The notes beneath the pieces are model-generated. The model was not told the DNA's origin, made no database searches, and saw only the letters and a list, made by a program, of their open reading frames with translations. The position numbers and the translations under genes were made by a program. Shown piece by piece: positions 1 to 46,928 of a stretch of DNA of 46,928 nucleotides. How positions within the stretch are numbered: the first letter of the stretch is position 1; each line of letters begins with the position of its first letter. Source of the stretch: a virus. The stretch is taken from the IMG/VR virus record IMGVR_UViG_3300033064_007809, positions 1 to 46,928 of that record. One strand, written 5' to 3'.

Positions 1-569
1 GGTAATTCGCCATCGTCAATTGTTCCAAAACCAAATCCAGTAACACTGCCCCCAGCCGAAGCAATCTTAATAAGTCCGCCATTGTTATTTCTTATGGCAC
101 TTAGGTTACATTTTTCGCGATCTATTTCGCACTCCGGAAAGATCCACTTAAATTGCTCATGGGAAATAAACTCAATCACCGCTCGAGAATTTTCGCCCGT
201 AAGTTGCAGTGCGTATGAACTCATAATAAACTGAGCTGTTGGTGACCTTCCCATCTGCCAAGCCGGAAACACTTTTGATATGAGCAATGACTTTCCCGAC
301 CTAGGTGGTAAGGAGATGGCAGATTGCTTATAGTCTTTTCTCCCATCCCCGATGTTTTGCAAAAAGTCCCCAATTACCTCATGGACTTTAAATGGTTGAA
401 ATTTGCCTGCTATGGGAACCTCAGAGGTTATGTATCTTGCAAAAGTTAAAAAGTCGGTCCGACACTTCAACCTAAGTAACTCTTGTTTATCGGTACTGGA
501 TAACGACTTGGCGTTCTTTTCCATTTCCGCCATAGTGGCCCTTTCGTCGGCTAATTCTTTTTTATTCAT
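1..569 (-). CDS. terL: Terminase large subunit, N-terminal part (runs off the window)
   Basis: Reading the minus strand from the ATG at 569 gives 189 open codons that continue past the window edge. At residues 88-94 there is a Walker-A-like loop PPRSGKS, followed by a segment of the form TAQFIMSSYA about 17 residues later, the usual layout of the packaging ATPase of tailed phages. The visible part covers only the start of the ATPase domain; Walker B and the nuclease domain lie outside. The start falls 5 bases after the stop of the baseplate V-like gene, so the terminase is the last visible gene of the minus-strand baseplate operon, an unusual place for it. No clear ribosome binding site is seen. 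The family call is firm; the exact start is less so. Confidence 0.85.
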   Translation of the reverse strand, partial: MNKKELADERATMAEMEKNAKSLSSTDKQELLRLKCRTDFLTFARYITSEVPIAGKFQPFKVHEVIGDFLQNIGDGRKDYKQSAISLPPRSGKSLLISKVFPAWQMGRSPTAQFIMSSYALQLTGENSRAVIEFISHEQFKWIFPECEIDREKCNLSAIRNNNGGLIKIASAGGSVTGFGFGTIDDGEL

Positions 570-573
570 AAAA

Positions 574-3573
574 TTAACAATCCGCCTGGCCATCACGTGC
601 CCGACCCTGGTCATATTTAATTCGGTCTAGAATTTCCCTGATAGATGGTGAGCCAGGTGTTCCAGGCGCCCCAGATACCCCAGATACTCCAGATGCTCCC
701 GGTGTCCTCAAAGCCTCGGTAATACTTTGTGGTAATTTTGCCTCGATAAGAGATTGAGGCTGAGCCAAAACCGGTGAATTAATCTTAGACTCTAAGGAAT
801 CTTTAAGAGCTTTGTCCTTGTTTCGCTTAGTTAAACATTTACTAAAATTGAGTGGAACGTCAATTGGTATTAATCCTAAAATTACGTCTTTAAGATTAAG
901 AAGATCTCCTCCTGGCTCTAATTTCCTCCACTCTTTATCTGCGGGCGCTACAATGTTAGAAAGGATATTGGTTGCTTCTGCTTTACTTGTGGAATTTAAA
1001 GTGGCAATTTTTACTATATTTTCAAATACAAGTTTTAATGAACTTGTGGGAACTACACCTGCCCTCCCACCTTTTTTCTTTGCATCTAACTTTAGTACAA
1101 ATTTATATACGTCCTGTATGGCTTTGGAGGTATCTACGATACTCAGTAGGGTTTTGGAGAAAAATGAACCATTGCCGTCCATCATTTTTGTAATTAGGCG
1201 ATGCTGAGCGTCAATAAGTTTTCGTTCTACAGACTCTACGCCGGTAATGTTATTGTCCGTCTGTTTAAATGCGTTCTCTACCGCCTCGAAAGTATACATT
1301 AACTCTGTCCAAAGCTCTGGCCAATCAGCGTTTTTGGCACTGTCAATGCGATCGGCCATCTCATTTAGTCGTTTTACCGATTTAATGAGTTGGGTGAGAT
1401 CGAATGGGTTTGGGAAGCACAGATCTTCGCCTACCGCTGTGGGGATGAGACTAAGCACCTCGGCAACAACATTCTCATTGTTTTTTGTCATATCCCCGTC
1501 GGGGTTATATGAACTGGCGGAGTTGGCAATAACACTACCACACTCTTCTAGTAAAGTATTTCCATCCGAATCTTCTGAGTGCTCGGTTTTTCGGCACTTA
1601 GGACTACAGGGACAATCTCCGCCCCCTCCACCAAACAGTCCTCCGAGCCCTCCAAGTCCGCCAAGAATCCCGGCCACTGGATTAAGAGCAGCAAGTGCTC
1701 CGAGCGCATCAAGCCCTATCCCACCTGCTCCTAATATACCACTTAGTTGTTGGCCAAGCCCTACCAACTCTAGGGCTGTTGTGGCCAATTGTGGTAGGCC
1801 AGCTTGACCGCCGAGGAGCGGAATTCCTGAAAGCCCGGCAAAATTACCTACCAACCCTGCAACTTGGCCAAGTCCGCCGCCTTGGAGAACAGAACTAACA
1901 GCCCCGACTATGTTCCCAGAAATGTTACCTTGGCCTCCCACCGCGCCCACAAGTCCGCTAATTACGTCCTGGATGGGTCCACCTCCCCTCCCCACGGCCG
2001 CATTGAGCATATCATTAATACTGGATGGTTGTGTTTTAAAAAATTCTTTCCCAATATCTAATATCGGAGATACAAATTTGGCCACCTCTGGAGGGAGTTG
2101 GGGTAGACCCAGCATAGCAGCCGAATCAATTGCCCCCACCGCACCTCCTGCAGCGTAAGATAAATATACGCTTCGAAGCTGTGGAGAAATTGTGCTTAAC
2201 GTTTGATTGAGAGATTTTTGCCCGACGGTTTGTAAAGCTCCATCTAGGGCATTATTTTGTATTCCTTGGGCAATGATGTCTCCGGCGCCAGTCAACGACG
2301 AGAGGATAGTTGCTAATTCCTCATCAATGACATTTCCCTGGCTAAGAGCGTTTGTAAACAAAGAATTTAACGTTGCAATACTTACCCCAGAGTTATTAGA
2401 AACTACAATTCTAGCAATATTAGAAAGAAGATTGGCCTGGTTAAATGCTGGAGGGAGTATCCCGCTAGCCATTAATGCAGTCTTGAGTGCAGGGTCAGTG
2501 CCCGTGGGCGAAATAGATTCACCTAACTTATCCAAAACTGCTGTGGCCGCATTGCCTACAAAATCACCCGCGGCAGGAGCGGCTTTTTCTGCCAGGGCCT
2601 TTATAGGCTTACGCGAGTCAATAAACTCATCTCTGGTTTTAGGAGGGTCTTGGCGGTGAAATTGGATTGGCTCTCTTTTACCTGGATTTATCCATTTCAT
2701 CGAGCCTTGATACCGTAGACATTTAATCCCCTGGGAATTGAGTCCTTCGTCGAGGATTGCGTCCATGCCATGAAGACGCTCTGTGCAAGGAGGTAAGGTT
2801 GTGCGAAAAAACACCGGAGCAGCACTTACTGGGGTCCATATGTAGTCCCCATTTTCGTCCTTGCCGCATTTGATTTGAAAACTGCGAAACTTGCGATCTT
2901 CGGTGAAATCAAATACTTCCCCCTCAAGGGCCTTCGAGCACCCCGGTATTCCTGTTTTACCGGCGTATGCGGCCGTAGTAGCCGTGCCTTCGGGCACCCC
3001 CGGGTCAACTCCTTTCTCAATAAATTTGCCTTGGGTAATTGATTTCCAAGACCAAGTTGCCTCTCCGCCTTGCTGTCGACTATCACGTCTCATGCAAATG
3101 GCCAGTACTTGGTCCTTCTCACTATCGAATAGATAGAGCCGGCCACTATTCCCCTCGTTGCAGAGCAGGCCCTGGTCCCCTGGCGACGAGGCCTGTGTCT
3201 GTCTATAAGCATCAATCTGTTCTGAGACAGTGGCCACCTGATAGGCCGCACCAGGAAACCCCGCCTCGGGACTCTTATTAAAAAACCCTAGTACAAAAGC
3301 ATCTTCAGAGTTACCATTGGCTTTTCCGATTAGACAAGGTGAGCCAATGAATTGTGCACTAAGCACTCCCTTATTACTACCGTTGAGAACATAGATCCAG
3401 TCACTACTCGTTCCGTCTTGGTAGGTAACTTTTACGCGGCCTAGTTTTTTAGGATCTGATACTGATACCACCGTGCCAATTTCGTTGTACGGATCAGAAT
3501 AAACTCCTCCACTTACCTCTACGGAGCGAGTAGTAACATCTCTAAGTTCTCTAAAGGCCTCAAAAAATTCCAT
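574..3573 (-). CDS. Baseplate hub / puncturing protein, gp5/V-like (999 aa)
   Basis: Residues about 24-102 have the N-terminal OB-fold pattern of gp5/baseplate assembly protein V (IGTVVSVSDPKKLGRVKV, then a GSPCLIG turn and a VLGFFN strand). This fold forms the hub at the tip of the tail tube. The rest is long and unusual: a low-complexity Gly/Ala/Leu-rich stretch around residues 550-720, a Cys cluster beginning DCPCSPKC near residue 720, a helical region, and a short collagen-like stretch (GAPGTPGSPS) near the C-terminus. The usual beta-helix needle repeats are not obvious. It is the third gene after baseplate J and I proteins, the classical order reversed. The hub role is inferred from the OB domain and context. 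Confidence 0.75.
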   Translation of the reverse strand: MEFFEAFRELRDVTTRSVEVSGGVYSDPYNEIGTVVSVSDPKKLGRVKVTYQDGTSSDWIYVLNGSNKGVLSAQFIGSPCLIGKANGNSEDAFVLGFFNKSPEAGFPGAAYQVATVSEQIDAYRQTQASSPGDQGLLCNEGNSGRLYLFDSEKDQVLAICMRRDSRQQGGEATWSWKSITQGKFIEKGVDPGVPEGTATTAAYAGKTGIPGCSKALEGEVFDFTEDRKFRSFQIKCGKDENGDYIWTPVSAAPVFFRTTLPPCTERLHGMDAILDEGLNSQGIKCLRYQGSMKWINPGKREPIQFHRQDPPKTRDEFIDSRKPIKALAEKAAPAAGDFVGNAATAVLDKLGESISPTGTDPALKTALMASGILPPAFNQANLLSNIARIVVSNNSGVSIATLNSLFTNALSQGNVIDEELATILSSLTGAGDIIAQGIQNNALDGALQTVGQKSLNQTLSTISPQLRSVYLSYAAGGAVGAIDSAAMLGLPQLPPEVAKFVSPILDIGKEFFKTQPSSINDMLNAAVGRGGGPIQDVISGLVGAVGGQGNISGNIVGAVSSVLQGGGLGQVAGLVGNFAGLSGIPLLGGQAGLPQLATTALELVGLGQQLSGILGAGGIGLDALGALAALNPVAGILGGLGGLGGLFGGGGGDCPCSPKCRKTEHSEDSDGNTLLEECGSVIANSASSYNPDGDMTKNNENVVAEVLSLIPTAVGEDLCFPNPFDLTQLIKSVKRLNEMADRIDSAKNADWPELWTELMYTFEAVENAFKQTDNNITGVESVERKLIDAQHRLITKMMDGNGSFFSKTLLSIVDTSKAIQDVYKFVLKLDAKKKGGRAGVVPTSSLKLVFENIVKIATLNSTSKAEATNILSNIVAPADKEWRKLEPGGDLLNLKDVILGLIPIDVPLNFSKCLTKRNKDKALKDSLESKINSPVLAQPQSLIEAKLPQSITEALRTPGASGVSGVSGAPGTPGSPSIREILDRIKYDQGRARDGQADC

Positions 3574-3583
3574 GTTATATAAC

Positions 3584-5653
3584 TTAGGTTAGTTCCGGTT
3601 CAAAAAATCCGTCGCCCACGGCCCATAAGTCTGCTGAGAGGTAGGCATATTGGACCCTTACATTGAGATGGGAAGGGAGCCAATTTTTGGCAATGTAAGT
3701 GGCTCTGTCCCAAGACTTACCATCTCTATTGTAGTAATAAGGCATTCTAAAAAATATATTGCGAGATTCTTCGGTACTCGAGACCCTACTTACTCCTGCC
3801 ACCAACTGATTGGTGTAGTTGCCAATTTCAGCATCTTCTTCTGTGCCTACTTGGATTACATCGTATTTATGCGGAACCAATGGCGGAGCAGAAATTTCCG
3901 CATTACGCAATCCGCTGCGTGGCTTAAGGATTTTTCGTTCTGCGTTTACAATTTCTAACTCCACAGGACTATGAGACTTTAACCCGAAAATTGATACAAG
4001 AAACGCTATTACCAATAAACTGCCCTTGGCTTCGATTAAACCATTCCAAAGAAATTTATTAATTCGAGGGGCGTTAACTACCACCAACTCAGAATGGGAA
4101 CCAGTAGAATAAGCTTTGAACGGGGCATAGGAATTATATGTACCGTTAGGATTAATATCTATTGTCTCAATTTCGTCAAGTTTAAGACGCAGAAAATTAG
4201 CCTCGCTATCTTCATCTACCCACTCTGAGTTGGTGAAGGGAAATTTGTTTAAAGCTTGGCCTTTAGGCGTAAGAGAATTGCTACCTTCGTTTGTACCTTC
4301 TCGATCCCACCATCCAAACGCATTGCGAATCATGGCCTCTTTGATTGGCCGATCCCACTGAACGTTCCATAAGTCCCCCGTAAGACCCAGGTGTTGCGCC
4401 AACCAATCCAGAGTTGAAGTTAAACATGTTTCTGGGGAAAGATACGTCTGATAAAATGATGCAATATTCTCTTTCTTTGACGCTAAAAACTCGTCGGCGC
4501 CACTCAACACCCATTGAGAAGGAGTTTCTTTGTCAGAGAAGGCTGGATCGGAACGATAGGCCTCGGCCATGCCAGGCAATCTGGAGTAGATTGGCCTAGC
4601 CATTGTTGACTTAGAGTAAGATATGGCACCTAATTTCAATGAACTAGGAGTAACTTGTATTATACTACTAAATAATTGGGCAATTTTGTCATAACATGCG
4701 GAAATAAACTCGAGACCGGTTGGGTTGTTAATGAGTCGCTCCGCCCACTCCGCTTCAATAATTGTATTGATTTGGGTTTTCCAAACCCCCGGTAATTCTT
4801 CAAACGCTTCCTCTAGGGAGGTTTTGATTTGCTCCAATATGGGAACACTCAACTGATTATTTAGATAGCCTTCAGACGTGTTCGGATACACAGAAATAAT
4901 AAATTTTCTAATAAAAGTATCCTTGCGGTTGTCTATGCCTATGATGTTTGAAAATGGCGAATTAATTACCCCCTCTAACCTTTTGTCAATAAGAATTAAA
5001 GCCGTTTCAAAAAAATCCTCGGAAAAATAAAACTTTGGTGGTAGGTAGAGAGTTGTAAAAATACTTGCTGGGGAAACAATTTCTAATCCTTCAAACTCCC
5101 CCCTCAAGATTGTTTTTAAATTAACGACCTCTGCCGGACTAAAAAAGTATTTTACAGAGAGCTGACTAGAGCCGTATTTTTTTACCGACTCATATTGCCA
5201 TTTTGTATTTTTAACCCGCGTTACGTAACCTATAACACATCGACCAGGAGCACAAATTGCATCCGAGCCGAACCCCGGGGCACAAATCAGCCCACTCCTG
5301 GAACAACTCTCCTCCCCTTGGCTAATTGCATGCCCATGGGCATAAACTTTATAAACGGGATGGTCCTCGGCCTCTTGGGTTAGTGGTGTTGATATTTCGC
5401 TAGGGCTATATACGTGACCAATGTTCTTATATTTAAATCCGTCTGTGGAAAGGTTTTCTATCTCTCGGTCTATTACCTCCTGTCTCTCAGAATTGATGTT
5501 GCGAACTGGGCCAAATGTTATCTTCCCAAGCTGATGGGCAAAAATTTTTATTTTTTTAGTGCGGTCAAACTCAACTATAATGTGAGAAGGGGAAAGTTGC
5601 GGACTAAGTTTTTTAATAGCCGATGCCGAATCCCAAGCAGATAAGTTTATCAT
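3584..5653 (-). CDS. Baseplate protein with tail-protein-I-like domain (689 aa)
   Basis: The middle of the protein, about residues 400-470, contains the hallmark of phage tail protein I (P2 gpI): a segment LDWLAQHLGLTGDLW followed by VQWDRPIKEAMI and a Gly-Thr turn. Protein I links the wedge ring to the tail fibre. At 689 residues it is far longer than P2 gpI; the N-terminal 380 residues and the C-terminal part match nothing I recognise and may form fibre-attachment or wedge domains. The start codon overlaps the end of the baseplate J gene by 4 bases, supporting translational coupling. The domain call is good; the function of the flanks is unknown. Confidence 0.65.
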   Translation of the reverse strand: MINLSAWDSASAIKKLSPQLSPSHIIVEFDRTKKIKIFAHQLGKITFGPVRNINSERQEVIDREIENLSTDGFKYKNIGHVYSPSEISTPLTQEAEDHPVYKVYAHGHAISQGEESCSRSGLICAPGFGSDAICAPGRCVIGYVTRVKNTKWQYESVKKYGSSQLSVKYFFSPAEVVNLKTILRGEFEGLEIVSPASIFTTLYLPPKFYFSEDFFETALILIDKRLEGVINSPFSNIIGIDNRKDTFIRKFIISVYPNTSEGYLNNQLSVPILEQIKTSLEEAFEELPGVWKTQINTIIEAEWAERLINNPTGLEFISACYDKIAQLFSSIIQVTPSSLKLGAISYSKSTMARPIYSRLPGMAEAYRSDPAFSDKETPSQWVLSGADEFLASKKENIASFYQTYLSPETCLTSTLDWLAQHLGLTGDLWNVQWDRPIKEAMIRNAFGWWDREGTNEGSNSLTPKGQALNKFPFTNSEWVDEDSEANFLRLKLDEIETIDINPNGTYNSYAPFKAYSTGSHSELVVVNAPRINKFLWNGLIEAKGSLLVIAFLVSIFGLKSHSPVELEIVNAERKILKPRSGLRNAEISAPPLVPHKYDVIQVGTEEDAEIGNYTNQLVAGVSRVSSTEESRNIFFRMPYYYNRDGKSWDRATYIAKNWLPSHLNVRVQYAYLSADLWAVGDGFFEPELT

Positions 5654-6939
5654 GGGGTATATAAATTATCGTAGGAAAATGTCAGCGAAGAAAAATCATT
5701 GATTGACGTAAAAGCAATCTGAGTTCTAAAAAGCTTATATGTAAGAATGGGCGACGGGGAAGAAAACACCTGTTCATCTGCATTTACAACTGTTAAATAA
5801 TTATAAAGACATTCAGTACCTTCCTCGTTCTCCTCTCCGCTAAATCCCGCACAAACCCCCTCTAATTCCTCGGGATTTTTAATCATCATTTTTATATCCA
5901 ATGTGTTAATTGTTTGAATAAAATCAAACTCATATAGAACTCTGGCCACACTTTGATAGTTTATTTCAGAGCCGGGCGGCAAGTTCACCGGATTAAAGTA
6001 GGTACTAAGCGCCTCAAAAACCTGCTGAGAGAGCACATCAATGCCGCCATTGATGGTAAGTGGGTCGTAGTACAACTCAACAACAATATCAGTAGGCACC
6101 ACCTCTGGCGCAATAAAAGATATATTTGTACCAATGGTCACTCTGGATTTCATAGAGTCAATCAAAAATGCCAAAGAAGACGGATCTAGACTCTTTCCGT
6201 TTTCGTCCCCTACACAAATTACGATATTACCCGATAAGGCCGAGGTTAAACTATTTCTTTCTTCGTAGGTTAGAACTTTTACAATAGAACTTTCTGGGGC
6301 TAGTGTTCTTACCTCATTATTAAAATCTAAGGAGGTTGTAAGGTTGCGTCTGCTAAGTACTTCAAAAGCCCGTTGCTTCATCTGAACTACCGACTCGATA
6401 TCGGTGCCTCCTAGGCCCGGGGCATTATTCCTCAGAGACTCTAACCCGGCAAAATTTTTCTCGATTTTATTAATAGATCCCTCGGCCACATTATATGAAC
6501 TTCCCCAACGCTCAGACTGACATGCCACCGTGGTTACAAAATTTGACTCTGTAATCTGGACTTGTTGCAAGGTGATAAATACCTGGCCTCCGTCGGCCAA
6601 TACCTTTGTCCCTTTAGGAATAATTAAAACTCGCTGGAACCCAGGTACTTTGTAAAAAGACACCTCTACTAATGCCTTACTCCCGAGCTTCCTTTGAATG
6701 CCTAGTTGTCTCAACCATTGCAAACTAAATGCCTCGGGGAGATTGTTTAGGTAATAGAGAAGTTCGGCTTGGGCAAACGCCTGGCCTTCGGCAATGGCGC
6801 TAAGTGGCGAGGCCGGAGTGAAGTCATTAAGAGTCCCATTTGACTCCAAATAGATCCTTGTCTGGATCGCTCTTACAAGAGCCTCTGTATTTCTGCTATC
6901 AAGTTGTAGAGGTAAAATTGGTCCGTAAATGTTAGCCAT
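5650..6939 (-). CDS. Baseplate J-like wedge protein (429 aa)
   Basis: The protein follows the baseplate J/gp47 pattern throughout: an N-terminal helix with TPASPLSAIAEGQA, a central strand region where a grip of the form VLIIPKGTKVLADGGQVF is followed by VTTVACQSERWGSSYNVAEG, then GGTDIESVVQMKQRAFE and a C-terminal alpha/beta domain (PTDIVVELYYDP, LPPGSEINYQSVARVLY). J proteins form the inner ring of the baseplate wedges in contractile tails. It is flanked by an unknown protein (3 bases away) and the I-like protein (4-base overlap), so the three are probably co-translated. Length is close to family norms. Confidence 0.85.
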   Translation of the reverse strand: MANIYGPILPLQLDSRNTEALVRAIQTRIYLESNGTLNDFTPASPLSAIAEGQAFAQAELLYYLNNLPEAFSLQWLRQLGIQRKLGSKALVEVSFYKVPGFQRVLIIPKGTKVLADGGQVFITLQQVQITESNFVTTVACQSERWGSSYNVAEGSINKIEKNFAGLESLRNNAPGLGGTDIESVVQMKQRAFEVLSRRNLTTSLDFNNEVRTLAPESSIVKVLTYEERNSLTSALSGNIVICVGDENGKSLDPSSLAFLIDSMKSRVTIGTNISFIAPEVVPTDIVVELYYDPLTINGGIDVLSQQVFEALSTYFNPVNLPPGSEINYQSVARVLYEFDFIQTINTLDIKMMIKNPEELEGVCAGFSGEENEEGTECLYNYLTVVNADEQVFSSPSPILTYKLFRTQIAFTSINDFSSLTFSYDNLYTP

Positions 6940-6942
6940 TAA

Positions 6943-7992
6943 TCAGAATGGTGGGGTAAAGGTACGGGAAAGGCCAGCTTTACCGCCGTCGGGGTCGGCG
7001 TTCTGCCCTTCGTAATCGGGAATTAGTGACCGATCAATGGCATCTCCATTGGACATGGTTGCTGGGTCAAAAGACGTATAGCCATTGATAGTCTCTCCGA
7101 TGAGAGAGATGGAGTAAATGTCGCCGTCCTGACGTTTGAAGTCCGGAATCTCACCAAGAATAGATCCAGCGGTGAACGGATTGGAGTAGTTAATTGCTTC
7201 GGGCGATGACAAATTCAAACTACCGACTGAATCTGCCGCAATAGGATTGTATAACTTCTCAAGTGGTGTTGTAGAAGCATACCCCATGTACCCTTGAAGG
7301 ACACTTTGACGAAGTGAACCGGGCAATATGGAAGGGGATTCCATTCCGGGGTAGGGAATATCTCCCCAGTATTCTTGCAGAGTAGAATATCCTTTAGCAA
7401 ATTCAACTCCTCGGTAATCAAGTCCGAGGTCTACGTTATTACTCAGAGCAATTTTGGCATTGGTTGGAGGCGAAGAAATCTTAGTCTGGGGATTATTGGC
7501 AATTATTGCACCAGCAAGATTCGTACTTATGGGAGAAATTCTAGATTCCTCGAGCCAATCTACAATTTTAGATGCAAAATTTTCTGAAGAAACAAAACCC
7601 GGCAAGATGGATGTTAGAGTTTTGTTTAAGTAGCCTGAAGTTGAGGCAATATACGAGCTTTCAGAATCGACAATTTGGCCCAGGGCGGGGAAAAAATCTT
7701 TGGCAACTTTTTCTTTCCAATTTTGCCCTTGGGTTATATCTACGTAGTCTGTAAATTCGCCATCTTTTTCGTATTCTGCCTCTAGTACTTCTAGTACCCC
7801 ATCTACTAGTTCTGACTCTGTGCCAATAAGCGACTCTAAAATATCCGAAGGACGGTGGATGTCTGTAAACCGAGTGGGTGAGGCAGCCCATACTTGGTTT
7901 TGCACCTCGCGAAAATACTCCGGATCGCCGTATGCAACAGCACCCAACCCCCCAAGACTACTAAAGTCGTCAGTAACGTAAACTGTCTTCAA
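6943..7992 (-). CDS. Hypothetical baseplate-operon protein, possible N-terminal LysM-like fold
   Basis: This is a 349-residue protein that begins at a TTG codon; no ATG gives a longer reading. It is the first gene of the minus-strand baseplate operon, 3 bases before the J-like gene. Residues 1-40 (VTDDFSSLGGLGAVAYGD, then EYFREVQN) resemble the spacing of LysM-type domains found on tail-tube and baseplate adaptor proteins (D..S..A..YGDP.Y...), but the resemblance is weak. The rest is acidic and rich in Ser, Pro and Gly, with no family I recognise. A GTTTAAAGTA element sits on the same strand upstream (8027 to 8014), which suggests late transcription. Structural role inferred from position only. 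Confidence 0.6.
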   Translation of the reverse strand: MKTVYVTDDFSSLGGLGAVAYGDPEYFREVQNQVWAASPTRFTDIHRPSDILESLIGTESELVDGVLEVLEAEYEKDGEFTDYVDITQGQNWKEKVAKDFFPALGQIVDSESSYIASTSGYLNKTLTSILPGFVSSENFASKIVDWLEESRISPISTNLAGAIIANNPQTKISSPPTNAKIALSNNVDLGLDYRGVEFAKGYSTLQEYWGDIPYPGMESPSILPGSLRQSVLQGYMGYASTTPLEKLYNPIAADSVGSLNLSSPEAINYSNPFTAGSILGEIPDFKRQDGDIYSISLIGETINGYTSFDPATMSNGDAIDRSLIPDYEGQNADPDGGKAGLSRTFTPPF

Positions 7993-8013
7993 GACAAAAA
8001 ATCTTTGCTATAT

Positions 8014-8027
8014 TTCTACTTTAAACC
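8014..8027 (-). promoter_or_regulatory. Candidate late-promoter element for the baseplate operon
   Basis: On the minus strand this reads GGTTTAAAGTAGAA, 22-35 bases before the start of the first baseplate gene. The plus-strand copy at 43210-43223 has the same 14 bases. It is back to back with a related plus-strand copy at 8038. Promoter function is inferred from repeated placement, not demonstrated. Confidence 0.5.
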
Positions 8028-8037
8028 GCAAAGGGTA

Positions 8038-8051
8038 GGTTAAAGTTTATC
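8038..8051 (+). promoter_or_regulatory. Candidate late-promoter element for the tail-fibre operon
   Basis: The sequence GGTTAAAGTTTATC lies about 30 bases before the ATG at 8069. It is a weaker match (one T fewer) to the GTTTAAAG element. With the minus-strand copy at 8014-8027 it would form a divergent late promoter pair between the baseplate and fibre operons. Confidence 0.35.
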
Positions 8052-8068
8052 AGACATACTAATTGTCG

Positions 8069-8566
8069 ATGGCAGAAGCAACACTCCAACTCATTACAAC
8101 CTCGTTGCCCGGAGAGGAGCCATTTATTGGTGACCTTGATGAGGGCGAGGTATGTATTAATACGGCGGACGGGCGGATGTGGGCCGGGGATTCTATTAGC
8201 ACACCGATTGAACTTGGTGGTGCAGTAAAAAATAGTCCCATGGGCCCTCTTCTTATCTCTAACTATTTGGACGTAGAAGTAACCCAACCGGATAATCTCC
8301 CAATTGCAAATACCAACCCACTGGATATTCCTTCAGGGTTTTATCGAGAGCACCGTATTTTTCTTAGGTTTACTCAAAATCCGTTGTTAAATTTTTCAGC
8401 GTATTTTGACTATCCTATTGATTGGGGAAAAGATTGGCAAGAAACCAACCCCATCGACTTTTACAAAGGCCAAGGAAGAAAAATCCTTATAGAACTAAGT
8501 TCTTTCGGTCCAAGCGCTGAATGGATCGGAAGGTTGCTTTGGGTCAACGCAATTCCCGAGACATAA
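8069..8566 (+). CDS. Small tail-fibre-associated structural protein
   Basis: I take the ATG at 8069; a TTG two codons earlier is also in frame. The N-terminus (EEPFIGDLDEGEVCINTADGR, then MWAGD) has the signature of the N-terminal domain of phage tropism determinants and fibres: a Gly-x-Leu-x-x-Gly-Glu turn followed by x-N-T-A-D-G-R-x-W-x-G-D. Such domains anchor receptor-binding proteins to the baseplate. The remaining 120 residues are beta-rich and unrecognised. It lies directly before the giant fibre gene, 17 bases apart. Likely a short adaptor or a fibre-base protein. Confidence 0.55.
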   Translation: MAEATLQLITTSLPGEEPFIGDLDEGEVCINTADGRMWAGDSISTPIELGGAVKNSPMGPLLISNYLDVEVTQPDNLPIANTNPLDIPSGFYREHRIFLRFTQNPLLNFSAYFDYPIDWGKDWQETNPIDFYKGQGRKILIELSSFGPSAEWIGRLLWVNAIPET

Positions 8567-8583
8567 AACCACAGTCTTAAACC

Positions 8584-11500
8584 ATGCTAGATAAGATTAC
8601 GTTCCAAAACGGAACAATTGTAACTAAAGAATATCTCATTGAAGTGCAAAAAGGCTCGAGCTTTTCTGCACCAACATCGCGCGATAATTATTACGCCGAA
8701 CCCACCTCTGGTGAACACGCGGGATGGGATATTGGCCAACGGGACAGCATAAAAGACTGGGAGATTGCAGATCCTCGCGAGGACAACGAAACAAGCGTGG
8801 GCCGACTTGCCCATGATGGTATTGTATTAGGGTCATATAATCCGACTACGCTAGCAAAGGTATGGGGTCCTCCGACATTAATAGCGGTCACAAGTGGGGG
8901 CTACGGAGTATGGGTGGAGGCCGGTAGTATTGTTGGATCGGAAGGAGAACCCATCACCTGGGGAATTCAGTTTGTCCAACTTCTAAGCAATATTGAAACA
9001 AACTATTTATATGTGGATGAGGAAGGAGCTAAAGTCTCCATCGAGGCCGATGAACCGGTAGAAATTTCAATCGGGTCATCTCTGCCCTCAGTGGCTCAGC
9101 CTCATGTTCCGCTGGCTAAACTCACCCTGGCTGCAAATGGTACAACTTTAGCCACCAATGAAGACGGGGATGTTGTCGGAGCAGGTTATGTCGATCTTAG
9201 ACCCGGGGTCTATATTGGCAATTTAAATACCTACCCACGAACACTAAGAAACACCGACATCATCGGAGACTCTGTTATTGCCAAAAGCTGGCAGAGAGTA
9301 ATCGCCGATACCTCCAACGGTTCGATGATCGTCTCGTTACCGGCCGATCCCACAGACTCCGATCGCATTGCCGTTGTAGATATTTCTGGTACTTTTGATA
9401 GGTTTCCAATTGTCATCCGCCCAGGAGCAAATACAAAAATTAACAATTCGATTGATGATTGGATTATTAACATTAAGGACGCTCACATTGAATTGTTCTA
9501 TCACGCGGCCACCTCTGAGTGGAAGTTTGAAGAGACCCCAGGCGGGGATTGTTCGCCCATTCTGGGAGCGTTTCTTTCATGTGGTGGGCGGGAGTTCATC
9601 GGGCAAAGGCTGGCTATTGAGTGCCCCGATGGCCAAACAATCCCTACCATTTTTCCGAACCCTCCCGAAGGAGTTTATCGCTACGAACCTTCTTCACAAA
9701 AATGTTATAAAGAATTTTATCAGTCGGTGGCAGTATATGCCGATGGTCAAGGCGGACTTATTAGGGTCCAAGATGCCCCACGTTGTGATCGTGATGGCAT
9801 TACCACTACAGACTCTTTGGTTCGTAATATCATCCACGTTGATCCGTCAATTGGCGATGACTCCATCTCCAACTCAGGGTTTGTAGAAGATAAGCCTTTT
9901 AGGTCTATTGAGAGGGCCATTATCCAGGCCGTTAGAGAGAGCCGTAGGTCGGGTCAGTATAATGATCGTTACGATAAGGTTGTTGTTCAACTTGCGCCTG
10001 GAGATTATTATGCGGATAATACTCCTGGTGCAGGAAGCATTCCTGGGTTGACTTCCTCGACGGGGCTTGTTCAACGTATTGAGACGGGATTTACAATTGA
10101 GACAGTAACTAAGATAGACAGGGCCACCATAATCCAGGTTAACGCTCTCAACCCCAGCTTCACTGAACCTCCCATTGCCCTTAATTTAGGCCGCATTATA
10201 TATTCCCAAAGTGGCGGTGTTGGAAATATTGCAAGAATTGAAAAAGAGAGCATTGGTTCAGCCATTTGGAACGTTACTCTTGAGTATGTACGTGGGGCTT
10301 TCAGTGTCAACGATGAAATTTACTACGATGGGCTTTCCCTAATCAACCCCTCAGGAGGCGGATTGGTCGTCCCTAGAGGTATCTCAATTAACGGAGTTGA
10401 TCTTCGTAAGGTGAGAATAAGGCCGATGTATGTGCCTACTCTCAACCCCGTAGAAGAAGAACCACAACGCGAACGAACTGCTATTTTCAAAGTTACCGGG
10501 GGTACGTATGTAAGTTTGCTTACATTTACCGACAACCCACAAATTCACAGAAGCCATAATACTGTAACGGCTATTACTTTTGCTTCTGAGGCTGAGATCA
10601 ATGGCGGCGCTGGGGAAACCTCTTATTACTCCAAACTCAATAGCCTTTTTGGTCAGTATGATGGCTGGGGGGCGCAAGGCTTAGAGCCAATAAGCGCAGA
10701 GACGACCATCGTTGCGCCCATCGCAGACTCTAAAGACCTCAGACAAACAGACTCTGAAGAAAACCAGACCGGTTTACCACTTCCCGATTCCCGCCCCGAC
10801 GCCCCAATTGCATATCCCGGCGCAACAAGAATTAAAAGATTGGGTTCACAAGACCAGAGAGTATTTGATCTGCCTGACATCAACTCAACTCGCTCTTCTT
10901 CCCCTTACATTTTTAATTGCTCTGTAAGATCGATTTTTGGCATGAATGGCCTATGGGCCGATGGTGCGCTTGTGAGCGGCTTTAAATCCATGGTAACCGC
11001 TAACTTTACCCAGGTTAGTCTTCAAACCGACCCTACTTGCTTTAATGCACAGGCCTATTACCTTGATCCTCCGACCAATAAGGTCGACGGCGTAGGCAAA
11101 CAGTATCGCGTATCGGCCAACGACACATTTAAATACAGACACTTTGGAATGAGAGGCAGCAACGACGCCGCAGTCCAAATTGTTTCTGTGTTCGTGATTG
11201 GAAACGCCGACCATTTCGTATGCGATTCAGGCAGCGACCTCTCCATCACCAACTCCTGCTCTGACTTTGGAGATATTTCGCTTCGCTCAATTGGCTACAA
11301 GACGAGGGCCTTCAGCCAAGACGAAGGAATTCCTTCAACCAATTTTGGAGGCACAAAGTTACTTGAAATTATTCCTCCATTACCACTAACATATTCTGAA
11401 CTGCCCAATGGAGGAGCACCGACACTCGTAGACACAGAAATTAACAGTTCTTTGGTATTAGATTATGACTTGACCAAAGACTGGTATGTAGGTAACACCA

Positions 11501-13836
11501 ACGGTCAAGTTGCCCCCACAAAAATTAGAATCTATTTCAGAAGTACAAATACTGGGTCTCCATTCACTGAGATAACCAACGTCCCAACAGCAACTTCAAT
11601 GGGATTTAGTCAGTTTTCTTACACGCGTAAAAAATCCGATGGGTTTTATGAACTCGTTGGTGGTAGCAGACAAAATAGAAAGCAAATTAGAATTAAAGGA
11701 TTTGATGAGGTTGGCAATTCTATTATCTATGCCGGTGACATTGCCCTCATCGCCTCGCCCTCATCATCTCCGGGATTTGAGTACTTAGATGATAGATCAA
11801 AGATATTTGTCTGGGATGATCTAGCAAGTTGCTGGTTTGTAAATGTAACTACAAGTAGCATTGTTGAGGAGGCTATTGACCAAGACGGAGACGGATTCCT
11901 TCTCAAGAGAATCAATTATGCCTTTAGGTATAAGATTATTTCTAGTCCGGTGGGCTCAGCTGCATTCTACAGCACACTAGACTTCATGTTCGATAGATCG
12001 GCTCTTACTCTCGTAAGAGGCATCGATCGCAGAAAAAATGAAAATAGAATTTACAAGGTGGTTCTTGACGGATTCATGAGAGAGCAAGGGCTAAGAAGGC
12101 CTCAGAACTTCTACGTTCTTGAGAAGCAGTCTAGTGTGAGTGGCTATCCATTTAACGGATCGACCACCCTCCTCGACGACCCCCTCACCCTTTCACAAGT
12201 AAGAACCTACGAAGAAGTATTTCCAAAGTCTAATATTACCTCCAAGGAATATGGCAGATACATAGCCTATCTCACTCTGGCCTCCCAGGCCCGCAAAGTT
12301 GCCACAGGGGACCTATATCCAGAAGGCAATGCCGACGAACCCGAACAGACCACAGATCCTTTGGACTCTATTACAAGAGAATCTCTTGTTCAGATGTTGC
12401 AAAGGCCCGGGGTTTACTTCAACAAACCAATCGAACCTAGCGTAGACCCAATCGGCATAAAGGTACGCTCCACTTCCGCAACGCCGGGCATCTTGGTCGG
12501 TTTACGTAGACCGTCTGTTATTAGAGCATCAGGCCACACGTGGGAATGGACAGGGTACCTCAACTATGACACCGCCTTCCCCACCTTCCAAGGCGAGCCC
12601 CTTGACCAAGATTTTGCTCTTGGGAAGATTATTGTTGAAAACAGAGGGGGTAAAGTTTATGCCACAGGCATGAATGAAGAAGGTAGTTTCTATATTGGGA
12701 CGACTGTCTTCGATCTCCGCACCGGGGAGCAATTTGCCATTCCACTCGAGGCAGACAATGAACCTGGCTCAGTCACCAACCAGGTCTTCAATAGCGTGGT
12801 TATTAGGTCGTTGTTGGCCATGGATGATGGTTCTTCGCTATTTTTTGGTAACGACAGCGCCATCTATTTCGATCCCACTACAACCTTCAATACAACAACC
12901 GGACCAATTACAGCGTCCCAAACGCCCCTCCCTGAAGTATATGCCACCACCTCCAAGGCTGGACTTGTCCAGTTGGCTGATGATAGTGTGGTTCGTGGAG
13001 CGTTAGGAGCCGGTGGAAAAGGTGTTGCGGATAAAACTGCTGTAACGGCAGCGTCTTTAGCAAAGGAGCTTAATATCCGCATTGATAATGTTATTTCGCA
13101 AGGCAATGGTATAAGCGTTGCTCAGAATCTAGTCGAACTTCCTGGCGGCGATCCTACAGATGCCAGCGATGATATACTTAGTTATGCGGTTTCCGCAGGT
13201 TTGCCAGGAAGCGCAGACGATGTAGCTTTTAATGGTTTACGTTTAGGCACTGTTACTGGGCACTACGTAAATAGCATTACTAATGCCGTCAGTCCTACAA
13301 GTAGCAGTGCTGTTCGCCAAACCAAATTAGTCACCGAGCAGTCTCTTTTCACCTCTGGTTGGATCGGCGAGGGTCAGATTGCTAATGGCGCCGTTACTTT
13401 TGTCAAATTAAATAGCGGTTCTTATAGAACTTCGACTGAAGGCATTAGGATGAACGCCGCTTCTGATACTGAACTCGTAACCGAAAAAGCGGTTGTTGAT
13501 TATATGAAGGCGCGGCCTCTTGTCTTTTCCGTAACGAATAATGATTTAAATGATTCTCAATTAGATAGTTACGTTAATAGTATAGTCAACTCCTCTAATT
13601 ATCCTACCGGCCAAAAGTTAACGATCAGAGTAAGGAGCATTTCAACAAGTCATAGTCATGTAGCCCCCAACTTAAGCTTAACTACAGGATATACAATTGC
13701 AGGCATATATCAACCGGTTCTCAAGGGCTCTGTTGTTAATGGGTGGTCTGCTGGTTCAGGATCGTTCTCTCTTTCCATGTCCAGTGGGGGAACTATTAAC
13801 TACATTAATGTCGGCTCGTCTTTTGTAAGAAGCTAA
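8584..13836 (+). CDS. Long tail fibre / receptor-binding protein (1750 aa)
   Basis: One open frame of 1750 residues. Near residues 415-480 a segment IIHVDPSIGDDSIS followed by KPFRSIERAIIQA is the start of a parallel beta-helix repeat as seen in many cyanophage fibres. Near residues 1450-1500 the sequence ATTSKAGLVQLAD and later KTAVTAASLAKE matches the fibre repeat preceding the tip in many tailed phages. The C-terminal 130 residues (from about 13450) are Ser/Asn/Thr-rich and more AT-rich than the rest, ending in a Gly/Ser tip with a SHSH motif that may bind metal. No intramolecular chaperone domain is recognised. Role: host recognition. The tip looks like an exchanged module shared with the AT-rich genes that follow. 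Confidence 0.8.
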   Translation: MLDKITFQNGTIVTKEYLIEVQKGSSFSAPTSRDNYYAEPTSGEHAGWDIGQRDSIKDWEIADPREDNETSVGRLAHDGIVLGSYNPTTLAKVWGPPTLIAVTSGGYGVWVEAGSIVGSEGEPITWGIQFVQLLSNIETNYLYVDEEGAKVSIEADEPVEISIGSSLPSVAQPHVPLAKLTLAANGTTLATNEDGDVVGAGYVDLRPGVYIGNLNTYPRTLRNTDIIGDSVIAKSWQRVIADTSNGSMIVSLPADPTDSDRIAVVDISGTFDRFPIVIRPGANTKINNSIDDWIINIKDAHIELFYHAATSEWKFEETPGGDCSPILGAFLSCGGREFIGQRLAIECPDGQTIPTIFPNPPEGVYRYEPSSQKCYKEFYQSVAVYADGQGGLIRVQDAPRCDRDGITTTDSLVRNIIHVDPSIGDDSISNSGFVEDKPFRSIERAIIQAVRESRRSGQYNDRYDKVVVQLAPGDYYADNTPGAGSIPGLTSSTGLVQRIETGFTIETVTKIDRATIIQVNALNPSFTEPPIALNLGRIIYSQSGGVGNIARIEKESIGSAIWNVTLEYVRGAFSVNDEIYYDGLSLINPSGGGLVVPRGISINGVDLRKVRIRPMYVPTLNPVEEEPQRERTAIFKVTGGTYVSLLTFTDNPQIHRSHNTVTAITFASEAEINGGAGETSYYSKLNSLFGQYDGWGAQGLEPISAETTIVAPIADSKDLRQTDSEENQTGLPLPDSRPDAPIAYPGATRIKRLGSQDQRVFDLPDINSTRSSSPYIFNCSVRSIFGMNGLWADGALVSGFKSMVTANFTQVSLQTDPTCFNAQAYYLDPPTNKVDGVGKQYRVSANDTFKYRHFGMRGSNDAAVQIVSVFVIGNADHFVCDSGSDLSITNSCSDFGDISLRSIGYKTRAFSQDEGIPSTNFGGTKLLEIIPPLPLTYSELPNGGAPTLVDTEINSSLVLDYDLTKDWYVGNTNGQVAPTKIRIYFRSTNTGSPFTEITNVPTATSMGFSQFSYTRKKSDGFYELVGGSRQNRKQIRIKGFDEVGNSIIYAGDIALIASPSSSPGFEYLDDRSKIFVWDDLASCWFVNVTTSSIVEEAIDQDGDGFLLKRINYAFRYKIISSPVGSAAFYSTLDFMFDRSALTLVRGIDRRKNENRIYKVVLDGFMREQGLRRPQNFYVLEKQSSVSGYPFNGSTTLLDDPLTLSQVRTYEEVFPKSNITSKEYGRYIAYLTLASQARKVATGDLYPEGNADEPEQTTDPLDSITRESLVQMLQRPGVYFNKPIEPSVDPIGIKVRSTSATPGILVGLRRPSVIRASGHTWEWTGYLNYDTAFPTFQGEPLDQDFALGKIIVENRGGKVYATGMNEEGSFYIGTTVFDLRTGEQFAIPLEADNEPGSVTNQVFNSVVIRSLLAMDDGSSLFFGNDSAIYFDPTTTFNTTTGPITASQTPLPEVYATTSKAGLVQLADDSVVRGALGAGGKGVADKTAVTAASLAKELNIRIDNVISQGNGISVAQNLVELPGGDPTDASDDILSYAVSAGLPGSADDVAFNGLRLGTVTGHYVNSITNAVSPTSSSAVRQTKLVTEQSLFTSGWIGEGQIANGAVTFVKLNSGSYRTSTEGIRMNAASDTELVTEKAVVDYMKARPLVFSVTNNDLNDSQLDSYVNSIVNSSNYPTGQKLTIRVRSISTSHSHVAPNLSLTTGYTIAGIYQPVLKGSVVNGWSAGSGSFSLSMSSGGTINYINVGSSFVRS

Positions 13837-13837
13837 T

Positions 13838-14383
13838 ATGCAATGTCCAGATCTTAAAATTATTGATAATTACGTTAATAACGTAAATGAAATACTCTTC
13901 GAGGTAAAAAAACCAGAAATAGATAAATTATTTGCCTCTAGAGCCGTTGATGCCGTGGGTACTGGATTTAGAACTCTTGATGGAAAAAACTCCACAATGT
14001 ATACTTTATTTGGTTTTGAGATGCCTAATTATTTAAAAAAAATTTGCATTGAAACAGTAGATTTTAAAATTTTTCCTGAACCTTATGTATGTATTAATAA
14101 ATATCCCCCGGGGTCTTGGTTAGGAAAACATAAAGATGGCCCCGGCGCTTATTGGAAGTTTCAATTAATTTTTTTGCAGTCGACAAAAAGCCATTTTACT
14201 TGGTATGATATAGAAGATAATCCTTACCTTGTAGAAGAAATTCCGGGTAGATGCGTAAACTTACCATTACATGTGGTTCATGAGAGTACAATTTTAGAAC
14301 AACATGAAGATACTAAGTATAGTATGGTATTTACTTGGGGGGGAAAAGTGGATTCTTCACATCAATCTTGGCTAAAATACTAA
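13838..14383 (+). CDS. 2-oxoglutarate/Fe(II)-dependent oxygenase-like protein
   Basis: The 181-residue protein has the core of the Fe(II)/2OG dioxygenase fold: H98-x-D100 (GKHKDG) and a distal H148 (VVHEST), with a basic residue K160 twelve residues further on that could hold 2-oxoglutarate (TKYSMVFTW). Fold and spacing resemble prolyl-hydroxylase or aspartyl-hydroxylase type enzymes. It starts one base after the fibre stop codon and is strongly AT-rich, so it probably travelled with the fibre tip. Such oxygenases are common next to fibre genes in cyanophages, where the substrate is generally not known; hydroxylation of the fibre, or of host surface molecules, are options. Confidence 0.65.
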   Translation: MQCPDLKIIDNYVNNVNEILFEVKKPEIDKLFASRAVDAVGTGFRTLDGKNSTMYTLFGFEMPNYLKKICIETVDFKIFPEPYVCINKYPPGSWLGKHKDGPGAYWKFQLIFLQSTKSHFTWYDIEDNPYLVEEIPGRCVNLPLHVVHESTILEQHEDTKYSMVFTWGGKVDSSHQSWLKY

Positions 14384-14392
14384 TTTTTTATT

Positions 14393-14905
14393 ATGAAAAA
14401 AGATCTTGTTTTAATTTTTAACGCAAAAACAGGCGTATTTATTGGTACAGTAGAAAATGCATCAAACTTTGATCCATTAACTTTAAGTGATAAAGTAAAA
14501 TATAAAGAAATTTCTCTTGCAGAAGATGAATATTGGTTTGGAGATTTTGACGATGGTAGGGTCTACAAAGTTACAGAAAAAGCATTTATTACACAAATGT
14601 CTTTACGCGATAAAGCAATTTCCACAATTATACAAAAGTATAATATTTTTTCCCAGCTTTCAATCATTCGCGATCAACTAAAGCAAATTTCTGGAGAAAA
14701 TTTAACAGAGAAATTTAACCAAATGGATACTTTTATTAGCGAAACTTTAAATCTTTATCAGTTAGAAAAAGAAGCTTTTGCCTCCAATCCAGACGCATAT
14801 ATCTGGGACTCAGATGAAACATTTTTTAATGATTATACATCAAGACTAGAGGGTATGCTTGAAATACTACCTAATAAAATAGCCGAAATTTCTCCATTAA
14901 GTTAG
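14393..14905 (+). CDS. Hypothetical protein, possible tail-fibre assembly factor
   Basis: A 170-residue AT-rich gene starting 9 bases after the oxygenase. The N-terminal half is strand-rich (VLIFNAKTGVFIGTVENA), with an acidic segment EDEYWFGDFDDGRVY; the C-terminal half looks helical and may form a coiled coil (residues 75-165). Gene position straight after the fibre and oxygenase, and the strand-then-helix layout, resemble tail-fibre chaperones, but there is no sequence motif to prove it. Function unknown. Confidence 0.5.
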   Translation: MKKDLVLIFNAKTGVFIGTVENASNFDPLTLSDKVKYKEISLAEDEYWFGDFDDGRVYKVTEKAFITQMSLRDKAISTIIQKYNIFSQLSIIRDQLKQISGENLTEKFNQMDTFISETLNLYQLEKEAFASNPDAYIWDSDETFFNDYTSRLEGMLEILPNKIAEISPLS

Positions 14906-14906
14906 G

Positions 14907-15221
14907 TTGAAATTTTTAAATTCTACATCAAAGTCGGGTAAACGTGCACGAGCGCCTCGGTGGTGGGGGCATTTTGCCGAAGCGCTGCCAAAAATCTATG
15001 TGCCCTTCCTCGAACCACGCACCTGGACCCCAGCTCTTGCCCAGAAATGGATAGAGGCCATTCCATCCAAGTGCCCGTTTGAGAGGCAGGTTTGGTGGGG
15101 AGAGCGCCTAGTGCTTTACATTCCGCCGCTTTGCCCACTCAACCCGCTGTCCGCCCAACTCTACTCCATACGCCTGAAAGCCCAAACCTACCTCGCCGAC
15201 CTAGACCAGTTTAAAGACTGA
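14907..15221 (+). CDS. Mo-dependent nitrogenase C-terminal-domain-like protein (Mo-nitro_C)
   Basis: A 104-residue protein from a TTG codon; no earlier ATG exists in frame. Residues about 50-97 match the pattern I know from the cyanobacterial Mo-nitro_C family (PF06967): IPSKCPFERQ, then LYIPPLCPLNPLSAQL and IRLKAQTYLADL. Bacterial members of this family are found almost only in cyanobacteria, some fused to other domains; their function is unknown and they are not nitrogenase subunits. The call rests on recall of the family pattern. GC content returns to the level of the phage core after the AT-rich patch before it. The stop codon overlaps the end of a GTTTAAAGAC element. A host-derived gene is the simplest explanation. 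Confidence 0.6.
   Translation: MKFLNSTSKSGKRARAPRWWGHFAEALPKIYVPFLEPRTWTPALAQKWIEAIPSKCPFERQVWWGERLVLYIPPLCPLNPLSAQLYSIRLKAQTYLADLDQFKD
15209..15218 (+). promoter_or_regulatory. GTTTAAAGAC element at the end of the Mo-nitro_C-like gene
   Basis: An exact copy of the decamer found before late-type genes. Here it overlaps the last three codons (Phe-Lys-Asp) and is 111 bases from the next start codon, further than in other copies. It could give a second, late transcript of the putative SSB gene. Confidence 0.3.
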
Positions 15222-15229
15222 CATATCAC

Positions 15230-15251
15230 CTGGTCCATACGGCCCAGTTTT
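15230..15251 (+). terminator. Hairpin with T tail (weak terminator), sister of the one at 30923
   Basis: CTGGTCC and GGCCCAG flank the loop ATAC and form a 7-base stem with one T-C mismatch, followed by TTTT. The same core, TGGTCCATACGG, forms the stronger hairpin at 30923. It would end the fibre operon just before the next promoter. Confidence 0.4.
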
Positions 15252-15252
15252 G

Positions 15253-15261
15253 TGGTATAAT
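15253..15261 (+). promoter_or_regulatory. Extended -10 promoter TGGTATAAT
   Basis: TATAAT at 15256-15261 with TG one base before it is a consensus extended -10 box for host sigma-70. No good -35 box is seen at 17 bases. The start codon of the downstream gene is 68 bases further, leaving a leader with a hairpin. Confidence 0.55.
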
Positions 15262-15273
15262 ACTAAGAGAGAC

Positions 15274-15288
15274 GGGAGGATTTCTCCC
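15274..15288 (+). promoter_or_regulatory. Leader hairpin before the putative SSB gene
   Basis: GGGAG, loop GATTT, CTCCC in the 5' leader between the promoter and the start codon. The left arm resembles a ribosome binding site but is 50 bases from the start. A structured leader is compatible with autoregulation as known for T4 gp32, but that is speculation. Confidence 0.3.
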
Positions 15289-15328
15289 CCGCTTCAAAGA
15301 GACACCAATCCCAAGAGAGAGAAACATC

Positions 15329-16267
15329 ATGTCCACTGCTACATTTTCCGTCACGACCATCGACCTGAGCACCAACGCTCCGCAACTTGCCCCGCTCGCC
15401 GGCCGTGAATATACCTCCGAGTACACCTCGTTGCCAAACGCCAACCTTCCCAAAGGTTTGCGTAAAGACCTGGATACAATGTTCCAGTTCCTTGTCGGCG
15501 AAGAACTACCCCTCGATGAAAATACTTTTCTCGTCAAGTCACGAGATGGAGTTTACTTCCGCCTATTTGGCCCCGTCCTCAAGGCCGGAACTGAAGGCGT
15601 TGAAGGAACCTCCGATGGCCAACTCTATGTCCAGTGGGGGCCACGCTACTTGCCAATTAACATTGTCAAAGGCGGTTTCACTAAAACCGACGGGACCGTA
15701 ATCGAGGCCGAATTTGGCTCGTATAACTTCTCCGGTCGGGGTGAAGATCCTGCTCTGCTTGTAAGCGTTGACGTTGAAGATGGCCAACTCGTCCTTCCAG
15801 TTGCCATTCGTTTTACCGACTGGGAGACTCCTGTAGAGCCCAAGGCCCTAAACGCTCTTCTGAAGAAAAAGCCAGAGGATGTGGTTGCCCTTGTTCAGAA
15901 AGTTACACCCAAAGGCTCTGGGGGTGGCGGGAACCGCGTTGAGGCCGATAGCGAAGTCGATTTCAGGGAGTTGGATGTCCAGGTCCCCTATGAGGTGATT
16001 GGCTATTATCCTTGTAAGACCTCCTATGGACTTACGTACCGCATTCTGATCAACGACTATCCTGCTCAGGATCAGGTTGCCGGGGCATGGGCACACAGCT
16101 CCATCCGCCCACTTCTCTCCACCAAGCCGGAGATCACCCGGGAAAAGCCTGCTACTCTGACGTTGCGTAGCAAAGAAGAATTAGATAATAACAAAATCAG
16201 GATCCGCTCCACGTTACTTCTCTCTGCCCAAGAGGCCGGGGAAGAAGATCTCAACTTAGATTTTTAA
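15329..16267 (+). CDS. Putative single-stranded DNA-binding protein
   Basis: A 312-residue protein with no family I recognise directly. The C-terminus is an acidic tail ending in a lone aromatic residue (EEDLNLDF), the hallmark of phage and bacterial ssDNA-binding proteins (T7 gp2.5, E. coli SSB), where the tail docks partner proteins. The body is strand-rich, compatible with OB folds, with a Gly-rich flexible linker (SGGGGN) near residue 200. The gene is a single-gene unit with its own consensus extended -10 promoter, a GAGAGAGAA ribosome binding region and a strong terminator, suggesting high expression. It opens the replication region. Alternative: another abundant early protein with an acidic tail. 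Confidence 0.4.
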   Translation: MSTATFSVTTIDLSTNAPQLAPLAGREYTSEYTSLPNANLPKGLRKDLDTMFQFLVGEELPLDENTFLVKSRDGVYFRLFGPVLKAGTEGVEGTSDGQLYVQWGPRYLPINIVKGGFTKTDGTVIEAEFGSYNFSGRGEDPALLVSVDVEDGQLVLPVAIRFTDWETPVEPKALNALLKKKPEDVVALVQKVTPKGSGGGGNRVEADSEVDFRELDVQVPYEVIGYYPCKTSYGLTYRILINDYPAQDQVAGAWAHSSIRPLLSTKPEITREKPATLTLRSKEELDNNKIRIRSTLLLSAQEAGEEDLNLDF

Positions 16268-16296
16268 GATCTAGACTTCTAGAGTTGTAAAACCAA

Positions 16297-16328
16297 GGCC
16301 TCAGGGGTTTCTCTGAGGCCTGTTTTTT
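16297..16328 (+). terminator. Rho-independent terminator after the putative SSB gene
   Basis: A perfect 8-base stem GGCCTCAG / CTGAGGCC with an 8-base loop, followed by TGTTTTTT. It is the strongest terminator in the window and lies 30 bases after the stop codon. Confidence 0.85.
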
Positions 16329-16332
16329 ACGG

Positions 16333-16342
16333 GTTTAAAGAC
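16333..16342 (+). promoter_or_regulatory. GTTTAAAGAC candidate late promoter
   Basis: An exact decamer copy directly after the terminator and 33 bases before the ATG of the VPEGW-tagged gene at 16376. The placement between a terminator and a start codon makes a transcription role likely. Confidence 0.5.
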
Positions 16343-16375
16343 TCATACTGCGACAAACACTGCCCCATTTTTCTC

Positions 16376-16918
16376 ATGTCCGAAGAGCTACGAGTACCGG
16401 AGGGCTGGCAAATTGCCAACCACGCTGAGCCGGGGGCCGACACCGGCAAACAGTCAAAGAACCTAGAGCTAATTACTCCCGGGCCCCAAGGCCAAGGCGA
16501 GGATGATTATCATTCTCAATATGTCGATCCTGAAGGGCCGTTTGGCGCTGCAAAGGTTGGCGGGGCCGAACAATCCTATGAAACCCAACCACACTCCAAG
16601 GACTATGGCCCCAAAGGCGATCCTTCTTATGACATTGGGCAACTTCACGTAGAGCCGGGGGAGGTCGTTGTAGAGCAAGGTGTTCAACATCGTCGCCAAT
16701 ACTATCTTGTAACAAACCCAGACGAAGAATATTTTTATTCTGTAATCCCTAAGGTTAAAAGTACTGCGGAGGAGTATAGAAGTCCGCATAAACGCACTCG
16801 CTCCGAGGCCCTTGAAGCAGCTTATAAGGTGCTCAACGTTGTACTTCCGGAGTCAATTTCTGATCAAATGCATTACACCTATCCAGAATCGGAGATTATC
16901 AAATCCCCAAGTCGGTAA
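16376..16918 (+). CDS. VPEGW-tagged protein of unknown function (180 aa)
   Basis: Residues 7-11 are V-P-E-G-W, the peptide shared by several proteins of this window. The next 90 residues are rich in Gly, Pro, Glu and Asp and look disordered; the C-terminal 70 residues (YYLVTNPDEEYFYSVIPKV and onward) look folded, with a helix near residues 135-155. No enzymatic motif is seen. It sits alone between the SSB terminator and the phosphoesterase promoter and has its own GTTTAAAGAC element, so it is probably a late gene inserted in an early region. I suggest a virion-packed protein; no function can be given. Confidence 0.6.
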   Translation: MSEELRVPEGWQIANHAEPGADTGKQSKNLELITPGPQGQGEDDYHSQYVDPEGPFGAAKVGGAEQSYETQPHSKDYGPKGDPSYDIGQLHVEPGEVVVEQGVQHRRQYYLVTNPDEEYFYSVIPKVKSTAEEYRSPHKRTRSEALEAAYKVLNVVLPESISDQMHYTYPESEIIKSPSR

Positions 16919-16931
16919 GCAACTTCTACAA

Positions 16932-16960
16932 CTGGCTACGGCTAAAGCCGTAGGAACCAG
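16932..16960. repeat. Palindrome, cyanobacterial REP/MITE-like hairpin
   Basis: CTACGGCT-AA-AGCCGTAG is a perfect 8-base inverted repeat, extended outside by CTGG and CCAG with a three-base bulge. Short palindromes around GGCTAAAGCC occur as dispersed repeats in many cyanobacterial genomes. Only this copy is seen here. It lies between the tagged gene and the phosphoesterase promoter, and may act as a terminator without a T tail. Confidence 0.45.
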
Positions 16961-16964
16961 CTCA

Positions 16965-16973
16965 TGGTAGAAT
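16965..16973 (+). promoter_or_regulatory. Extended -10 promoter TGGTAGAAT
   Basis: TAGAAT preceded by TGG, 24 bases before the GTG start of the phosphoesterase gene. It has the same form as the boxes at 15253, 21381, 28721 and 44990. No clear -35 box. Confidence 0.45.
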
Positions 16974-16996
16974 AAGAATACTTAGCCTTAGCATCT

Positions 16997-17746
16997 GTGC
17001 CCAACAACGTCCTGCTCATCTCAGACATCCATTCTAGAGACGATGCTCTCTACAAACTAATTGAATCTGAGTCGGTCAATGCGGCACTTAACAACGGCGA
17101 ACATTTAGTTTTTTTGGGCGATCTTTCAGACTGTAGAGATAAACTTTACAGGCCTGGGTGTTCTTTCCTTCGCGTCTATGAGCTTGTTAAACAGCTCTGC
17201 GACGAAGGCTATGCCACCCTACTCCACTCTAACCACGCTCAAAATCTCACCGATCACTTTATTGGCCGTAGAAAAGTCAGAAAAGGAATCGTGGGGTTTA
17301 AGCAGACTTTAGAAGAACTCGAGACTTTAGACGAACCTACTCGAGACGAAATGATCTCGTGGTTAGATTCTAGGCCTCTCACATATACCTATAAATCCGA
17401 GAACGGAAAGACATATAAAATAGCTCATGCTTTTTACCAAAAAGACTTTGAGTATAAATACCTAGAGACGGAGACGCTTACCCCCGACGAAATCGATCTT
17501 ACCCTCCGCGGACGAAAGTCCTCATGGATGTGGCAGGGACGCCAAATTACAAAACGCACAGGATTCTGGCGTAATTCTAAGCGTTGGGGGGCCGTCGGTT
17601 CTGATGTTCTTTGTTCGGGTCATTGGGCCCAAATTATTCACCAACCAAACTGCATAGTCAACGATCCGGGTGGCGACGCCACTGACGGCACTCTTGGCAT
17701 TTTTAATTGTAACTCTCACTCCTTCACCATTCACACCGCACCATGA
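16997..17746 (+). CDS. Calcineurin-like metallophosphoesterase
   Basis: A 249-residue protein from a GTG codon. It carries the ordered metal-binding motifs of the calcineurin-like family: D-I-H at residues 9-11, GDLSD near 42, SNHA near 80 (the usual GNH with Ser for Gly), a His in KIAHAF and SGHW near 215. The spacing is that of phage PPP-type phosphatases such as lambda PP and of ApaH-like diadenosine tetraphosphatases. Substrate cannot be told from sequence: phosphoprotein, Ap4A-type nucleotides and RNA ends are options. The stop overlaps the nrdB-like start by 4 bases, so it leads a nucleotide-metabolism operon. Confidence 0.75.
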   Translation: MPNNVLLISDIHSRDDALYKLIESESVNAALNNGEHLVFLGDLSDCRDKLYRPGCSFLRVYELVKQLCDEGYATLLHSNHAQNLTDHFIGRRKVRKGIVGFKQTLEELETLDEPTRDEMISWLDSRPLTYTYKSENGKTYKIAHAFYQKDFEYKYLETETLTPDEIDLTLRGRKSSWMWQGRQITKRTGFWRNSKRWGAVGSDVLCSGHWAQIIHQPNCIVNDPGGDATDGTLGIFNCNSHSFTIHTAP

Positions 17747-18744
17747 GCAGTATTCTTGAGCATAATAAAATGATTTTTAAAACCGACAACGGTTTTGATT
17801 ATCCGCAATTTTACCAGTACTACGAGAACACCGTAGCCTCTGTTTGGCGGCACCAAGAGGTGGCAATGGAGGGAGATCTACGAGATTGGCAGTTTAACTC
17901 AACACCTGACGAAAGGGCCGTTATAGCTGGAATTTTAAAGGGGTTTGTGAGCGCCGAATTGGGAATTGGATGTTACTGGGCAAATGAAGTATGCCGAATT
18001 TTCCCCAAGCCAGAGATTCAAGCAATGGCCAGAGCGTTTTCATTTTTTGAAACAATTCACGCTGCCGCCTACTCCTACCTCAATGATGTCCTAGGTCTTA
18101 ACGAATACGAGGAGTTCATCAACGATCCAATTGCCTGCTCAAAGATTGAGACTTTTTTCCAAAAGTATTCCGATAAGGTCTCTTTGGCAGTGTTCTCTGG
18201 AGCCGGTGAGGGTGTTAGTTTGTTTAGTTCCTTTGCGGTACTGTTGAGCTTCAACAAAGATGGTAGGTATAAGGGCCTAGCACAAATCATCTCCTGGAGT
18301 GCCATCGACGAGGCAACGCACTCCGAGGCAGGATGCGCTTTGTTTAGGTGCCTTGTGGAAGAGACTGGGCTTAGTGACTCTGACCGAGAGGAAATCTATG
18401 ATGGCTTCCGTCTCATTCTTGAGAAGGAGTTTGCCTTCATTGACCATATTTTTAACTCGGCGCATATCGCCTCGGTTGATGCCGAAGAACTGAAAGCATA
18501 TATTACTAATAGGGCTAATGAACGTTTACTTACGCTCGGCCTTGAGCAGATCTTCCACCTTTCCACCGAAGAACTCTCTAAGGCAAAACTATTAGCCGCT
18601 TGGTTTGATCCAATGATCAAAGGTGCGAGTAGCGTAGATGCTTTTGCACAAAGCAAGTCCGGCGATAACTATATCGCCAAACCCACTCAGGATTTTATGA
18701 GCGTTGATTTAACTTGCTTAGATCTTGAGACATGCGTAGCCTAG
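17743..18744 (+). CDS. nrdB: Ribonucleotide reductase class I small subunit (R2)
   Basis: A 333-residue ferritin-like protein. Aligning by spacing with E. coli R2 gives metal ligands E72, E103, H106, E156, E190 and H193 and the radical tyrosine Y110 (motif ETIHAAAY). The first ligand is Glu, where E. coli R2 has Asp84; all other spacings (31, 3, 34, 3) match exactly. It works with the large subunit encoded at 19445 to make dNTPs for phage replication. The start overlaps the phosphoesterase stop. Two small late-type genes are set between this gene and the large subunit, an interruption of the usual pairing. Confidence 0.9.
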   Translation: MSSILEHNKMIFKTDNGFDYPQFYQYYENTVASVWRHQEVAMEGDLRDWQFNSTPDERAVIAGILKGFVSAELGIGCYWANEVCRIFPKPEIQAMARAFSFFETIHAAAYSYLNDVLGLNEYEEFINDPIACSKIETFFQKYSDKVSLAVFSGAGEGVSLFSSFAVLLSFNKDGRYKGLAQIISWSAIDEATHSEAGCALFRCLVEETGLSDSDREEIYDGFRLILEKEFAFIDHIFNSAHIASVDAEELKAYITNRANERLLTLGLEQIFHLSTEELSKAKLLAAWFDPMIKGASSVDAFAQSKSGDNYIAKPTQDFMSVDLTCLDLETCVA

Positions 18745-18754
18745 GTTTAAAGAC
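18745..18754 (+). promoter_or_regulatory. GTTTAAAGAC candidate late promoter
   Basis: An exact decamer copy right after the nrdB stop and 19 bases before the ATG at 18773. It would drive the small gene and the tagged HNH gene separately from the reductase genes. Confidence 0.5.
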
Positions 18755-18772
18755 AATCAACTGAGAAAGATT

Positions 18773-18943
18773 ATGGCAATTCATTCAGTCCCTGATAACA
18801 ATCCGGCCTACATGGCCCAGAGCCATGGCACTACGTGTCTCATCACCGATCCCCGCGCCGACGTATTATTGGCTAGGATTCATAACGAGCGCATAGCTAA
18901 ATTAAAAAAACATAAAACCATTCTTGACGCATGGACGATCTAA
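18773..18943 (+). CDS. Small hypothetical protein (56 aa)
   Basis: An ATG-initiated frame of 56 codons. The preceding GAGAAAG gives a plausible ribosome binding site, and the end overlaps the start of the HNH gene by 13 bases in another frame. The C-terminal part (RIHNERIAKLKKHKTILDAW) is a basic amphipathic helix. No known family. Support comes from the position, the candidate promoter and the coupling to the next gene. Confidence 0.5.
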   Translation: MAIHSVPDNNPAYMAQSHGTTCLITDPRADVLLARIHNERIAKLKKHKTILDAWTI

Positions 18944-19359
18944 ATGTCCCTAATGGCTGGAGGGTGAGAGGTAGGGAGCAAGGAGGAAGAGATTTTTCTG
19001 ATTCTAAGGAAGCTTGGAAGAAGTATAAAGATTCTCCCTACGAGGTGAGTAATAAGGGCAGAGTGAGACGCAAAGAGGCCAACGGCTCATATAACATGCG
19101 TAAGCCTCGTGACGATGACCGCAAACACCTCAGAGTAAATCTGACCTGGAACGGCAAACGTGAAGAGCCACCACTTCACCAGCTCGTTATGGAACTTTTT
19201 GGTCCTCCTAAGCCATCTGGTAAGCACATTGTAATTTTGCACAAAGACAACAATGGTACGAACAACGCCATCTCCAACCTCAAGTGGGGGACAAGGTCCC
19301 AAAACGTGCAACAGGCCCACGATGACGGCTTAATTAAAAAGGGTTCATCCAAAAAATAA
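18931..19359 (+). CDS. VPNGW-tagged NUMOD4/HNH endonuclease-like protein
   Basis: A 142-residue protein. Residues 6-10 are V-P-N-G-W, the tag variant. Then comes a NUMOD4-type DNA-binding segment (YEVSNKGRVRR) and an HNH_3-like nuclease core with LHQLVMELFG, then HKDNNGTNNAISNLKWGT and a C-terminal helix QNVQQAHDDG. These two domains are typical of free-standing homing endonucleases. The first His of the HNH core is present; the second appears as ILHKDNN. Position between nrdB and nrdA fits a homing enzyme. The tag and late-type promoter instead suggest a role in or with the virion; both may hold. Confidence 0.75.
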   Translation: MDDLNVPNGWRVRGREQGGRDFSDSKEAWKKYKDSPYEVSNKGRVRRKEANGSYNMRKPRDDDRKHLRVNLTWNGKREEPPLHQLVMELFGPPKPSGKHIVILHKDNNGTNNAISNLKWGTRSQNVQQAHDDGLIKKGSSKK

Positions 19360-19417
19360 TTTGTAGTTAGTTAGTAACAACTTAACTACTAAGCTACTAA
19401 GCTTTATCTTTTTCATA

Positions 19418-19423
19418 TATAAT
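19418..19423 (+). promoter_or_regulatory. -10 box TATAAT before the reductase large subunit
   Basis: TATAAT in an AT-rich 80-base spacer, 22 bases before the ATG at 19445. The upstream spacer contains repeated ACTACTAAG/GCTACTAAG units and an imperfect inverted repeat. No TG extension and no clear -35. Confidence 0.4.
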
Positions 19424-19444
19424 ATACTACTAAGAAGCCTCACT

Positions 19445-21364
19445 ATGTCCGAAGCCCAAGTCCCCTCCTGGATGTCCCAGGAAGCAATAGATACTTTGTC
19501 GCGAGGATATCTCAGCGCAGGAGAAACACCACGTGGTATGTTTGAGCGTGTTGCCAAAACTGCCGCCAAGTACCTCGCCAAAACGCCGGGCATTGAGCAG
19601 GATATTTTTGAGATATTTTGGAAGGGGTATATTGGTGGGGCCTCTCCTGTACTGAGCAACTTTGGGGCGAATTCTGGTCTCCCGATTAGTTGTTATTCTA
19701 ACCATATCTCAGACTCCGTTCCTTCCATCTACTCCCATTTGAAGGAGTCAGCAGCCCTCTCCCAACATGGCGGAGGAGTGGGAACGTTTTTTGGGGATAT
19801 TAGGCCCGCCGGAGCGCCGATCTCATCGGGCGGAGGCAAGAGCACAGGGGTGGTGCCTTGGATGAGACAATTTGACCAATGCGCCTGTGTGGTTAGTCAG
19901 GGTGGGGTGAGGAGGGGAAGTTTTGCTCTATATCTTCCCATCGACCACCCTGATCTTCTAGAAGTCCTCCGCACCAAGGATCATTCACAGGGCGACCCTA
20001 GAGATTTCATTGATAGCAATATTGCCGTGACTATTACCGATGAGTGGGCGGAGAGTCTGCTTACAGGAGATCTAGAGAAGAAAAGGATCTTTGGCGAGGT
20101 GCTCAAAATGAGACTTGTATCAGGGTCACCATACATCATTTTTATTGACAATGCCAACCGCGCCAATCCGGAATGCTATACACAACGGGGCCTAAGCGTC
20201 AAGCTCTCAAATTTATGCAGCGAAATTTTCCTCCACACCGACGAAAACCACACCTTTGTTTGTGTTCTTTCATCGCTCAACCTTGCCCGTTGGGAGGAGT
20301 GGAAGGACTGGAAGGGGCCAAATACGGGTAAATCTGTGCCGGAACTTGCAATATATCTTCTCGATGCCGTGGTTGAAGAGTTTTGTCATAAGGCCGAGCG
20401 TATCACCTCAATGGGGAGGGCGGTAAGGTTCGCTCGCAAATCCCGTGCCCTTGGCCTAGGTACCATGGGCCTACATGCTCTCTATCAGTCCAAAGGGTTG
20501 CCTTTCGCCTCGCCCGAGGCCCGGCAACTTAACACCGAGACTCACAAATTTATCAAGGAAAAGGCCCTCAAAGCCTCGCGGGACATGGCCGCCACTTACG
20601 GCGAGCCGGAATGGTGCCAAGGCACCGGCCTTCGCCACACTCACCTTATGGCAATTGCACCCACAAAGTCCAACTCAGTGATTTGTGGGGCGGGGAGCGA
20701 AGGAATTGAGCCCATTGACGCAAATTACTACGTTGCCAAACAGGCCAAGGGCACTTTTATTCGCAAAAACAAGTACCTCGTTGAGTATCTCGAGCAGAGC
20801 GGCCATAACACAGACGAGACTTGGGAATCCATCATGGAGTTTAGGGGATCAGTGCAGCATCTCAAGTTCTTAGATGATCGCGCCAAGGAGGTTTTTAAAA
20901 CCGCCCGCGAAATCGATCAGTTTGAACTGATTTACCAGGCCTCAGATCGCCAAAAGTTTGTTTGCCAGGGCCAGTCCCTTAATCTTTTTGTTGATCCTGA
21001 GGCCGCACCTGAGTATCTTTTTAGACTCCACCTAATTGCCTGGAAGATGGGTCTAAAATCGCTCTATTATCTTAAAAGTAGTTCTTTGCTCGTTAAGAAG
21101 CAGCGTCAAGGAGCCACCAAGACGGCCAAAATTGTGACCAAGGAGGCTTGTCCTTATTGCTCCATGGCCAAGTCTTTGCTTAAGAGCCAAGGTTGGGCGG
21201 TTGAAGAGATAGATCGTTCGAAGTTTCCGAATTCCGAATGGGTGTGGAAAACCGTGCCTCAGATCTGGCTCAATGGCCAACACATAGGTGGCTATGCAAA
21301 TCTTGCAAAAAAACTTGGCAAGGGAGAAAAATCTTACGGTGAGTGTGCGGCTTGCGAGGGTTGA
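19445..21364 (+). CDS. nrdA: Ribonucleotide reductase class I large subunit with inserted glutaredoxin domain
   Basis: A 639-residue protein. The reductase core (about 1-555) lacks the N-terminal ATP cone and has the active-site set: C83 and C273 as the redox pair, N256-x-C258-x-E260 at the radical site, and Y541-Y542 for radical transfer. Residues 561-625 are a complete glutaredoxin: CPYC at 569-572, TVPQIWLNG, then GGYANL. The protein ends GECAACEG, which looks like the C-terminal swinging-arm cysteines (C634, C637) of class I enzymes. So the glutaredoxin is placed between core and tail, and could reduce the tail in the same chain. It pairs with the R2 gene at 17743. Confidence 0.9.
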   Translation: MSEAQVPSWMSQEAIDTLSRGYLSAGETPRGMFERVAKTAAKYLAKTPGIEQDIFEIFWKGYIGGASPVLSNFGANSGLPISCYSNHISDSVPSIYSHLKESAALSQHGGGVGTFFGDIRPAGAPISSGGGKSTGVVPWMRQFDQCACVVSQGGVRRGSFALYLPIDHPDLLEVLRTKDHSQGDPRDFIDSNIAVTITDEWAESLLTGDLEKKRIFGEVLKMRLVSGSPYIIFIDNANRANPECYTQRGLSVKLSNLCSEIFLHTDENHTFVCVLSSLNLARWEEWKDWKGPNTGKSVPELAIYLLDAVVEEFCHKAERITSMGRAVRFARKSRALGLGTMGLHALYQSKGLPFASPEARQLNTETHKFIKEKALKASRDMAATYGEPEWCQGTGLRHTHLMAIAPTKSNSVICGAGSEGIEPIDANYYVAKQAKGTFIRKNKYLVEYLEQSGHNTDETWESIMEFRGSVQHLKFLDDRAKEVFKTAREIDQFELIYQASDRQKFVCQGQSLNLFVDPEAAPEYLFRLHLIAWKMGLKSLYYLKSSSLLVKKQRQGATKTAKIVTKEACPYCSMAKSLLKSQGWAVEEIDRSKFPNSEWVWKTVPQIWLNGQHIGGYANLAKKLGKGEKSYGECAACEG

Positions 21365-21380
21365 TCTTCTTCCCATCTCA

Positions 21381-21389
21381 TGATATAAT
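21381..21389 (+). promoter_or_regulatory. Extended -10 promoter TGATATAAT
   Basis: Perfect TATAAT with a TG extension, 27 bases before the ATG of the pyrophosphohydrolase gene. Belongs to the set of host-type promoters before nucleotide and replication genes. Confidence 0.5.
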
Positions 21390-21415
21390 ATTCCTATCTA
21401 CTAGTACCCAATTAC

Positions 21416-21898
21416 ATGGCAGCTACAGAATTTGATTACGTAAAGTTCATCGATGAGGGGTTTGAGTCCCAACAAAAATATGCCAAAAAGGTTGGTGAGG
21501 CAGGGCCATTGGACCCCGATCTCGACCTTAAAACCAGATATGCCAAAGTCATTGAGCATTTTGGACATATGATGGAGGAAGCAATTGAAGCCCGCGTATA
21601 TGTCCCGCGGCGAAGCTGGAAAAATGGCGAACGGAGTTACTTAGACAATGATGAAATGCGCCAGGAGTTTATTGCTGAACTTTATGACGTTCTGCTTTTT
21701 CACCGGGCCATTTTGGCCTATGCGGGCATAACTGGCGAAGAGTTTGCAAAAATTGCTGCTAAAAAACAGGCCTATAATCAAGTTAGGCCGGATCATAATG
21801 TCAATGGCAATGCGCCAGTCGTCGATTCTCCGGCCGCTGAGCTTCAAGGCCTTTGCCCCTCCGCCGTTCTTCTATCTGATTTTGCCCTCGGGCGATAA
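21416..21898 (+). CDS. All-alpha NTP pyrophosphohydrolase (dUTPase/MazG-like)
   Basis: A 160-residue helical protein. It shows the metal-binding pattern of the dimeric dUTPase/MazG superfamily: EEAIEARVYVPRRSWK (E-E-x-x-E), then E...ELYDVLLF (E-x-x-D) and a C-terminal K-x-x-x-N-x-x-R-x-x-H. These enzymes cleave (d)NTPs to (d)NMP and pyrophosphate; the PRRSWK segment is typical of the dUTPase side of the family. Here it could keep dUTP low and, by supplying dUMP or dCMP, feed the synthase at 28757. The C-terminal 30 residues after the His are unmatched. Confidence 0.7.
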   Translation: MAATEFDYVKFIDEGFESQQKYAKKVGEAGPLDPDLDLKTRYAKVIEHFGHMMEEAIEARVYVPRRSWKNGERSYLDNDEMRQEFIAELYDVLLFHRAILAYAGITGEEFAKIAAKKQAYNQVRPDHNVNGNAPVVDSPAAELQGLCPSAVLLSDFALGR

Positions 21899-21900
21899 TT

Positions 21901-22083
21901 ATGGTCCTTCCACGCCAGCGCCTCTTCCAAGACCTACCCGACGACTCCTGTAGAAATTGCGCTGGGCGCGGTTTCCTACTCTTTGAGAGAGCGGATCTGG
22001 ATAATAAAATAATGCCCAATGAAGTAATTGAATGCGGAGTATGTAATGGTACAGGCAAACGTAAAACAGATAAATGCGAATAG
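21901..22083 (+). CDS. Small DnaJ-type zinc-finger protein (60 aa)
   Basis: Two CxxCxGxG motifs, CRNCAGRG and CGVCNGTG, about 25 residues apart, the paired zinc-ribbon pattern of DnaJ central domains. With only 60 residues and no J domain it can bind one zinc. The start is 2 bases after the previous stop; the end overlaps the HNH gene. Role unknown; such stand-alone fingers may help fold or deliver partner proteins. Confidence 0.6.
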   Translation: MVLPRQRLFQDLPDDSCRNCAGRGFLLFERADLDNKIMPNEVIECGVCNGTGKRKTDKCE

Positions 22084-22531
22084 CCAGGTTCTGGTGCTTA
22101 ATGCGTCATACGAACCTCTCAACATTGTGTCGTGGAAGCGTGCCATCATCCTTTTGCTCAAAGAAAAAGCGGCATTCATCTCCGCTAAAGTCATCCGCCT
22201 TGTAGAGTATATTAAGGTGCCTTTCTCTAAAATCAATGCAATGAGACCTTCTCGAAATATGATTTATAAGCGAGACGGGCATAAATGCCAGTATTGTGGC
22301 TCGACAAGAAAACTAACAATTGACCACGTAGTACCAAGGAGTAAGGGAGGCGAGGATTCCTGGTCCAATATGGTTGTAGCATGTTCTTCTTGCAATACAC
22401 GCAAAGGAAACACACTTCTCGAGCAATCGGGGATGAAGTTGGCGCGAAAACCCACCGCCCCCCTCAATAAGTTCGTATTTGCTCTTTGGGACTCTAATAA
22501 TCCTGAGTGGCAAAAATATAATTTTATTTAA
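22046..22531 (+). CDS. HNH endonuclease, cyanobacterial type
   Basis: I choose the ATG at 22046, with GGAG about 9 bases before it; a TTG 18 bases upstream is in frame. The protein (161 residues) matches a well-known HNH family: LVLNASYEPLNIVSWKRA, then IKVPF and PSRNMIYKRDGHKCQYCG, then LTIDHVVPRSKGG and WSNMVVACSSCN. The two CxxC pairs bind structural zinc and D-H / N / H form the nuclease site. Members occur in many cyanobacteria and their phages, as possible homing or packaging nickases. It overlaps the zinc-finger gene by 38 bases. Confidence 0.85.
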   Translation: MVQANVKQINANSQVLVLNASYEPLNIVSWKRAIILLLKEKAAFISAKVIRLVEYIKVPFSKINAMRPSRNMIYKRDGHKCQYCGSTRKLTIDHVVPRSKGGEDSWSNMVVACSSCNTRKGNTLLEQSGMKLARKPTAPLNKFVFALWDSNNPEWQKYNFI

Positions 22532-23104
22532 ATGTCAGATCTATCCGTCACATTATTTAGTTTTGGAAAGCACAAACAGTCAATGGGGAATTTAGTTCTC
22601 TTGTGGTCTTGGCTTGAGCCGTTTTTGGACTGGTTTTTAAACGCATTTAACGTCCACATACTTAGTAGGCATAGAATTAATGCCGATTTACTTCGCAAAA
22701 TTTTTGACGAACTAGATGCTTATTGGTTAAAAAATTCGGAATCCAAGGCCTATTCCGAAGCAGATGCCCGGCTCATCATAATGCTCTTTTTGCAATCAAT
22801 CGATGACGGTGAGTTGGACCGAAAAGAACTCCTTGCACTCACGGACTTCATTCAACGCAAGTGGGCGCCAGAGATTGCACTTGGCAAAACCCTCTCCTAC
22901 ACCGAAGAAGTAATAGAGGCACGTATTGAGGCCACGGTGGACCAGGCAGTACAACTTTACGAAAAAACAAACATGGAGAAGCCGCTCACCCCAGAGGACT
23001 TTATTGCCAATACCGCAGAGATCATCTACCATGAGCCGGATGGAAGTACTGCCCAGGCCCTCCTTGGTGGAATGATGGAGATTAGGAATAAACTTGTATT
23101 TTGA
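22532..23104 (+). CDS. Hypothetical protein (190 aa)
   Basis: The ATG follows the HNH stop directly. Near residues 20-45 a hydrophobic stretch (LVLLWSWLEPFLDWFLNAF) may be an amphipathic or membrane-associated helix. The rest is predominantly helical and acidic, with DDGELDRKELLALTDFI resembling an EF-hand-like helix pair but lacking a complete loop. No family recognised. Co-directional with neighbours; ends 1 base before the GIY-YIG start. Confidence 0.5.
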   Translation: MSDLSVTLFSFGKHKQSMGNLVLLWSWLEPFLDWFLNAFNVHILSRHRINADLLRKIFDELDAYWLKNSESKAYSEADARLIIMLFLQSIDDGELDRKELLALTDFIQRKWAPEIALGKTLSYTEEVIEARIEATVDQAVQLYEKTNMEKPLTPEDFIANTAEIIYHEPDGSTAQALLGGMMEIRNKLVF

Positions 23105-23105
23105 G

Positions 23106-23759
23106 ATGAAAAAATATCATTATGTTTATTATTCTTATGAAGAGTGGGGTCGTGGGTATATCGGCGTTCGTACATCTAAATGCTTACCTGAAGAGGATAC
23201 TAGATACCTCGGTAGTTTTACGGATAAAACTTTTAAACCTGCAGAAAAAATAGTTTTATATGTATTTGATACTAGAAAAAAAGCATTAAATGCTGAAATA
23301 ATTCTACATGACTTTTATAAAGTTCACATTAATCCGCATTTTGCTAATAAATCAAAAATGATTTCGTCAGGATTTTGCACGGAGGGAATTCCTCTTTCTT
23401 TGGAACATCGTCAAAAAATTGGTAAAAAAGTAAAAGGGCTTTTTGCTGGAGAAAAGCACCCTATGTTTGGTAAAAAGCACTCTGAAAAAACTAAAAAACT
23501 AATTTCTAAAGATAGCAAGGCTAGAGGAGTTCCAAAGCATCATATTGAACTCTTACATCAGTTAAGGAGAAATCCCTACGTATGGAATAACGCGCATACA
23601 ATCTATCTAGCATGGACGAAAAATAATAGGCCAGGAAGTTATAGACTCTCTAAACTTTTAGATGGAGAATACACTCATAAAAATTTAGAGAGAATTTGTC
23701 AAAAGTTTAAATCAGGGTGGGTACCGACCGAATTTACAAACTCCAAATCGGTTTCATAG
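23106..23759 (+). CDS. GIY-YIG homing endonuclease with NUMOD3 motif
   Basis: I take the ATG at 23106. The N-terminus has the GIY-YIG-like pair YVYYSYEEWGRGYIGVR, the catalytic Arg in VRTSK and the Glu in NAEIILHDFY. Near residue 120 there is a NUMOD3 DNA-binding repeat (GEKHPMFGKKHSEKTKK). These are features of Seg-like free-standing homing endonucleases. The gene is clearly more AT-rich than its neighbours, as expected for a recent arrival. Its 3' end overlaps the convergent methyltransferase by 26 bases. Confidence 0.75.
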   Translation: MKKYHYVYYSYEEWGRGYIGVRTSKCLPEEDTRYLGSFTDKTFKPAEKIVLYVFDTRKKALNAEIILHDFYKVHINPHFANKSKMISSGFCTEGIPLSLEHRQKIGKKVKGLFAGEKHPMFGKKHSEKTKKLISKDSKARGVPKHHIELLHQLRRNPYVWNNAHTIYLAWTKNNRPGSYRLSKLLDGEYTHKNLERICQKFKSGWVPTEFTNSKSVS

Positions 23760-24954
23760 GGTCTTTAGCAACCACATTACTTTGCCTTAAAATTTTGTAG
23801 GTACCATCAGGTTTGAGTTCAGGATCTATCCAAGTCCTATTGCCATCAAGAGCTTGAATTATCTCTTCTATCCAGTTAGCGGCTGTGCATGCCGGAACAT
23901 TTTGTGCAATTACATTACTACTTTTGGTGGGAATATGGACTTTGGCGGCATAATCGTCAGGAAAGCCCATCAGAGCTAATGCTTCAGACGTGATTAACCA
24001 ACGGTCTTCGTAGGGATGTACTAACATCGGCATAGTTTTCCACATTAAAGCGGCCGAGCGTTGCCACGCGAGCTTCATGCTCCCATCCATGATATTTTTG
24101 CCCGCTTTTTTCTTATCTAGGGTAAAATTGAGCCATCGATTTGCCCGCTCATCTTTGACAACCCTGCAGGCCTCTTCAAGCCAGCCCGAGTCGTAGATTA
24201 CGTTCCAGACACTTACCATGCGGTTAGAGGCTACTGCTTTCAAAATATCTTGTTTTGTCGAGCCTCTGTACTTCGATTCGATAAATTGCCAAAGTGGATC
24301 GGAGGAAGGCGCAGACTTATTGCTGACGGGTTCTGATGGGGCAAATCTCCCACTCCTTAGGAATTCGTGAAAAGGCACGTAGGGCTTCTTGATTGGCTCG
24401 AGGACAGGGACCTCAACTCCTTGCCACAAAAAGAAGAATGAGCGGGTTCTCTCTTGGGGGATCCCGTGGTTTAGTGATGTGGTCTTTACCAAACTCATAG
24501 TGTAGCCATGGCGCTGCGCAAGTTCATTGATCCGTTCGGCGAATACTTCCCCCATCTTAGAGTAGAGTGCCGGGGCGTTTTCCACAATCATCGCCCTGGG
24601 CTTAATTTTGGACATTGCAAACTCGGACCCATTGAGCATGTGCATATTGCTCGGTGCACTGCATCCTCGCGGATTATTTACCTTATCGCCGGATGTCGTA
24701 TTTCCCATGCTCAAACCCGCGCAGGGCGGAAGACAGGTCACAATATCCACACGCTGAGAAGGATATTGTCCCTCATCCAGCTCATAATAGGGCACTTTGT
24801 CGAAGTACTTCAGGCAATATTGGTCATTGGCGCCAAAAACACTCCCCCACGACGCAATCCATTCTGGCGGTTTGCCAAGTGCCTTGGTGGCGCCAAGCAC
24901 GCTTCCGCCGATGAGCGGGATTACGTGCCCGTGGGTGTAGGGTTGAGTGGTCAT
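23734..24954 (-). CDS. C5-cytosine DNA methyltransferase-like protein
   Basis: The only minus-strand gene between 8 and 47 kb. It has the C5-MTase motifs in order: a PPC loop (LPPCAGLS, catalytic Cys, motif IV), VENAP (motif VI, usually ENV), IPQERTRSFFF (motif VIII QxRxR), LMGFPDDY and a QNVPA ending (motif IX-X). The usual N-terminal SAM motif FxGxGG appears as VIPLIGGSVLG. The target-recognition region lies around residues 205-310 and looks short. It may protect phage DNA from host restriction. Its opposite orientation suggests separate acquisition or timing. Confidence 0.8.
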   Translation of the reverse strand: MTTQPYTHGHVIPLIGGSVLGATKALGKPPEWIASWGSVFGANDQYCLKYFDKVPYYELDEGQYPSQRVDIVTCLPPCAGLSMGNTTSGDKVNNPRGCSAPSNMHMLNGSEFAMSKIKPRAMIVENAPALYSKMGEVFAERINELAQRHGYTMSLVKTTSLNHGIPQERTRSFFFLWQGVEVPVLEPIKKPYVPFHEFLRSGRFAPSEPVSNKSAPSSDPLWQFIESKYRGSTKQDILKAVASNRMVSVWNVIYDSGWLEEACRVVKDERANRWLNFTLDKKKAGKNIMDGSMKLAWQRSAALMWKTMPMLVHPYEDRWLITSEALALMGFPDDYAAKVHIPTKSSNVIAQNVPACTAANWIEEIIQALDGNRTWIDPELKPDGTYKILRQSNVVAKDPMKPIWSL

Positions 24955-25015
24955 GGTAATGTTAAGAGTCGTATCGTTCTGAGGGACCTTAGACTGAAAA
25001 CCAGGAGTTTATAGT

Positions 25016-25876
25016 ATGATTATGGCAGAGGTGTTTAATCCCGTTCTTATGGTCCCAGATGGGTGGGGTTTTGCTCCCGAGGTCGCCTGGTTGGATTTTG
25101 CCGAGTCGGAGTCGTTTGCCGCGGAACTCGTTCCAGCCACCGTCAAGGCCACGGCTCAAGTAGGCACCACATATCGCAACCCGACCACAGGCGTTACGCT
25201 TCAAAAGCAACCATCGGGGCGGTGGAAAAAGACCGGCTCAGAAGTAAAAAATTCTCCCCCCAGAGATCCTAAAGCCCCGCCAACTCACTACCCCGAACGC
25301 ACGTCTGACTCCATAACCATTGGCTTCGGCCGCTTCAACCCTCCTACCATTGGCCACCAAAAACTTATTGAGCACATTGCCAAAGTGGCCAAGGAAGGCA
25401 ATTCCGACTACAATATTTTTGGCTCCCACTCCCAAGACCCTAAGGAAAACCCACTCGGCTCAGGTACAAAAACATCTTACATGAAAGAGATGTTCCCAGA
25501 CCACGCCGATAACGTCATCTATGACCAAAACGTTAAAAGTGTCCTCGATGCGCTTGAGGGGGCACATAAACGTGGTTACAAAGTGGCCAATGTTGTGGTA
25601 GGATCTGATAGAATGGAAGAGTTTAAAAAGATTGCAAACAAATACAATGGTGAGGGAAAAAAATATAACTTCCAAGCAATCAACCTTATCTCCGCGGGCG
25701 ATCGCGATGAGAGCGCCGGCGACGAGGTTAGCGCAATGTCCGCCTCGAAGTTACGTAAGGCTGCCACAGACGGAGATTTTAGCACCTTCGCAAGGGGAAT
25801 TCCCAATACGCTCTCTGCAAGGCGCAAAAAAGAACTGTATGATGAACTACGGGTCTCAATGGAGTTTAAAGACTAG
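25016..25876 (+). CDS. VPDGW-tagged nucleotidyltransferase (NMNAT/cytidylyltransferase-like)
   Basis: AGGAG sits 8 bases before the ATG at 25016. Residues 13-17 are V-P-D-G-W, the tag variant. A linker region (residues 50-95) has a small module TTYRNPTTGV followed by SGRWKK. The nucleotidyltransferase domain fills residues 98-286: GFGRFNPPTIGH (T/HxGH site, 111-114) and MSASKLRKA, the counterpart of the ISSTxxR loop. Phages of many groups carry this domain; its substrate is usually given as NMN or CTP-linked, but is not settled. The 95-residue N-terminal extension is not needed for catalysis, and fits a sorting region. Confidence 0.75.
   Translation: MIMAEVFNPVLMVPDGWGFAPEVAWLDFAESESFAAELVPATVKATAQVGTTYRNPTTGVTLQKQPSGRWKKTGSEVKNSPPRDPKAPPTHYPERTSDSITIGFGRFNPPTIGHQKLIEHIAKVAKEGNSDYNIFGSHSQDPKENPLGSGTKTSYMKEMFPDHADNVIYDQNVKSVLDALEGAHKRGYKVANVVVGSDRMEEFKKIANKYNGEGKKYNFQAINLISAGDRDESAGDEVSAMSASKLRKAATDGDFSTFARGIPNTLSARRKKELYDELRVSMEFKD
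25864..25873 (+). promoter_or_regulatory. GTTTAAAGAC candidate late promoter
   Basis: An exact copy overlapping the last codons (Phe-Lys-Asp) of the nucleotidyltransferase gene, 24 bases before the ATG at 25898. Confidence 0.45.
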
Positions 25877-25897
25877 TGTGATTAGGCGTTGGTACGC

Positions 25898-28447
25898 ATG
25901 ATAGACAAAGTTTTTAAGCCCGAGGATTGGGGCGTTGCTGATAAAAATGAGTGGGTGGCGGATAAGTTGTTGTTCGGTGAGGCCACAATGCCTGCTCTTG
26001 AAGGGCGGGATGTTGTAGGTTTTGTGGAGAGCATAGATTTTGCCGTTGAATTAGCTCCTGGCAAACCCGATGGCGTTCAGCAGTGGACAGATAAGGGTGG
26101 CAGACCCGTTAAATTCAATCCGTCCACAAAGTCCTGGTACCATATCGACCAATCTGCAAAGAAGGATCTTCAAAAGAAATTAGATACTCAGGGGCAACAG
26201 GATAGAAGACCCGAGCCTAAAAGCAAAGAAAAACCTCGCCCCACACCTTCATCCGAACAAGAGGAAAGACCAGTGCCTTCTCCAGTGCCGGCGGAGGCAC
26301 CATCAGTTCCTCCTCAGGGGGGAGATGAATCGAAACCCTCTTCACTCCCAGGCGAGAGACCTATTGGTCAAAATTTCTCCTTAGAATTAACAGAGACAAA
26401 TCAGCAGTTTTTAGATAAAATAAAATCCGAAGGTAAATGGAATGGCACGAACTTTATCGATCTAAGGCAAGTTATAGGAGATCAAACATCAATTCCGCCA
26501 AGGCACCTAGACGCTCTGTCTAGAATGCTAGTTACTTCGGGCTCCGATAAAATAGGTTGGTCGTATTTTGGTGGAGATGTGCCAGGTGGTGCTGGAAAAA
26601 TCTTTGCACAGGGCGGAGAGCTTATGACCCTGGCGTTTACTGCACTGCAGGAGCAGCAGTCTAAGAAACTCCAGTCCGTTATATCAGAGGTGCTGAAAGC
26701 GCAAAAAGAAAGAAAAGTGAAAGGCCAGATAATTACACCCGACTGGTTTCAAGCAGCACAGGACAACAAAACTGCTATACTTAACTCAATCAAGTCGAAT
26801 AAGGGAGGTGATGTATCTATTGTAGGAGGAGCCTGGGATACTAAAAACGAAGTTGAAGAGCTGGGAATGAAAGACTATGACACCGAAAAGGGATTTTCTA
26901 CGGACATTTATCTAAGACTCTCTGACGGATCCCTTCACCAGCCCTCTCTTAAAAAAGACACAAGAGTAAACTTCTTAAATTCTGGTGCTGGCCAATACGG
27001 TCAATTTATCGTGACGGCGCATGCAGAAAACCCAGATTCCCCGCACCAAGAGCAGGCTAAGTCTTATCTTGAAGCTCAAAAGATAAGGCTATCTATAATG
27101 AATGAGCTGGGAGTAGTAGCCCCACGTAAAAAAGATGGACCAGAAATAAATGACAAATGGAAAAAAGCTATCTCCGTAATTGAAAACACAGAAAAGGAAT
27201 CGTGGGCACAGCCCGATCAGTCTTATGACCAAAAGGTATACGCTAATAATCAAGATAAAAGGTTAAGAAGCGTTCTCTCTAAAAACATAGATACAATAAA
27301 ACAATTTGATTTATCCTCTATACCTACGGATAAAAATGCCATTTTCTCCTCTCTTCTTAAAAGAGAGGAAATAGACCCTGAAGATCTAAAAATAAAAGGT
27401 GCAGATTTTAAAAAACTAAGCTCAGTTGATAAACAGAGAGTAACTGAATCTAGAGAAAAAGCTAAGCAATTAGAATCAGAAGCGTTAGAAACCGCTACTG
27501 ACAACTCGGAATTGATTAAAAAGGCACAAAAAGAGATGCAAAATGCTGGAACAGACTGGGCCGGATTAGTAGACAAAATTGCCTCTGCTAAAAGCCTAAG
27601 TCGTTCTACAAGAAAACTAATCCACCTTGCGGCAATTAATCAAAACGTTGAAGGATATAAAGATGAGGTTCAACAAGCTCACAAAAACTTTATCTCTAGT
27701 GCAGTAGAAGGCATAAACACCAACCCGTCTCTACGGGACGGAATGCTTAGAGAGCTCAAAAATAACTTCCCTATCAGAGACGTTGCTGAAGGGAAAGAAG
27801 TGATGGCCATTGGAGATCTTTCCTTTGATACTCAGACCTGCAGAGATATTTTTGGTACAACTGACTTTGAACAGATTAAAACTGGATTTAAAGTAGCCAC
27901 TGATGAAAGTGGAACTCCCTACCTCGGTTGGGTTGGCAAAGCTGGCAGCGGTCCTCTACTCCCCCTAGCAAAAATTAACGTTAGAGAGGACGGGGTGGGA
28001 TATGGGTCTTCAATAAAGCACGAGATGGTACTTCATCCGGATTTTGCTAGTAGACTTCGCCAAGCAAATGCTAAGGAGTACGGAACTGGTAGCGGAAGAA
28101 CCTTCTCAGAATTAGAGTTTGAAGAAATGAACAAAAAACCATCTTTTGAGGACTATATGGAAATCCTAAGGGCCAAACGGGCCGCTTCCGCCTCTAACAA
28201 CGAGGCCATGGGCACCAATTACGCCGATGGCACAGTATTCTACAAAGGCAAAGCGCTCGGCCGTTGCCCAGCAGGTACAACCCGCTCCGGCAAAACCTGT
28301 GTACCAGGGGCAGGAACAACGCCCATGGCCCCAGGATACAAAACTCCAGACCTAGGTGGACTATCACGGGCCCAAGTCCAAGCCCTATCCAAAGCTCGCT
28401 CCACCGAAGATATTATTAAAGCACACAAAAAATCTAACAAACAATGA
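25898..28447 (+). CDS. Large tag-variant protein of unknown function (849 aa)
   Basis: Start at ATG 25898; a TTG three codons upstream is in frame. Residues 7-11 read K-P-E-D-W, a divergent version of the VPEGW tag. Residues about 50-85 contain a module PGKPDGVQQWTDKGGRPV that recurs in the ADP-ribosyltransferase at 41385. After a Pro-rich linker (residues 100-160) comes a large folded region. Near residues 350-375, TDIYLRLSDGSLHQPSLKK resembles the D...(S/E)xK core of PD-(D/E)XK-like nucleases, but this is weak. A C-terminal C-x-A-G-T-T-R-S-G-K-x-C segment may bind metal. Probably a late, virion-associated protein. Confidence 0.55.
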   Translation: MIDKVFKPEDWGVADKNEWVADKLLFGEATMPALEGRDVVGFVESIDFAVELAPGKPDGVQQWTDKGGRPVKFNPSTKSWYHIDQSAKKDLQKKLDTQGQQDRRPEPKSKEKPRPTPSSEQEERPVPSPVPAEAPSVPPQGGDESKPSSLPGERPIGQNFSLELTETNQQFLDKIKSEGKWNGTNFIDLRQVIGDQTSIPPRHLDALSRMLVTSGSDKIGWSYFGGDVPGGAGKIFAQGGELMTLAFTALQEQQSKKLQSVISEVLKAQKERKVKGQIITPDWFQAAQDNKTAILNSIKSNKGGDVSIVGGAWDTKNEVEELGMKDYDTEKGFSTDIYLRLSDGSLHQPSLKKDTRVNFLNSGAGQYGQFIVTAHAENPDSPHQEQAKSYLEAQKIRLSIMNELGVVAPRKKDGPEINDKWKKAISVIENTEKESWAQPDQSYDQKVYANNQDKRLRSVLSKNIDTIKQFDLSSIPTDKNAIFSSLLKREEIDPEDLKIKGADFKKLSSVDKQRVTESREKAKQLESEALETATDNSELIKKAQKEMQNAGTDWAGLVDKIASAKSLSRSTRKLIHLAAINQNVEGYKDEVQQAHKNFISSAVEGINTNPSLRDGMLRELKNNFPIRDVAEGKEVMAIGDLSFDTQTCRDIFGTTDFEQIKTGFKVATDESGTPYLGWVGKAGSGPLLPLAKINVREDGVGYGSSIKHEMVLHPDFASRLRQANAKEYGTGSGRTFSELEFEEMNKKPSFEDYMEILRAKRAASASNNEAMGTNYADGTVFYKGKALGRCPAGTTRSGKTCVPGAGTTPMAPGYKTPDLGGLSRAQVQALSKARSTEDIIKAHKKSNKQ

Positions 28448-28683
28448 TCGAAAAAATTTCAAAACCAGTCCGATTTGACAAAGAAGTCCCCTGGTTGATA
28501 GTAGCACGTGACGGAGAGAAGTTCTTCGTTGCCAAAGAAGACATTCTTGCAGAGGATCCGACCATGGAACTCATCGAGATGGGGAGCAGATCGCTGCTCC
28601 AATGGGCCATGGAGTATCAGTATCCTCTCCGTAAATTTGTACGTTTGCAAAAACTTCTCGTTGAGAAGTACTTCAATCCGTAA
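28444..28683 (+). CDS. Small hypothetical protein (79 aa)
   Basis: Overlaps the previous stop by 4 bases (ATGA), so it is translated from the same message. The sequence has a strand-rich start (VPWLIVARDGEKFFVAKED) and a basic helical end (FVRLQKLLVEKYF). No family recognised. Could be a small partner of the large protein upstream. Confidence 0.55.
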   Translation: MIEKISKPVRFDKEVPWLIVARDGEKFFVAKEDILAEDPTMELIEMGSRSLLQWAMEYQYPLRKFVRLQKLLVEKYFNP

Positions 28684-28720
28684 TAAACTGTAACATAGAT
28701 TCACCACTGAGCTCATCCTC

Positions 28721-28729
28721 TGATAGAAT
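28721..28729 (+). promoter_or_regulatory. Extended -10 promoter TGATAGAAT with flanking inverted repeat
   Basis: TAGAAT with TG extension, 28 bases before the ATG at 28757. CTCAT (28712-28716) and ATGAG are inverted around it, so the box lies inside a short palindrome that could be an operator. Confidence 0.4.
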
Positions 28730-28756
28730 GAGGACATAAACCTACCTAGTGAGTCT

Positions 28757-29596
28757 ATGTCTTGTTTGTCTTTTGACTATCAGTATATTAAAGTTGCGCG
28801 AGAAATCCTTGAAGAAGGGACCAATGTAGTAGGACGTATGGGCCTTCGTTACAAACAGGTATTTGGTCAAAATATCAAGGTGGACTTACGAGATGGCTTT
28901 CCGGCCCTAACGCTTCGTAAAATGCCCGTACAAAACCTCTACCGCGAATTTTGCTGGGATATTAACGGAAATTTTGAAGTGGCCAGTCTCGGCCCAGCCA
29001 AACATTTTTGGGAGTTTTTAGCAGATGCTGAGGGTCGTCTCCCCGGAGCATATGGCAGGTCTTGGAGGGCTTGGCCTACAACCTGCCCTGAACAGAATAT
29101 GGAGTGGGAAGAGTTTCATAATGAGCCTTTCGACCAACTCAAGTGGATCTGGGAACAGCTCCGCACAAACCCCACCAACCGTCAATTAGTATTGCAAACG
29201 CTCAACCCTTCTTATGAGCACTTAGTATGTCCTCCATGTCATACTGGAATTGTTTTTAGCTCTGAGGGTAAGCATTTAGATATTCTAGTAACGGCCCGCA
29301 GTAACGACCTTGCCGTAGGTTTGCCGTTAGATATGTTTCGCTATGCTCTTCTTTGTACCAAAATGGGGCAAGACGCCTCACTCATCCCCCGTTATGTAAT
29401 GTTCGCCTCGGCCAACAATCACATCTATGAGCAAAACGAGCGTGCCATTTGCTCCATCATCACCAACGTACCCATCTCTTCTTGCGATGTATGGATCAAC
29501 AACGAGAAGCCAATCTTCGACCTCGATCCAGAAACCGATTTTGAGTTGGTTGATTATGCCTCGCATCCAGGAGTTCGTATGGAAGTGGCAAATTGA
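28757..29596 (+). CDS. Thymidylate-synthase-family enzyme, predicted dCMP hydroxymethylase or methylase
   Basis: A 279-residue member of the thymidylate synthase fold. The nucleophile is C161 (PPCH); phosphate binding comes from R181-S-N-D; NNHIYEQN fits the H-x-Y loop. The residue that reads the pyrimidine base is Asp192 in GLPLD, where thymidylate synthases have Asn (GLPFN, N177 in E. coli). In T4 dCMP hydroxymethylase that position is Asp, and the Asn-to-Asp change in thymidylate synthase shifts preference to dCMP. So the likely product is 5-hydroxymethyl- or 5-methyl-dCMP, implying modified cytosine in phage DNA. The 4-base overlap links it to the 5' nuclease. Confidence 0.75.
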   Translation: MSCLSFDYQYIKVAREILEEGTNVVGRMGLRYKQVFGQNIKVDLRDGFPALTLRKMPVQNLYREFCWDINGNFEVASLGPAKHFWEFLADAEGRLPGAYGRSWRAWPTTCPEQNMEWEEFHNEPFDQLKWIWEQLRTNPTNRQLVLQTLNPSYEHLVCPPCHTGIVFSSEGKHLDILVTARSNDLAVGLPLDMFRYALLCTKMGQDASLIPRYVMFASANNHIYEQNERAICSIITNVPISSCDVWINNEKPIFDLDPETDFELVDYASHPGVRMEVAN

Positions 29597-30897
29597 AACC
29601 CCCAATCCACTCCTTACCCGACTACTCCAACACCACCACCCTCCTCGAAGATGTATTTGAGCCAACACTCGATCCTGTTGTCCCGATTTGCATTATTGAT
29701 TTCAAGGTGGCGGCGCATTTTATCTGTAACTATGCGGAAACCGCTAATGACGTGGCAGATGGCAACGAGGAAGAACTGAGGCAAATCCTCCGGGCCATGT
29801 GGGCCTATAGACTCAACCGCGGGCCAGATATGCTCGCTCCTTTCCCTTTCACAGCGCTTATCACCGATGATCTTAAAGGACCTCTTACTGAACAATTTGC
29901 CGAAGCTTCTGCCTCTGGAACGGGCTATTGGCGCCACATCGAAGCGCATAAGCTTGAAATGGCAGAGTATAAAGGAGGCCGCGGAGAAAAAACGAGTTTC
30001 TTTAATCTTGTCCAGGAGGAGGGATATAGATATATAGGGGCGCCCGGCTCCACATTCCACTATTTTGCCAAAGAGTTCTTTGAGGCCGATGACATTGCAG
30101 GCCACGTTTGCAGACTTAAACGCGCTGCAAATAAACGTTCTAAGTTGGCAAAAAGACAGATGATTTTGCACACTGTCGACGGAGATTGGCAGGGTCTTTG
30201 CTCCGACACCCACGGTATCTATTGGGCAAATACCGGACCCTGGATGCCTCGGCTTCGCTCAGAGCGCGAAGTCTGCGACTACTACCTGCGTAAGGAGGGC
30301 ATGCATATTACATCGGCAAGGGGATGCTATGACTTTAAGGTTGAGTATGGTGATCTTGGTGATAACCTCTATCCTGGCACCCCGCTCAGGTTCTTTGATC
30401 TCTATGAGCCGGATGATGAGTGGAAGTTTGATAAGCAGGATACCGACTCACTGACCAAGATGCTAAAGTCTACGGCCCCGTCCAATCGCCCAGATCATAT
30501 GAAATCTGCCAAGATGTTCCTGCTTAAAAGGGGGATATTTCTGCCCGAGATTGGAACGACCTGGGAAGAAGATAAGACTCTGTTTTTTCGACGCGCTAAA
30601 AAGTCCCGTGAGGCCAACTCTCACAAAGAACTCAGGGGGAAGAATAGGACACTGTGCCTTGAGAAGATCTCCGATCCTTCAACCTTTGAGAAATGCAAAG
30701 AATTAGCCAAGGAAGATCTTAAAACTCACTCCGAAATAAAAAAAGAGACCGAAGTTCTTCGTGTCTGTCGTGAGAAGGAAGATAAGAAGTGCATCCGGGA
30801 ACTGAGAATCATTCTCAGAGGGCTTAAGGACTTACGCGTCTCCATCAAAGACCAACTGGCGCAGTTGCTAGGTAACAAATTGGCCCCTGGCCCTTGA
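29593..30897 (+). CDS. PIN-domain 5'-3' exonuclease (flap-nuclease-like)
   Basis: TTG start overlapping the previous TGA; 434 residues. The order of motifs fits the FEN/5' nuclease family: an early Asp strand (CIIDFK), a segment YWRHIEAHKLEMAEYKGGR corresponding to W-R-x-x-x-x-x-x-Y-K, then EADDIAG (E164, D166, D167) and a D196-G-D198-W-Q that corresponds to the D-x-D-x-x-Q metal site. Such enzymes remove RNA primers and flaps in phage replication. The C-terminal 100 residues are highly charged and helical. A terminator follows after 25 bases. Confidence 0.65.
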   Translation: MKPPIHSLPDYSNTTTLLEDVFEPTLDPVVPICIIDFKVAAHFICNYAETANDVADGNEEELRQILRAMWAYRLNRGPDMLAPFPFTALITDDLKGPLTEQFAEASASGTGYWRHIEAHKLEMAEYKGGRGEKTSFFNLVQEEGYRYIGAPGSTFHYFAKEFFEADDIAGHVCRLKRAANKRSKLAKRQMILHTVDGDWQGLCSDTHGIYWANTGPWMPRLRSEREVCDYYLRKEGMHITSARGCYDFKVEYGDLGDNLYPGTPLRFFDLYEPDDEWKFDKQDTDSLTKMLKSTAPSNRPDHMKSAKMFLLKRGIFLPEIGTTWEEDKTLFFRRAKKSREANSHKELRGKNRTLCLEKISDPSTFEKCKELAKEDLKTHSEIKKETEVLRVCREKEDKKCIRELRIILRGLKDLRVSIKDQLAQLLGNKLAPGP

Positions 30898-30916
30898 TCC
30901 TCTGCCTTAAATGGTC

Positions 30917-30922
30917 TATAAT
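30917..30922 (+). promoter_or_regulatory. -10 box TATAAT overlapping a terminator
   Basis: TATAAT within TGGTCTATAATTGG, immediately before the hairpin at 30923. A start site would fall inside the hairpin, so initiation and termination may influence each other. The 36-base distance to the ATG at 30958 fits a short leader. Confidence 0.4.
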
Positions 30923-30946
30923 TGGTCCATACGGACCATTTTTTTA
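30923..30946 (+). terminator. Rho-independent terminator after the 5' nuclease
   Basis: A perfect 6-base stem TGGTCC / GGACCA with loop ATAC, followed by a run of seven T. The core TGGTCCATACGG is shared with the hairpin at 15230. Confidence 0.75.
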
Positions 30947-30957
30947 TCCCCGAGCAC

Positions 30958-32802
30958 ATGGCAGAATCTAAGAATCAAGGGCACTCATCCGCTAAAGAGA
31001 CTATGATGTCGGATTGTATTGGCCCATCAAAAAAGTACAAGAAGATTTTGGCCTGGGCAGAAAACCGCGGCTACTATCTCCGATTCAACTACGACGCCAA
31101 ACTCACCGGGTACCACTCACTCTATGAAGAGTATTCTCCAAACAAAGATCCCAACTCCCCCAGCTCAATTACCTGTCCGTCTTGGTTTCAGTTTCTCATA
31201 CCCGCCTCTGAAATCCGCCTTGAAACCGCTCAAGAAACAATTCTTGATGAAGATGTGCTTCATGAAATGAGTGCCGAGGAACAGGAATTTGCCGTGCCTC
31301 TATTTGTCTATCGTTCTGGCCGAAGTAGCGAAGTCACCGACCATGTCCTCGGCCTAGAAAACCTCAAGGCGATGAGGCACAAAAAACTAGGCGGTGGAAA
31401 ATACCGGCTCGGTATTGCATACTCCCCAGCCACAATGAAGGGGAAGAAAGACGCCGTGCGGGAGACCTATGCCTATGTCCCCGAGCTGGAGTGGTTTGAT
31501 GAAAGTCTCCGAGGGTTGGGGTTTGAGGATATTATTCGCATCTTCCCTTACCATGAAGCGCAGATGATGAAATTGATTATCGGCCGGGCGTGTGTCGGCC
31601 GGACAGGCACAGTCCATCCGGGCACTCACAAAGTCCTTGAGCACGGATTCCGCAAGGCAGGTGTTGTGATTGGTGAGCCGGGTGTAGGCAAAACGATCAC
31701 CCTCAATGGCATTCTCAACGCCATGAAGTATGTCGGCTATGATGTAACCTCGATGGGAGATTTTGGCTCCCGGTTCAATCAGGGTAGCTCTGTTACGTCT
31801 CACTTGGCCTACAACGACGACCTCACTCTAGAGAGCCTAGAGCGAATGTTAAAAGCCCACAGTTTTAAGTCTGTGGTTACTGGAGGCACGGAAAAAATCG
31901 AGAATAAGGGCACGGATGCCATCGAGGTTGTGTCCAACACCGTCATCTTGGCAAACTGCAATGACTGGGCGCCCAGCATGGTTTATGCACTAGACTCGGG
32001 TGCTGTGAGTCGTCTCGCACCCATCTCCACCTACAGACTCTTTGAACTCGAGGAGATGGGCGAGAACGAAGGCCACGATGTCCACCCCGGCTCGCATATT
32101 AAGTGGTTGTGCGAAGAGCACAATACCGACCCGATGTCACTCTATCTCCGGGTCCTTCGCGATTGCACCGACTTCTTCCTCTCTAAGTGTGAGCAGACCG
32201 AAGATGTTCACTTCTACTCAGAGAGGTTGATGCCTTACTTAAAAATCCAATTGCATAAAAATGCCTTAGAGTGTTTTATTAGGTTCGGGTTTTTGGCATA
32301 TGCACTCCGCCAACGCAAACTTGAAGGGGATTGGTTGCCGGAACTTACGCTGGGGAGCATCTCTGAAATGATTAGTACCATTAGGTTTTTAATGATCGAC
32401 AAGAGGGCGGATAGTTTTAGAACCCTACTCAAAAAAGACTGGGAAGATAAACACCGAGAAGCTTCTCATCCATACTGGGCCCAACGCAAACTCCTCATCA
32501 CGAGTATTGATAAAGCCTACGAAGTATTCAATACTTTCAAAGCTGATAGGGACGTAGCAATTGCCACAGAAAATGCATTTGAGGTCCTAAGACTACGCGA
32601 TGGGTTCTCCATGGGCAAAAAAATGTCCTACATTGTAAGAACCTGGGAGACAATCAAAGGAGAGAAGTCACGAATTTATAAACTTGGCAGAGAACTCTTT
32701 GACCAACTTTCCGAAGAAGATCAAAATATCCTATTCGACGATACATTACGCACAGATACCTCATGGATCTATTCTCCTGACTACGACCCAACTCTGGCCT
32801 AA
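30958..32802 (+). CDS. SF3-like AAA+ replicative helicase
   Basis: I take the ATG at 30958; an upstream TTG lies inside the terminator hairpin and is unlikely. The ATPase domain begins near residue 239 with GEPGVGKT (Walker A), followed about 40 residues later by AYNDD (Walker B), then NTVILANCNDW (sensor-1-like N) and AVSRLAPI with a conserved Arg. The short Walker A-B distance and the LANCNDW pattern are those of superfamily 3 helicases such as D5-like. The 230-residue N-terminus does not look like a primase; the primase function is in the following gene. A helicase-primase pair follows. Confidence 0.65.
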   Translation: MAESKNQGHSSAKETMMSDCIGPSKKYKKILAWAENRGYYLRFNYDAKLTGYHSLYEEYSPNKDPNSPSSITCPSWFQFLIPASEIRLETAQETILDEDVLHEMSAEEQEFAVPLFVYRSGRSSEVTDHVLGLENLKAMRHKKLGGGKYRLGIAYSPATMKGKKDAVRETYAYVPELEWFDESLRGLGFEDIIRIFPYHEAQMMKLIIGRACVGRTGTVHPGTHKVLEHGFRKAGVVIGEPGVGKTITLNGILNAMKYVGYDVTSMGDFGSRFNQGSSVTSHLAYNDDLTLESLERMLKAHSFKSVVTGGTEKIENKGTDAIEVVSNTVILANCNDWAPSMVYALDSGAVSRLAPISTYRLFELEEMGENEGHDVHPGSHIKWLCEEHNTDPMSLYLRVLRDCTDFFLSKCEQTEDVHFYSERLMPYLKIQLHKNALECFIRFGFLAYALRQRKLEGDWLPELTLGSISEMISTIRFLMIDKRADSFRTLLKKDWEDKHREASHPYWAQRKLLITSIDKAYEVFNTFKADRDVAIATENAFEVLRLRDGFSMGKKMSYIVRTWETIKGEKSRIYKLGRELFDQLSEEDQNILFDDTLRTDTSWIYSPDYDPTLA

Positions 32803-32888
32803 TACCCCCCCCCACCACGTTGTCACAATTGGCTCCAGCCTCAGAATAATTTGTGAAGAGGGGGCTACTCATAACTTTTTTACCATCC

Positions 32889-33881
32889 ATGCCTACCACC
32901 TCCGCCCTAATCTCACTTGACTTCGAGCAATGGGACCACAAACCCTCCCCGAAGCTTCAATACCTCAACCAAGTAGACAAGTTTGGCAACCCACGTACCG
33001 AAGTCCGTGTCATTGGCGCCCGCCTTGGGGCCAATATTGAGCAGGTAACTCCAAAGTCCCTGGCCCGCTTCGTATCCCGTGGCCAAACCTGGTCCCCCTT
33101 CGTCTTCCAAGAATGCCCTCAATGGAAACGTCCACGTCGCATCGAGGCCCTTTTTAAAAGTTGCCAAGTGTTTGCCTTAGACTTTGACAGCGGAGAGAGC
33201 GTACAAGACATTGAAGATCAGGCCAAGGCCCTCGGCCTTCAATTCAATCTCATCCACCATTCATTTTCTTCTACCCCAGAGCATCCAAAGCTCCGTGGCA
33301 TTGTCTTTGTGGAAGAGGAAATCACCGACTTCGATCAGGCCAAACTCTACTCCACGGCTCTCGCCCATGCATTCGATGGGGCGGATAAGCAATGTATTGA
33401 TGTGGCTCGGCTTTATTTTGGCTCGCGGGCCGATTCCATCGTCACCGCGAGTTCCAGCTCGGAAGTGGAAATAAAAACCCTAGAGGGGATTGCTTCTTCT
33501 ACAGGGGCAGAAAAATTTATGGTAAAGGGGGAAAGAAATGTCTCCAAGCCGGACAACGCAGAGTGGGGGGATGCAAAGGTTCAGCGTTCCATCCTTGCGG
33601 GACTGAGCGCCTCAAAACGATCATATGTTAAACGCAAAGTTCTCGGGATCTTAAAAGACATTGAGGAGTTTGACGGATCCAAGGGCTCGAGGTACGAATG
33701 CGTTTGGAGAAGTACATCTCGGCTGGCACGTATGCCCGAGGTGGTTGGAAGTGCCGTTTTCCAGTGGGCTATGGAGGCCATTGAGAAGAATTCGCATTTT
33801 GCCAACTGGGATTGGGATGCAAGTAACGTGGTAATGACTGCCATCGAATGGAGTTCTAACCACGCCGATGACTCGGTTTAA
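32889..33881 (+). CDS. Archaeo-eukaryotic-type primase (AEP/PrimPol-like)
   Basis: I take the ATG at 32889; a GTG 36 bases earlier is in frame. Motifs typical of AEP primases are in order: FALDFDSGES (catalytic D98 and D100), then HHSFSSTPEHPKLRGIVF (motif II, S-x-x-x-x-x-x-H-P-K-x-R-G), then a D-x-x-R-L-Y-F-G motif III. The C-terminal third is helical. Adjacent to the SF3 helicase, it most likely makes primers at replication start. A run of nine C (32805-32813) separates the two genes. Confidence 0.65.
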   Translation: MPTTSALISLDFEQWDHKPSPKLQYLNQVDKFGNPRTEVRVIGARLGANIEQVTPKSLARFVSRGQTWSPFVFQECPQWKRPRRIEALFKSCQVFALDFDSGESVQDIEDQAKALGLQFNLIHHSFSSTPEHPKLRGIVFVEEEITDFDQAKLYSTALAHAFDGADKQCIDVARLYFGSRADSIVTASSSSEVEIKTLEGIASSTGAEKFMVKGERNVSKPDNAEWGDAKVQRSILAGLSASKRSYVKRKVLGILKDIEEFDGSKGSRYECVWRSTSRLARMPEVVGSAVFQWAMEAIEKNSHFANWDWDASNVVMTAIEWSSNHADDSV

Positions 33882-33885
33882 AGTA
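33876..33885 (+). promoter_or_regulatory. GTTTAAAGTA candidate late promoter
   Basis: Overlaps the primase stop codon and lies 7 bases before the ATG at 33893. Same form as the copies at 43211 and 8014. The very short distance to the start means it may mainly serve the tail genes beyond. Confidence 0.35.
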
Positions 33886-33892
33886 AGGAAAA

Positions 33893-34153
33893 ATGGCAAA
33901 CGTATATTCATCTAACGTTCAACTAAATCTTGGTAATAATTATTCTGCATCTGCTCCGGTGACAACTTTTTCCATGGACTCCACTGCTCCGTCCGTGCCG
34001 TTTACTCCAGTTGCATCCCTGGGCAACCTCGGAGTCGATAGTAATTATAATCCTGCAAATTTGGCCTATAATCCAAGCGAAGAATCTTCATCTGCCACTA
34101 CCCCATCCACTCCCCCGGCCACCCGCCCCTACATCTGGAAAAAATCCTCCTAG
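33893..34153 (+). CDS. Hypothetical low-complexity protein (86 aa)
   Basis: Rich in Ser, Asn, Pro and Thr, with no charged clusters or motifs; likely disordered. It precedes the tail-tube adaptor gene, so it may be a virion component. An AAGGAAAAATG start context gives a good ribosome binding site. Function unknown. Confidence 0.5.
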   Translation: MANVYSSNVQLNLGNNYSASAPVTTFSMDSTAPSVPFTPVASLGNLGVDSNYNPANLAYNPSEESSSATTPSTPPATRPYIWKKSS

Positions 34154-34164
34154 CATCTTTTCAA

Positions 34165-34174
34165 GTTTAAAGAC
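34165..34174 (+). promoter_or_regulatory. GTTTAAAGAC candidate late promoter before the tail genes
   Basis: An exact decamer 24 bases before the ATG of the tail tube-adaptor gene. It stands at the head of the adaptor - tape measure - gp25 block. Confidence 0.5.
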
Positions 34175-34198
34175 CTAATATACGATGTGTGTTAGGTA

Positions 34199-35917
34199 AT
34201 GCCGGGCCGCGACGAACTCCTTCAGCAAAATATTGCCAGGGCGCAGAGCAGAGCCGCTAGCCCACAACCACAAGAAACTTTGGGAAGAGGTCCTATAGGA
34301 GGAGTCGGTGGCCCTAGGAGTTTTCTTGGAGGGAACTGCGATGTCTATTCCGCGCTTGAAAGTATTAAGTTTCAGGGGGCGCTAGGGGATGCATCAATGC
34401 GTGGCAATATTGCCTATATTAGGGTGTGGAAGCGTGGTGGGGCTGCAGCTCAGACAAATAGCGGGGCCATTACCCAAGACCCAGGAAATAATGACGCATT
34501 AACCGTTCTGGATCAGGCTCTGGTATCAGAATGGGGCAAATTTTTTCCAAAGACAAATACAGACACCTCGGTCATATTCAATGGTGACCCCAGCACCCTT
34601 CCGTTGGACCCATCTCTTTCATATACTGTGGATGGCGCTAATTTTAACAGAGACGAAGATGGAAATATAATTAGTGGGTTTATTGAAACAACATTTTCAC
34701 CAACACCTAATCCCCAACGCCAACAGGCGCTTGGAACACAAACTCCTACAACATCGGGAGTTCAGATAACATCGACTCAAATAGTTTCTCCCGTGGCATT
34801 TGAGGCGCAAGTACGCCCACAGCAAAATCTTAACAATGGCATCGGGCAAGTTCGTTCTGCAAATCCCAACGGCTTTACTAACGCCTTATTGAACTTTGGT
34901 CAGAGTTTTATTGGTGGAGGAGGTGGTGGAGGGTTTGGCCAGAATACGAAACCTGGCCAAGCCAATGCCCCCGGAGGCGGGGCGGTGGCAGTGCCCACCA
35001 GTGGAGATATGATGTGGCAGTTTCTTTTCAACCCCTCTGAGCTGCAATTGGAGGCGGGTCCAGAATTCAAGGGAGCGGAGGTTTGGGGAGTGAGCGATAA
35101 GGCCAACTCTGGCCAACCACTCCATTGGTCACATAATAAAAATGCTTCGCTCAAATTCAACTCGGTCCTGCTCAATGGGTTTGTGTTTGGGCGTAAAGTA
35201 GAGGCGCTTGAGCAAGGCCTCCTAGAACTTTTTATGTCCAGGGAGGGGGAGGGGCAACACGGACCTCATGTTCTTGAGTTTGTGTGGGGGAAAAGGAGTT
35301 TTGGTCCATGTGTTATTAAAAATATCGATGTTAAGGAGAAAATGTGGGATGAGGGAGAGGTTGTCAACGCCGAACTCTCTTTTACCCTTGAGCAGGTGCC
35401 TGAGTGGACAATCAATGATGGCGCATATGTCGACGTAGCTCGGCCTGGCCGCCGGCCCTTGGCCAACGACCCAACTCAGGCAAATAACGCAGCTGCTGCT
35501 CCCGCTGCTGCTGCCCCGGCCCCGGCCCCTGCTCCTGGCGGCGGAGGTTCACCCGATCAAAAACCGCCAACCTCACCTCCCCCAGCAACTCCGCGACCTG
35601 CAATTTGTAAAAATTCTTCGGCTCTTTTTAATAATCTTAGTAAACTAGCATATAAATCTACTCAGACCTGGACGGATAATATATATGGTGCGGATGTAAG
35701 CCGAGTAAATGGACTAATAACAGAATATCAAAATCTTATAATTTCCTACGGATCTGTAGTTAATAGTCTTGACCAAGTAAATCCTAGATGCGCAAATGGT
35801 TGTAAAGGTACAACAACAGTAAATAACCAACTCGGATGTGTTAGATCTTGTTCTCAAGAAATAGCAGGAAAAATTCAACGCACGCATTTAAGTACTGCGG
35901 CATGTAAAAAAGCGTAA
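34199..35917 (+). CDS. Tail tube-adaptor / hub protein with contractile-injection tube domain
   Basis: A 572-residue protein. The central domain (residues about 275-405) has the pattern of the contractile-injection-system tube-type N-terminal domain: WQFLFNPSELQLE, then a W-S-H-N-K-N segment, LEQGLLELFMSREG, HGPHVLEFVWG and a C-terminal V-x-A-E-L-S-F-T-L-E strand. Such proteins join the tail tube to the baseplate hub. A Pro/Ala/Gly linker (residues 425-470) leads to a Cys-rich 110-residue C-terminal domain that is more AT-rich and looks added. It directly precedes the tape measure. Confidence 0.6.
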   Translation: MPGRDELLQQNIARAQSRAASPQPQETLGRGPIGGVGGPRSFLGGNCDVYSALESIKFQGALGDASMRGNIAYIRVWKRGGAAAQTNSGAITQDPGNNDALTVLDQALVSEWGKFFPKTNTDTSVIFNGDPSTLPLDPSLSYTVDGANFNRDEDGNIISGFIETTFSPTPNPQRQQALGTQTPTTSGVQITSTQIVSPVAFEAQVRPQQNLNNGIGQVRSANPNGFTNALLNFGQSFIGGGGGGGFGQNTKPGQANAPGGGAVAVPTSGDMMWQFLFNPSELQLEAGPEFKGAEVWGVSDKANSGQPLHWSHNKNASLKFNSVLLNGFVFGRKVEALEQGLLELFMSREGEGQHGPHVLEFVWGKRSFGPCVIKNIDVKEKMWDEGEVVNAELSFTLEQVPEWTINDGAYVDVARPGRRPLANDPTQANNAAAAPAAAAPAPAPAPGGGGSPDQKPPTSPPPATPRPAICKNSSALFNNLSKLAYKSTQTWTDNIYGADVSRVNGLITEYQNLIISYGSVVNSLDQVNPRCANGCKGTTTVNNQLGCVRSCSQEIAGKIQRTHLSTAACKKA

Positions 35918-35925
35918 TATAACCC

Positions 35926-38900
35926 ATGGCAACTTCATCAGTAATCCTTGACATTAGGGCTAATACTAACCGGGCCCTTAACGACTTCAAGCGCTTCAGC
36001 GCCCAACTCGATAACAAATTTCTTATCAGCGGGCTTAAACTCGATGTGGTGCGCAGTGCCCTTGGACAGATTAATCGCGAGTTTCAGAAAGCCATAGGGG
36101 AGCAAGGACTGACAGCAGGGCAATCGCTCCGCGCCGCACAAAACCAGGCATCTCTGCTCCTTCAGACATTCAAGGGGTTTGGTGACGAGGCCTCTACGAG
36201 TATCACGGAAAGCTTCTCATCTACTTTCAACCAAATTGCGGTTACTGCTGGGGGGACATTTGACGACGTTAAAAAATCCTTAGCAGCTACGCCATGGATC
36301 TCAGCCGACCTCCCTAAGGAAATTCGCGAAAAACTCGGTGAGGGCATTTTAAAGTTTCAAACAGATGCTAGAAGAGCAGGTCTAGGAGACGACTTTGGTA
36401 ACATCGCCAAAAAATTCCTTGCCGGAGAGATTAATGCAGGAAACCTATTGGAGAGTGGCAATGCGCTAGAGTCTTCTCTGGGCAGGAAACTCCAAGAAAC
36501 GGGTGGAAGCCCATCGACAATACCAAATGCTCTTCAGCGCACGCGAGTTTTCTTTGATGCAATTTCTGATCCCGAGTACGTTAAGCAGGTAGAAAAAGCG
36601 GCCAAAGGTGCCGCGGGATTTCGTATAATTCTAGAGGACCTTAACTCCACGCTCTTCAACCCAGAGGCGGGTATATTTGGTGCGGTGAGAAAGGTGACTA
36701 TGGCCGTGGGTGATACCACAACCATATTGGATGAGACACAAAAACTCATTGAGTCTATTTTTGGCAAACAGGGCACCTTTGTACTGTTCTTCGAGCAGAT
36801 AAAAAAGATCTTTGGCCTCGAAGATCCCTTAAAGACTGTTATTAGTGGAATTAGATGGTTAACTAACCAATTTAACCGCTTAAATACTTTTCTTCAAAGC
36901 CCTCAAGTACAACAAATTGTAGGAATTTTACGAACAGCTTTTACGAATGTTCAGACTTTTGCAACCAACCTTTCTGAGGCTATAACAACCAACCTACAAG
37001 ATCCGGAATCTAAAATAAGTCAAGCTGGTAAAAAAATAGAGGAGTTTTTCAAGAACTTAAAAGAAAATATTGACAAAGAACTAAAAAACAACGACTCCAT
37101 CCTTAGTCTTATTAAAAAAATAGGAACATCCATAGGTGAGTTTTTCAAGGCAATAGAGGCCACCATCAAGGCCGGAGATTGGGACCCATCAAAAATCTCT
37201 CAGAGTATTCGCGGCATAGGAAAAAGCATCCGCGACTTCATTAGTAAAATTGGAGAGGAGATTCGCTCCATTGATGTGGATAAGCAGGGAAACTTTTTCC
37301 TTGACATCTTTACCACCATCGTAGGGGAGGTGGCTGAGACTCTTGGCACGGCGATTAAAGAGGCCATTCTTGTTGTCTTTAGTGGAAAGGGCTTAGCGGT
37401 TGTTGGCGGGGCCATGAAGGTCCTGTATGAGGGCCTTAGCAAGTTCTTCGCTGGACTATTTGGCGGAAACGGGCCATTGGGGGCCATATTCGGAGGGGCG
37501 GCGATGGCCGGGCTGGGAATCTTACTTGCCCGGAGGATCCGCGGAGCGTTCGACTCTGTTCTTAGGCCAATTCAGGCACTTAGGACGGGAGGTGGTGGGG
37601 TCGGTGGGTTTGTTAATCGGCTCTTTGGTGGTGGGGGTAGAGGAGCCGGAGATATCGGTGGAGGAATGGGCTTTCAGGGCCAAGTTATTACAAGAATGGA
37701 TGCTATAATTAGAATCCTTGCAGGTGGCGGTGCCACCGATCTCGATTATGGTGGCCCAAGTTCGCCCATAGACGGAGGTCCTAGAAGAAGAAGGCCGAGA
37801 GGTGGCGGACCGGACTTAGACGCTCCCACCAGAGGATTCCGCGGAACCGCGGGGAAAAGGGCACGAATTGGACGATTTGGGAGCGGGATTGCAGAGTTTG
37901 GGCGTAATATGTTCACTGACGCCACCAATTCAAATTTTGATGACGCTGGTTACCCCATCGATGATGATGACATGGACTTTTACGAAGAGAAGCGTAAGAG
38001 AATCGAGCAAAGATACAGTCGGAGGTTTGGTAAAAGGGCGAGAATTGGCCGTGCTTTTAAGGGGATGGGACGTGGAATGCGCGGATTTGGCAAAGGGGCC
38101 CTCATTGCAGGCGGGGTTGCTGCGCTGGGCGCCGGAGCACTGGGAATGTTTGGTGGCCCCGGTACTAAAGCATCGGCATCAACTCAGTTCGATCCTGAAA
38201 CCGGCGAACCCATCCAAACCCCTGAGCAGCAATCAAAACAAAACCAAATGGCCGGCGTGGGCAATGTTCTTGGCGGCGGACTTGAGGGGGCGCTGACCGG
38301 CGCAGCTATCGGGTCTATTATACCAGGCATCGGCACAGCGACAGGAGCTGTGATTGGAGCTGTGATTGGAGGTGTTGTGCCCCTACTTGACGAGGGGACA
38401 CGCAAAGGCGTAAAGGACTTTACAGACGGCATCGGCAAATCTTTACGAGGTGCCGGGGATAATATTGGCAAAGCTTTCCAAAGCGCCGGAGATGGGATCT
38501 CCAAGGCTGCGAGTAGTGGAATTCAGTGGATTAAGGACGGGTTTGGGAGCATAAGTAAGTGGTTCGGTGATATTGACTGGAAGACGGTGCTTATTAATGC
38601 TCTTGTGCCTGGTGGTTCCATGACCATCGAAGGACTTAAGGGTATTGCTGAATTTGCTTCTAAGCTTAATATTTTTGATGGAATTAAGTCCGGTATAGAT
38701 GCAATTTCAAGTACTGCAAGCAGCATTCTTAGCGGGGATTGGCTTCCAAAAGCTTTAGGGGGCAAAAGAGAGGCAGGTGGTCCTGTCATAAAAGGAACAT
38801 CGTACATTGTCGGCGAACGTGGCCCTGAAATCTTCACCCCTGGGGCATCTGGTTCTGTCTCAACAAACAGAGACCTGACGGCAATGAGGTCGGGTGGCGG

Positions 38901-39063
38901 ATCCGCCTCATCTGTCTCTGCAAATTTTAACATTACTTTCAACGTCAATGGGAACATGGGTGCTGGGAACGTTGAAGAACTGCGTGGCCCTGTATTGGCA
39001 ATTATCAAGCAGGCTTGGGAAGAAGCAAGCACTGGCATAGCCTCACGAGGCTCTGTCGTTTAG
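35926..39063 (+). CDS. Tail tape measure protein (1045 aa)
   Basis: A long helical protein with coiled-coil regions at residues 1-120 and 320-450 and several hydrophobic, Gly/Ala-rich segments (about residues 480-530 and 720-790). Near the C-terminus is the phrase GTSYIVGERGPEIFTPGASG, a common signature of tape measure proteins. It sets tail length and is ejected with DNA. At about 1.5 angstrom per residue, the length would suit a tail of roughly 150 nm, an estimate only. Gene order adaptor - tape measure - gp25-like is consistent. Confidence 0.85.
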   Translation: MATSSVILDIRANTNRALNDFKRFSAQLDNKFLISGLKLDVVRSALGQINREFQKAIGEQGLTAGQSLRAAQNQASLLLQTFKGFGDEASTSITESFSSTFNQIAVTAGGTFDDVKKSLAATPWISADLPKEIREKLGEGILKFQTDARRAGLGDDFGNIAKKFLAGEINAGNLLESGNALESSLGRKLQETGGSPSTIPNALQRTRVFFDAISDPEYVKQVEKAAKGAAGFRIILEDLNSTLFNPEAGIFGAVRKVTMAVGDTTTILDETQKLIESIFGKQGTFVLFFEQIKKIFGLEDPLKTVISGIRWLTNQFNRLNTFLQSPQVQQIVGILRTAFTNVQTFATNLSEAITTNLQDPESKISQAGKKIEEFFKNLKENIDKELKNNDSILSLIKKIGTSIGEFFKAIEATIKAGDWDPSKISQSIRGIGKSIRDFISKIGEEIRSIDVDKQGNFFLDIFTTIVGEVAETLGTAIKEAILVVFSGKGLAVVGGAMKVLYEGLSKFFAGLFGGNGPLGAIFGGAAMAGLGILLARRIRGAFDSVLRPIQALRTGGGGVGGFVNRLFGGGGRGAGDIGGGMGFQGQVITRMDAIIRILAGGGATDLDYGGPSSPIDGGPRRRRPRGGGPDLDAPTRGFRGTAGKRARIGRFGSGIAEFGRNMFTDATNSNFDDAGYPIDDDDMDFYEEKRKRIEQRYSRRFGKRARIGRAFKGMGRGMRGFGKGALIAGGVAALGAGALGMFGGPGTKASASTQFDPETGEPIQTPEQQSKQNQMAGVGNVLGGGLEGALTGAAIGSIIPGIGTATGAVIGAVIGGVVPLLDEGTRKGVKDFTDGIGKSLRGAGDNIGKAFQSAGDGISKAASSGIQWIKDGFGSISKWFGDIDWKTVLINALVPGGSMTIEGLKGIAEFASKLNIFDGIKSGIDAISSTASSILSGDWLPKALGGKREAGGPVIKGTSYIVGERGPEIFTPGASGSVSTNRDLTAMRSGGGSASSVSANFNITFNVNGNMGAGNVEELRGPVLAIIKQAWEEASTGIASRGSVV

Positions 39064-39073
39064 GTACCACACT

Positions 39074-39601
39074 ATGACACAAGACTTTCCCCAAATCACA
39101 TCGCGAATTGACTCAGAGCAACTTGCATCAATAAAGAACCAATTTGCTCTCCGTGACCGCATTAACGCCGATCGTTATGAGCTGACTCAGGTCGAACGCC
39201 GCAACCCAACAACATTTTTTGACCTATCCTCTACTCCAGGTACACTCACCCAAACCACCCTCCGGGGCCTGAAATACCCGCTCGAGTTAGACGGAAAAGG
39301 TGGCCTAAAACTCTCATCAAACTACGACCGGATCGGCGAACAAATCCTAGAACTACTTGAAACGAGAATAGGTGAAAGGGTATATAGGCCTTTCTTAGGC
39401 ACCCCAGAGCTCCTTTTTGAAAGTATAGATGAGTATGCCCTGGCGCAAACACTTCGCTCTCAACTCAGAGCCTTTCTCCCCACCGTTACAGAACTAGAGG
39501 CCAGGGTTACATTACGCGAGGACGGAAGCGCGAACATTATAGTATTTTATTCGGTAGAAGGTTCTGAAACCGCAATGGTAAAATATTCTTATTCTTTATA
39601 A
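39074..39601 (+). CDS. Baseplate wedge protein gp25/W-like
   Basis: A 175-residue protein with the gp25-like domain: GLKYPLELDGKGGLKLSSNY, then QILELLETRIGERVYRPFLGTP, followed by the C-terminal strand-turn. In T4 gp25 and P2 W it forms the core of each baseplate wedge where the sheath begins. The 70-residue N-terminal extension is unusual for the family. It starts 10 bases after the tape measure gene. Confidence 0.85.
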   Translation: MTQDFPQITSRIDSEQLASIKNQFALRDRINADRYELTQVERRNPTTFFDLSSTPGTLTQTTLRGLKYPLELDGKGGLKLSSNYDRIGEQILELLETRIGERVYRPFLGTPELLFESIDEYALAQTLRSQLRAFLPTVTELEARVTLREDGSANIIVFYSVEGSETAMVKYSYSL

Positions 39602-39613
39602 ATAAAATTTATT

Positions 39614-40045
39614 ATGCCCCGTAGCAAAATTCACAAAAACTTTGCAGATTTTGGCGCTGATGCACAGCAAATGATCATCAACCAAATCCAATCCATAGAC
39701 CTTGAGAAGATTGGGCCAAAGTCCATTGCTCACGTGGGAAAAACTCTGATCTCCTTGGTTAAGTCTTCAAACCAACTACAAGAAGAGGTAGAGGCGGAGG
39801 AAGTGCGGGACAACTGGATTATGATTAGGGAACTGTCGCATATAGTCCTTGTGGAGATACTTGATAAGTTTAAAGAATTAAGTACACTTGGGCAAGTGCC
39901 TGAATGGGAAAGAGCAAATGTTCTTAGTTTGCTTCAAGAAATAGCAAAAGTTTGCCACGCGGAGGAGAAACGCGATGCCCTTGCGGAAATTAACTCAGGG
40001 CGTATCATAGAAGACAGAATACTCGATGAGATGTTAGGAATTTAA
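39614..40045 (+). CDS. Hypothetical helical protein (143 aa)
   Basis: Entirely helical by appearance, with heptad-like segments and many Glu/Lys. No motif recognised. It follows gp25 by 12 bases and may belong to the tail block; a tail chaperone or small structural role is possible, without proof. Confidence 0.5.
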   Translation: MPRSKIHKNFADFGADAQQMIINQIQSIDLEKIGPKSIAHVGKTLISLVKSSNQLQEEVEAEEVRDNWIMIRELSHIVLVEILDKFKELSTLGQVPEWERANVLSLLQEIAKVCHAEEKRDALAEINSGRIIEDRILDEMLGI

Positions 40046-40047
40046 TT

Positions 40048-40233
40048 ATGATGAATATTGATCAGGCACGGGCAGGGGGCGAAGGTATCCTCGGAGTTAA
40101 GAAAAAGGCAAATGGTAAGGATAAAAATGTCGAGTTAGATGAGCAGGCCCCCGTCTTCGAGACACAAGAACAGCCCCTCCGGCTGAAAGTTCCCGAGGGT
40201 TGGAAATCCGCTAAGCAACCGCACCCCCGGTAG
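40048..40233 (+). CDS. Small protein with C-terminal VPEGW tag (61 aa)
   Basis: Two start codons in tandem (40048 and 40051). Residues 42-52 are PLRLKVPEGW, followed by KSAKQPHPR at the end. The octapeptide K-V-P-E-G-W-K-S is identical to that at the N-terminus of the ADP-ribosyltransferase 1.2 kb downstream. The remaining 40 residues are charged and disordered. Could be a scaffold or a free form of the tag. Confidence 0.5.
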   Translation: MMNIDQARAGGEGILGVKKKANGKDKNVELDEQAPVFETQEQPLRLKVPEGWKSAKQPHPR

Positions 40234-40240
40234 TTGTATT

Positions 40241-40438
40241 GTGCCACGTGAATGGAATACTCCCATCAGGAGCCCGTGGAACACTCCCATCCACAACCTA
40301 CTCAAGGCAATAGATAACCACACACAACTCTATCTCCGAACAGGGGATAAATGGCACCTCGAGCAATCAGAGGTGTTACGTAAATACATCTCAGAACTAA
40401 AAACCTGGATCCATAAACTAGAAAAAGAAGAACTATGA
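40241..40438 (+). CDS. Small hypothetical protein (65 aa)
   Basis: GTG start 7 bases after the previous stop. The second half (DNHTQLYLRTGDKWHLEQSEVLRKYISEL and onward) is an amphipathic helix pair. Its stop overlaps the next small gene by 4 bases. No family recognised. Confidence 0.45.
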   Translation: MPREWNTPIRSPWNTPIHNLLKAIDNHTQLYLRTGDKWHLEQSEVLRKYISELKTWIHKLEKEEL

Positions 40439-40530
40439 CCGATCCTGCATGGGGCGTTAATATATTCCTTGCCCTAGGAACGCTTGGAGTTGCCTTAATA
40501 ATTTATTACACACTCACATTAGACCCCTAA
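40435..40530 (+). CDS. 31-residue single-span membrane peptide
   Basis: ATG overlaps the previous TGA (ATGA). It encodes a single hydrophobic helix (IFLALGTLGVALIIYYTLT) with short polar ends. Size and shape resemble small photosystem subunits and phage lysis or superinfection peptides, but no family matches with confidence. Confidence 0.4.
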   Translation: MTDPAWGVNIFLALGTLGVALIIYYTLTLDP

Positions 40531-40535
40531 AGAAA

Positions 40536-40877
40536 ATGTATCAGTACAAAATTAAAAAGATTAACAGGGTCATCGATGGGGATACGGTGGATGTAGTGAT
40601 TGACGTAGGATTTTACATCTCTCTGACCCAGAGAGTCCGCCTCAAAGACATCGACGCTGCCGAAACAAGAACAAAAGACCTCGTAGAGAAGGCCGAGGGC
40701 CTAATGGCAAAAGAATGGCTGGAGAGGGAACTTGCCAAAGAGGGCGAGTGGATTATTGAAACAACAAAAGAAGATAAGTACGGAAGAATACTTGGAACCC
40801 TATACTTAGTTGGCGAACCAGTCACCGTAAATGAGAGAATGTTAAACGAAGGAATAGCAAGACCTTACATGGGGTAG
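40536..40877 (+). CDS. Staphylococcal-nuclease-like endonuclease
   Basis: A 113-residue compact TNase fold: IDGDTVDV (metal-binding Asp), RVRLKDIDAAE (Arg and Asp/Glu of the active site), and KYGRILGTLYL with the second catalytic Arg. No signal peptide, so it acts in the cell or virion. It would cut DNA or RNA without strong sequence preference. It may serve host DNA breakdown. Confidence 0.8.
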   Translation: MYQYKIKKINRVIDGDTVDVVIDVGFYISLTQRVRLKDIDAAETRTKDLVEKAEGLMAKEWLERELAKEGEWIIETTKEDKYGRILGTLYLVGEPVTVNERMLNEGIARPYMG

Positions 40878-40883
40878 ACAAAA

Positions 40884-40893
40884 GATTAAAGAC
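40884..40893 (+). promoter_or_regulatory. GATTAAAGAC candidate late promoter
   Basis: One change from the exact decamer, 22 bases before the ATG of the VPTGW-tagged gene at 40916. Confidence 0.4.
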
Positions 40894-40915
40894 TAATTAG
40901 TCAAAGCAATATACA

Positions 40916-41401
40916 ATGCCACTCCGCGAAGGTTCATCCGACAAAGTCATCCAGGACAACATCCGTTGCCTTCTGGACAAGGACGGGTGCGGTTACGATC
41001 CCCCGTACAAAGATCCTGCTCGTAAGGAGTACACACCTGCCCAGGCTGCGGCCATTGCCTATTCCAAAGCCGGCAAACGTAAGAATAAGGCAGAGACCCT
41101 TAAGGGCGAGAAACAAACCCAATCGAAACAAAAACCTTCCGAAGAAGAAAAATCTGACAACGCCGAGCATCAAGAGGGCCAAATGGCCAGAGACAAGGCC
41201 ATCAAGGGCGCTACTACCGAGGCTGGTGGGGACTCCGACCCGTGCTGGGACACCCACGAAATGGTGGGGATGAAGAAAGGCAAGGGTGGCAAGCCTGTTC
41301 CTAATTGTGTTCCAAAATCTTCCGATAATGCCGAAGAATCTTATTCTGAAATCTCAGTACCTACTGGTTGGTCAGTAAGCTCCAGTGTCTACAGAGATTA
41401 A
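40916..41401 (+). CDS. Small virion-type protein with C-terminal VPTGW tag (161 aa)
   Basis: The N-terminus (MPLREGSSDKVIQDNIRCLL, then QAAAIAYSKAGK) is a segment known from structural-region proteins of many myophages. A second segment, DPCWDTHEMVGMKKGKGG followed by KPVPNCVPK, is another common phage tail or prohead piece. The linker between is Lys/Glu-rich. Residues 148-152 are V-P-T-G-W, then nine residues to the end. The stop overlaps the next gene, whose own VPEGW tag starts only 31 bases after this one ends. No enzyme function expected. Confidence 0.55.
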   Translation: MPLREGSSDKVIQDNIRCLLDKDGCGYDPPYKDPARKEYTPAQAAAIAYSKAGKRKNKAETLKGEKQTQSKQKPSEEEKSDNAEHQEGQMARDKAIKGATTEAGGDSDPCWDTHEMVGMKKGKGGKPVPNCVPKSSDNAEESYSEISVPTGWSVSSSVYRD

Positions 41402-42767
41402 AGTTCCAGAAGGTTGGAAATCGCAAAACTTCGGAGTAAAGCTTAAGCCCGGTAAGCCTCCTGGGGTTACTCAGTGGCAAGATGTTGATGGCAGACCGGT
41501 GATAAAATCGGGTCGCGTATGGGCGCTGCAAAAAACAAAAGGTGAGTCTCAAGTAAAGAATCAAAAGCCCAAAGTTGAGCAAATAAAAGATCAAAAGCCC
41601 CAAAAACCCCAAAAACCAAAGGCACAGACCCCACCCCAAGAGCGTACTCTGAGTCCCCAGCAACGTCAGGAGGTCACCTCCTCCAAGGAGGTTACATTGT
41701 CGCGTATCGACAGGCAACTAAATAGCAGACAGTTTTATGACCCAGAGACAAATGCCAAGATAAGAGCCCAAAGCGAAGCGCGACTAAAACCTTTCATGGA
41801 CCTAGATGATGACGAAAAGGCCTCGTTGCATTTGTACGGGACCGATACCATAGCCCCTGGTAGCACTAGTGCAAAGTACTACGCTATTACCAATAAGATG
41901 CTTAGGGGGACAGATATTAAAAACGTCTCTCCAGAGCATCTAGAGATGGCCAAATTTATCTCTCAGAAGCTGAGTTCTGCGCTTAAAAAACTCCCTGCAG
42001 AAGTAAAAGATCTCGACAGAGCCGTGTCTGGAAACGTAGTCGCCAGTCTTGCAAATCTAAAACCCGGAGACGTATTCGAGGATAAAGGATTTGGCTCCTA
42101 TACTGACCAAGGAACCCCTACACTAAATACGTTTATGTCGGAAAACGGACCTAATGCAGTGATAACTATGAGATCAAAAACTGCTAGAAGGGTCGCTGCT
42201 GTCATGGAATATGAGGGGGAAGGGGAGCATATATCCCTACCAGGAACCAAATATAAATTAGTAGAAATGAAGGAAAAAGGCGTGTATAGTCGCAAAGCAG
42301 GCGGCTACGTACCCCAATACATATTTGAAGAAGTACCCAGCGAAGAGGACAAGTCACCATCCCCAACCACCGAGTCCTATAAGCCTCGGGTTGCCAAGCC
42401 TTCGGCGCCTCCACAAACTCCGGAGATCACGGAAAGTGACGGAAACGCCATAAAAGCGTTTATCAGTCCGTCAAAAAAAGCGGGAGGATTAAGTCACGAG
42501 GAGATAAACAAAGTTTTACGGGGCTCTCAACCCCCCACCCCCGCCGCGGAAAAAGCGGTGCAGGAATTGGATCACGCTATCTCCAAACTCCCCAGCAATA
42601 AAAGCGGCGATACTTACTACAGGGCAATCACCTCATCTAGAACCGGAGGTGATGCAAAAACTGAGATCTTTGCAACCTGGCGATACTTTCTCCGATTCTG
42701 GTGTTGGCACCTACTCCAAGGATATTACGGATTCGCAAAATGCCATGGCCGGCCGCGTGCGCTCTAA
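41385..42767 (+). CDS. VPEGW-tagged ADP-ribosyltransferase (first domain intact, second domain frameshifted)
   Basis: GTG start inside the previous gene. Residues 7-11 are V-P-E-G-W, then PGKPPGVTQWQDVDGRPV, the module shared with the 849-residue protein. Residues 145-320 fit the R-S-E class of ADP-ribosyltransferases: YYAITNKMLRG, R212, LKPGDVFEDKGFGSYTD (STS-like) and EGEGEHISLP with the E-x-E region (E279/E281). From residue 350 a second domain of the same type begins, but after residue 425 the frame is wrong and ends in unrelated sequence. T4 Alt, an injected ADP-ribosyltransferase that modifies host RNA polymerase, is the model. Confidence 0.65.
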   Translation: MSTEIKVPEGWKSQNFGVKLKPGKPPGVTQWQDVDGRPVIKSGRVWALQKTKGESQVKNQKPKVEQIKDQKPQKPQKPKAQTPPQERTLSPQQRQEVTSSKEVTLSRIDRQLNSRQFYDPETNAKIRAQSEARLKPFMDLDDDEKASLHLYGTDTIAPGSTSAKYYAITNKMLRGTDIKNVSPEHLEMAKFISQKLSSALKKLPAEVKDLDRAVSGNVVASLANLKPGDVFEDKGFGSYTDQGTPTLNTFMSENGPNAVITMRSKTARRVAAVMEYEGEGEHISLPGTKYKLVEMKEKGVYSRKAGGYVPQYIFEEVPSEEDKSPSPTTESYKPRVAKPSAPPQTPEITESDGNAIKAFISPSKKAGGLSHEEINKVLRGSQPPTPAAEKAVQELDHAISKLPSNKSGDTYYRAITSSRTGGDAKTEIFATWRYFLRFWCWHLLQGYYGFAKCHGRPRAL

Positions 42768-42945
42768 CGATGCGCGCTGGAACGGTGCTATTATGGTGGT
42801 ATCGCGCTCCAAAAATCTTAAGAATATCAAGCAGTTCTTAAATCCGGACTGGGATGAGGATCACGCTGTGCTTCCACGCGATACTCAGTTAAAAGTTAAA
42901 TCTATTAACACTAAGGGTAAAACAACTACTATTGAAGTAGAATAG
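42649..42945 (+). pseudogene. Out-of-frame remainder of the second ADP-ribosyltransferase domain
   Basis: In the next frame the sequence LRSLQPGDTFSDSGVGTYS continues the second domain and ends with DEDHAVLPRDTQLKVK, the partner of EGEHISLPGTKYKLV in domain one. Removing one A from the run at 42656-42660 joins the two frames exactly (D-A-K then L-R-S). A GTG start at 42649 could give a stand-alone piece, but a broken gene, programmed frameshift or read error fits better. Confidence 0.65.
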
Positions 42946-42975
42946 ATAGACCCCCCTCTTGTACTACTACTTACT

Positions 42976-43194
42976 ATGGACACAAAAAATTCCGGCCTTG
43001 CCAACAGAATGAACGATTTCTCCTTCTCTCAAGCAGAGAACTCCGGTGGCGCGGGGTTTAAATCTCCCGAAGGCTGGAAGGCACAGCGTAAGGCCGCACG
43101 AGAAGGACAACAGGACAAATCTGCCATGCTCGATGCAGAGATGAATCCCTCAGACGAGGCAAATATGGCCGAGGATGCCAAATCTACGGGTTGA
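42976..43194 (+). CDS. Small protein with internal SPEGW tag (72 aa)
   Basis: A Ser/Glu/Ala-rich, probably disordered protein. Residues 29-36 are K-S-P-E-G-W-K-A, a close variant of K-V-P-E-G-W-K-S. No other motif. Its stop overlaps a TTG of the next frame, but the next gene more likely begins at 43245. Confidence 0.5.
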   Translation: MDTKNSGLANRMNDFSFSQAENSGGAGFKSPEGWKAQRKAAREGQQDKSAMLDAEMNPSDEANMAEDAKSTG

Positions 43195-43210
43195 CAGATC
43201 CATCATCTTG

Positions 43211-43220
43211 GTTTAAAGTA
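43211..43220 (+). promoter_or_regulatory. GTTTAAAGTA candidate late promoter
   Basis: Lies 24 bases before the ATG at 43245 and would be inside the coding region if the upstream TTG were used, which supports the later start. The same 14 bases, GGTTTAAAGTAGAA, occur on the minus strand at 8014-8027. Confidence 0.45.
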
Positions 43221-43244
43221 GAAGTAGTAGAGCAGGAGTTTTCC

Positions 43245-43607
43245 ATGACCACGGCATTTCTTTACATTTTTATGTTCTCTACGTGGGGTCTAGGTCTCTT
43301 ATCTTGGACGGTGGGACTTTCTCATTCTCTTCGTAGATGGGAACTTGAGGCCGAGGAAAAAGTCCTAGAAATCGAACAAAAAAGACAATTTTTTAACAAA
43401 TTTAGTTCATTGTCCTCAAAAGGCTCTTTTATGGCGCCTGGATCGCAGGGAAACAGAGATGTTCCTGAAAAAATTAAAGAACTAATGAGATCATCACCCA
43501 ATCACCCAGAGGTGGAAGAAATTGACGGCTCTGATGAGATTCTTGGCGTGCGCTTCGAGGCAGAGAACTACCCCCCTGGGTTCGGTGGTGACGTAGGCGA
43601 TGAGTAA
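43245..43607 (+). CDS. Small membrane protein before the endolysin (possible holin or spanin-type)
   Basis: I choose the ATG at 43245, with CAGGAG about 10 bases before it; a TTG at 43191 is in frame. The N-terminus is one membrane helix (FLYIFMFSTWGLGLLSWTV) followed by a charged helical region and an acidic tail. The stop overlaps the endolysin start (TAATG), so it is coupled to it. A lysis accessory role is likely from position; one membrane span and 120 residues fit several lysis protein types. Confidence 0.5.
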   Translation: MTTAFLYIFMFSTWGLGLLSWTVGLSHSLRRWELEAEEKVLEIEQKRQFFNKFSSLSSKGSFMAPGSQGNRDVPEKIKELMRSSPNHPEVEEIDGSDEILGVRFEAENYPPGFGGDVGDE

Positions 43608-44899
43608 TGGTAATAATCACCAAACCGCCCATATGCGGCATTGATTTAATCAAAAGGTTTGAGGGTTGCCATCTCACCGCGTACCCCGACCCTAAAACTA
43701 AGGGCCGGCCATACACCGTTGGATGGGGAAGTACACGCAAACGCAATGGTAAGCCTTTTGAACTCGGTGAAAAAATCACCCAGGCCGAAGCCAATTCTCT
43801 CTTCCTCTATCAATTAGAGACGGAGTTCTTACCCCAACTCCAACGAATTCCATATTACTCGGAGATGTCCGAGGAACAAGTCGGAGCGTTATTGAGTTTT
43901 GCCTATAACCTAGGTGCTAAGTTTTATGGGAGCGAGGGTTTTGCCACCATCAGCAGAAGACTGCGCAACAAAGAATGGAACTTAATCCCACAGGCATTAA
44001 TGCTCTACCACAACCCTGGTACTAGCGTAGAGGCAGGGTTAAAGCGCCGGAGAGTAGCCGAAGGGGCACTTTGGTCTAAAACAAGTACAAAGACTACAAT
44101 GCAAAAACAACAAATCATCGCACTTCAACCCACAATCCTTAAAAAAGAACCGCTCCAATCCTATGAGCTTACGCCCGAACAGCGTAAAGAAGTTTTTAAG
44201 GGCAAGGGATATAATATTGTTAATATTGCCCGTAGTGGAAGTGTTCATTCCAAGGTCACTCTCGACTATGGTGCCGGCATCTGGTACATATACAACCCCC
44301 ACTGGAAAGTAGAAGGGCTGGGGAGTTCAGAAATATCGCCCGATTCTAGAGTAAAAAAACTCGGGGTTAAGTACTTTCCCCAACACGACAGTGCCACCAT
44401 CCATGCCCACCGCATGTGCTTTTCCAGCTCGTGTGCGATGATGGCGGACTACCTTAAACCCACAGCCATTCAAGTTGCGGAGCAGGAGGACGATTATTAT
44501 ATGAAGAATTATGTCTTCAAGCATGGAGACACGACCAGTTCTGGGGCCCAGATCAAGGCCCTTCGCGATCTAGGAATTAATGCCCAGTTTCGCAATAATC
44601 TCTCTCAGGCGGACATCGAGGCTCAAATTGACAAAGGCATTCCTGTGCCGATAGGGTTTCTCCATCATGGGCCTGTGTCTGCGCCGAGTGGAGGGGGGCA
44701 CTGGGTCTGCGTTGTTGGTTATGATAAATTGGCCGGGAAGTATATTGTCCACGATCCATATGGCGAGTTGGATATGGCAAATGGCGGATATTATGGCAGC
44801 ACAAATGGGGCCTGGAGGCACTATACTTTTGCCGGGATGAATAAGAGGTGGATGGTGGAGAGGCCGGGGAGCGGATGGGGGATAATTGCTACTCTGTAA
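43607..44899 (+). CDS. Two-domain endolysin: GH24 muramidase plus C39-like cysteine peptidase
   Basis: A 430-residue protein. Residues 8-150 are a T4-type muramidase: E19, D28 and YTVGWGST mark the active site, and SFAYNLGAKFYGSEG the second lobe. Residues about 260-430 are a C39-like papain-fold peptidase: Cys near 271 (HRMCFSSSC), His near 365 (GGGHWVCVVGYD) and Asp in IVHDPYG. Together they would cut both glycan and peptide bonds. No signal peptide, so release through a holin is expected. A two-function lysin of this type is rare among those I know. Confidence 0.8.
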   Translation: MVIITKPPICGIDLIKRFEGCHLTAYPDPKTKGRPYTVGWGSTRKRNGKPFELGEKITQAEANSLFLYQLETEFLPQLQRIPYYSEMSEEQVGALLSFAYNLGAKFYGSEGFATISRRLRNKEWNLIPQALMLYHNPGTSVEAGLKRRRVAEGALWSKTSTKTTMQKQQIIALQPTILKKEPLQSYELTPEQRKEVFKGKGYNIVNIARSGSVHSKVTLDYGAGIWYIYNPHWKVEGLGSSEISPDSRVKKLGVKYFPQHDSATIHAHRMCFSSSCAMMADYLKPTAIQVAEQEDDYYMKNYVFKHGDTTSSGAQIKALRDLGINAQFRNNLSQADIEAQIDKGIPVPIGFLHHGPVSAPSGGGHWVCVVGYDKLAGKYIVHDPYGELDMANGGYYGSTNGAWRHYTFAGMNKRWMVERPGSGWGIIATL

Positions 44900-44961
44900 G
44901 TAGTACTTCCCGAACCCAATTTGTTCTTTGAGTAGGTCGTAGCCACTTACCAAACTGTCAC

Positions 44962-44990
44962 AGGGGGGCCACTGGGCCCCTCTTGTTTCT
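44962..44990 (+). terminator. Terminator after the endolysin
   Basis: AGGGGGGCC, loop ACTG, GGCCCCTCT form a 9-base stem with one G-T pair, followed by TGTTTCT. It separates the lysis gene from the MoxR promoter that starts at its end. Confidence 0.6.
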
Positions 44991-44998
44991 GGTATGAT
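44990..44998 (+). promoter_or_regulatory. Extended -10 promoter TGGTATGAT
   Basis: TATGAT with TGG before it, 42 bases before the MoxR start codon. It belongs to the host-type promoter group. Confidence 0.45.
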
Positions 44999-45039
44999 AG
45001 TAGGAGATTATCCGACCATCCCGGTAAAACTAATCAATT

Positions 45040-46035
45040 ATGGCAACCATCTCCGAAATTCAGGGTTCTCTTGGCAAAATTATTTCCAACAATATTAAGC
45101 ACTCGGTGTTTCTTTGGGGGCCTCCTGGCGTTGGTAAGTCATCTATTGTAAGGAAAGTAGCCGCGGATGCAAATATGAAACTGATTGATCTTCGGATCTC
45201 TCAGCTCGCCCCTACCGACTTACGTGGGCTCCCATTTGTCCAAGACGGCAAAGCACATTTCGCCCCGCCTTCATTCCTACCACAGGATGGCACGGGTATT
45301 TTATTCCTCGACGAAGCCAATCAGGCCAGTCCTTCGATGATGGCTTTGGCACAGCAACTCATCCTCGACCGCCAAGTAGGCGACTACGTAGTCCCTGAGG
45401 GTTGGTTTATTGTTGCCGCGGGGAATCGGACCGAGGACAGGGCCGCAGTGTCCCAGATGCCTGCCCCCGTGGCGAATAGGTTCCTCCACTTTAATGTCGA
45501 GTCGGATCTTACCTCGTTTAAGGAATATGCAATTCGCAAAGGGCTCAACGAGCAAATCATCTCGTTTCTTAATTTCCGGCCTCAATTGCTCTTTGACTTC
45601 AATAAGAATGCCACGGCCTGGCCCTCGCCCCGGAGCTGGGAGTTTGCTAACACGTTGTTAAACATCGACCTCGAAATCAATGCCGCTGTAGGACAAGGCG
45701 CTTCGGCAGAATTTTATGCCTACCAGTCCATCTATTCCAGACTCCCAGACGTAGATGCAATTCTGAGTGGTCAATCCGTCGAGGTACCCCACGAACCGTC
45801 GCTAATGTACGCGGTTTGCGGCGCTCTTATCTCCAGGGCTAAATCCGCCCAAGCATTCTTCAACGCCTCAAAGTGGCTAATTAATGGCACCACCGAGGAC
45901 TACGTTGGGCTCTTCATGAGTGATGCGATGGTCGCACTTAAAATTGCCAATTTGCAAGGTGGGTTTGTGAAGCTTGTGGCAAAAGATCCACAAATCAAGG
46001 CTTTCATCACCAAGTATCAGGAGTTGCTGAAGTGA
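45040..46035 (+). CDS. MoxR-family AAA+ ATPase
   Basis: A 331-residue protein. Walker A GPPGVGKS at residues 27-34, Walker B ILFLDEA near 87-93, then the MoxR signature (ANQASPSMMALAQQLILDRQ), sensor 1 AAGNRTED and an Arg finger in PVANRF. MoxR ATPases act as chaperones that remodel partners, often with a VWA-domain protein encoded next door. No VWA gene follows here; three small genes do. The internal PEGW is part of the family fold, not the tag. Role in the phage unknown. Confidence 0.85.
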   Translation: MATISEIQGSLGKIISNNIKHSVFLWGPPGVGKSSIVRKVAADANMKLIDLRISQLAPTDLRGLPFVQDGKAHFAPPSFLPQDGTGILFLDEANQASPSMMALAQQLILDRQVGDYVVPEGWFIVAAGNRTEDRAAVSQMPAPVANRFLHFNVESDLTSFKEYAIRKGLNEQIISFLNFRPQLLFDFNKNATAWPSPRSWEFANTLLNIDLEINAAVGQGASAEFYAYQSIYSRLPDVDAILSGQSVEVPHEPSLMYAVCGALISRAKSAQAFFNASKWLINGTTEDYVGLFMSDAMVALKIANLQGGFVKLVAKDPQIKAFITKYQELLK

Positions 46036-46298
46036 CAATGTCAAGAAGGATTAGGGCAGAGCAAGTTATGCAAGCTTTTTGTGAGGGTATTCAGCACAAA
46101 GGAGATTGGGACGAGACAGATGTCGCAAATGCCCTTCGCAAGGCAGTAGAAGGTTTTAACATAGAACCCAATCCTGATAGAGAACTCTCCGCAGAAAAAC
46201 ATTATTTTATCAAAGGACAATTATGGGTGAAAGATGCTATAGTTCGTCTTGCTAATGAGTTGGATAAAATGGTAGAAGAAAAAGAGGAACTGAAATGA
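46032..46298 (+). CDS. Hypothetical early-type protein (88 aa)
   Basis: GTG overlaps the MoxR stop (an ATG two codons later is also in frame). Helical and charged, AT-rich. The end overlaps the next gene by 4 bases. No family recognised. Probably an early host-takeover gene, from position and size only. Confidence 0.5.
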   Translation: MTMSRRIRAEQVMQAFCEGIQHKGDWDETDVANALRKAVEGFNIEPNPDRELSAEKHYFIKGQLWVKDAIVRLANELDKMVEEKEELK

Positions 46299-46633
46299 CT
46301 ATCAAAACTACAGACCTTCTGGAACTACTCGCATACGCAGGAGAACTTGACCTTTCTATCTTTGTGAAAAAAGACGAAGATGGTGATTATGTCGTCAAGT
46401 TTTATGAACTTTATACCAATAAGTTTGATGAAACATTATTCATCAGTTATGAAAGAAGGAGTGAAGAGTGGTATGGTGTTGGTAAGGGAACTTGTCCTTT
46501 TCGGCATCTAATGGATACTTTTGTTGATATGTTGAGTAAGAAAAAAGAAGAAAAATTCAAAGCACAAAAACGACAAGAAGATCTTGCTAAACTTACTGAT
46601 GAAGAATTGGAATTATTGGGGATAATGAAATGA
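46295..46633 (+). CDS. Hypothetical early-type protein (112 aa)
   Basis: ATG overlaps the previous TGA. Mixed strand and helix at the start (SIFVKKDEDGDYVVKFYELYT), Lys/Glu-rich helix at the end. Overlaps the next small gene by 4 bases. No family recognised. Confidence 0.5.
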   Translation: MTIKTTDLLELLAYAGELDLSIFVKKDEDGDYVVKFYELYTNKFDETLFISYERRSEEWYGVGKGTCPFRHLMDTFVDMLSKKKEEKFKAQKRQEDLAKLTDEELELLGIMK

Positions 46634-46779
46634 CTAAACAAGAGATTGGTGAAACAATTGGATTTTATGTTTTTGTGGGATTGATGGGTTTGGCACTTGT
46701 GTCTTTCTTTCCTCTTACTTGGGGACAGGCACTCATAATCTCTTGGATGTTTAACAAACTTATTGATGTATTAGAATGA
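46630..46779 (+). CDS. 49-residue membrane protein
   Basis: ATG overlaps the previous TGA (ATGA). Two hydrophobic segments (IGFYVFVGLMGLALVSFF and QALIISWMF) suggest a small two-span membrane protein. No family recognised. Support is the tight chain of 4-base overlaps from MoxR onward. Confidence 0.45.
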   Translation: MTKQEIGETIGFYVFVGLMGLALVSFFPLTWGQALIISWMFNKLIDVLE

Positions 46780-46928
46780 CTAAACCACTATCCACTCCCG
46801 CACTTGCTATCTGGGAAGCGTTTAACGATGTGTCTGAGCGTGTTGGTGTATTTGAAGATTATGGAGATGCACTTGCTGCCGTTCTTCGTGAGGTTGTATT
46901 TCAACTCCAATACTATCAGTGTTGTGAA
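46776..46928 (+). CDS. Hypothetical protein, N-terminal part (runs off the window)
   Basis: ATG overlaps the previous TGA; 51 codons are open to the edge. The start (MTKPLSTPALAIWEAF, then EDYGDALAAVLREVV) is of a type I know from short early proteins of freshwater and marine cyanophages. Function unknown. Confidence 0.5.
   Translation, partial: MTKPLSTPALAIWEAFNDVSERVGVFEDYGDALAAVLREVVFQLQYYQCCE

Follow-up and report, generated by a model that had tools for sequence, protein, structure and literature searches.

Within one family of cyanobacterial viruses, many different proteins share a five-residue label, VPEGW or a close form, at one of their ends, and the question raised by the locus is what such a label does. 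The stretch of DNA that was analysed (the window; 46,928 nt, positions 1 to 46,928 of IMG/VR record IMGVR_UViG_3300033064_007809) is a fragment of an S-TIM5-like (Aurunvirus) cyanomyovirus, and its tags lie between positions 16394 and 43077. The pattern of carriers suggests that the label marks enzymes for loading into the particle and delivery to the host cell. The string VPEGW was not found in the literature searched. An initial annotation had listed the motif in eight proteins and proposed that it was either a virion-sorting tag or a protease site; by residue and protein length, all eight motifs are present where it had placed them.

The carriers are all encoded on the + strand, and most have the motif near the N-terminus. 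A 180-aa low-complexity protein (16376..16918), whose orthologue is S-TIM5 gp094 (60 aa), has VPEGW at residues 7-11 (16394-16408). A NUMOD4/HNH endonuclease encoded between nrdB and nrdA (18931..19359; PF13392, PF07463) has VPNGW at residue 6 of 142 (18946-18960), and S-TIM5 gp089 has VPDGW at residue 7. The motif is VPDGW at residue 13 of 286 (25052-25066) in a nucleotidyltransferase (PHROG_395; 25016..25876), VPEGW at residue 7 of 460 (41403-41417) in an ADP-ribosyltransferase (41385..42767), and the near form KPEDW at residue 7 of 849 (25916-25930) in a protein encoded at 25898..28447, for which a TTG start at 25889 is also possible. The AlphaFold2 model of this last protein had a mean pLDDT of 44 and was left out of the fold search. 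C-terminal motifs are found in a 61-aa protein (40048..40233; VPEGW at residue 48, 40189-40203, 9 residues from the end), whose S-TIM5 counterpart gp067 (50 aa) ends 4 residues after a VPDGW, and in a 161-aa disordered-looking protein (40916..41401; VPTGW at residue 148, 41357-41371). The longer string KVPEGWKS is, as had been observed, identical in the 40048 and 41385 proteins. The near form SPEGW (43063-43077) of a 72-aa protein (42976..43194) had been assigned to the C-terminal part or its vicinity, but it begins at residue 30 and is thus mid-protein; a relative of this protein has VPDGW at residue 5.

Motif enrichment is far above chance. We defined the strict motif as [VIL]P[EDN]GW and counted it as terminal when it lay within 15 residues of a protein end. 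The window alone contains 6 strict motifs, 5 of them terminal, whereas 2,000 within-protein shuffles gave expectations of 0.036 and 0.003 (maxima 2 and 1). The initial annotation had named enrichment in related genomes as a check of its proposal, and this was found as well: 14 related genomes or fragments (402,714 aa) have 70 strict motifs and 52 terminal ones, compared with 0.78 and 0.1 expected from 200 shuffles, and when these residue classes are put into each of the 119 other possible orders, the resulting patterns occur 0.78 times on average and at most 11 times. Counts from these 14 are not independent events, as the genomes are related, while the test on the window alone is free of that kinship. 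A ninth VPEGW, at 45391 inside a MoxR-type ATPase, was treated as background since it is internal and its position is identical in relatives, as were PxGW strings at internal, homologous positions in tail fibre collar and portal proteins. We looked for a comparable set of terminal tags in the more distant relative S-CBWM1 and did not find one, and this phage was rejected as a further carrier of the system.

The tag is conserved at the termini of about nine gene families, and both the tagged genes and the tagged end match between S-TIM5 and 44 metagenomic loci or their genomes. About a third of the 99 distinct terminal tags are C-terminal; N-terminal tags are mostly 5-9 residues from the end and C-terminal ones mostly 4-10, and VPEGW and VPDGW are the commonest spellings. 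Substitutions are rare at Pro, Gly and Trp, and the third residue is variable. In the families of the 16376 and 40048 proteins these three residues are invariant (25 of 25 distinct members in the former) and the flanking residues vary. Furthermore, in all genomes but one, different codons spell the tags inside a single genome. Because the codons differ, the tag is not a DNA element, and a homing or recombination site was rejected on this ground. The nearly fixed P, G and W, the variable third residue and the differing codons therefore indicate selection on a peptide with a PxGW core, not on a site of cleavage between Glu and Gly. The near forms KPEDW and APEDW, which do not have the Gly, count against the sorting-tag reading.

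Several carriers have a homologous leader that starts with the tag and is followed by a disordered linker and then by an interchangeable payload. The leaders (residues 1-60) of ADP-ribosyltransferases, kinases, HNH proteins, nucleotidyltransferases and unknown proteins form one BLAST-connected group, whereas the payloads of the same carriers (residue 111 on) fall into separate groups. The carriers had been described as otherwise unrelated; this does not hold for the 25016, 25898 and 41385 proteins, whose leaders of about 60 residues are homologous. A type 1 leader mini-domain is found in the 25898 protein (26048..26137, +; ELAPGKPDGVQQWTDKGGRPVKFNPSTKSW) and in the 41385 protein (41439..41522, +; KLKPGKPPGVTQWQDVDGRPVIKSGRVW), where it is predicted to form a short beta hairpin between the disordered tag and the disordered linker. 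The 25016 protein has a type 2 mini-domain (25124..25231, +; GTTYRNPTTGVTLQKQPSGRWKK) homologous to the leader of S-TIM5 gp079, which has an HNH payload; residues 14-75 are 42% identical to gp079 (E 8e-20, two-sequence comparison). Searches of named phages with the leaders gave matches in Aurunviruses only. Payloads are exchanged at corresponding loci: the ADP-ribosyltransferase of 41385 is replaced by a protein kinase at locus L116, whose leader is 66% identical to that of the L117 ADP-ribosyltransferase; relatives have HNH nucleases behind the same leader at the 25898 locus; and at L135 the type 1 leader of 25898 is swapped for a Cys-containing type 3 module while the payload is still 77% identical. 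The payload families comprise PF00069 (L116), PF01129/PF03496 (L117, L115, L062), phrog HNH families (L123, L127) and phrog_395 (25016).

The model of the 41385 protein retrieved ADP-ribosyltransferases with Foldseek (best match 6dre_B, E 4.8e-10), and residues R212, S-Y-T and E279-x-E281 were read by eye in the alignment. The protein is thus predicted to have a mono-ADP-ribosyltransferase fold with a signature of the Arg...Ser-x-Thr...Glu-x-Glu type. A second ADP-ribosyltransferase-like domain is broken by a frameshift, and the rest lies in the ORF at 42649-42945.

Three S-TIM5 carriers, gp067, gp094 and gp079, are annotated as "virion structural protein and packaging", and three others (gp065, gp066 and gp089) have no virion annotation. 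By a hand count of the annotation tables, the label is on 4 of the 67 CDSs of up to 80 aa, both tagged ones included (6/2211 = 0.0027); over all CDSs it is on 3 of 6 carriers compared with about 44 of 206, which is not significant alone. Neither gp067 nor gp094 matched a PHROG, and their label therefore probably rests on detection in particles. A link to the head comes from the N-terminal module of the 40916 protein (40916..41074, +; MPLREGSS...AIAYSKAGK; PHROG_2423). Elsewhere this module is N-terminal on head maturation proteases, as in an Obolenskvirus where it is fused to PHROG_2229, and in KBS-S-2A it stands alone between the head morphogenesis and major head protein genes. It is also N-terminal on large ADP-ribosyltransferase proteins of three related genomes (G001, G011 and G012), and is separate from the PxGW tag. 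The head genes themselves fall outside the window.

Could the tag be a site for a gp21-type prohead protease, as in T4, with the cut falling after Glu and before Gly? The third residue is Glu in 57 of the 99 distinct tags, and cleavage at a terminal tag would trim a short propeptide from either end, as happens with T4 Alt (PMC9026906). However, that residue is Asp in 30 and another in 12, only 13 fit L/I-x-E, and the fixed Trp is outside the gp21 motif. In addition, S-TIM5 gp151 matches PF10123 (Mu-like_Pro) and the head maturation protease PHROG_976, which places the protease in the Mu gpI family; no gp21 family is among its listed matches, and the major head protein, portal and protease/scaffold of S-TIM5, all of them proteins that a protease of this kind would need to process, were examined and are untagged. 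A T4-type site was accordingly rejected and appears highly improbable on these sequence features; this half of the initial proposal is not supported, while the sorting half gains indirect support from the tagged termini, the leader-payload exchange, the virion-annotated S-TIM5 carriers, the ADP-ribosyltransferase payload and the PHROG_2423 module. We regard as the least probable account that of common descent only, in which the leader would be an ancient segment that recombines, was spread through gene conversion and has no role today. Homology among the leaders of 25016, 25898 and 41385 would fit it, but the bare tag recurs at the N- and C-termini of otherwise dissimilar families, and the conservation pattern of P, G and W amid variable flanks, with codons differing each time, appears to speak strongly against it.

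Two further alternatives keep a role for the tag. It may load the tail tube or the baseplate and tape measure instead of the head, in the manner of contractile injection systems with N-terminally signalled cargo. Four tagged genes are close behind the tape measure and gp25-like genes, and the 41385 ADP-ribosyltransferase has its nearest named-phage relative in S-PM2 p209, which adjoins baseplate hub genes; yet gene order alone is weak evidence, PHROG_2423 in the 40916 family points to the prohead, and multi-domain carriers of 850-918 aa fit a head more easily, so that we consider tail loading unlikely. Less likely still is docking on a hub inside the infected cell: a protein of the phage or of the host would bring the carriers together where replication, transcription or assembly takes place, with no packaging involved. 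Many hubs are bound through short terminal motifs, some carriers have no virion annotation, and a homing-type HNH protein and a nucleotidyltransferase are among them. Three observations speak against this: the 50- and 60-aa carriers have a virion annotation, the tagged genes group with late genes, and the range of payloads matches that of injected effectors (PMC5512222).

PxGW is thus, in our judgement, probably a prohead or virion sorting tag for delivered effectors that works like the T4 CTS and is not a T4-type protease site. It would be a short linear signal of the Aurunvirus lineage, lying in a flexible stretch and recognised by one partner during particle assembly. The partner would most likely be inside the prohead (the scaffold/protease fusion, shell or portal), and recognition may lead to co-packaging of small proteins and enzymes, which could leave with the DNA at infection and act on the host. 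Some carriers count against packaging, as they look like ordinary homing endonucleases (18931), a kind unexpected in particles. In T4, a CTS of 10 residues suffices for packaging (PMC9026906), and Alt is packaged and injected (PMC5512222). The T4 CTS is likewise a short terminal peptide common to different small proteins and an ADP-ribosyltransferase (IPI, IPII, IPIII and Alt), and bringing cargo into the prohead for injection, shown in T4, is what we propose for PxGW. The two have no visible sequence similarity, however. PxGW has a fixed Trp and not an L/I-x-E cut site, and occurs at either terminus, about a third of its tags departing from the N-terminal placing of the CTS. The lineage has a Mu gpI-type protease/scaffold fusion, and processing of the tag is not expected.

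Outside the T4 group, few phages to our knowledge use an identified signal for packaging the proteins that they inject, and their delivered effectors therefore cannot be listed from sequence. With a tag legible in genomes, a class of so far uncharacterised cyanophage genes, marine and freshwater, would become a defined list of candidate effectors for the first minutes of infection. Such a tag would also lead to its receptor through simple binding assays and could give a handle for cargo loading outside T4. The evolution of such effectors would be illustrated, too, by the exchange of payloads behind a common leader. A more far-reaching scheme, plausible if short of probable, is that any protein gaining PxGW at either end may be picked up by a dedicated adaptor in the head and injected. 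The leader would then stay in place at given loci, and the payloads behind it (ADP-ribosyltransferases, kinases, nucleases, nucleotidyltransferases) would be exchanged in step with changing host defences. Polymorphic toxins and type VI effectors with marker or trafficking domains offer a general analogy, as they too may be seen as an N-terminal delivery leader with exchanged C-terminal activities, although the vehicle here would be a phage particle and not a secretion system. Closer to phages are the polyvalent proteins (Iyer et al., 2017, PMC5512222), whose ADP-ribosyltransferase, kinase and nuclease payloads are encoded beside virion genes and predicted to be injected, and the PxGW carriers are similarly encoded among virion genes, downstream of the tape measure and gp25-like genes. 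The passages of that paper that were consulted do not mention such a tag, and compared with what they describe, the PxGW tag and leader link numerous small carriers, most of which consist of a single domain. The large carriers of G001, G011 and G012 seem to combine two or more domains. In the protein at L062:7578-10331, an ADP-ribosyltransferase domain is C-terminal (PF03496, 6e-12), and a central stretch looks kinase-like by eye, without a Pfam match.

The window represents part of the genome of a cyanomyovirus allied to Cyanophage S-TIM5 (Aurunvirus). Its primase shares 58% identity with the S-TIM5 primase across 98% of the length, the match of its tape measure protein is distant, and its gene order is that of S-TIM5 116-158 kb (baseplate genes, tail fibre, nrdB, HNH, nrdA, DNA methyltransferase, thymidylate synthase, primase, tape measure, gp25-like protein, MoxR ATPase). 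The head genes of the phage lie beyond the window limits. The ribonucleotide reductase large subunit (19445-21364) has just 639 aa and, judged by eye, a C-terminal glutaredoxin-like domain.

All eight positions at which the initial annotation had placed VPEGW or a near form were confirmed. The window contains six copies of the strict form, [VIL]P[EDN]GW, five of which lie no more than 15 residues from a protein terminus; the mean over 2000 within-protein shuffles was 0.036 strict motifs and 0.003 terminal ones. The comparison with shuffled related genomes, which had been proposed as a check, likewise revealed enrichment: in a set of 14 genomes and genome fragments with 1374 called proteins and 402,714 residues, gathered with the primase and the 15329 protein as queries (window proteins are named by gene start) and used as long stretches or whole contigs, we found 70 strict motifs, 52 of them terminal, vs 0.78 and 0.1 in shuffles. 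For the 119 alternative orderings of these residue classes, the mean in this set was 0.78 occurrences and the maximum 11, and a degenerate DNA pattern for the motif had 67 matches in 15 records vs 3 for a reversed control. Because genes were called with a simple, purpose-written codon-usage caller, predicted starts may be displaced by some residues.

A pattern fixing Pro and Trp picked out 99 distinct terminal tags across all loci; in these, the first residue was V in 58, I in 17, A in 9, K in 8, L in 4 and T in 3, the third was E in 57, D in 30 and another residue in 12, and the fourth was G in 85 and D in 14. In family alignments independent of that pattern, P, G and W were 100% conserved in the 16376 family (25 members) and the 40048 family (16 members), at a mean column consensus of 57-59%. 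N-terminal tags begin mostly after 5-9 residues, C-terminal tags mostly leave 4, 5, 9 or 10 residues behind them, and the codons of tags within one genome almost always differ. Selection thus acts on the peptide, with PxGW as its core. The tag Gly codon has C or T at its third position in 88% of cases vs 53% in the genomes (e.g., 16403-16405). A second conserved stretch, [ET]VGPKITKxxHLxGxQDxS, lies 5-10 residues downstream of N-terminal and near-C-terminal tags alike (42976 family, S-TIM5 gp065, G004 121363 and G013 42299, the last two in related genomes).

A further common region follows the tag in 25016, 25898 and 41385. By BLAST, residues 1-60 of proteins bearing such leaders are linked into one group, whereas the parts of these proteins that start at residue 111 split into distinct groups. 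The leaders carry exchangeable mini-domains of three types: LxPGKPxGxTxWxDxxGRPVxxxxxxW (type 1), GTxYxxxTTGxTLQKQxSGRWKK (type 2) and a C-P-x-G...C pattern (type 3). At the 41385 locus of metagenomic relatives, leaders that are 66% identical are joined to different payloads, an ADP-ribosyltransferase in L117 and a protein kinase in L116 (PF00069, E 1.7e-5, below the curated cut-off). Related leaders at the 25898 locus are followed by several kinds of HNH nuclease (L123, L127, S-TIM5 gp079; phrog_5718), the HNH of L124 and L130 being a weak or by-eye call, and in the window by an uncharacterised payload. Leader and payload pieces exchange independently, since the payloads of window 25898 and L135 are 77% identical and their mini-domains differ. 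The window nucleotidyltransferase 25016 has a type 2 leader, as does S-TIM5 gp079. PHROG_3561 (934 aa, function unknown) is matched by the HNH payloads of L127:5001-6689 and L130:4986-7154, and the same nuclease may therefore sit behind another N-terminus in large proteins of other phages. Two Cys motifs, YYKGKxLGRCPAGTTxxGKxCxP and DPCWxxYEMIGMKxKNGKxVPNCVPK, recur on carriers (C-terminus of 25898-28447, S-TIM5 gp078, G004 107022 and 40916) and are possibly further sorting or folding modules.

Six corresponding S-TIM5 genes have terminal tags, N-terminal in gp094 (VPEGW), the HNH protein gp089 (VPDGW), gp079 (APEDW) and gp065 (LPEGW) and C-terminal in gp067 (VPDGW) and gp066 (IPEGW). Three, gp067, gp079 and gp094, are annotated as "virion structural protein and packaging". 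As gp067 (50 aa) and gp094 (60 aa) are short and had no PHROG match, their label is hardly homology-based, and we infer that it came from particle mass spectrometry. By hand tally from printed annotation tables, 67 S-TIM5 CDSs have up to 80 aa and four of these bear the label, including both tagged ones (6/2211 = 0.0027); over all S-TIM5 CDSs, the excess was not significant (3/6 tagged vs about 44/206). The NUMOD4/HNH homing-type endonuclease at 18931-19359, between nrdB and nrdA, is tagged in most genomes examined, which is unusual for a free-standing homing endonuclease.

In our analysis, the most economical account of the tag would be a sorting signal for delivered proteins that a single partner binds while the prohead assembles, the tagged proteins then being delivered together with the DNA. 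Alternatively, they may be loaded into the tail, or the tag may serve for docking to an intracellular hub. The distribution of one module on head-related proteins favours head over tail loading. The 40916 family begins with this module (MPLREGSS...QAAAIAYSKAGK; PHROG_2423, E 1.5e-10) and has the tag at the C-terminus, and 851-918-aa proteins of three relatives (G001, G011, G012) have the module first, internal tags and an ADP-ribosyltransferase last. The module is also the N-terminus of the Obolenskvirus head maturation protease (many records are so annotated), a single protein matching both PHROG_2229 (E 1.6e-141) and PHROG_2423 (E 2.9e-15). Cyanophage KBS-S-2A has the module as a 50-aa protein whose gene is flanked by those for head morphogenesis and the major head protein; in Pseudomonas phage KPP22, the match falls within a gene annotated as virion protein.

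A sorting tag of this kind would work like a T4 CTS: the first 10 residues of T4 IPIII are enough for packaging (PMC9026906), and T4 Alt is packaged and injected (PMC5512222). However, the PxGW tag lacks the L/I-x-E cut site and the protease of the S-TIM5 lineage is of the Mu gpI family, which places the tag outside the T4 CTS family and leaves the E/G cut by a T4-type protease, suggested initially, unsupported. The string VPEGW was not mentioned in the literature searched, and a leader search of 50,697 phage records gave matches in Aurunviruses only. We would group the tag with virion sorting signals of injected proteins, among which its occurrence at either terminus, PxGW core and leader-payload exchange are an unusual combination.

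In the AlphaFold2 model of 41385, the tag region (residues 1-20) is disordered and is followed by a small hairpin, a linker that is also disordered, and a well-formed ADP-ribosyltransferase; the PDB entries that match the latter best are likewise ADP-ribosyltransferases (E 4.8e-10). The gene carries a further ADP-ribosyltransferase-like domain at its C-terminal end, interrupted by a frameshift (41385-42767 and 42649-42945), which may reflect sequencing error or decay; L115, L117 and similar relatives have a single such domain.

Follow-up and report, generated by a model that had tools for sequence, protein, structure and literature searches.

The gene at positions 28757..29596 (+) of the window, by which we mean the complete 46,928-nucleotide stretch of viral DNA analysed (IMG/VR record IMGVR_UViG_3300033064_007809), encodes a protein of 279 aa with the thymidylate synthase (TS) fold, in which the residue that reads the base is Asp instead of Asn. 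Genes of this kind, in viruses that infect freshwater and ocean cyanobacteria, are called thymidylate synthase in the databases; the product is most likely a mislabelled cytosine-modifying enzyme. We hold with high confidence that its substrate is dCMP and, somewhat less firmly, we favour a dCMP 5-hydroxymethylase that would feed hydroxymethylcytosine (hmC), plain or glucosylated, into the phage DNA. The Asn/Asp base switch itself is textbook knowledge; what is new here are the subfamily and the host group in which it occurs.

Fold and active site of the enzyme

The reading frame is genuine, with an ATG start and no open frame on the opposite strand. The protein matches PF00303 over residues 9-278 (profile positions 2-265, E 3.2e-51) with 174.5 bits, far above the curated cut-off of 24.3, and each TIM5-like genome tested has one such match. 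It belongs to phrog_160 (E 7e-59), which also contains the dCMP hydroxymethylase (dCH, gp42) of T4, and it scores higher against ordinary TS than against T4 dCH. An AlphaFold2 model (59-sequence alignment, pLDDT 92.2, pTM 0.91) superimposes on E. coli TS (4gev) with a Z of 35.4 and an rmsd of 1.5 Å over 260 residues; T4 dCH is not among the 50 structural-comparison matches listed, from which nothing was concluded. Near-identical DNA was not found in a search of a phage collection. The closest annotated relatives are from S-TIM5 cyanophages (genus Aurunvirus, 74-75% identity), and the guess in the initial annotation that automatic pipelines would call the gene a thymidylate synthase was right: the 75%-identical S-TIM5 gene (gp076) is labelled 'thymidylate synthase' or 'ThyA'. 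This gene and its relatives are orthologues with the same gene order and signature residues, and no substantive difference from the window enzyme was seen.

The likeness to E. coli ThyA extends over the whole length of the fold (Z about 34-35). The catalytic set of TS is kept (E. coli numbers in brackets): the nucleophile Cys161 (146; 29237..29239, +, by alignment), Glu64 (58), Arg181 (166), Asp184 (169), His222 (207) and Tyr224 (209). Also kept are His147, Trp80 and the TS-type C-terminal tail, which is missing in T4 dCH. The differences are Asp for Asn177, Leu for Trp83, Cys for Leu143, Ala for Gln165 and Asn for Asp205. The first had been noticed in the initial annotation and is borne out: Asp192 (codon GAT, 29330..29332, +) aligns unambiguously with Asn177 (motif ARSNDLAVGLPLD versus QRSCDVFLGLPFN), so that the protein has the residue expected of a dCMP enzyme at the position where ThyA proper has Asn. 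An Asn-to-Asp exchange at this position converts TS to a dCMP enzyme, according to studies cited in PMC8670742; the reverse exchange in T4 dCH (D179N) leaves negligible activity (PMC6400193). Two residues show the strongest association with modified cytosine in phage DNA from the environment, and position 177 is one of them (PMC8670742). Position 147 has likewise been associated with modified contigs (PMC8670742); it is His in the enzyme and uninformative as a marker here.

Specificity for the deoxynucleotide is predicted from Ser182 and Arg142, which align with Ser167 and Arg126 of E. coli TS, the pair responsible for the preference for deoxyribose (PMC5175136). The CMP hydroxymethylase MilA shares the TS fold and the Asp at 177 but carries Ala and Lys at these ribose-reading positions (PMC5175136), which the enzyme does not.

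The comparison with T4 gp42, to which the initial annotation had likened the enzyme, holds for the base switch and fails for the water-activating residue. Common to both are the TS fold, the Asp for the base-reading Asn, a smaller residue at Trp83 (Leu88 in the enzyme, 29018..29020, +; Val85 in T4 dCH) and, for the closest relatives of the enzyme, genomes with a DNA alpha-glucosyltransferase (AGT). The sequences are only 20% identical, and the enzyme differs in having His for the Thr after the catalytic Cys, a TS-type tail, Gly for Ser94 and Cys for Asp145. In T4 dCH the Asp three residues before the nucleophile (position -3), together with Ser94 and Tyr96, activates the water molecule from which the hydroxymethyl group arises, and it has been proposed as a signature (PMC6400193). 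The dUMP hydroxymethylase of SPO1 has Asp at -3 as well, and an enzyme from a Microbacterium phage also has an acidic residue there. The enzyme has Cys158 at this position (29228..29230, +; Leu143 in E. coli TS), invariant across the two groups of Asp-type enzymes described below; being neither Asp/Glu nor Leu, it makes the enzyme neither a T4-type hydroxymethylase nor of the TS type by this test. Two residues before the equivalent of E. coli Tyr94, where T4 has the Ser of Ser94-x-Tyr96, there is Gly in the TIM5 group and Ser in the second group. Both Trp83 and Leu143 have been discussed for access to the TS active site (PMC6400193).

Conservation and phylogeny of the Asp-type enzymes

Searches of IMG/VR yielded 20 further TIM5-like loci. 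The Asp is invariant in 23/23 TIM5-like sequences, the window included, and in all 16 sequences of a second group, likewise cyanophage-like, at 37-41% identity. Its codon varies synonymously between GAT and GAC, and this conservation rules out Asp192 as a chance variant or a sequencing error. Asn is found in 80/80 independently retrieved canonical viral TS, a sample that was collected with canonical TS queries; the count hence reflects conservation within TS proper and says nothing of how common Asp is across viruses. Sixteen of these 80 also end in Asn, and a terminal Asn was therefore dropped as a subfamily signature.

The departures from TS are common to both Asp groups (Leu at Trp83, Cys at Leu143, Ala at Gln165 and Asn at Asp205), as are the surroundings of the nucleophile (Cys-Pro-Pro/Gly-Cys-His), which sets them apart as a distinct subfamily, probably separate from the T4 gp42 lineage. 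The likelihood tree unites the two groups in a single clade (98/95), which falls on the side of TS and apart from T4 dCH, and the free tree separates this clade from gp42 with supports of 99/94 and 97/88. An arrangement that joins the clade with T4 dCH is worse by only 3.5 log units. The AU test rejects neither this arrangement (p-AU 0.123) nor a single origin for all Asp-type enzymes (p-AU 0.29 and 0.25). Judged from the tree, an independent gain of Asp in the cyanophage clade is favoured.

The second group was first met as L102 (CALGUV010000039.1), a contig labelled as a Microbacteriaceae MAG. Its gene order (polymerase, kinase, Asp-type TS) is the same as that of its IMG/VR relatives. One of these, the 150-kb contig G023, carries photosystem II D1-type genes, ThyX and a primase of the family that is found in S-TIM5. 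The use of L102 as evidence for a second host phylum was withdrawn in view of the photosystem II D1-type genes on the relatives' contig; L102 is probably a misbinned cyanophage, and the second group is best taken as another group of cyanophages.

Asp at 177 was met outside these groups as well. Stenotrophomonas phage DLP4, which is related to the 5-methylcytosine (5mC) phage Xp12 and has a dihydrofolate reductase (DHFR) gene in its genome, encodes an enzyme that shares it but has Asn at -3 and another C-terminus and is distant in the tree. A TS-fold protein at 6001-6624 of L225 represents a different Asp-type line: besides Asp at 177 it has Leu at 143 and Gly for Ser167, and its grouping with the DLP4 enzyme is weak. 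Microbacterium phage Triscuit (L067, 578-1486 and 1486-2283) has two adjacent TS-fold genes, both annotated thymidylate synthase; one is canonical (Asn, Leu) and the other has Asp at 177.

Genes for nucleotide supply and putative DNA glucosylation in related genomes

Genes for ThyX occur with both Asp groups (7/11 TIM5-type records searched), and S-TIM5 also encodes a dCMP deaminase; dTMP can thus be made without the Asp-type enzyme. In S-TIM5 the ThyX gene comes ~20 kb after the TS gene, at about the point where the window record, which is a fragment, would stop. DHFR was not found in TIM5-type records but is present in T4 and in 5/5 other TS-bearing phages tested, and this pattern fits a reaction that leaves tetrahydrofolate. 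A stronger argument, that the host has no DHFR and a methylase is impossible, was dropped, because the Synechococcus elongatus control was positive for PF00186.

Within the window, genes for the small (17743..18744, +; phrog_86, 1.9e-64) and large (19445..21364, +; phrog_84, 3.2e-150) subunits of ribonucleotide reductase are followed directly by a MazG-like nucleotide pyrophosphohydrolase (21416..21898, +; phrog_12184, 5.1e-6), a candidate dCTPase with EExxE and ExxD metal motifs and 63% identity to S-TIM5 gp087. In most second-group loci, the gene directly upstream of the enzyme encodes a P-loop kinase with a relationship to thymidylate kinases of phages (phrog_761, up to 6.6e-8). Its homologue in S-TIM5 is gp113 (26-32% identity, E ~1e-18 to 1e-14 in TIM5-type records), which by itself is weakly recognised as a kinase (0.0027). 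By their sequences, the MazG-like protein and the kinase-like gene would fit the supply of dCMP and the phosphorylation of the product.

The enzyme gene overlaps by 4 bp at its stop with the gene at 29593..30897 (+; phrog_26716), whose homologue at the syntenic position in S-TIM5 (55% identity) is annotated as flap endonuclease/polymerase; the PF02739 match of the S-TIM5 copy is below the cut-off. Upstream, a C5-cytosine DNA methyltransferase homologue (23734..24954, -; PF00145, 9e-15; 68% to S-TIM5) has PPC, ENA and QERTR motifs and is a conserved neighbour in TIM5-like genomes, including G001 and G006. Complete substitution at C5 would leave this methyltransferase without a target, so the replacement of cytosine may be partial; alternatively, host DNA may be the target, or the role of the methyltransferase may be a different one. 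Between it and the enzyme lie a protein with a cytidylyltransferase-like domain (25016-25876, +; phrog_395, 1.4e-58) and an 852-aa protein without family match (25889-28447, +); both resemble the S-TIM5 genes at the syntenic positions over short stretches only. HNH and NUMOD3-type homing endonucleases (22028-22531 and 23094-23759, both +) are also found near the nucleotide metabolism genes.

The S-TIM5 protein gp011 is a homologue of DNA alpha-glucosyltransferase (PF11440, 37.3 bits for a cut-off of 25; phrog_2888, 2.9e-150) and is labelled as such in the S-TIM5 record itself. AGT was found in every TIM5-type isolate tested, S-TIM54, S-TIM61 and S-TIM66 included, and at 24 IMG/VR loci; in the TIM5-like contigs G009 and G013 it is encoded together with the Asp-type enzyme. 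Between T4 AGT and six cyanophage sequences 55 residues are invariant, including H114, D115, R204 and E306, which belong to the UDP-glucose and catalytic site. The frame around AGT in G013 (L104, 111247-112521) is reported with one in-frame TAG, which may reflect a sequencing error, a genuine break or read-through. AGT was not found within the 46.9-kb window record, outside which the AGT, ThyX, deaminase and kinase genes of the relatives all lie. The gene order in S-TIM5 is topoisomerase, AGT, psbA, and G006 starts inside psbA; AGT is missing from G006 because of the contig end. Most other contigs are fragments, and their lack of AGT therefore carries little weight. In the second group no T4-type AGT was found. 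None of 77 chosen ORFs of G023 matched a glycosyltransferase Pfam, a selection that left out many minus-strand ORFs and does not amount to absence.

Proposed reaction and its alternatives

The initial annotation had also predicted dCMP as the substrate, and the Asp at 177, the pair Ser167/Arg126, the separate ThyX and the strict conservation together support this well. In the reaction that we propose, Cys161 would attack C6 of the base, Asp192 would pair with N3/N4 of cytosine and protonate N3, and a methylene group would be transferred to C5. The exocyclic methylene would then be quenched by water and not by hydride, because the replacement of Trp83 by Leu and of Leu143 by Cys would alter the water-excluding gate of TS. 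The dCMP would come from breakdown of dCTP by the MazG-like pyrophosphohydrolase, and hydroxymethyl-dCMP would be raised to the triphosphate by the thymidylate-kinase-like protein and host enzymes and inserted into DNA by the phage polymerase. A T4-type AGT may finally add glucose and protect the genome from host nucleases, while dTMP would be supplied separately by ThyX and dCMP deaminase.

We infer that the product is the hydroxymethyl and not the methyl form, even though the published Asp/Glu signature at -3 is lacking: enzymes of the AGT family need a hydroxymethyl base, and their presence therefore speaks for hydroxymethylation. From the genome context these viruses probably carry glucosylated hmC DNA. 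The earlier prediction of modified cytosine is thus strengthened by the AGT of the relatives and by the MazG-like and kinase-like proteins, and weakened by the Cys at -3 and by the position of AGT outside the window. Further points that count against a hydroxymethylase of this pathway are the Gly two before Tyr94, the TS-type tail, the better score with ordinary TS, the location of ThyX, deaminase and kinase beyond the record, the lack of a second-group AGT and the adjacent C5 methyltransferase. Modified cytosine in these phages was not reported in the open literature searched; the 2012 PNAS paper on the S-TIM5 genome may contain an earlier remark.

A dCMP methylase, which would retain the hydride step of TS and form 5-methyl-dCMP, as has been proposed for Xp12-type phages, appears unlikely, but is the best of the alternatives. 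The Asn229Asp mutant of L. casei TS reportedly makes 5-methyl-dCMP. The full TS-length chain with its C-terminal tail, the retained His147 and Trp80 and the lack of an acidic residue at -3, which the DLP4 enzyme shares, would all suit a methylase. Such an enzyme would yield dihydrofolate, yet DHFR was found in DLP4 and not in TIM5-type records; moreover, both Trp83 and Leu143 are replaced, and an AGT, which requires a hydroxyl on the base, would be useless on 5mC.

If the enzyme is a dCMP hydroxymethylase, the hmC of the window phage might also be bare or tailored otherwise than with T4-type glucose. We consider this improbable: AGT is found neither in the window nor in the second group, which shares the enzyme, but it is present in every TIM5-type isolate tested and in two TIM5-like IMG/VR contigs, and of the remaining contigs G006, at least, stops shortly before the AGT locus. 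A normal thymidylate synthase, still acting mainly on dUMP in spite of the Asp, would agree with the family score, the fold, the automatic label and, as general nucleotide supply, the neighbouring ribonucleotide reductase genes, but is very improbable given that Asp at 177 occurs in 0/80 canonical viral TS and is invariant in the enzyme's own groups, that ThyX co-occurs and that no DHFR was found in TIM5-type records.

The preferred reading, a dCMP hydroxymethylase, can be taken a step further, though tentatively and with less than even confidence: the clade may be a third, cyanophage-specific lineage of pyrimidine hydroxymethylases, in which Cys replaces the acidic water activator of T4 and SPO1 or the gate is simply open, and glucosylated hmC genomes may occur in a group of marine and freshwater cyanophages. 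The swap of Cys for Asp offers a natural test of the choice between water and hydride in TS-fold enzymes, and S-TIM5 is in culture. On the preferred reading the ThyA label on these genes would be wrong, which is a testable rule. Hypermodified-cytosine DNA is best known from the T-even phages of enterobacteria; if the preferred reading is true, TIM5-type cyanophages carry it too, which would bear on their escape from host restriction and CRISPR and on the under-representation of modified DNA in amplified viromes.
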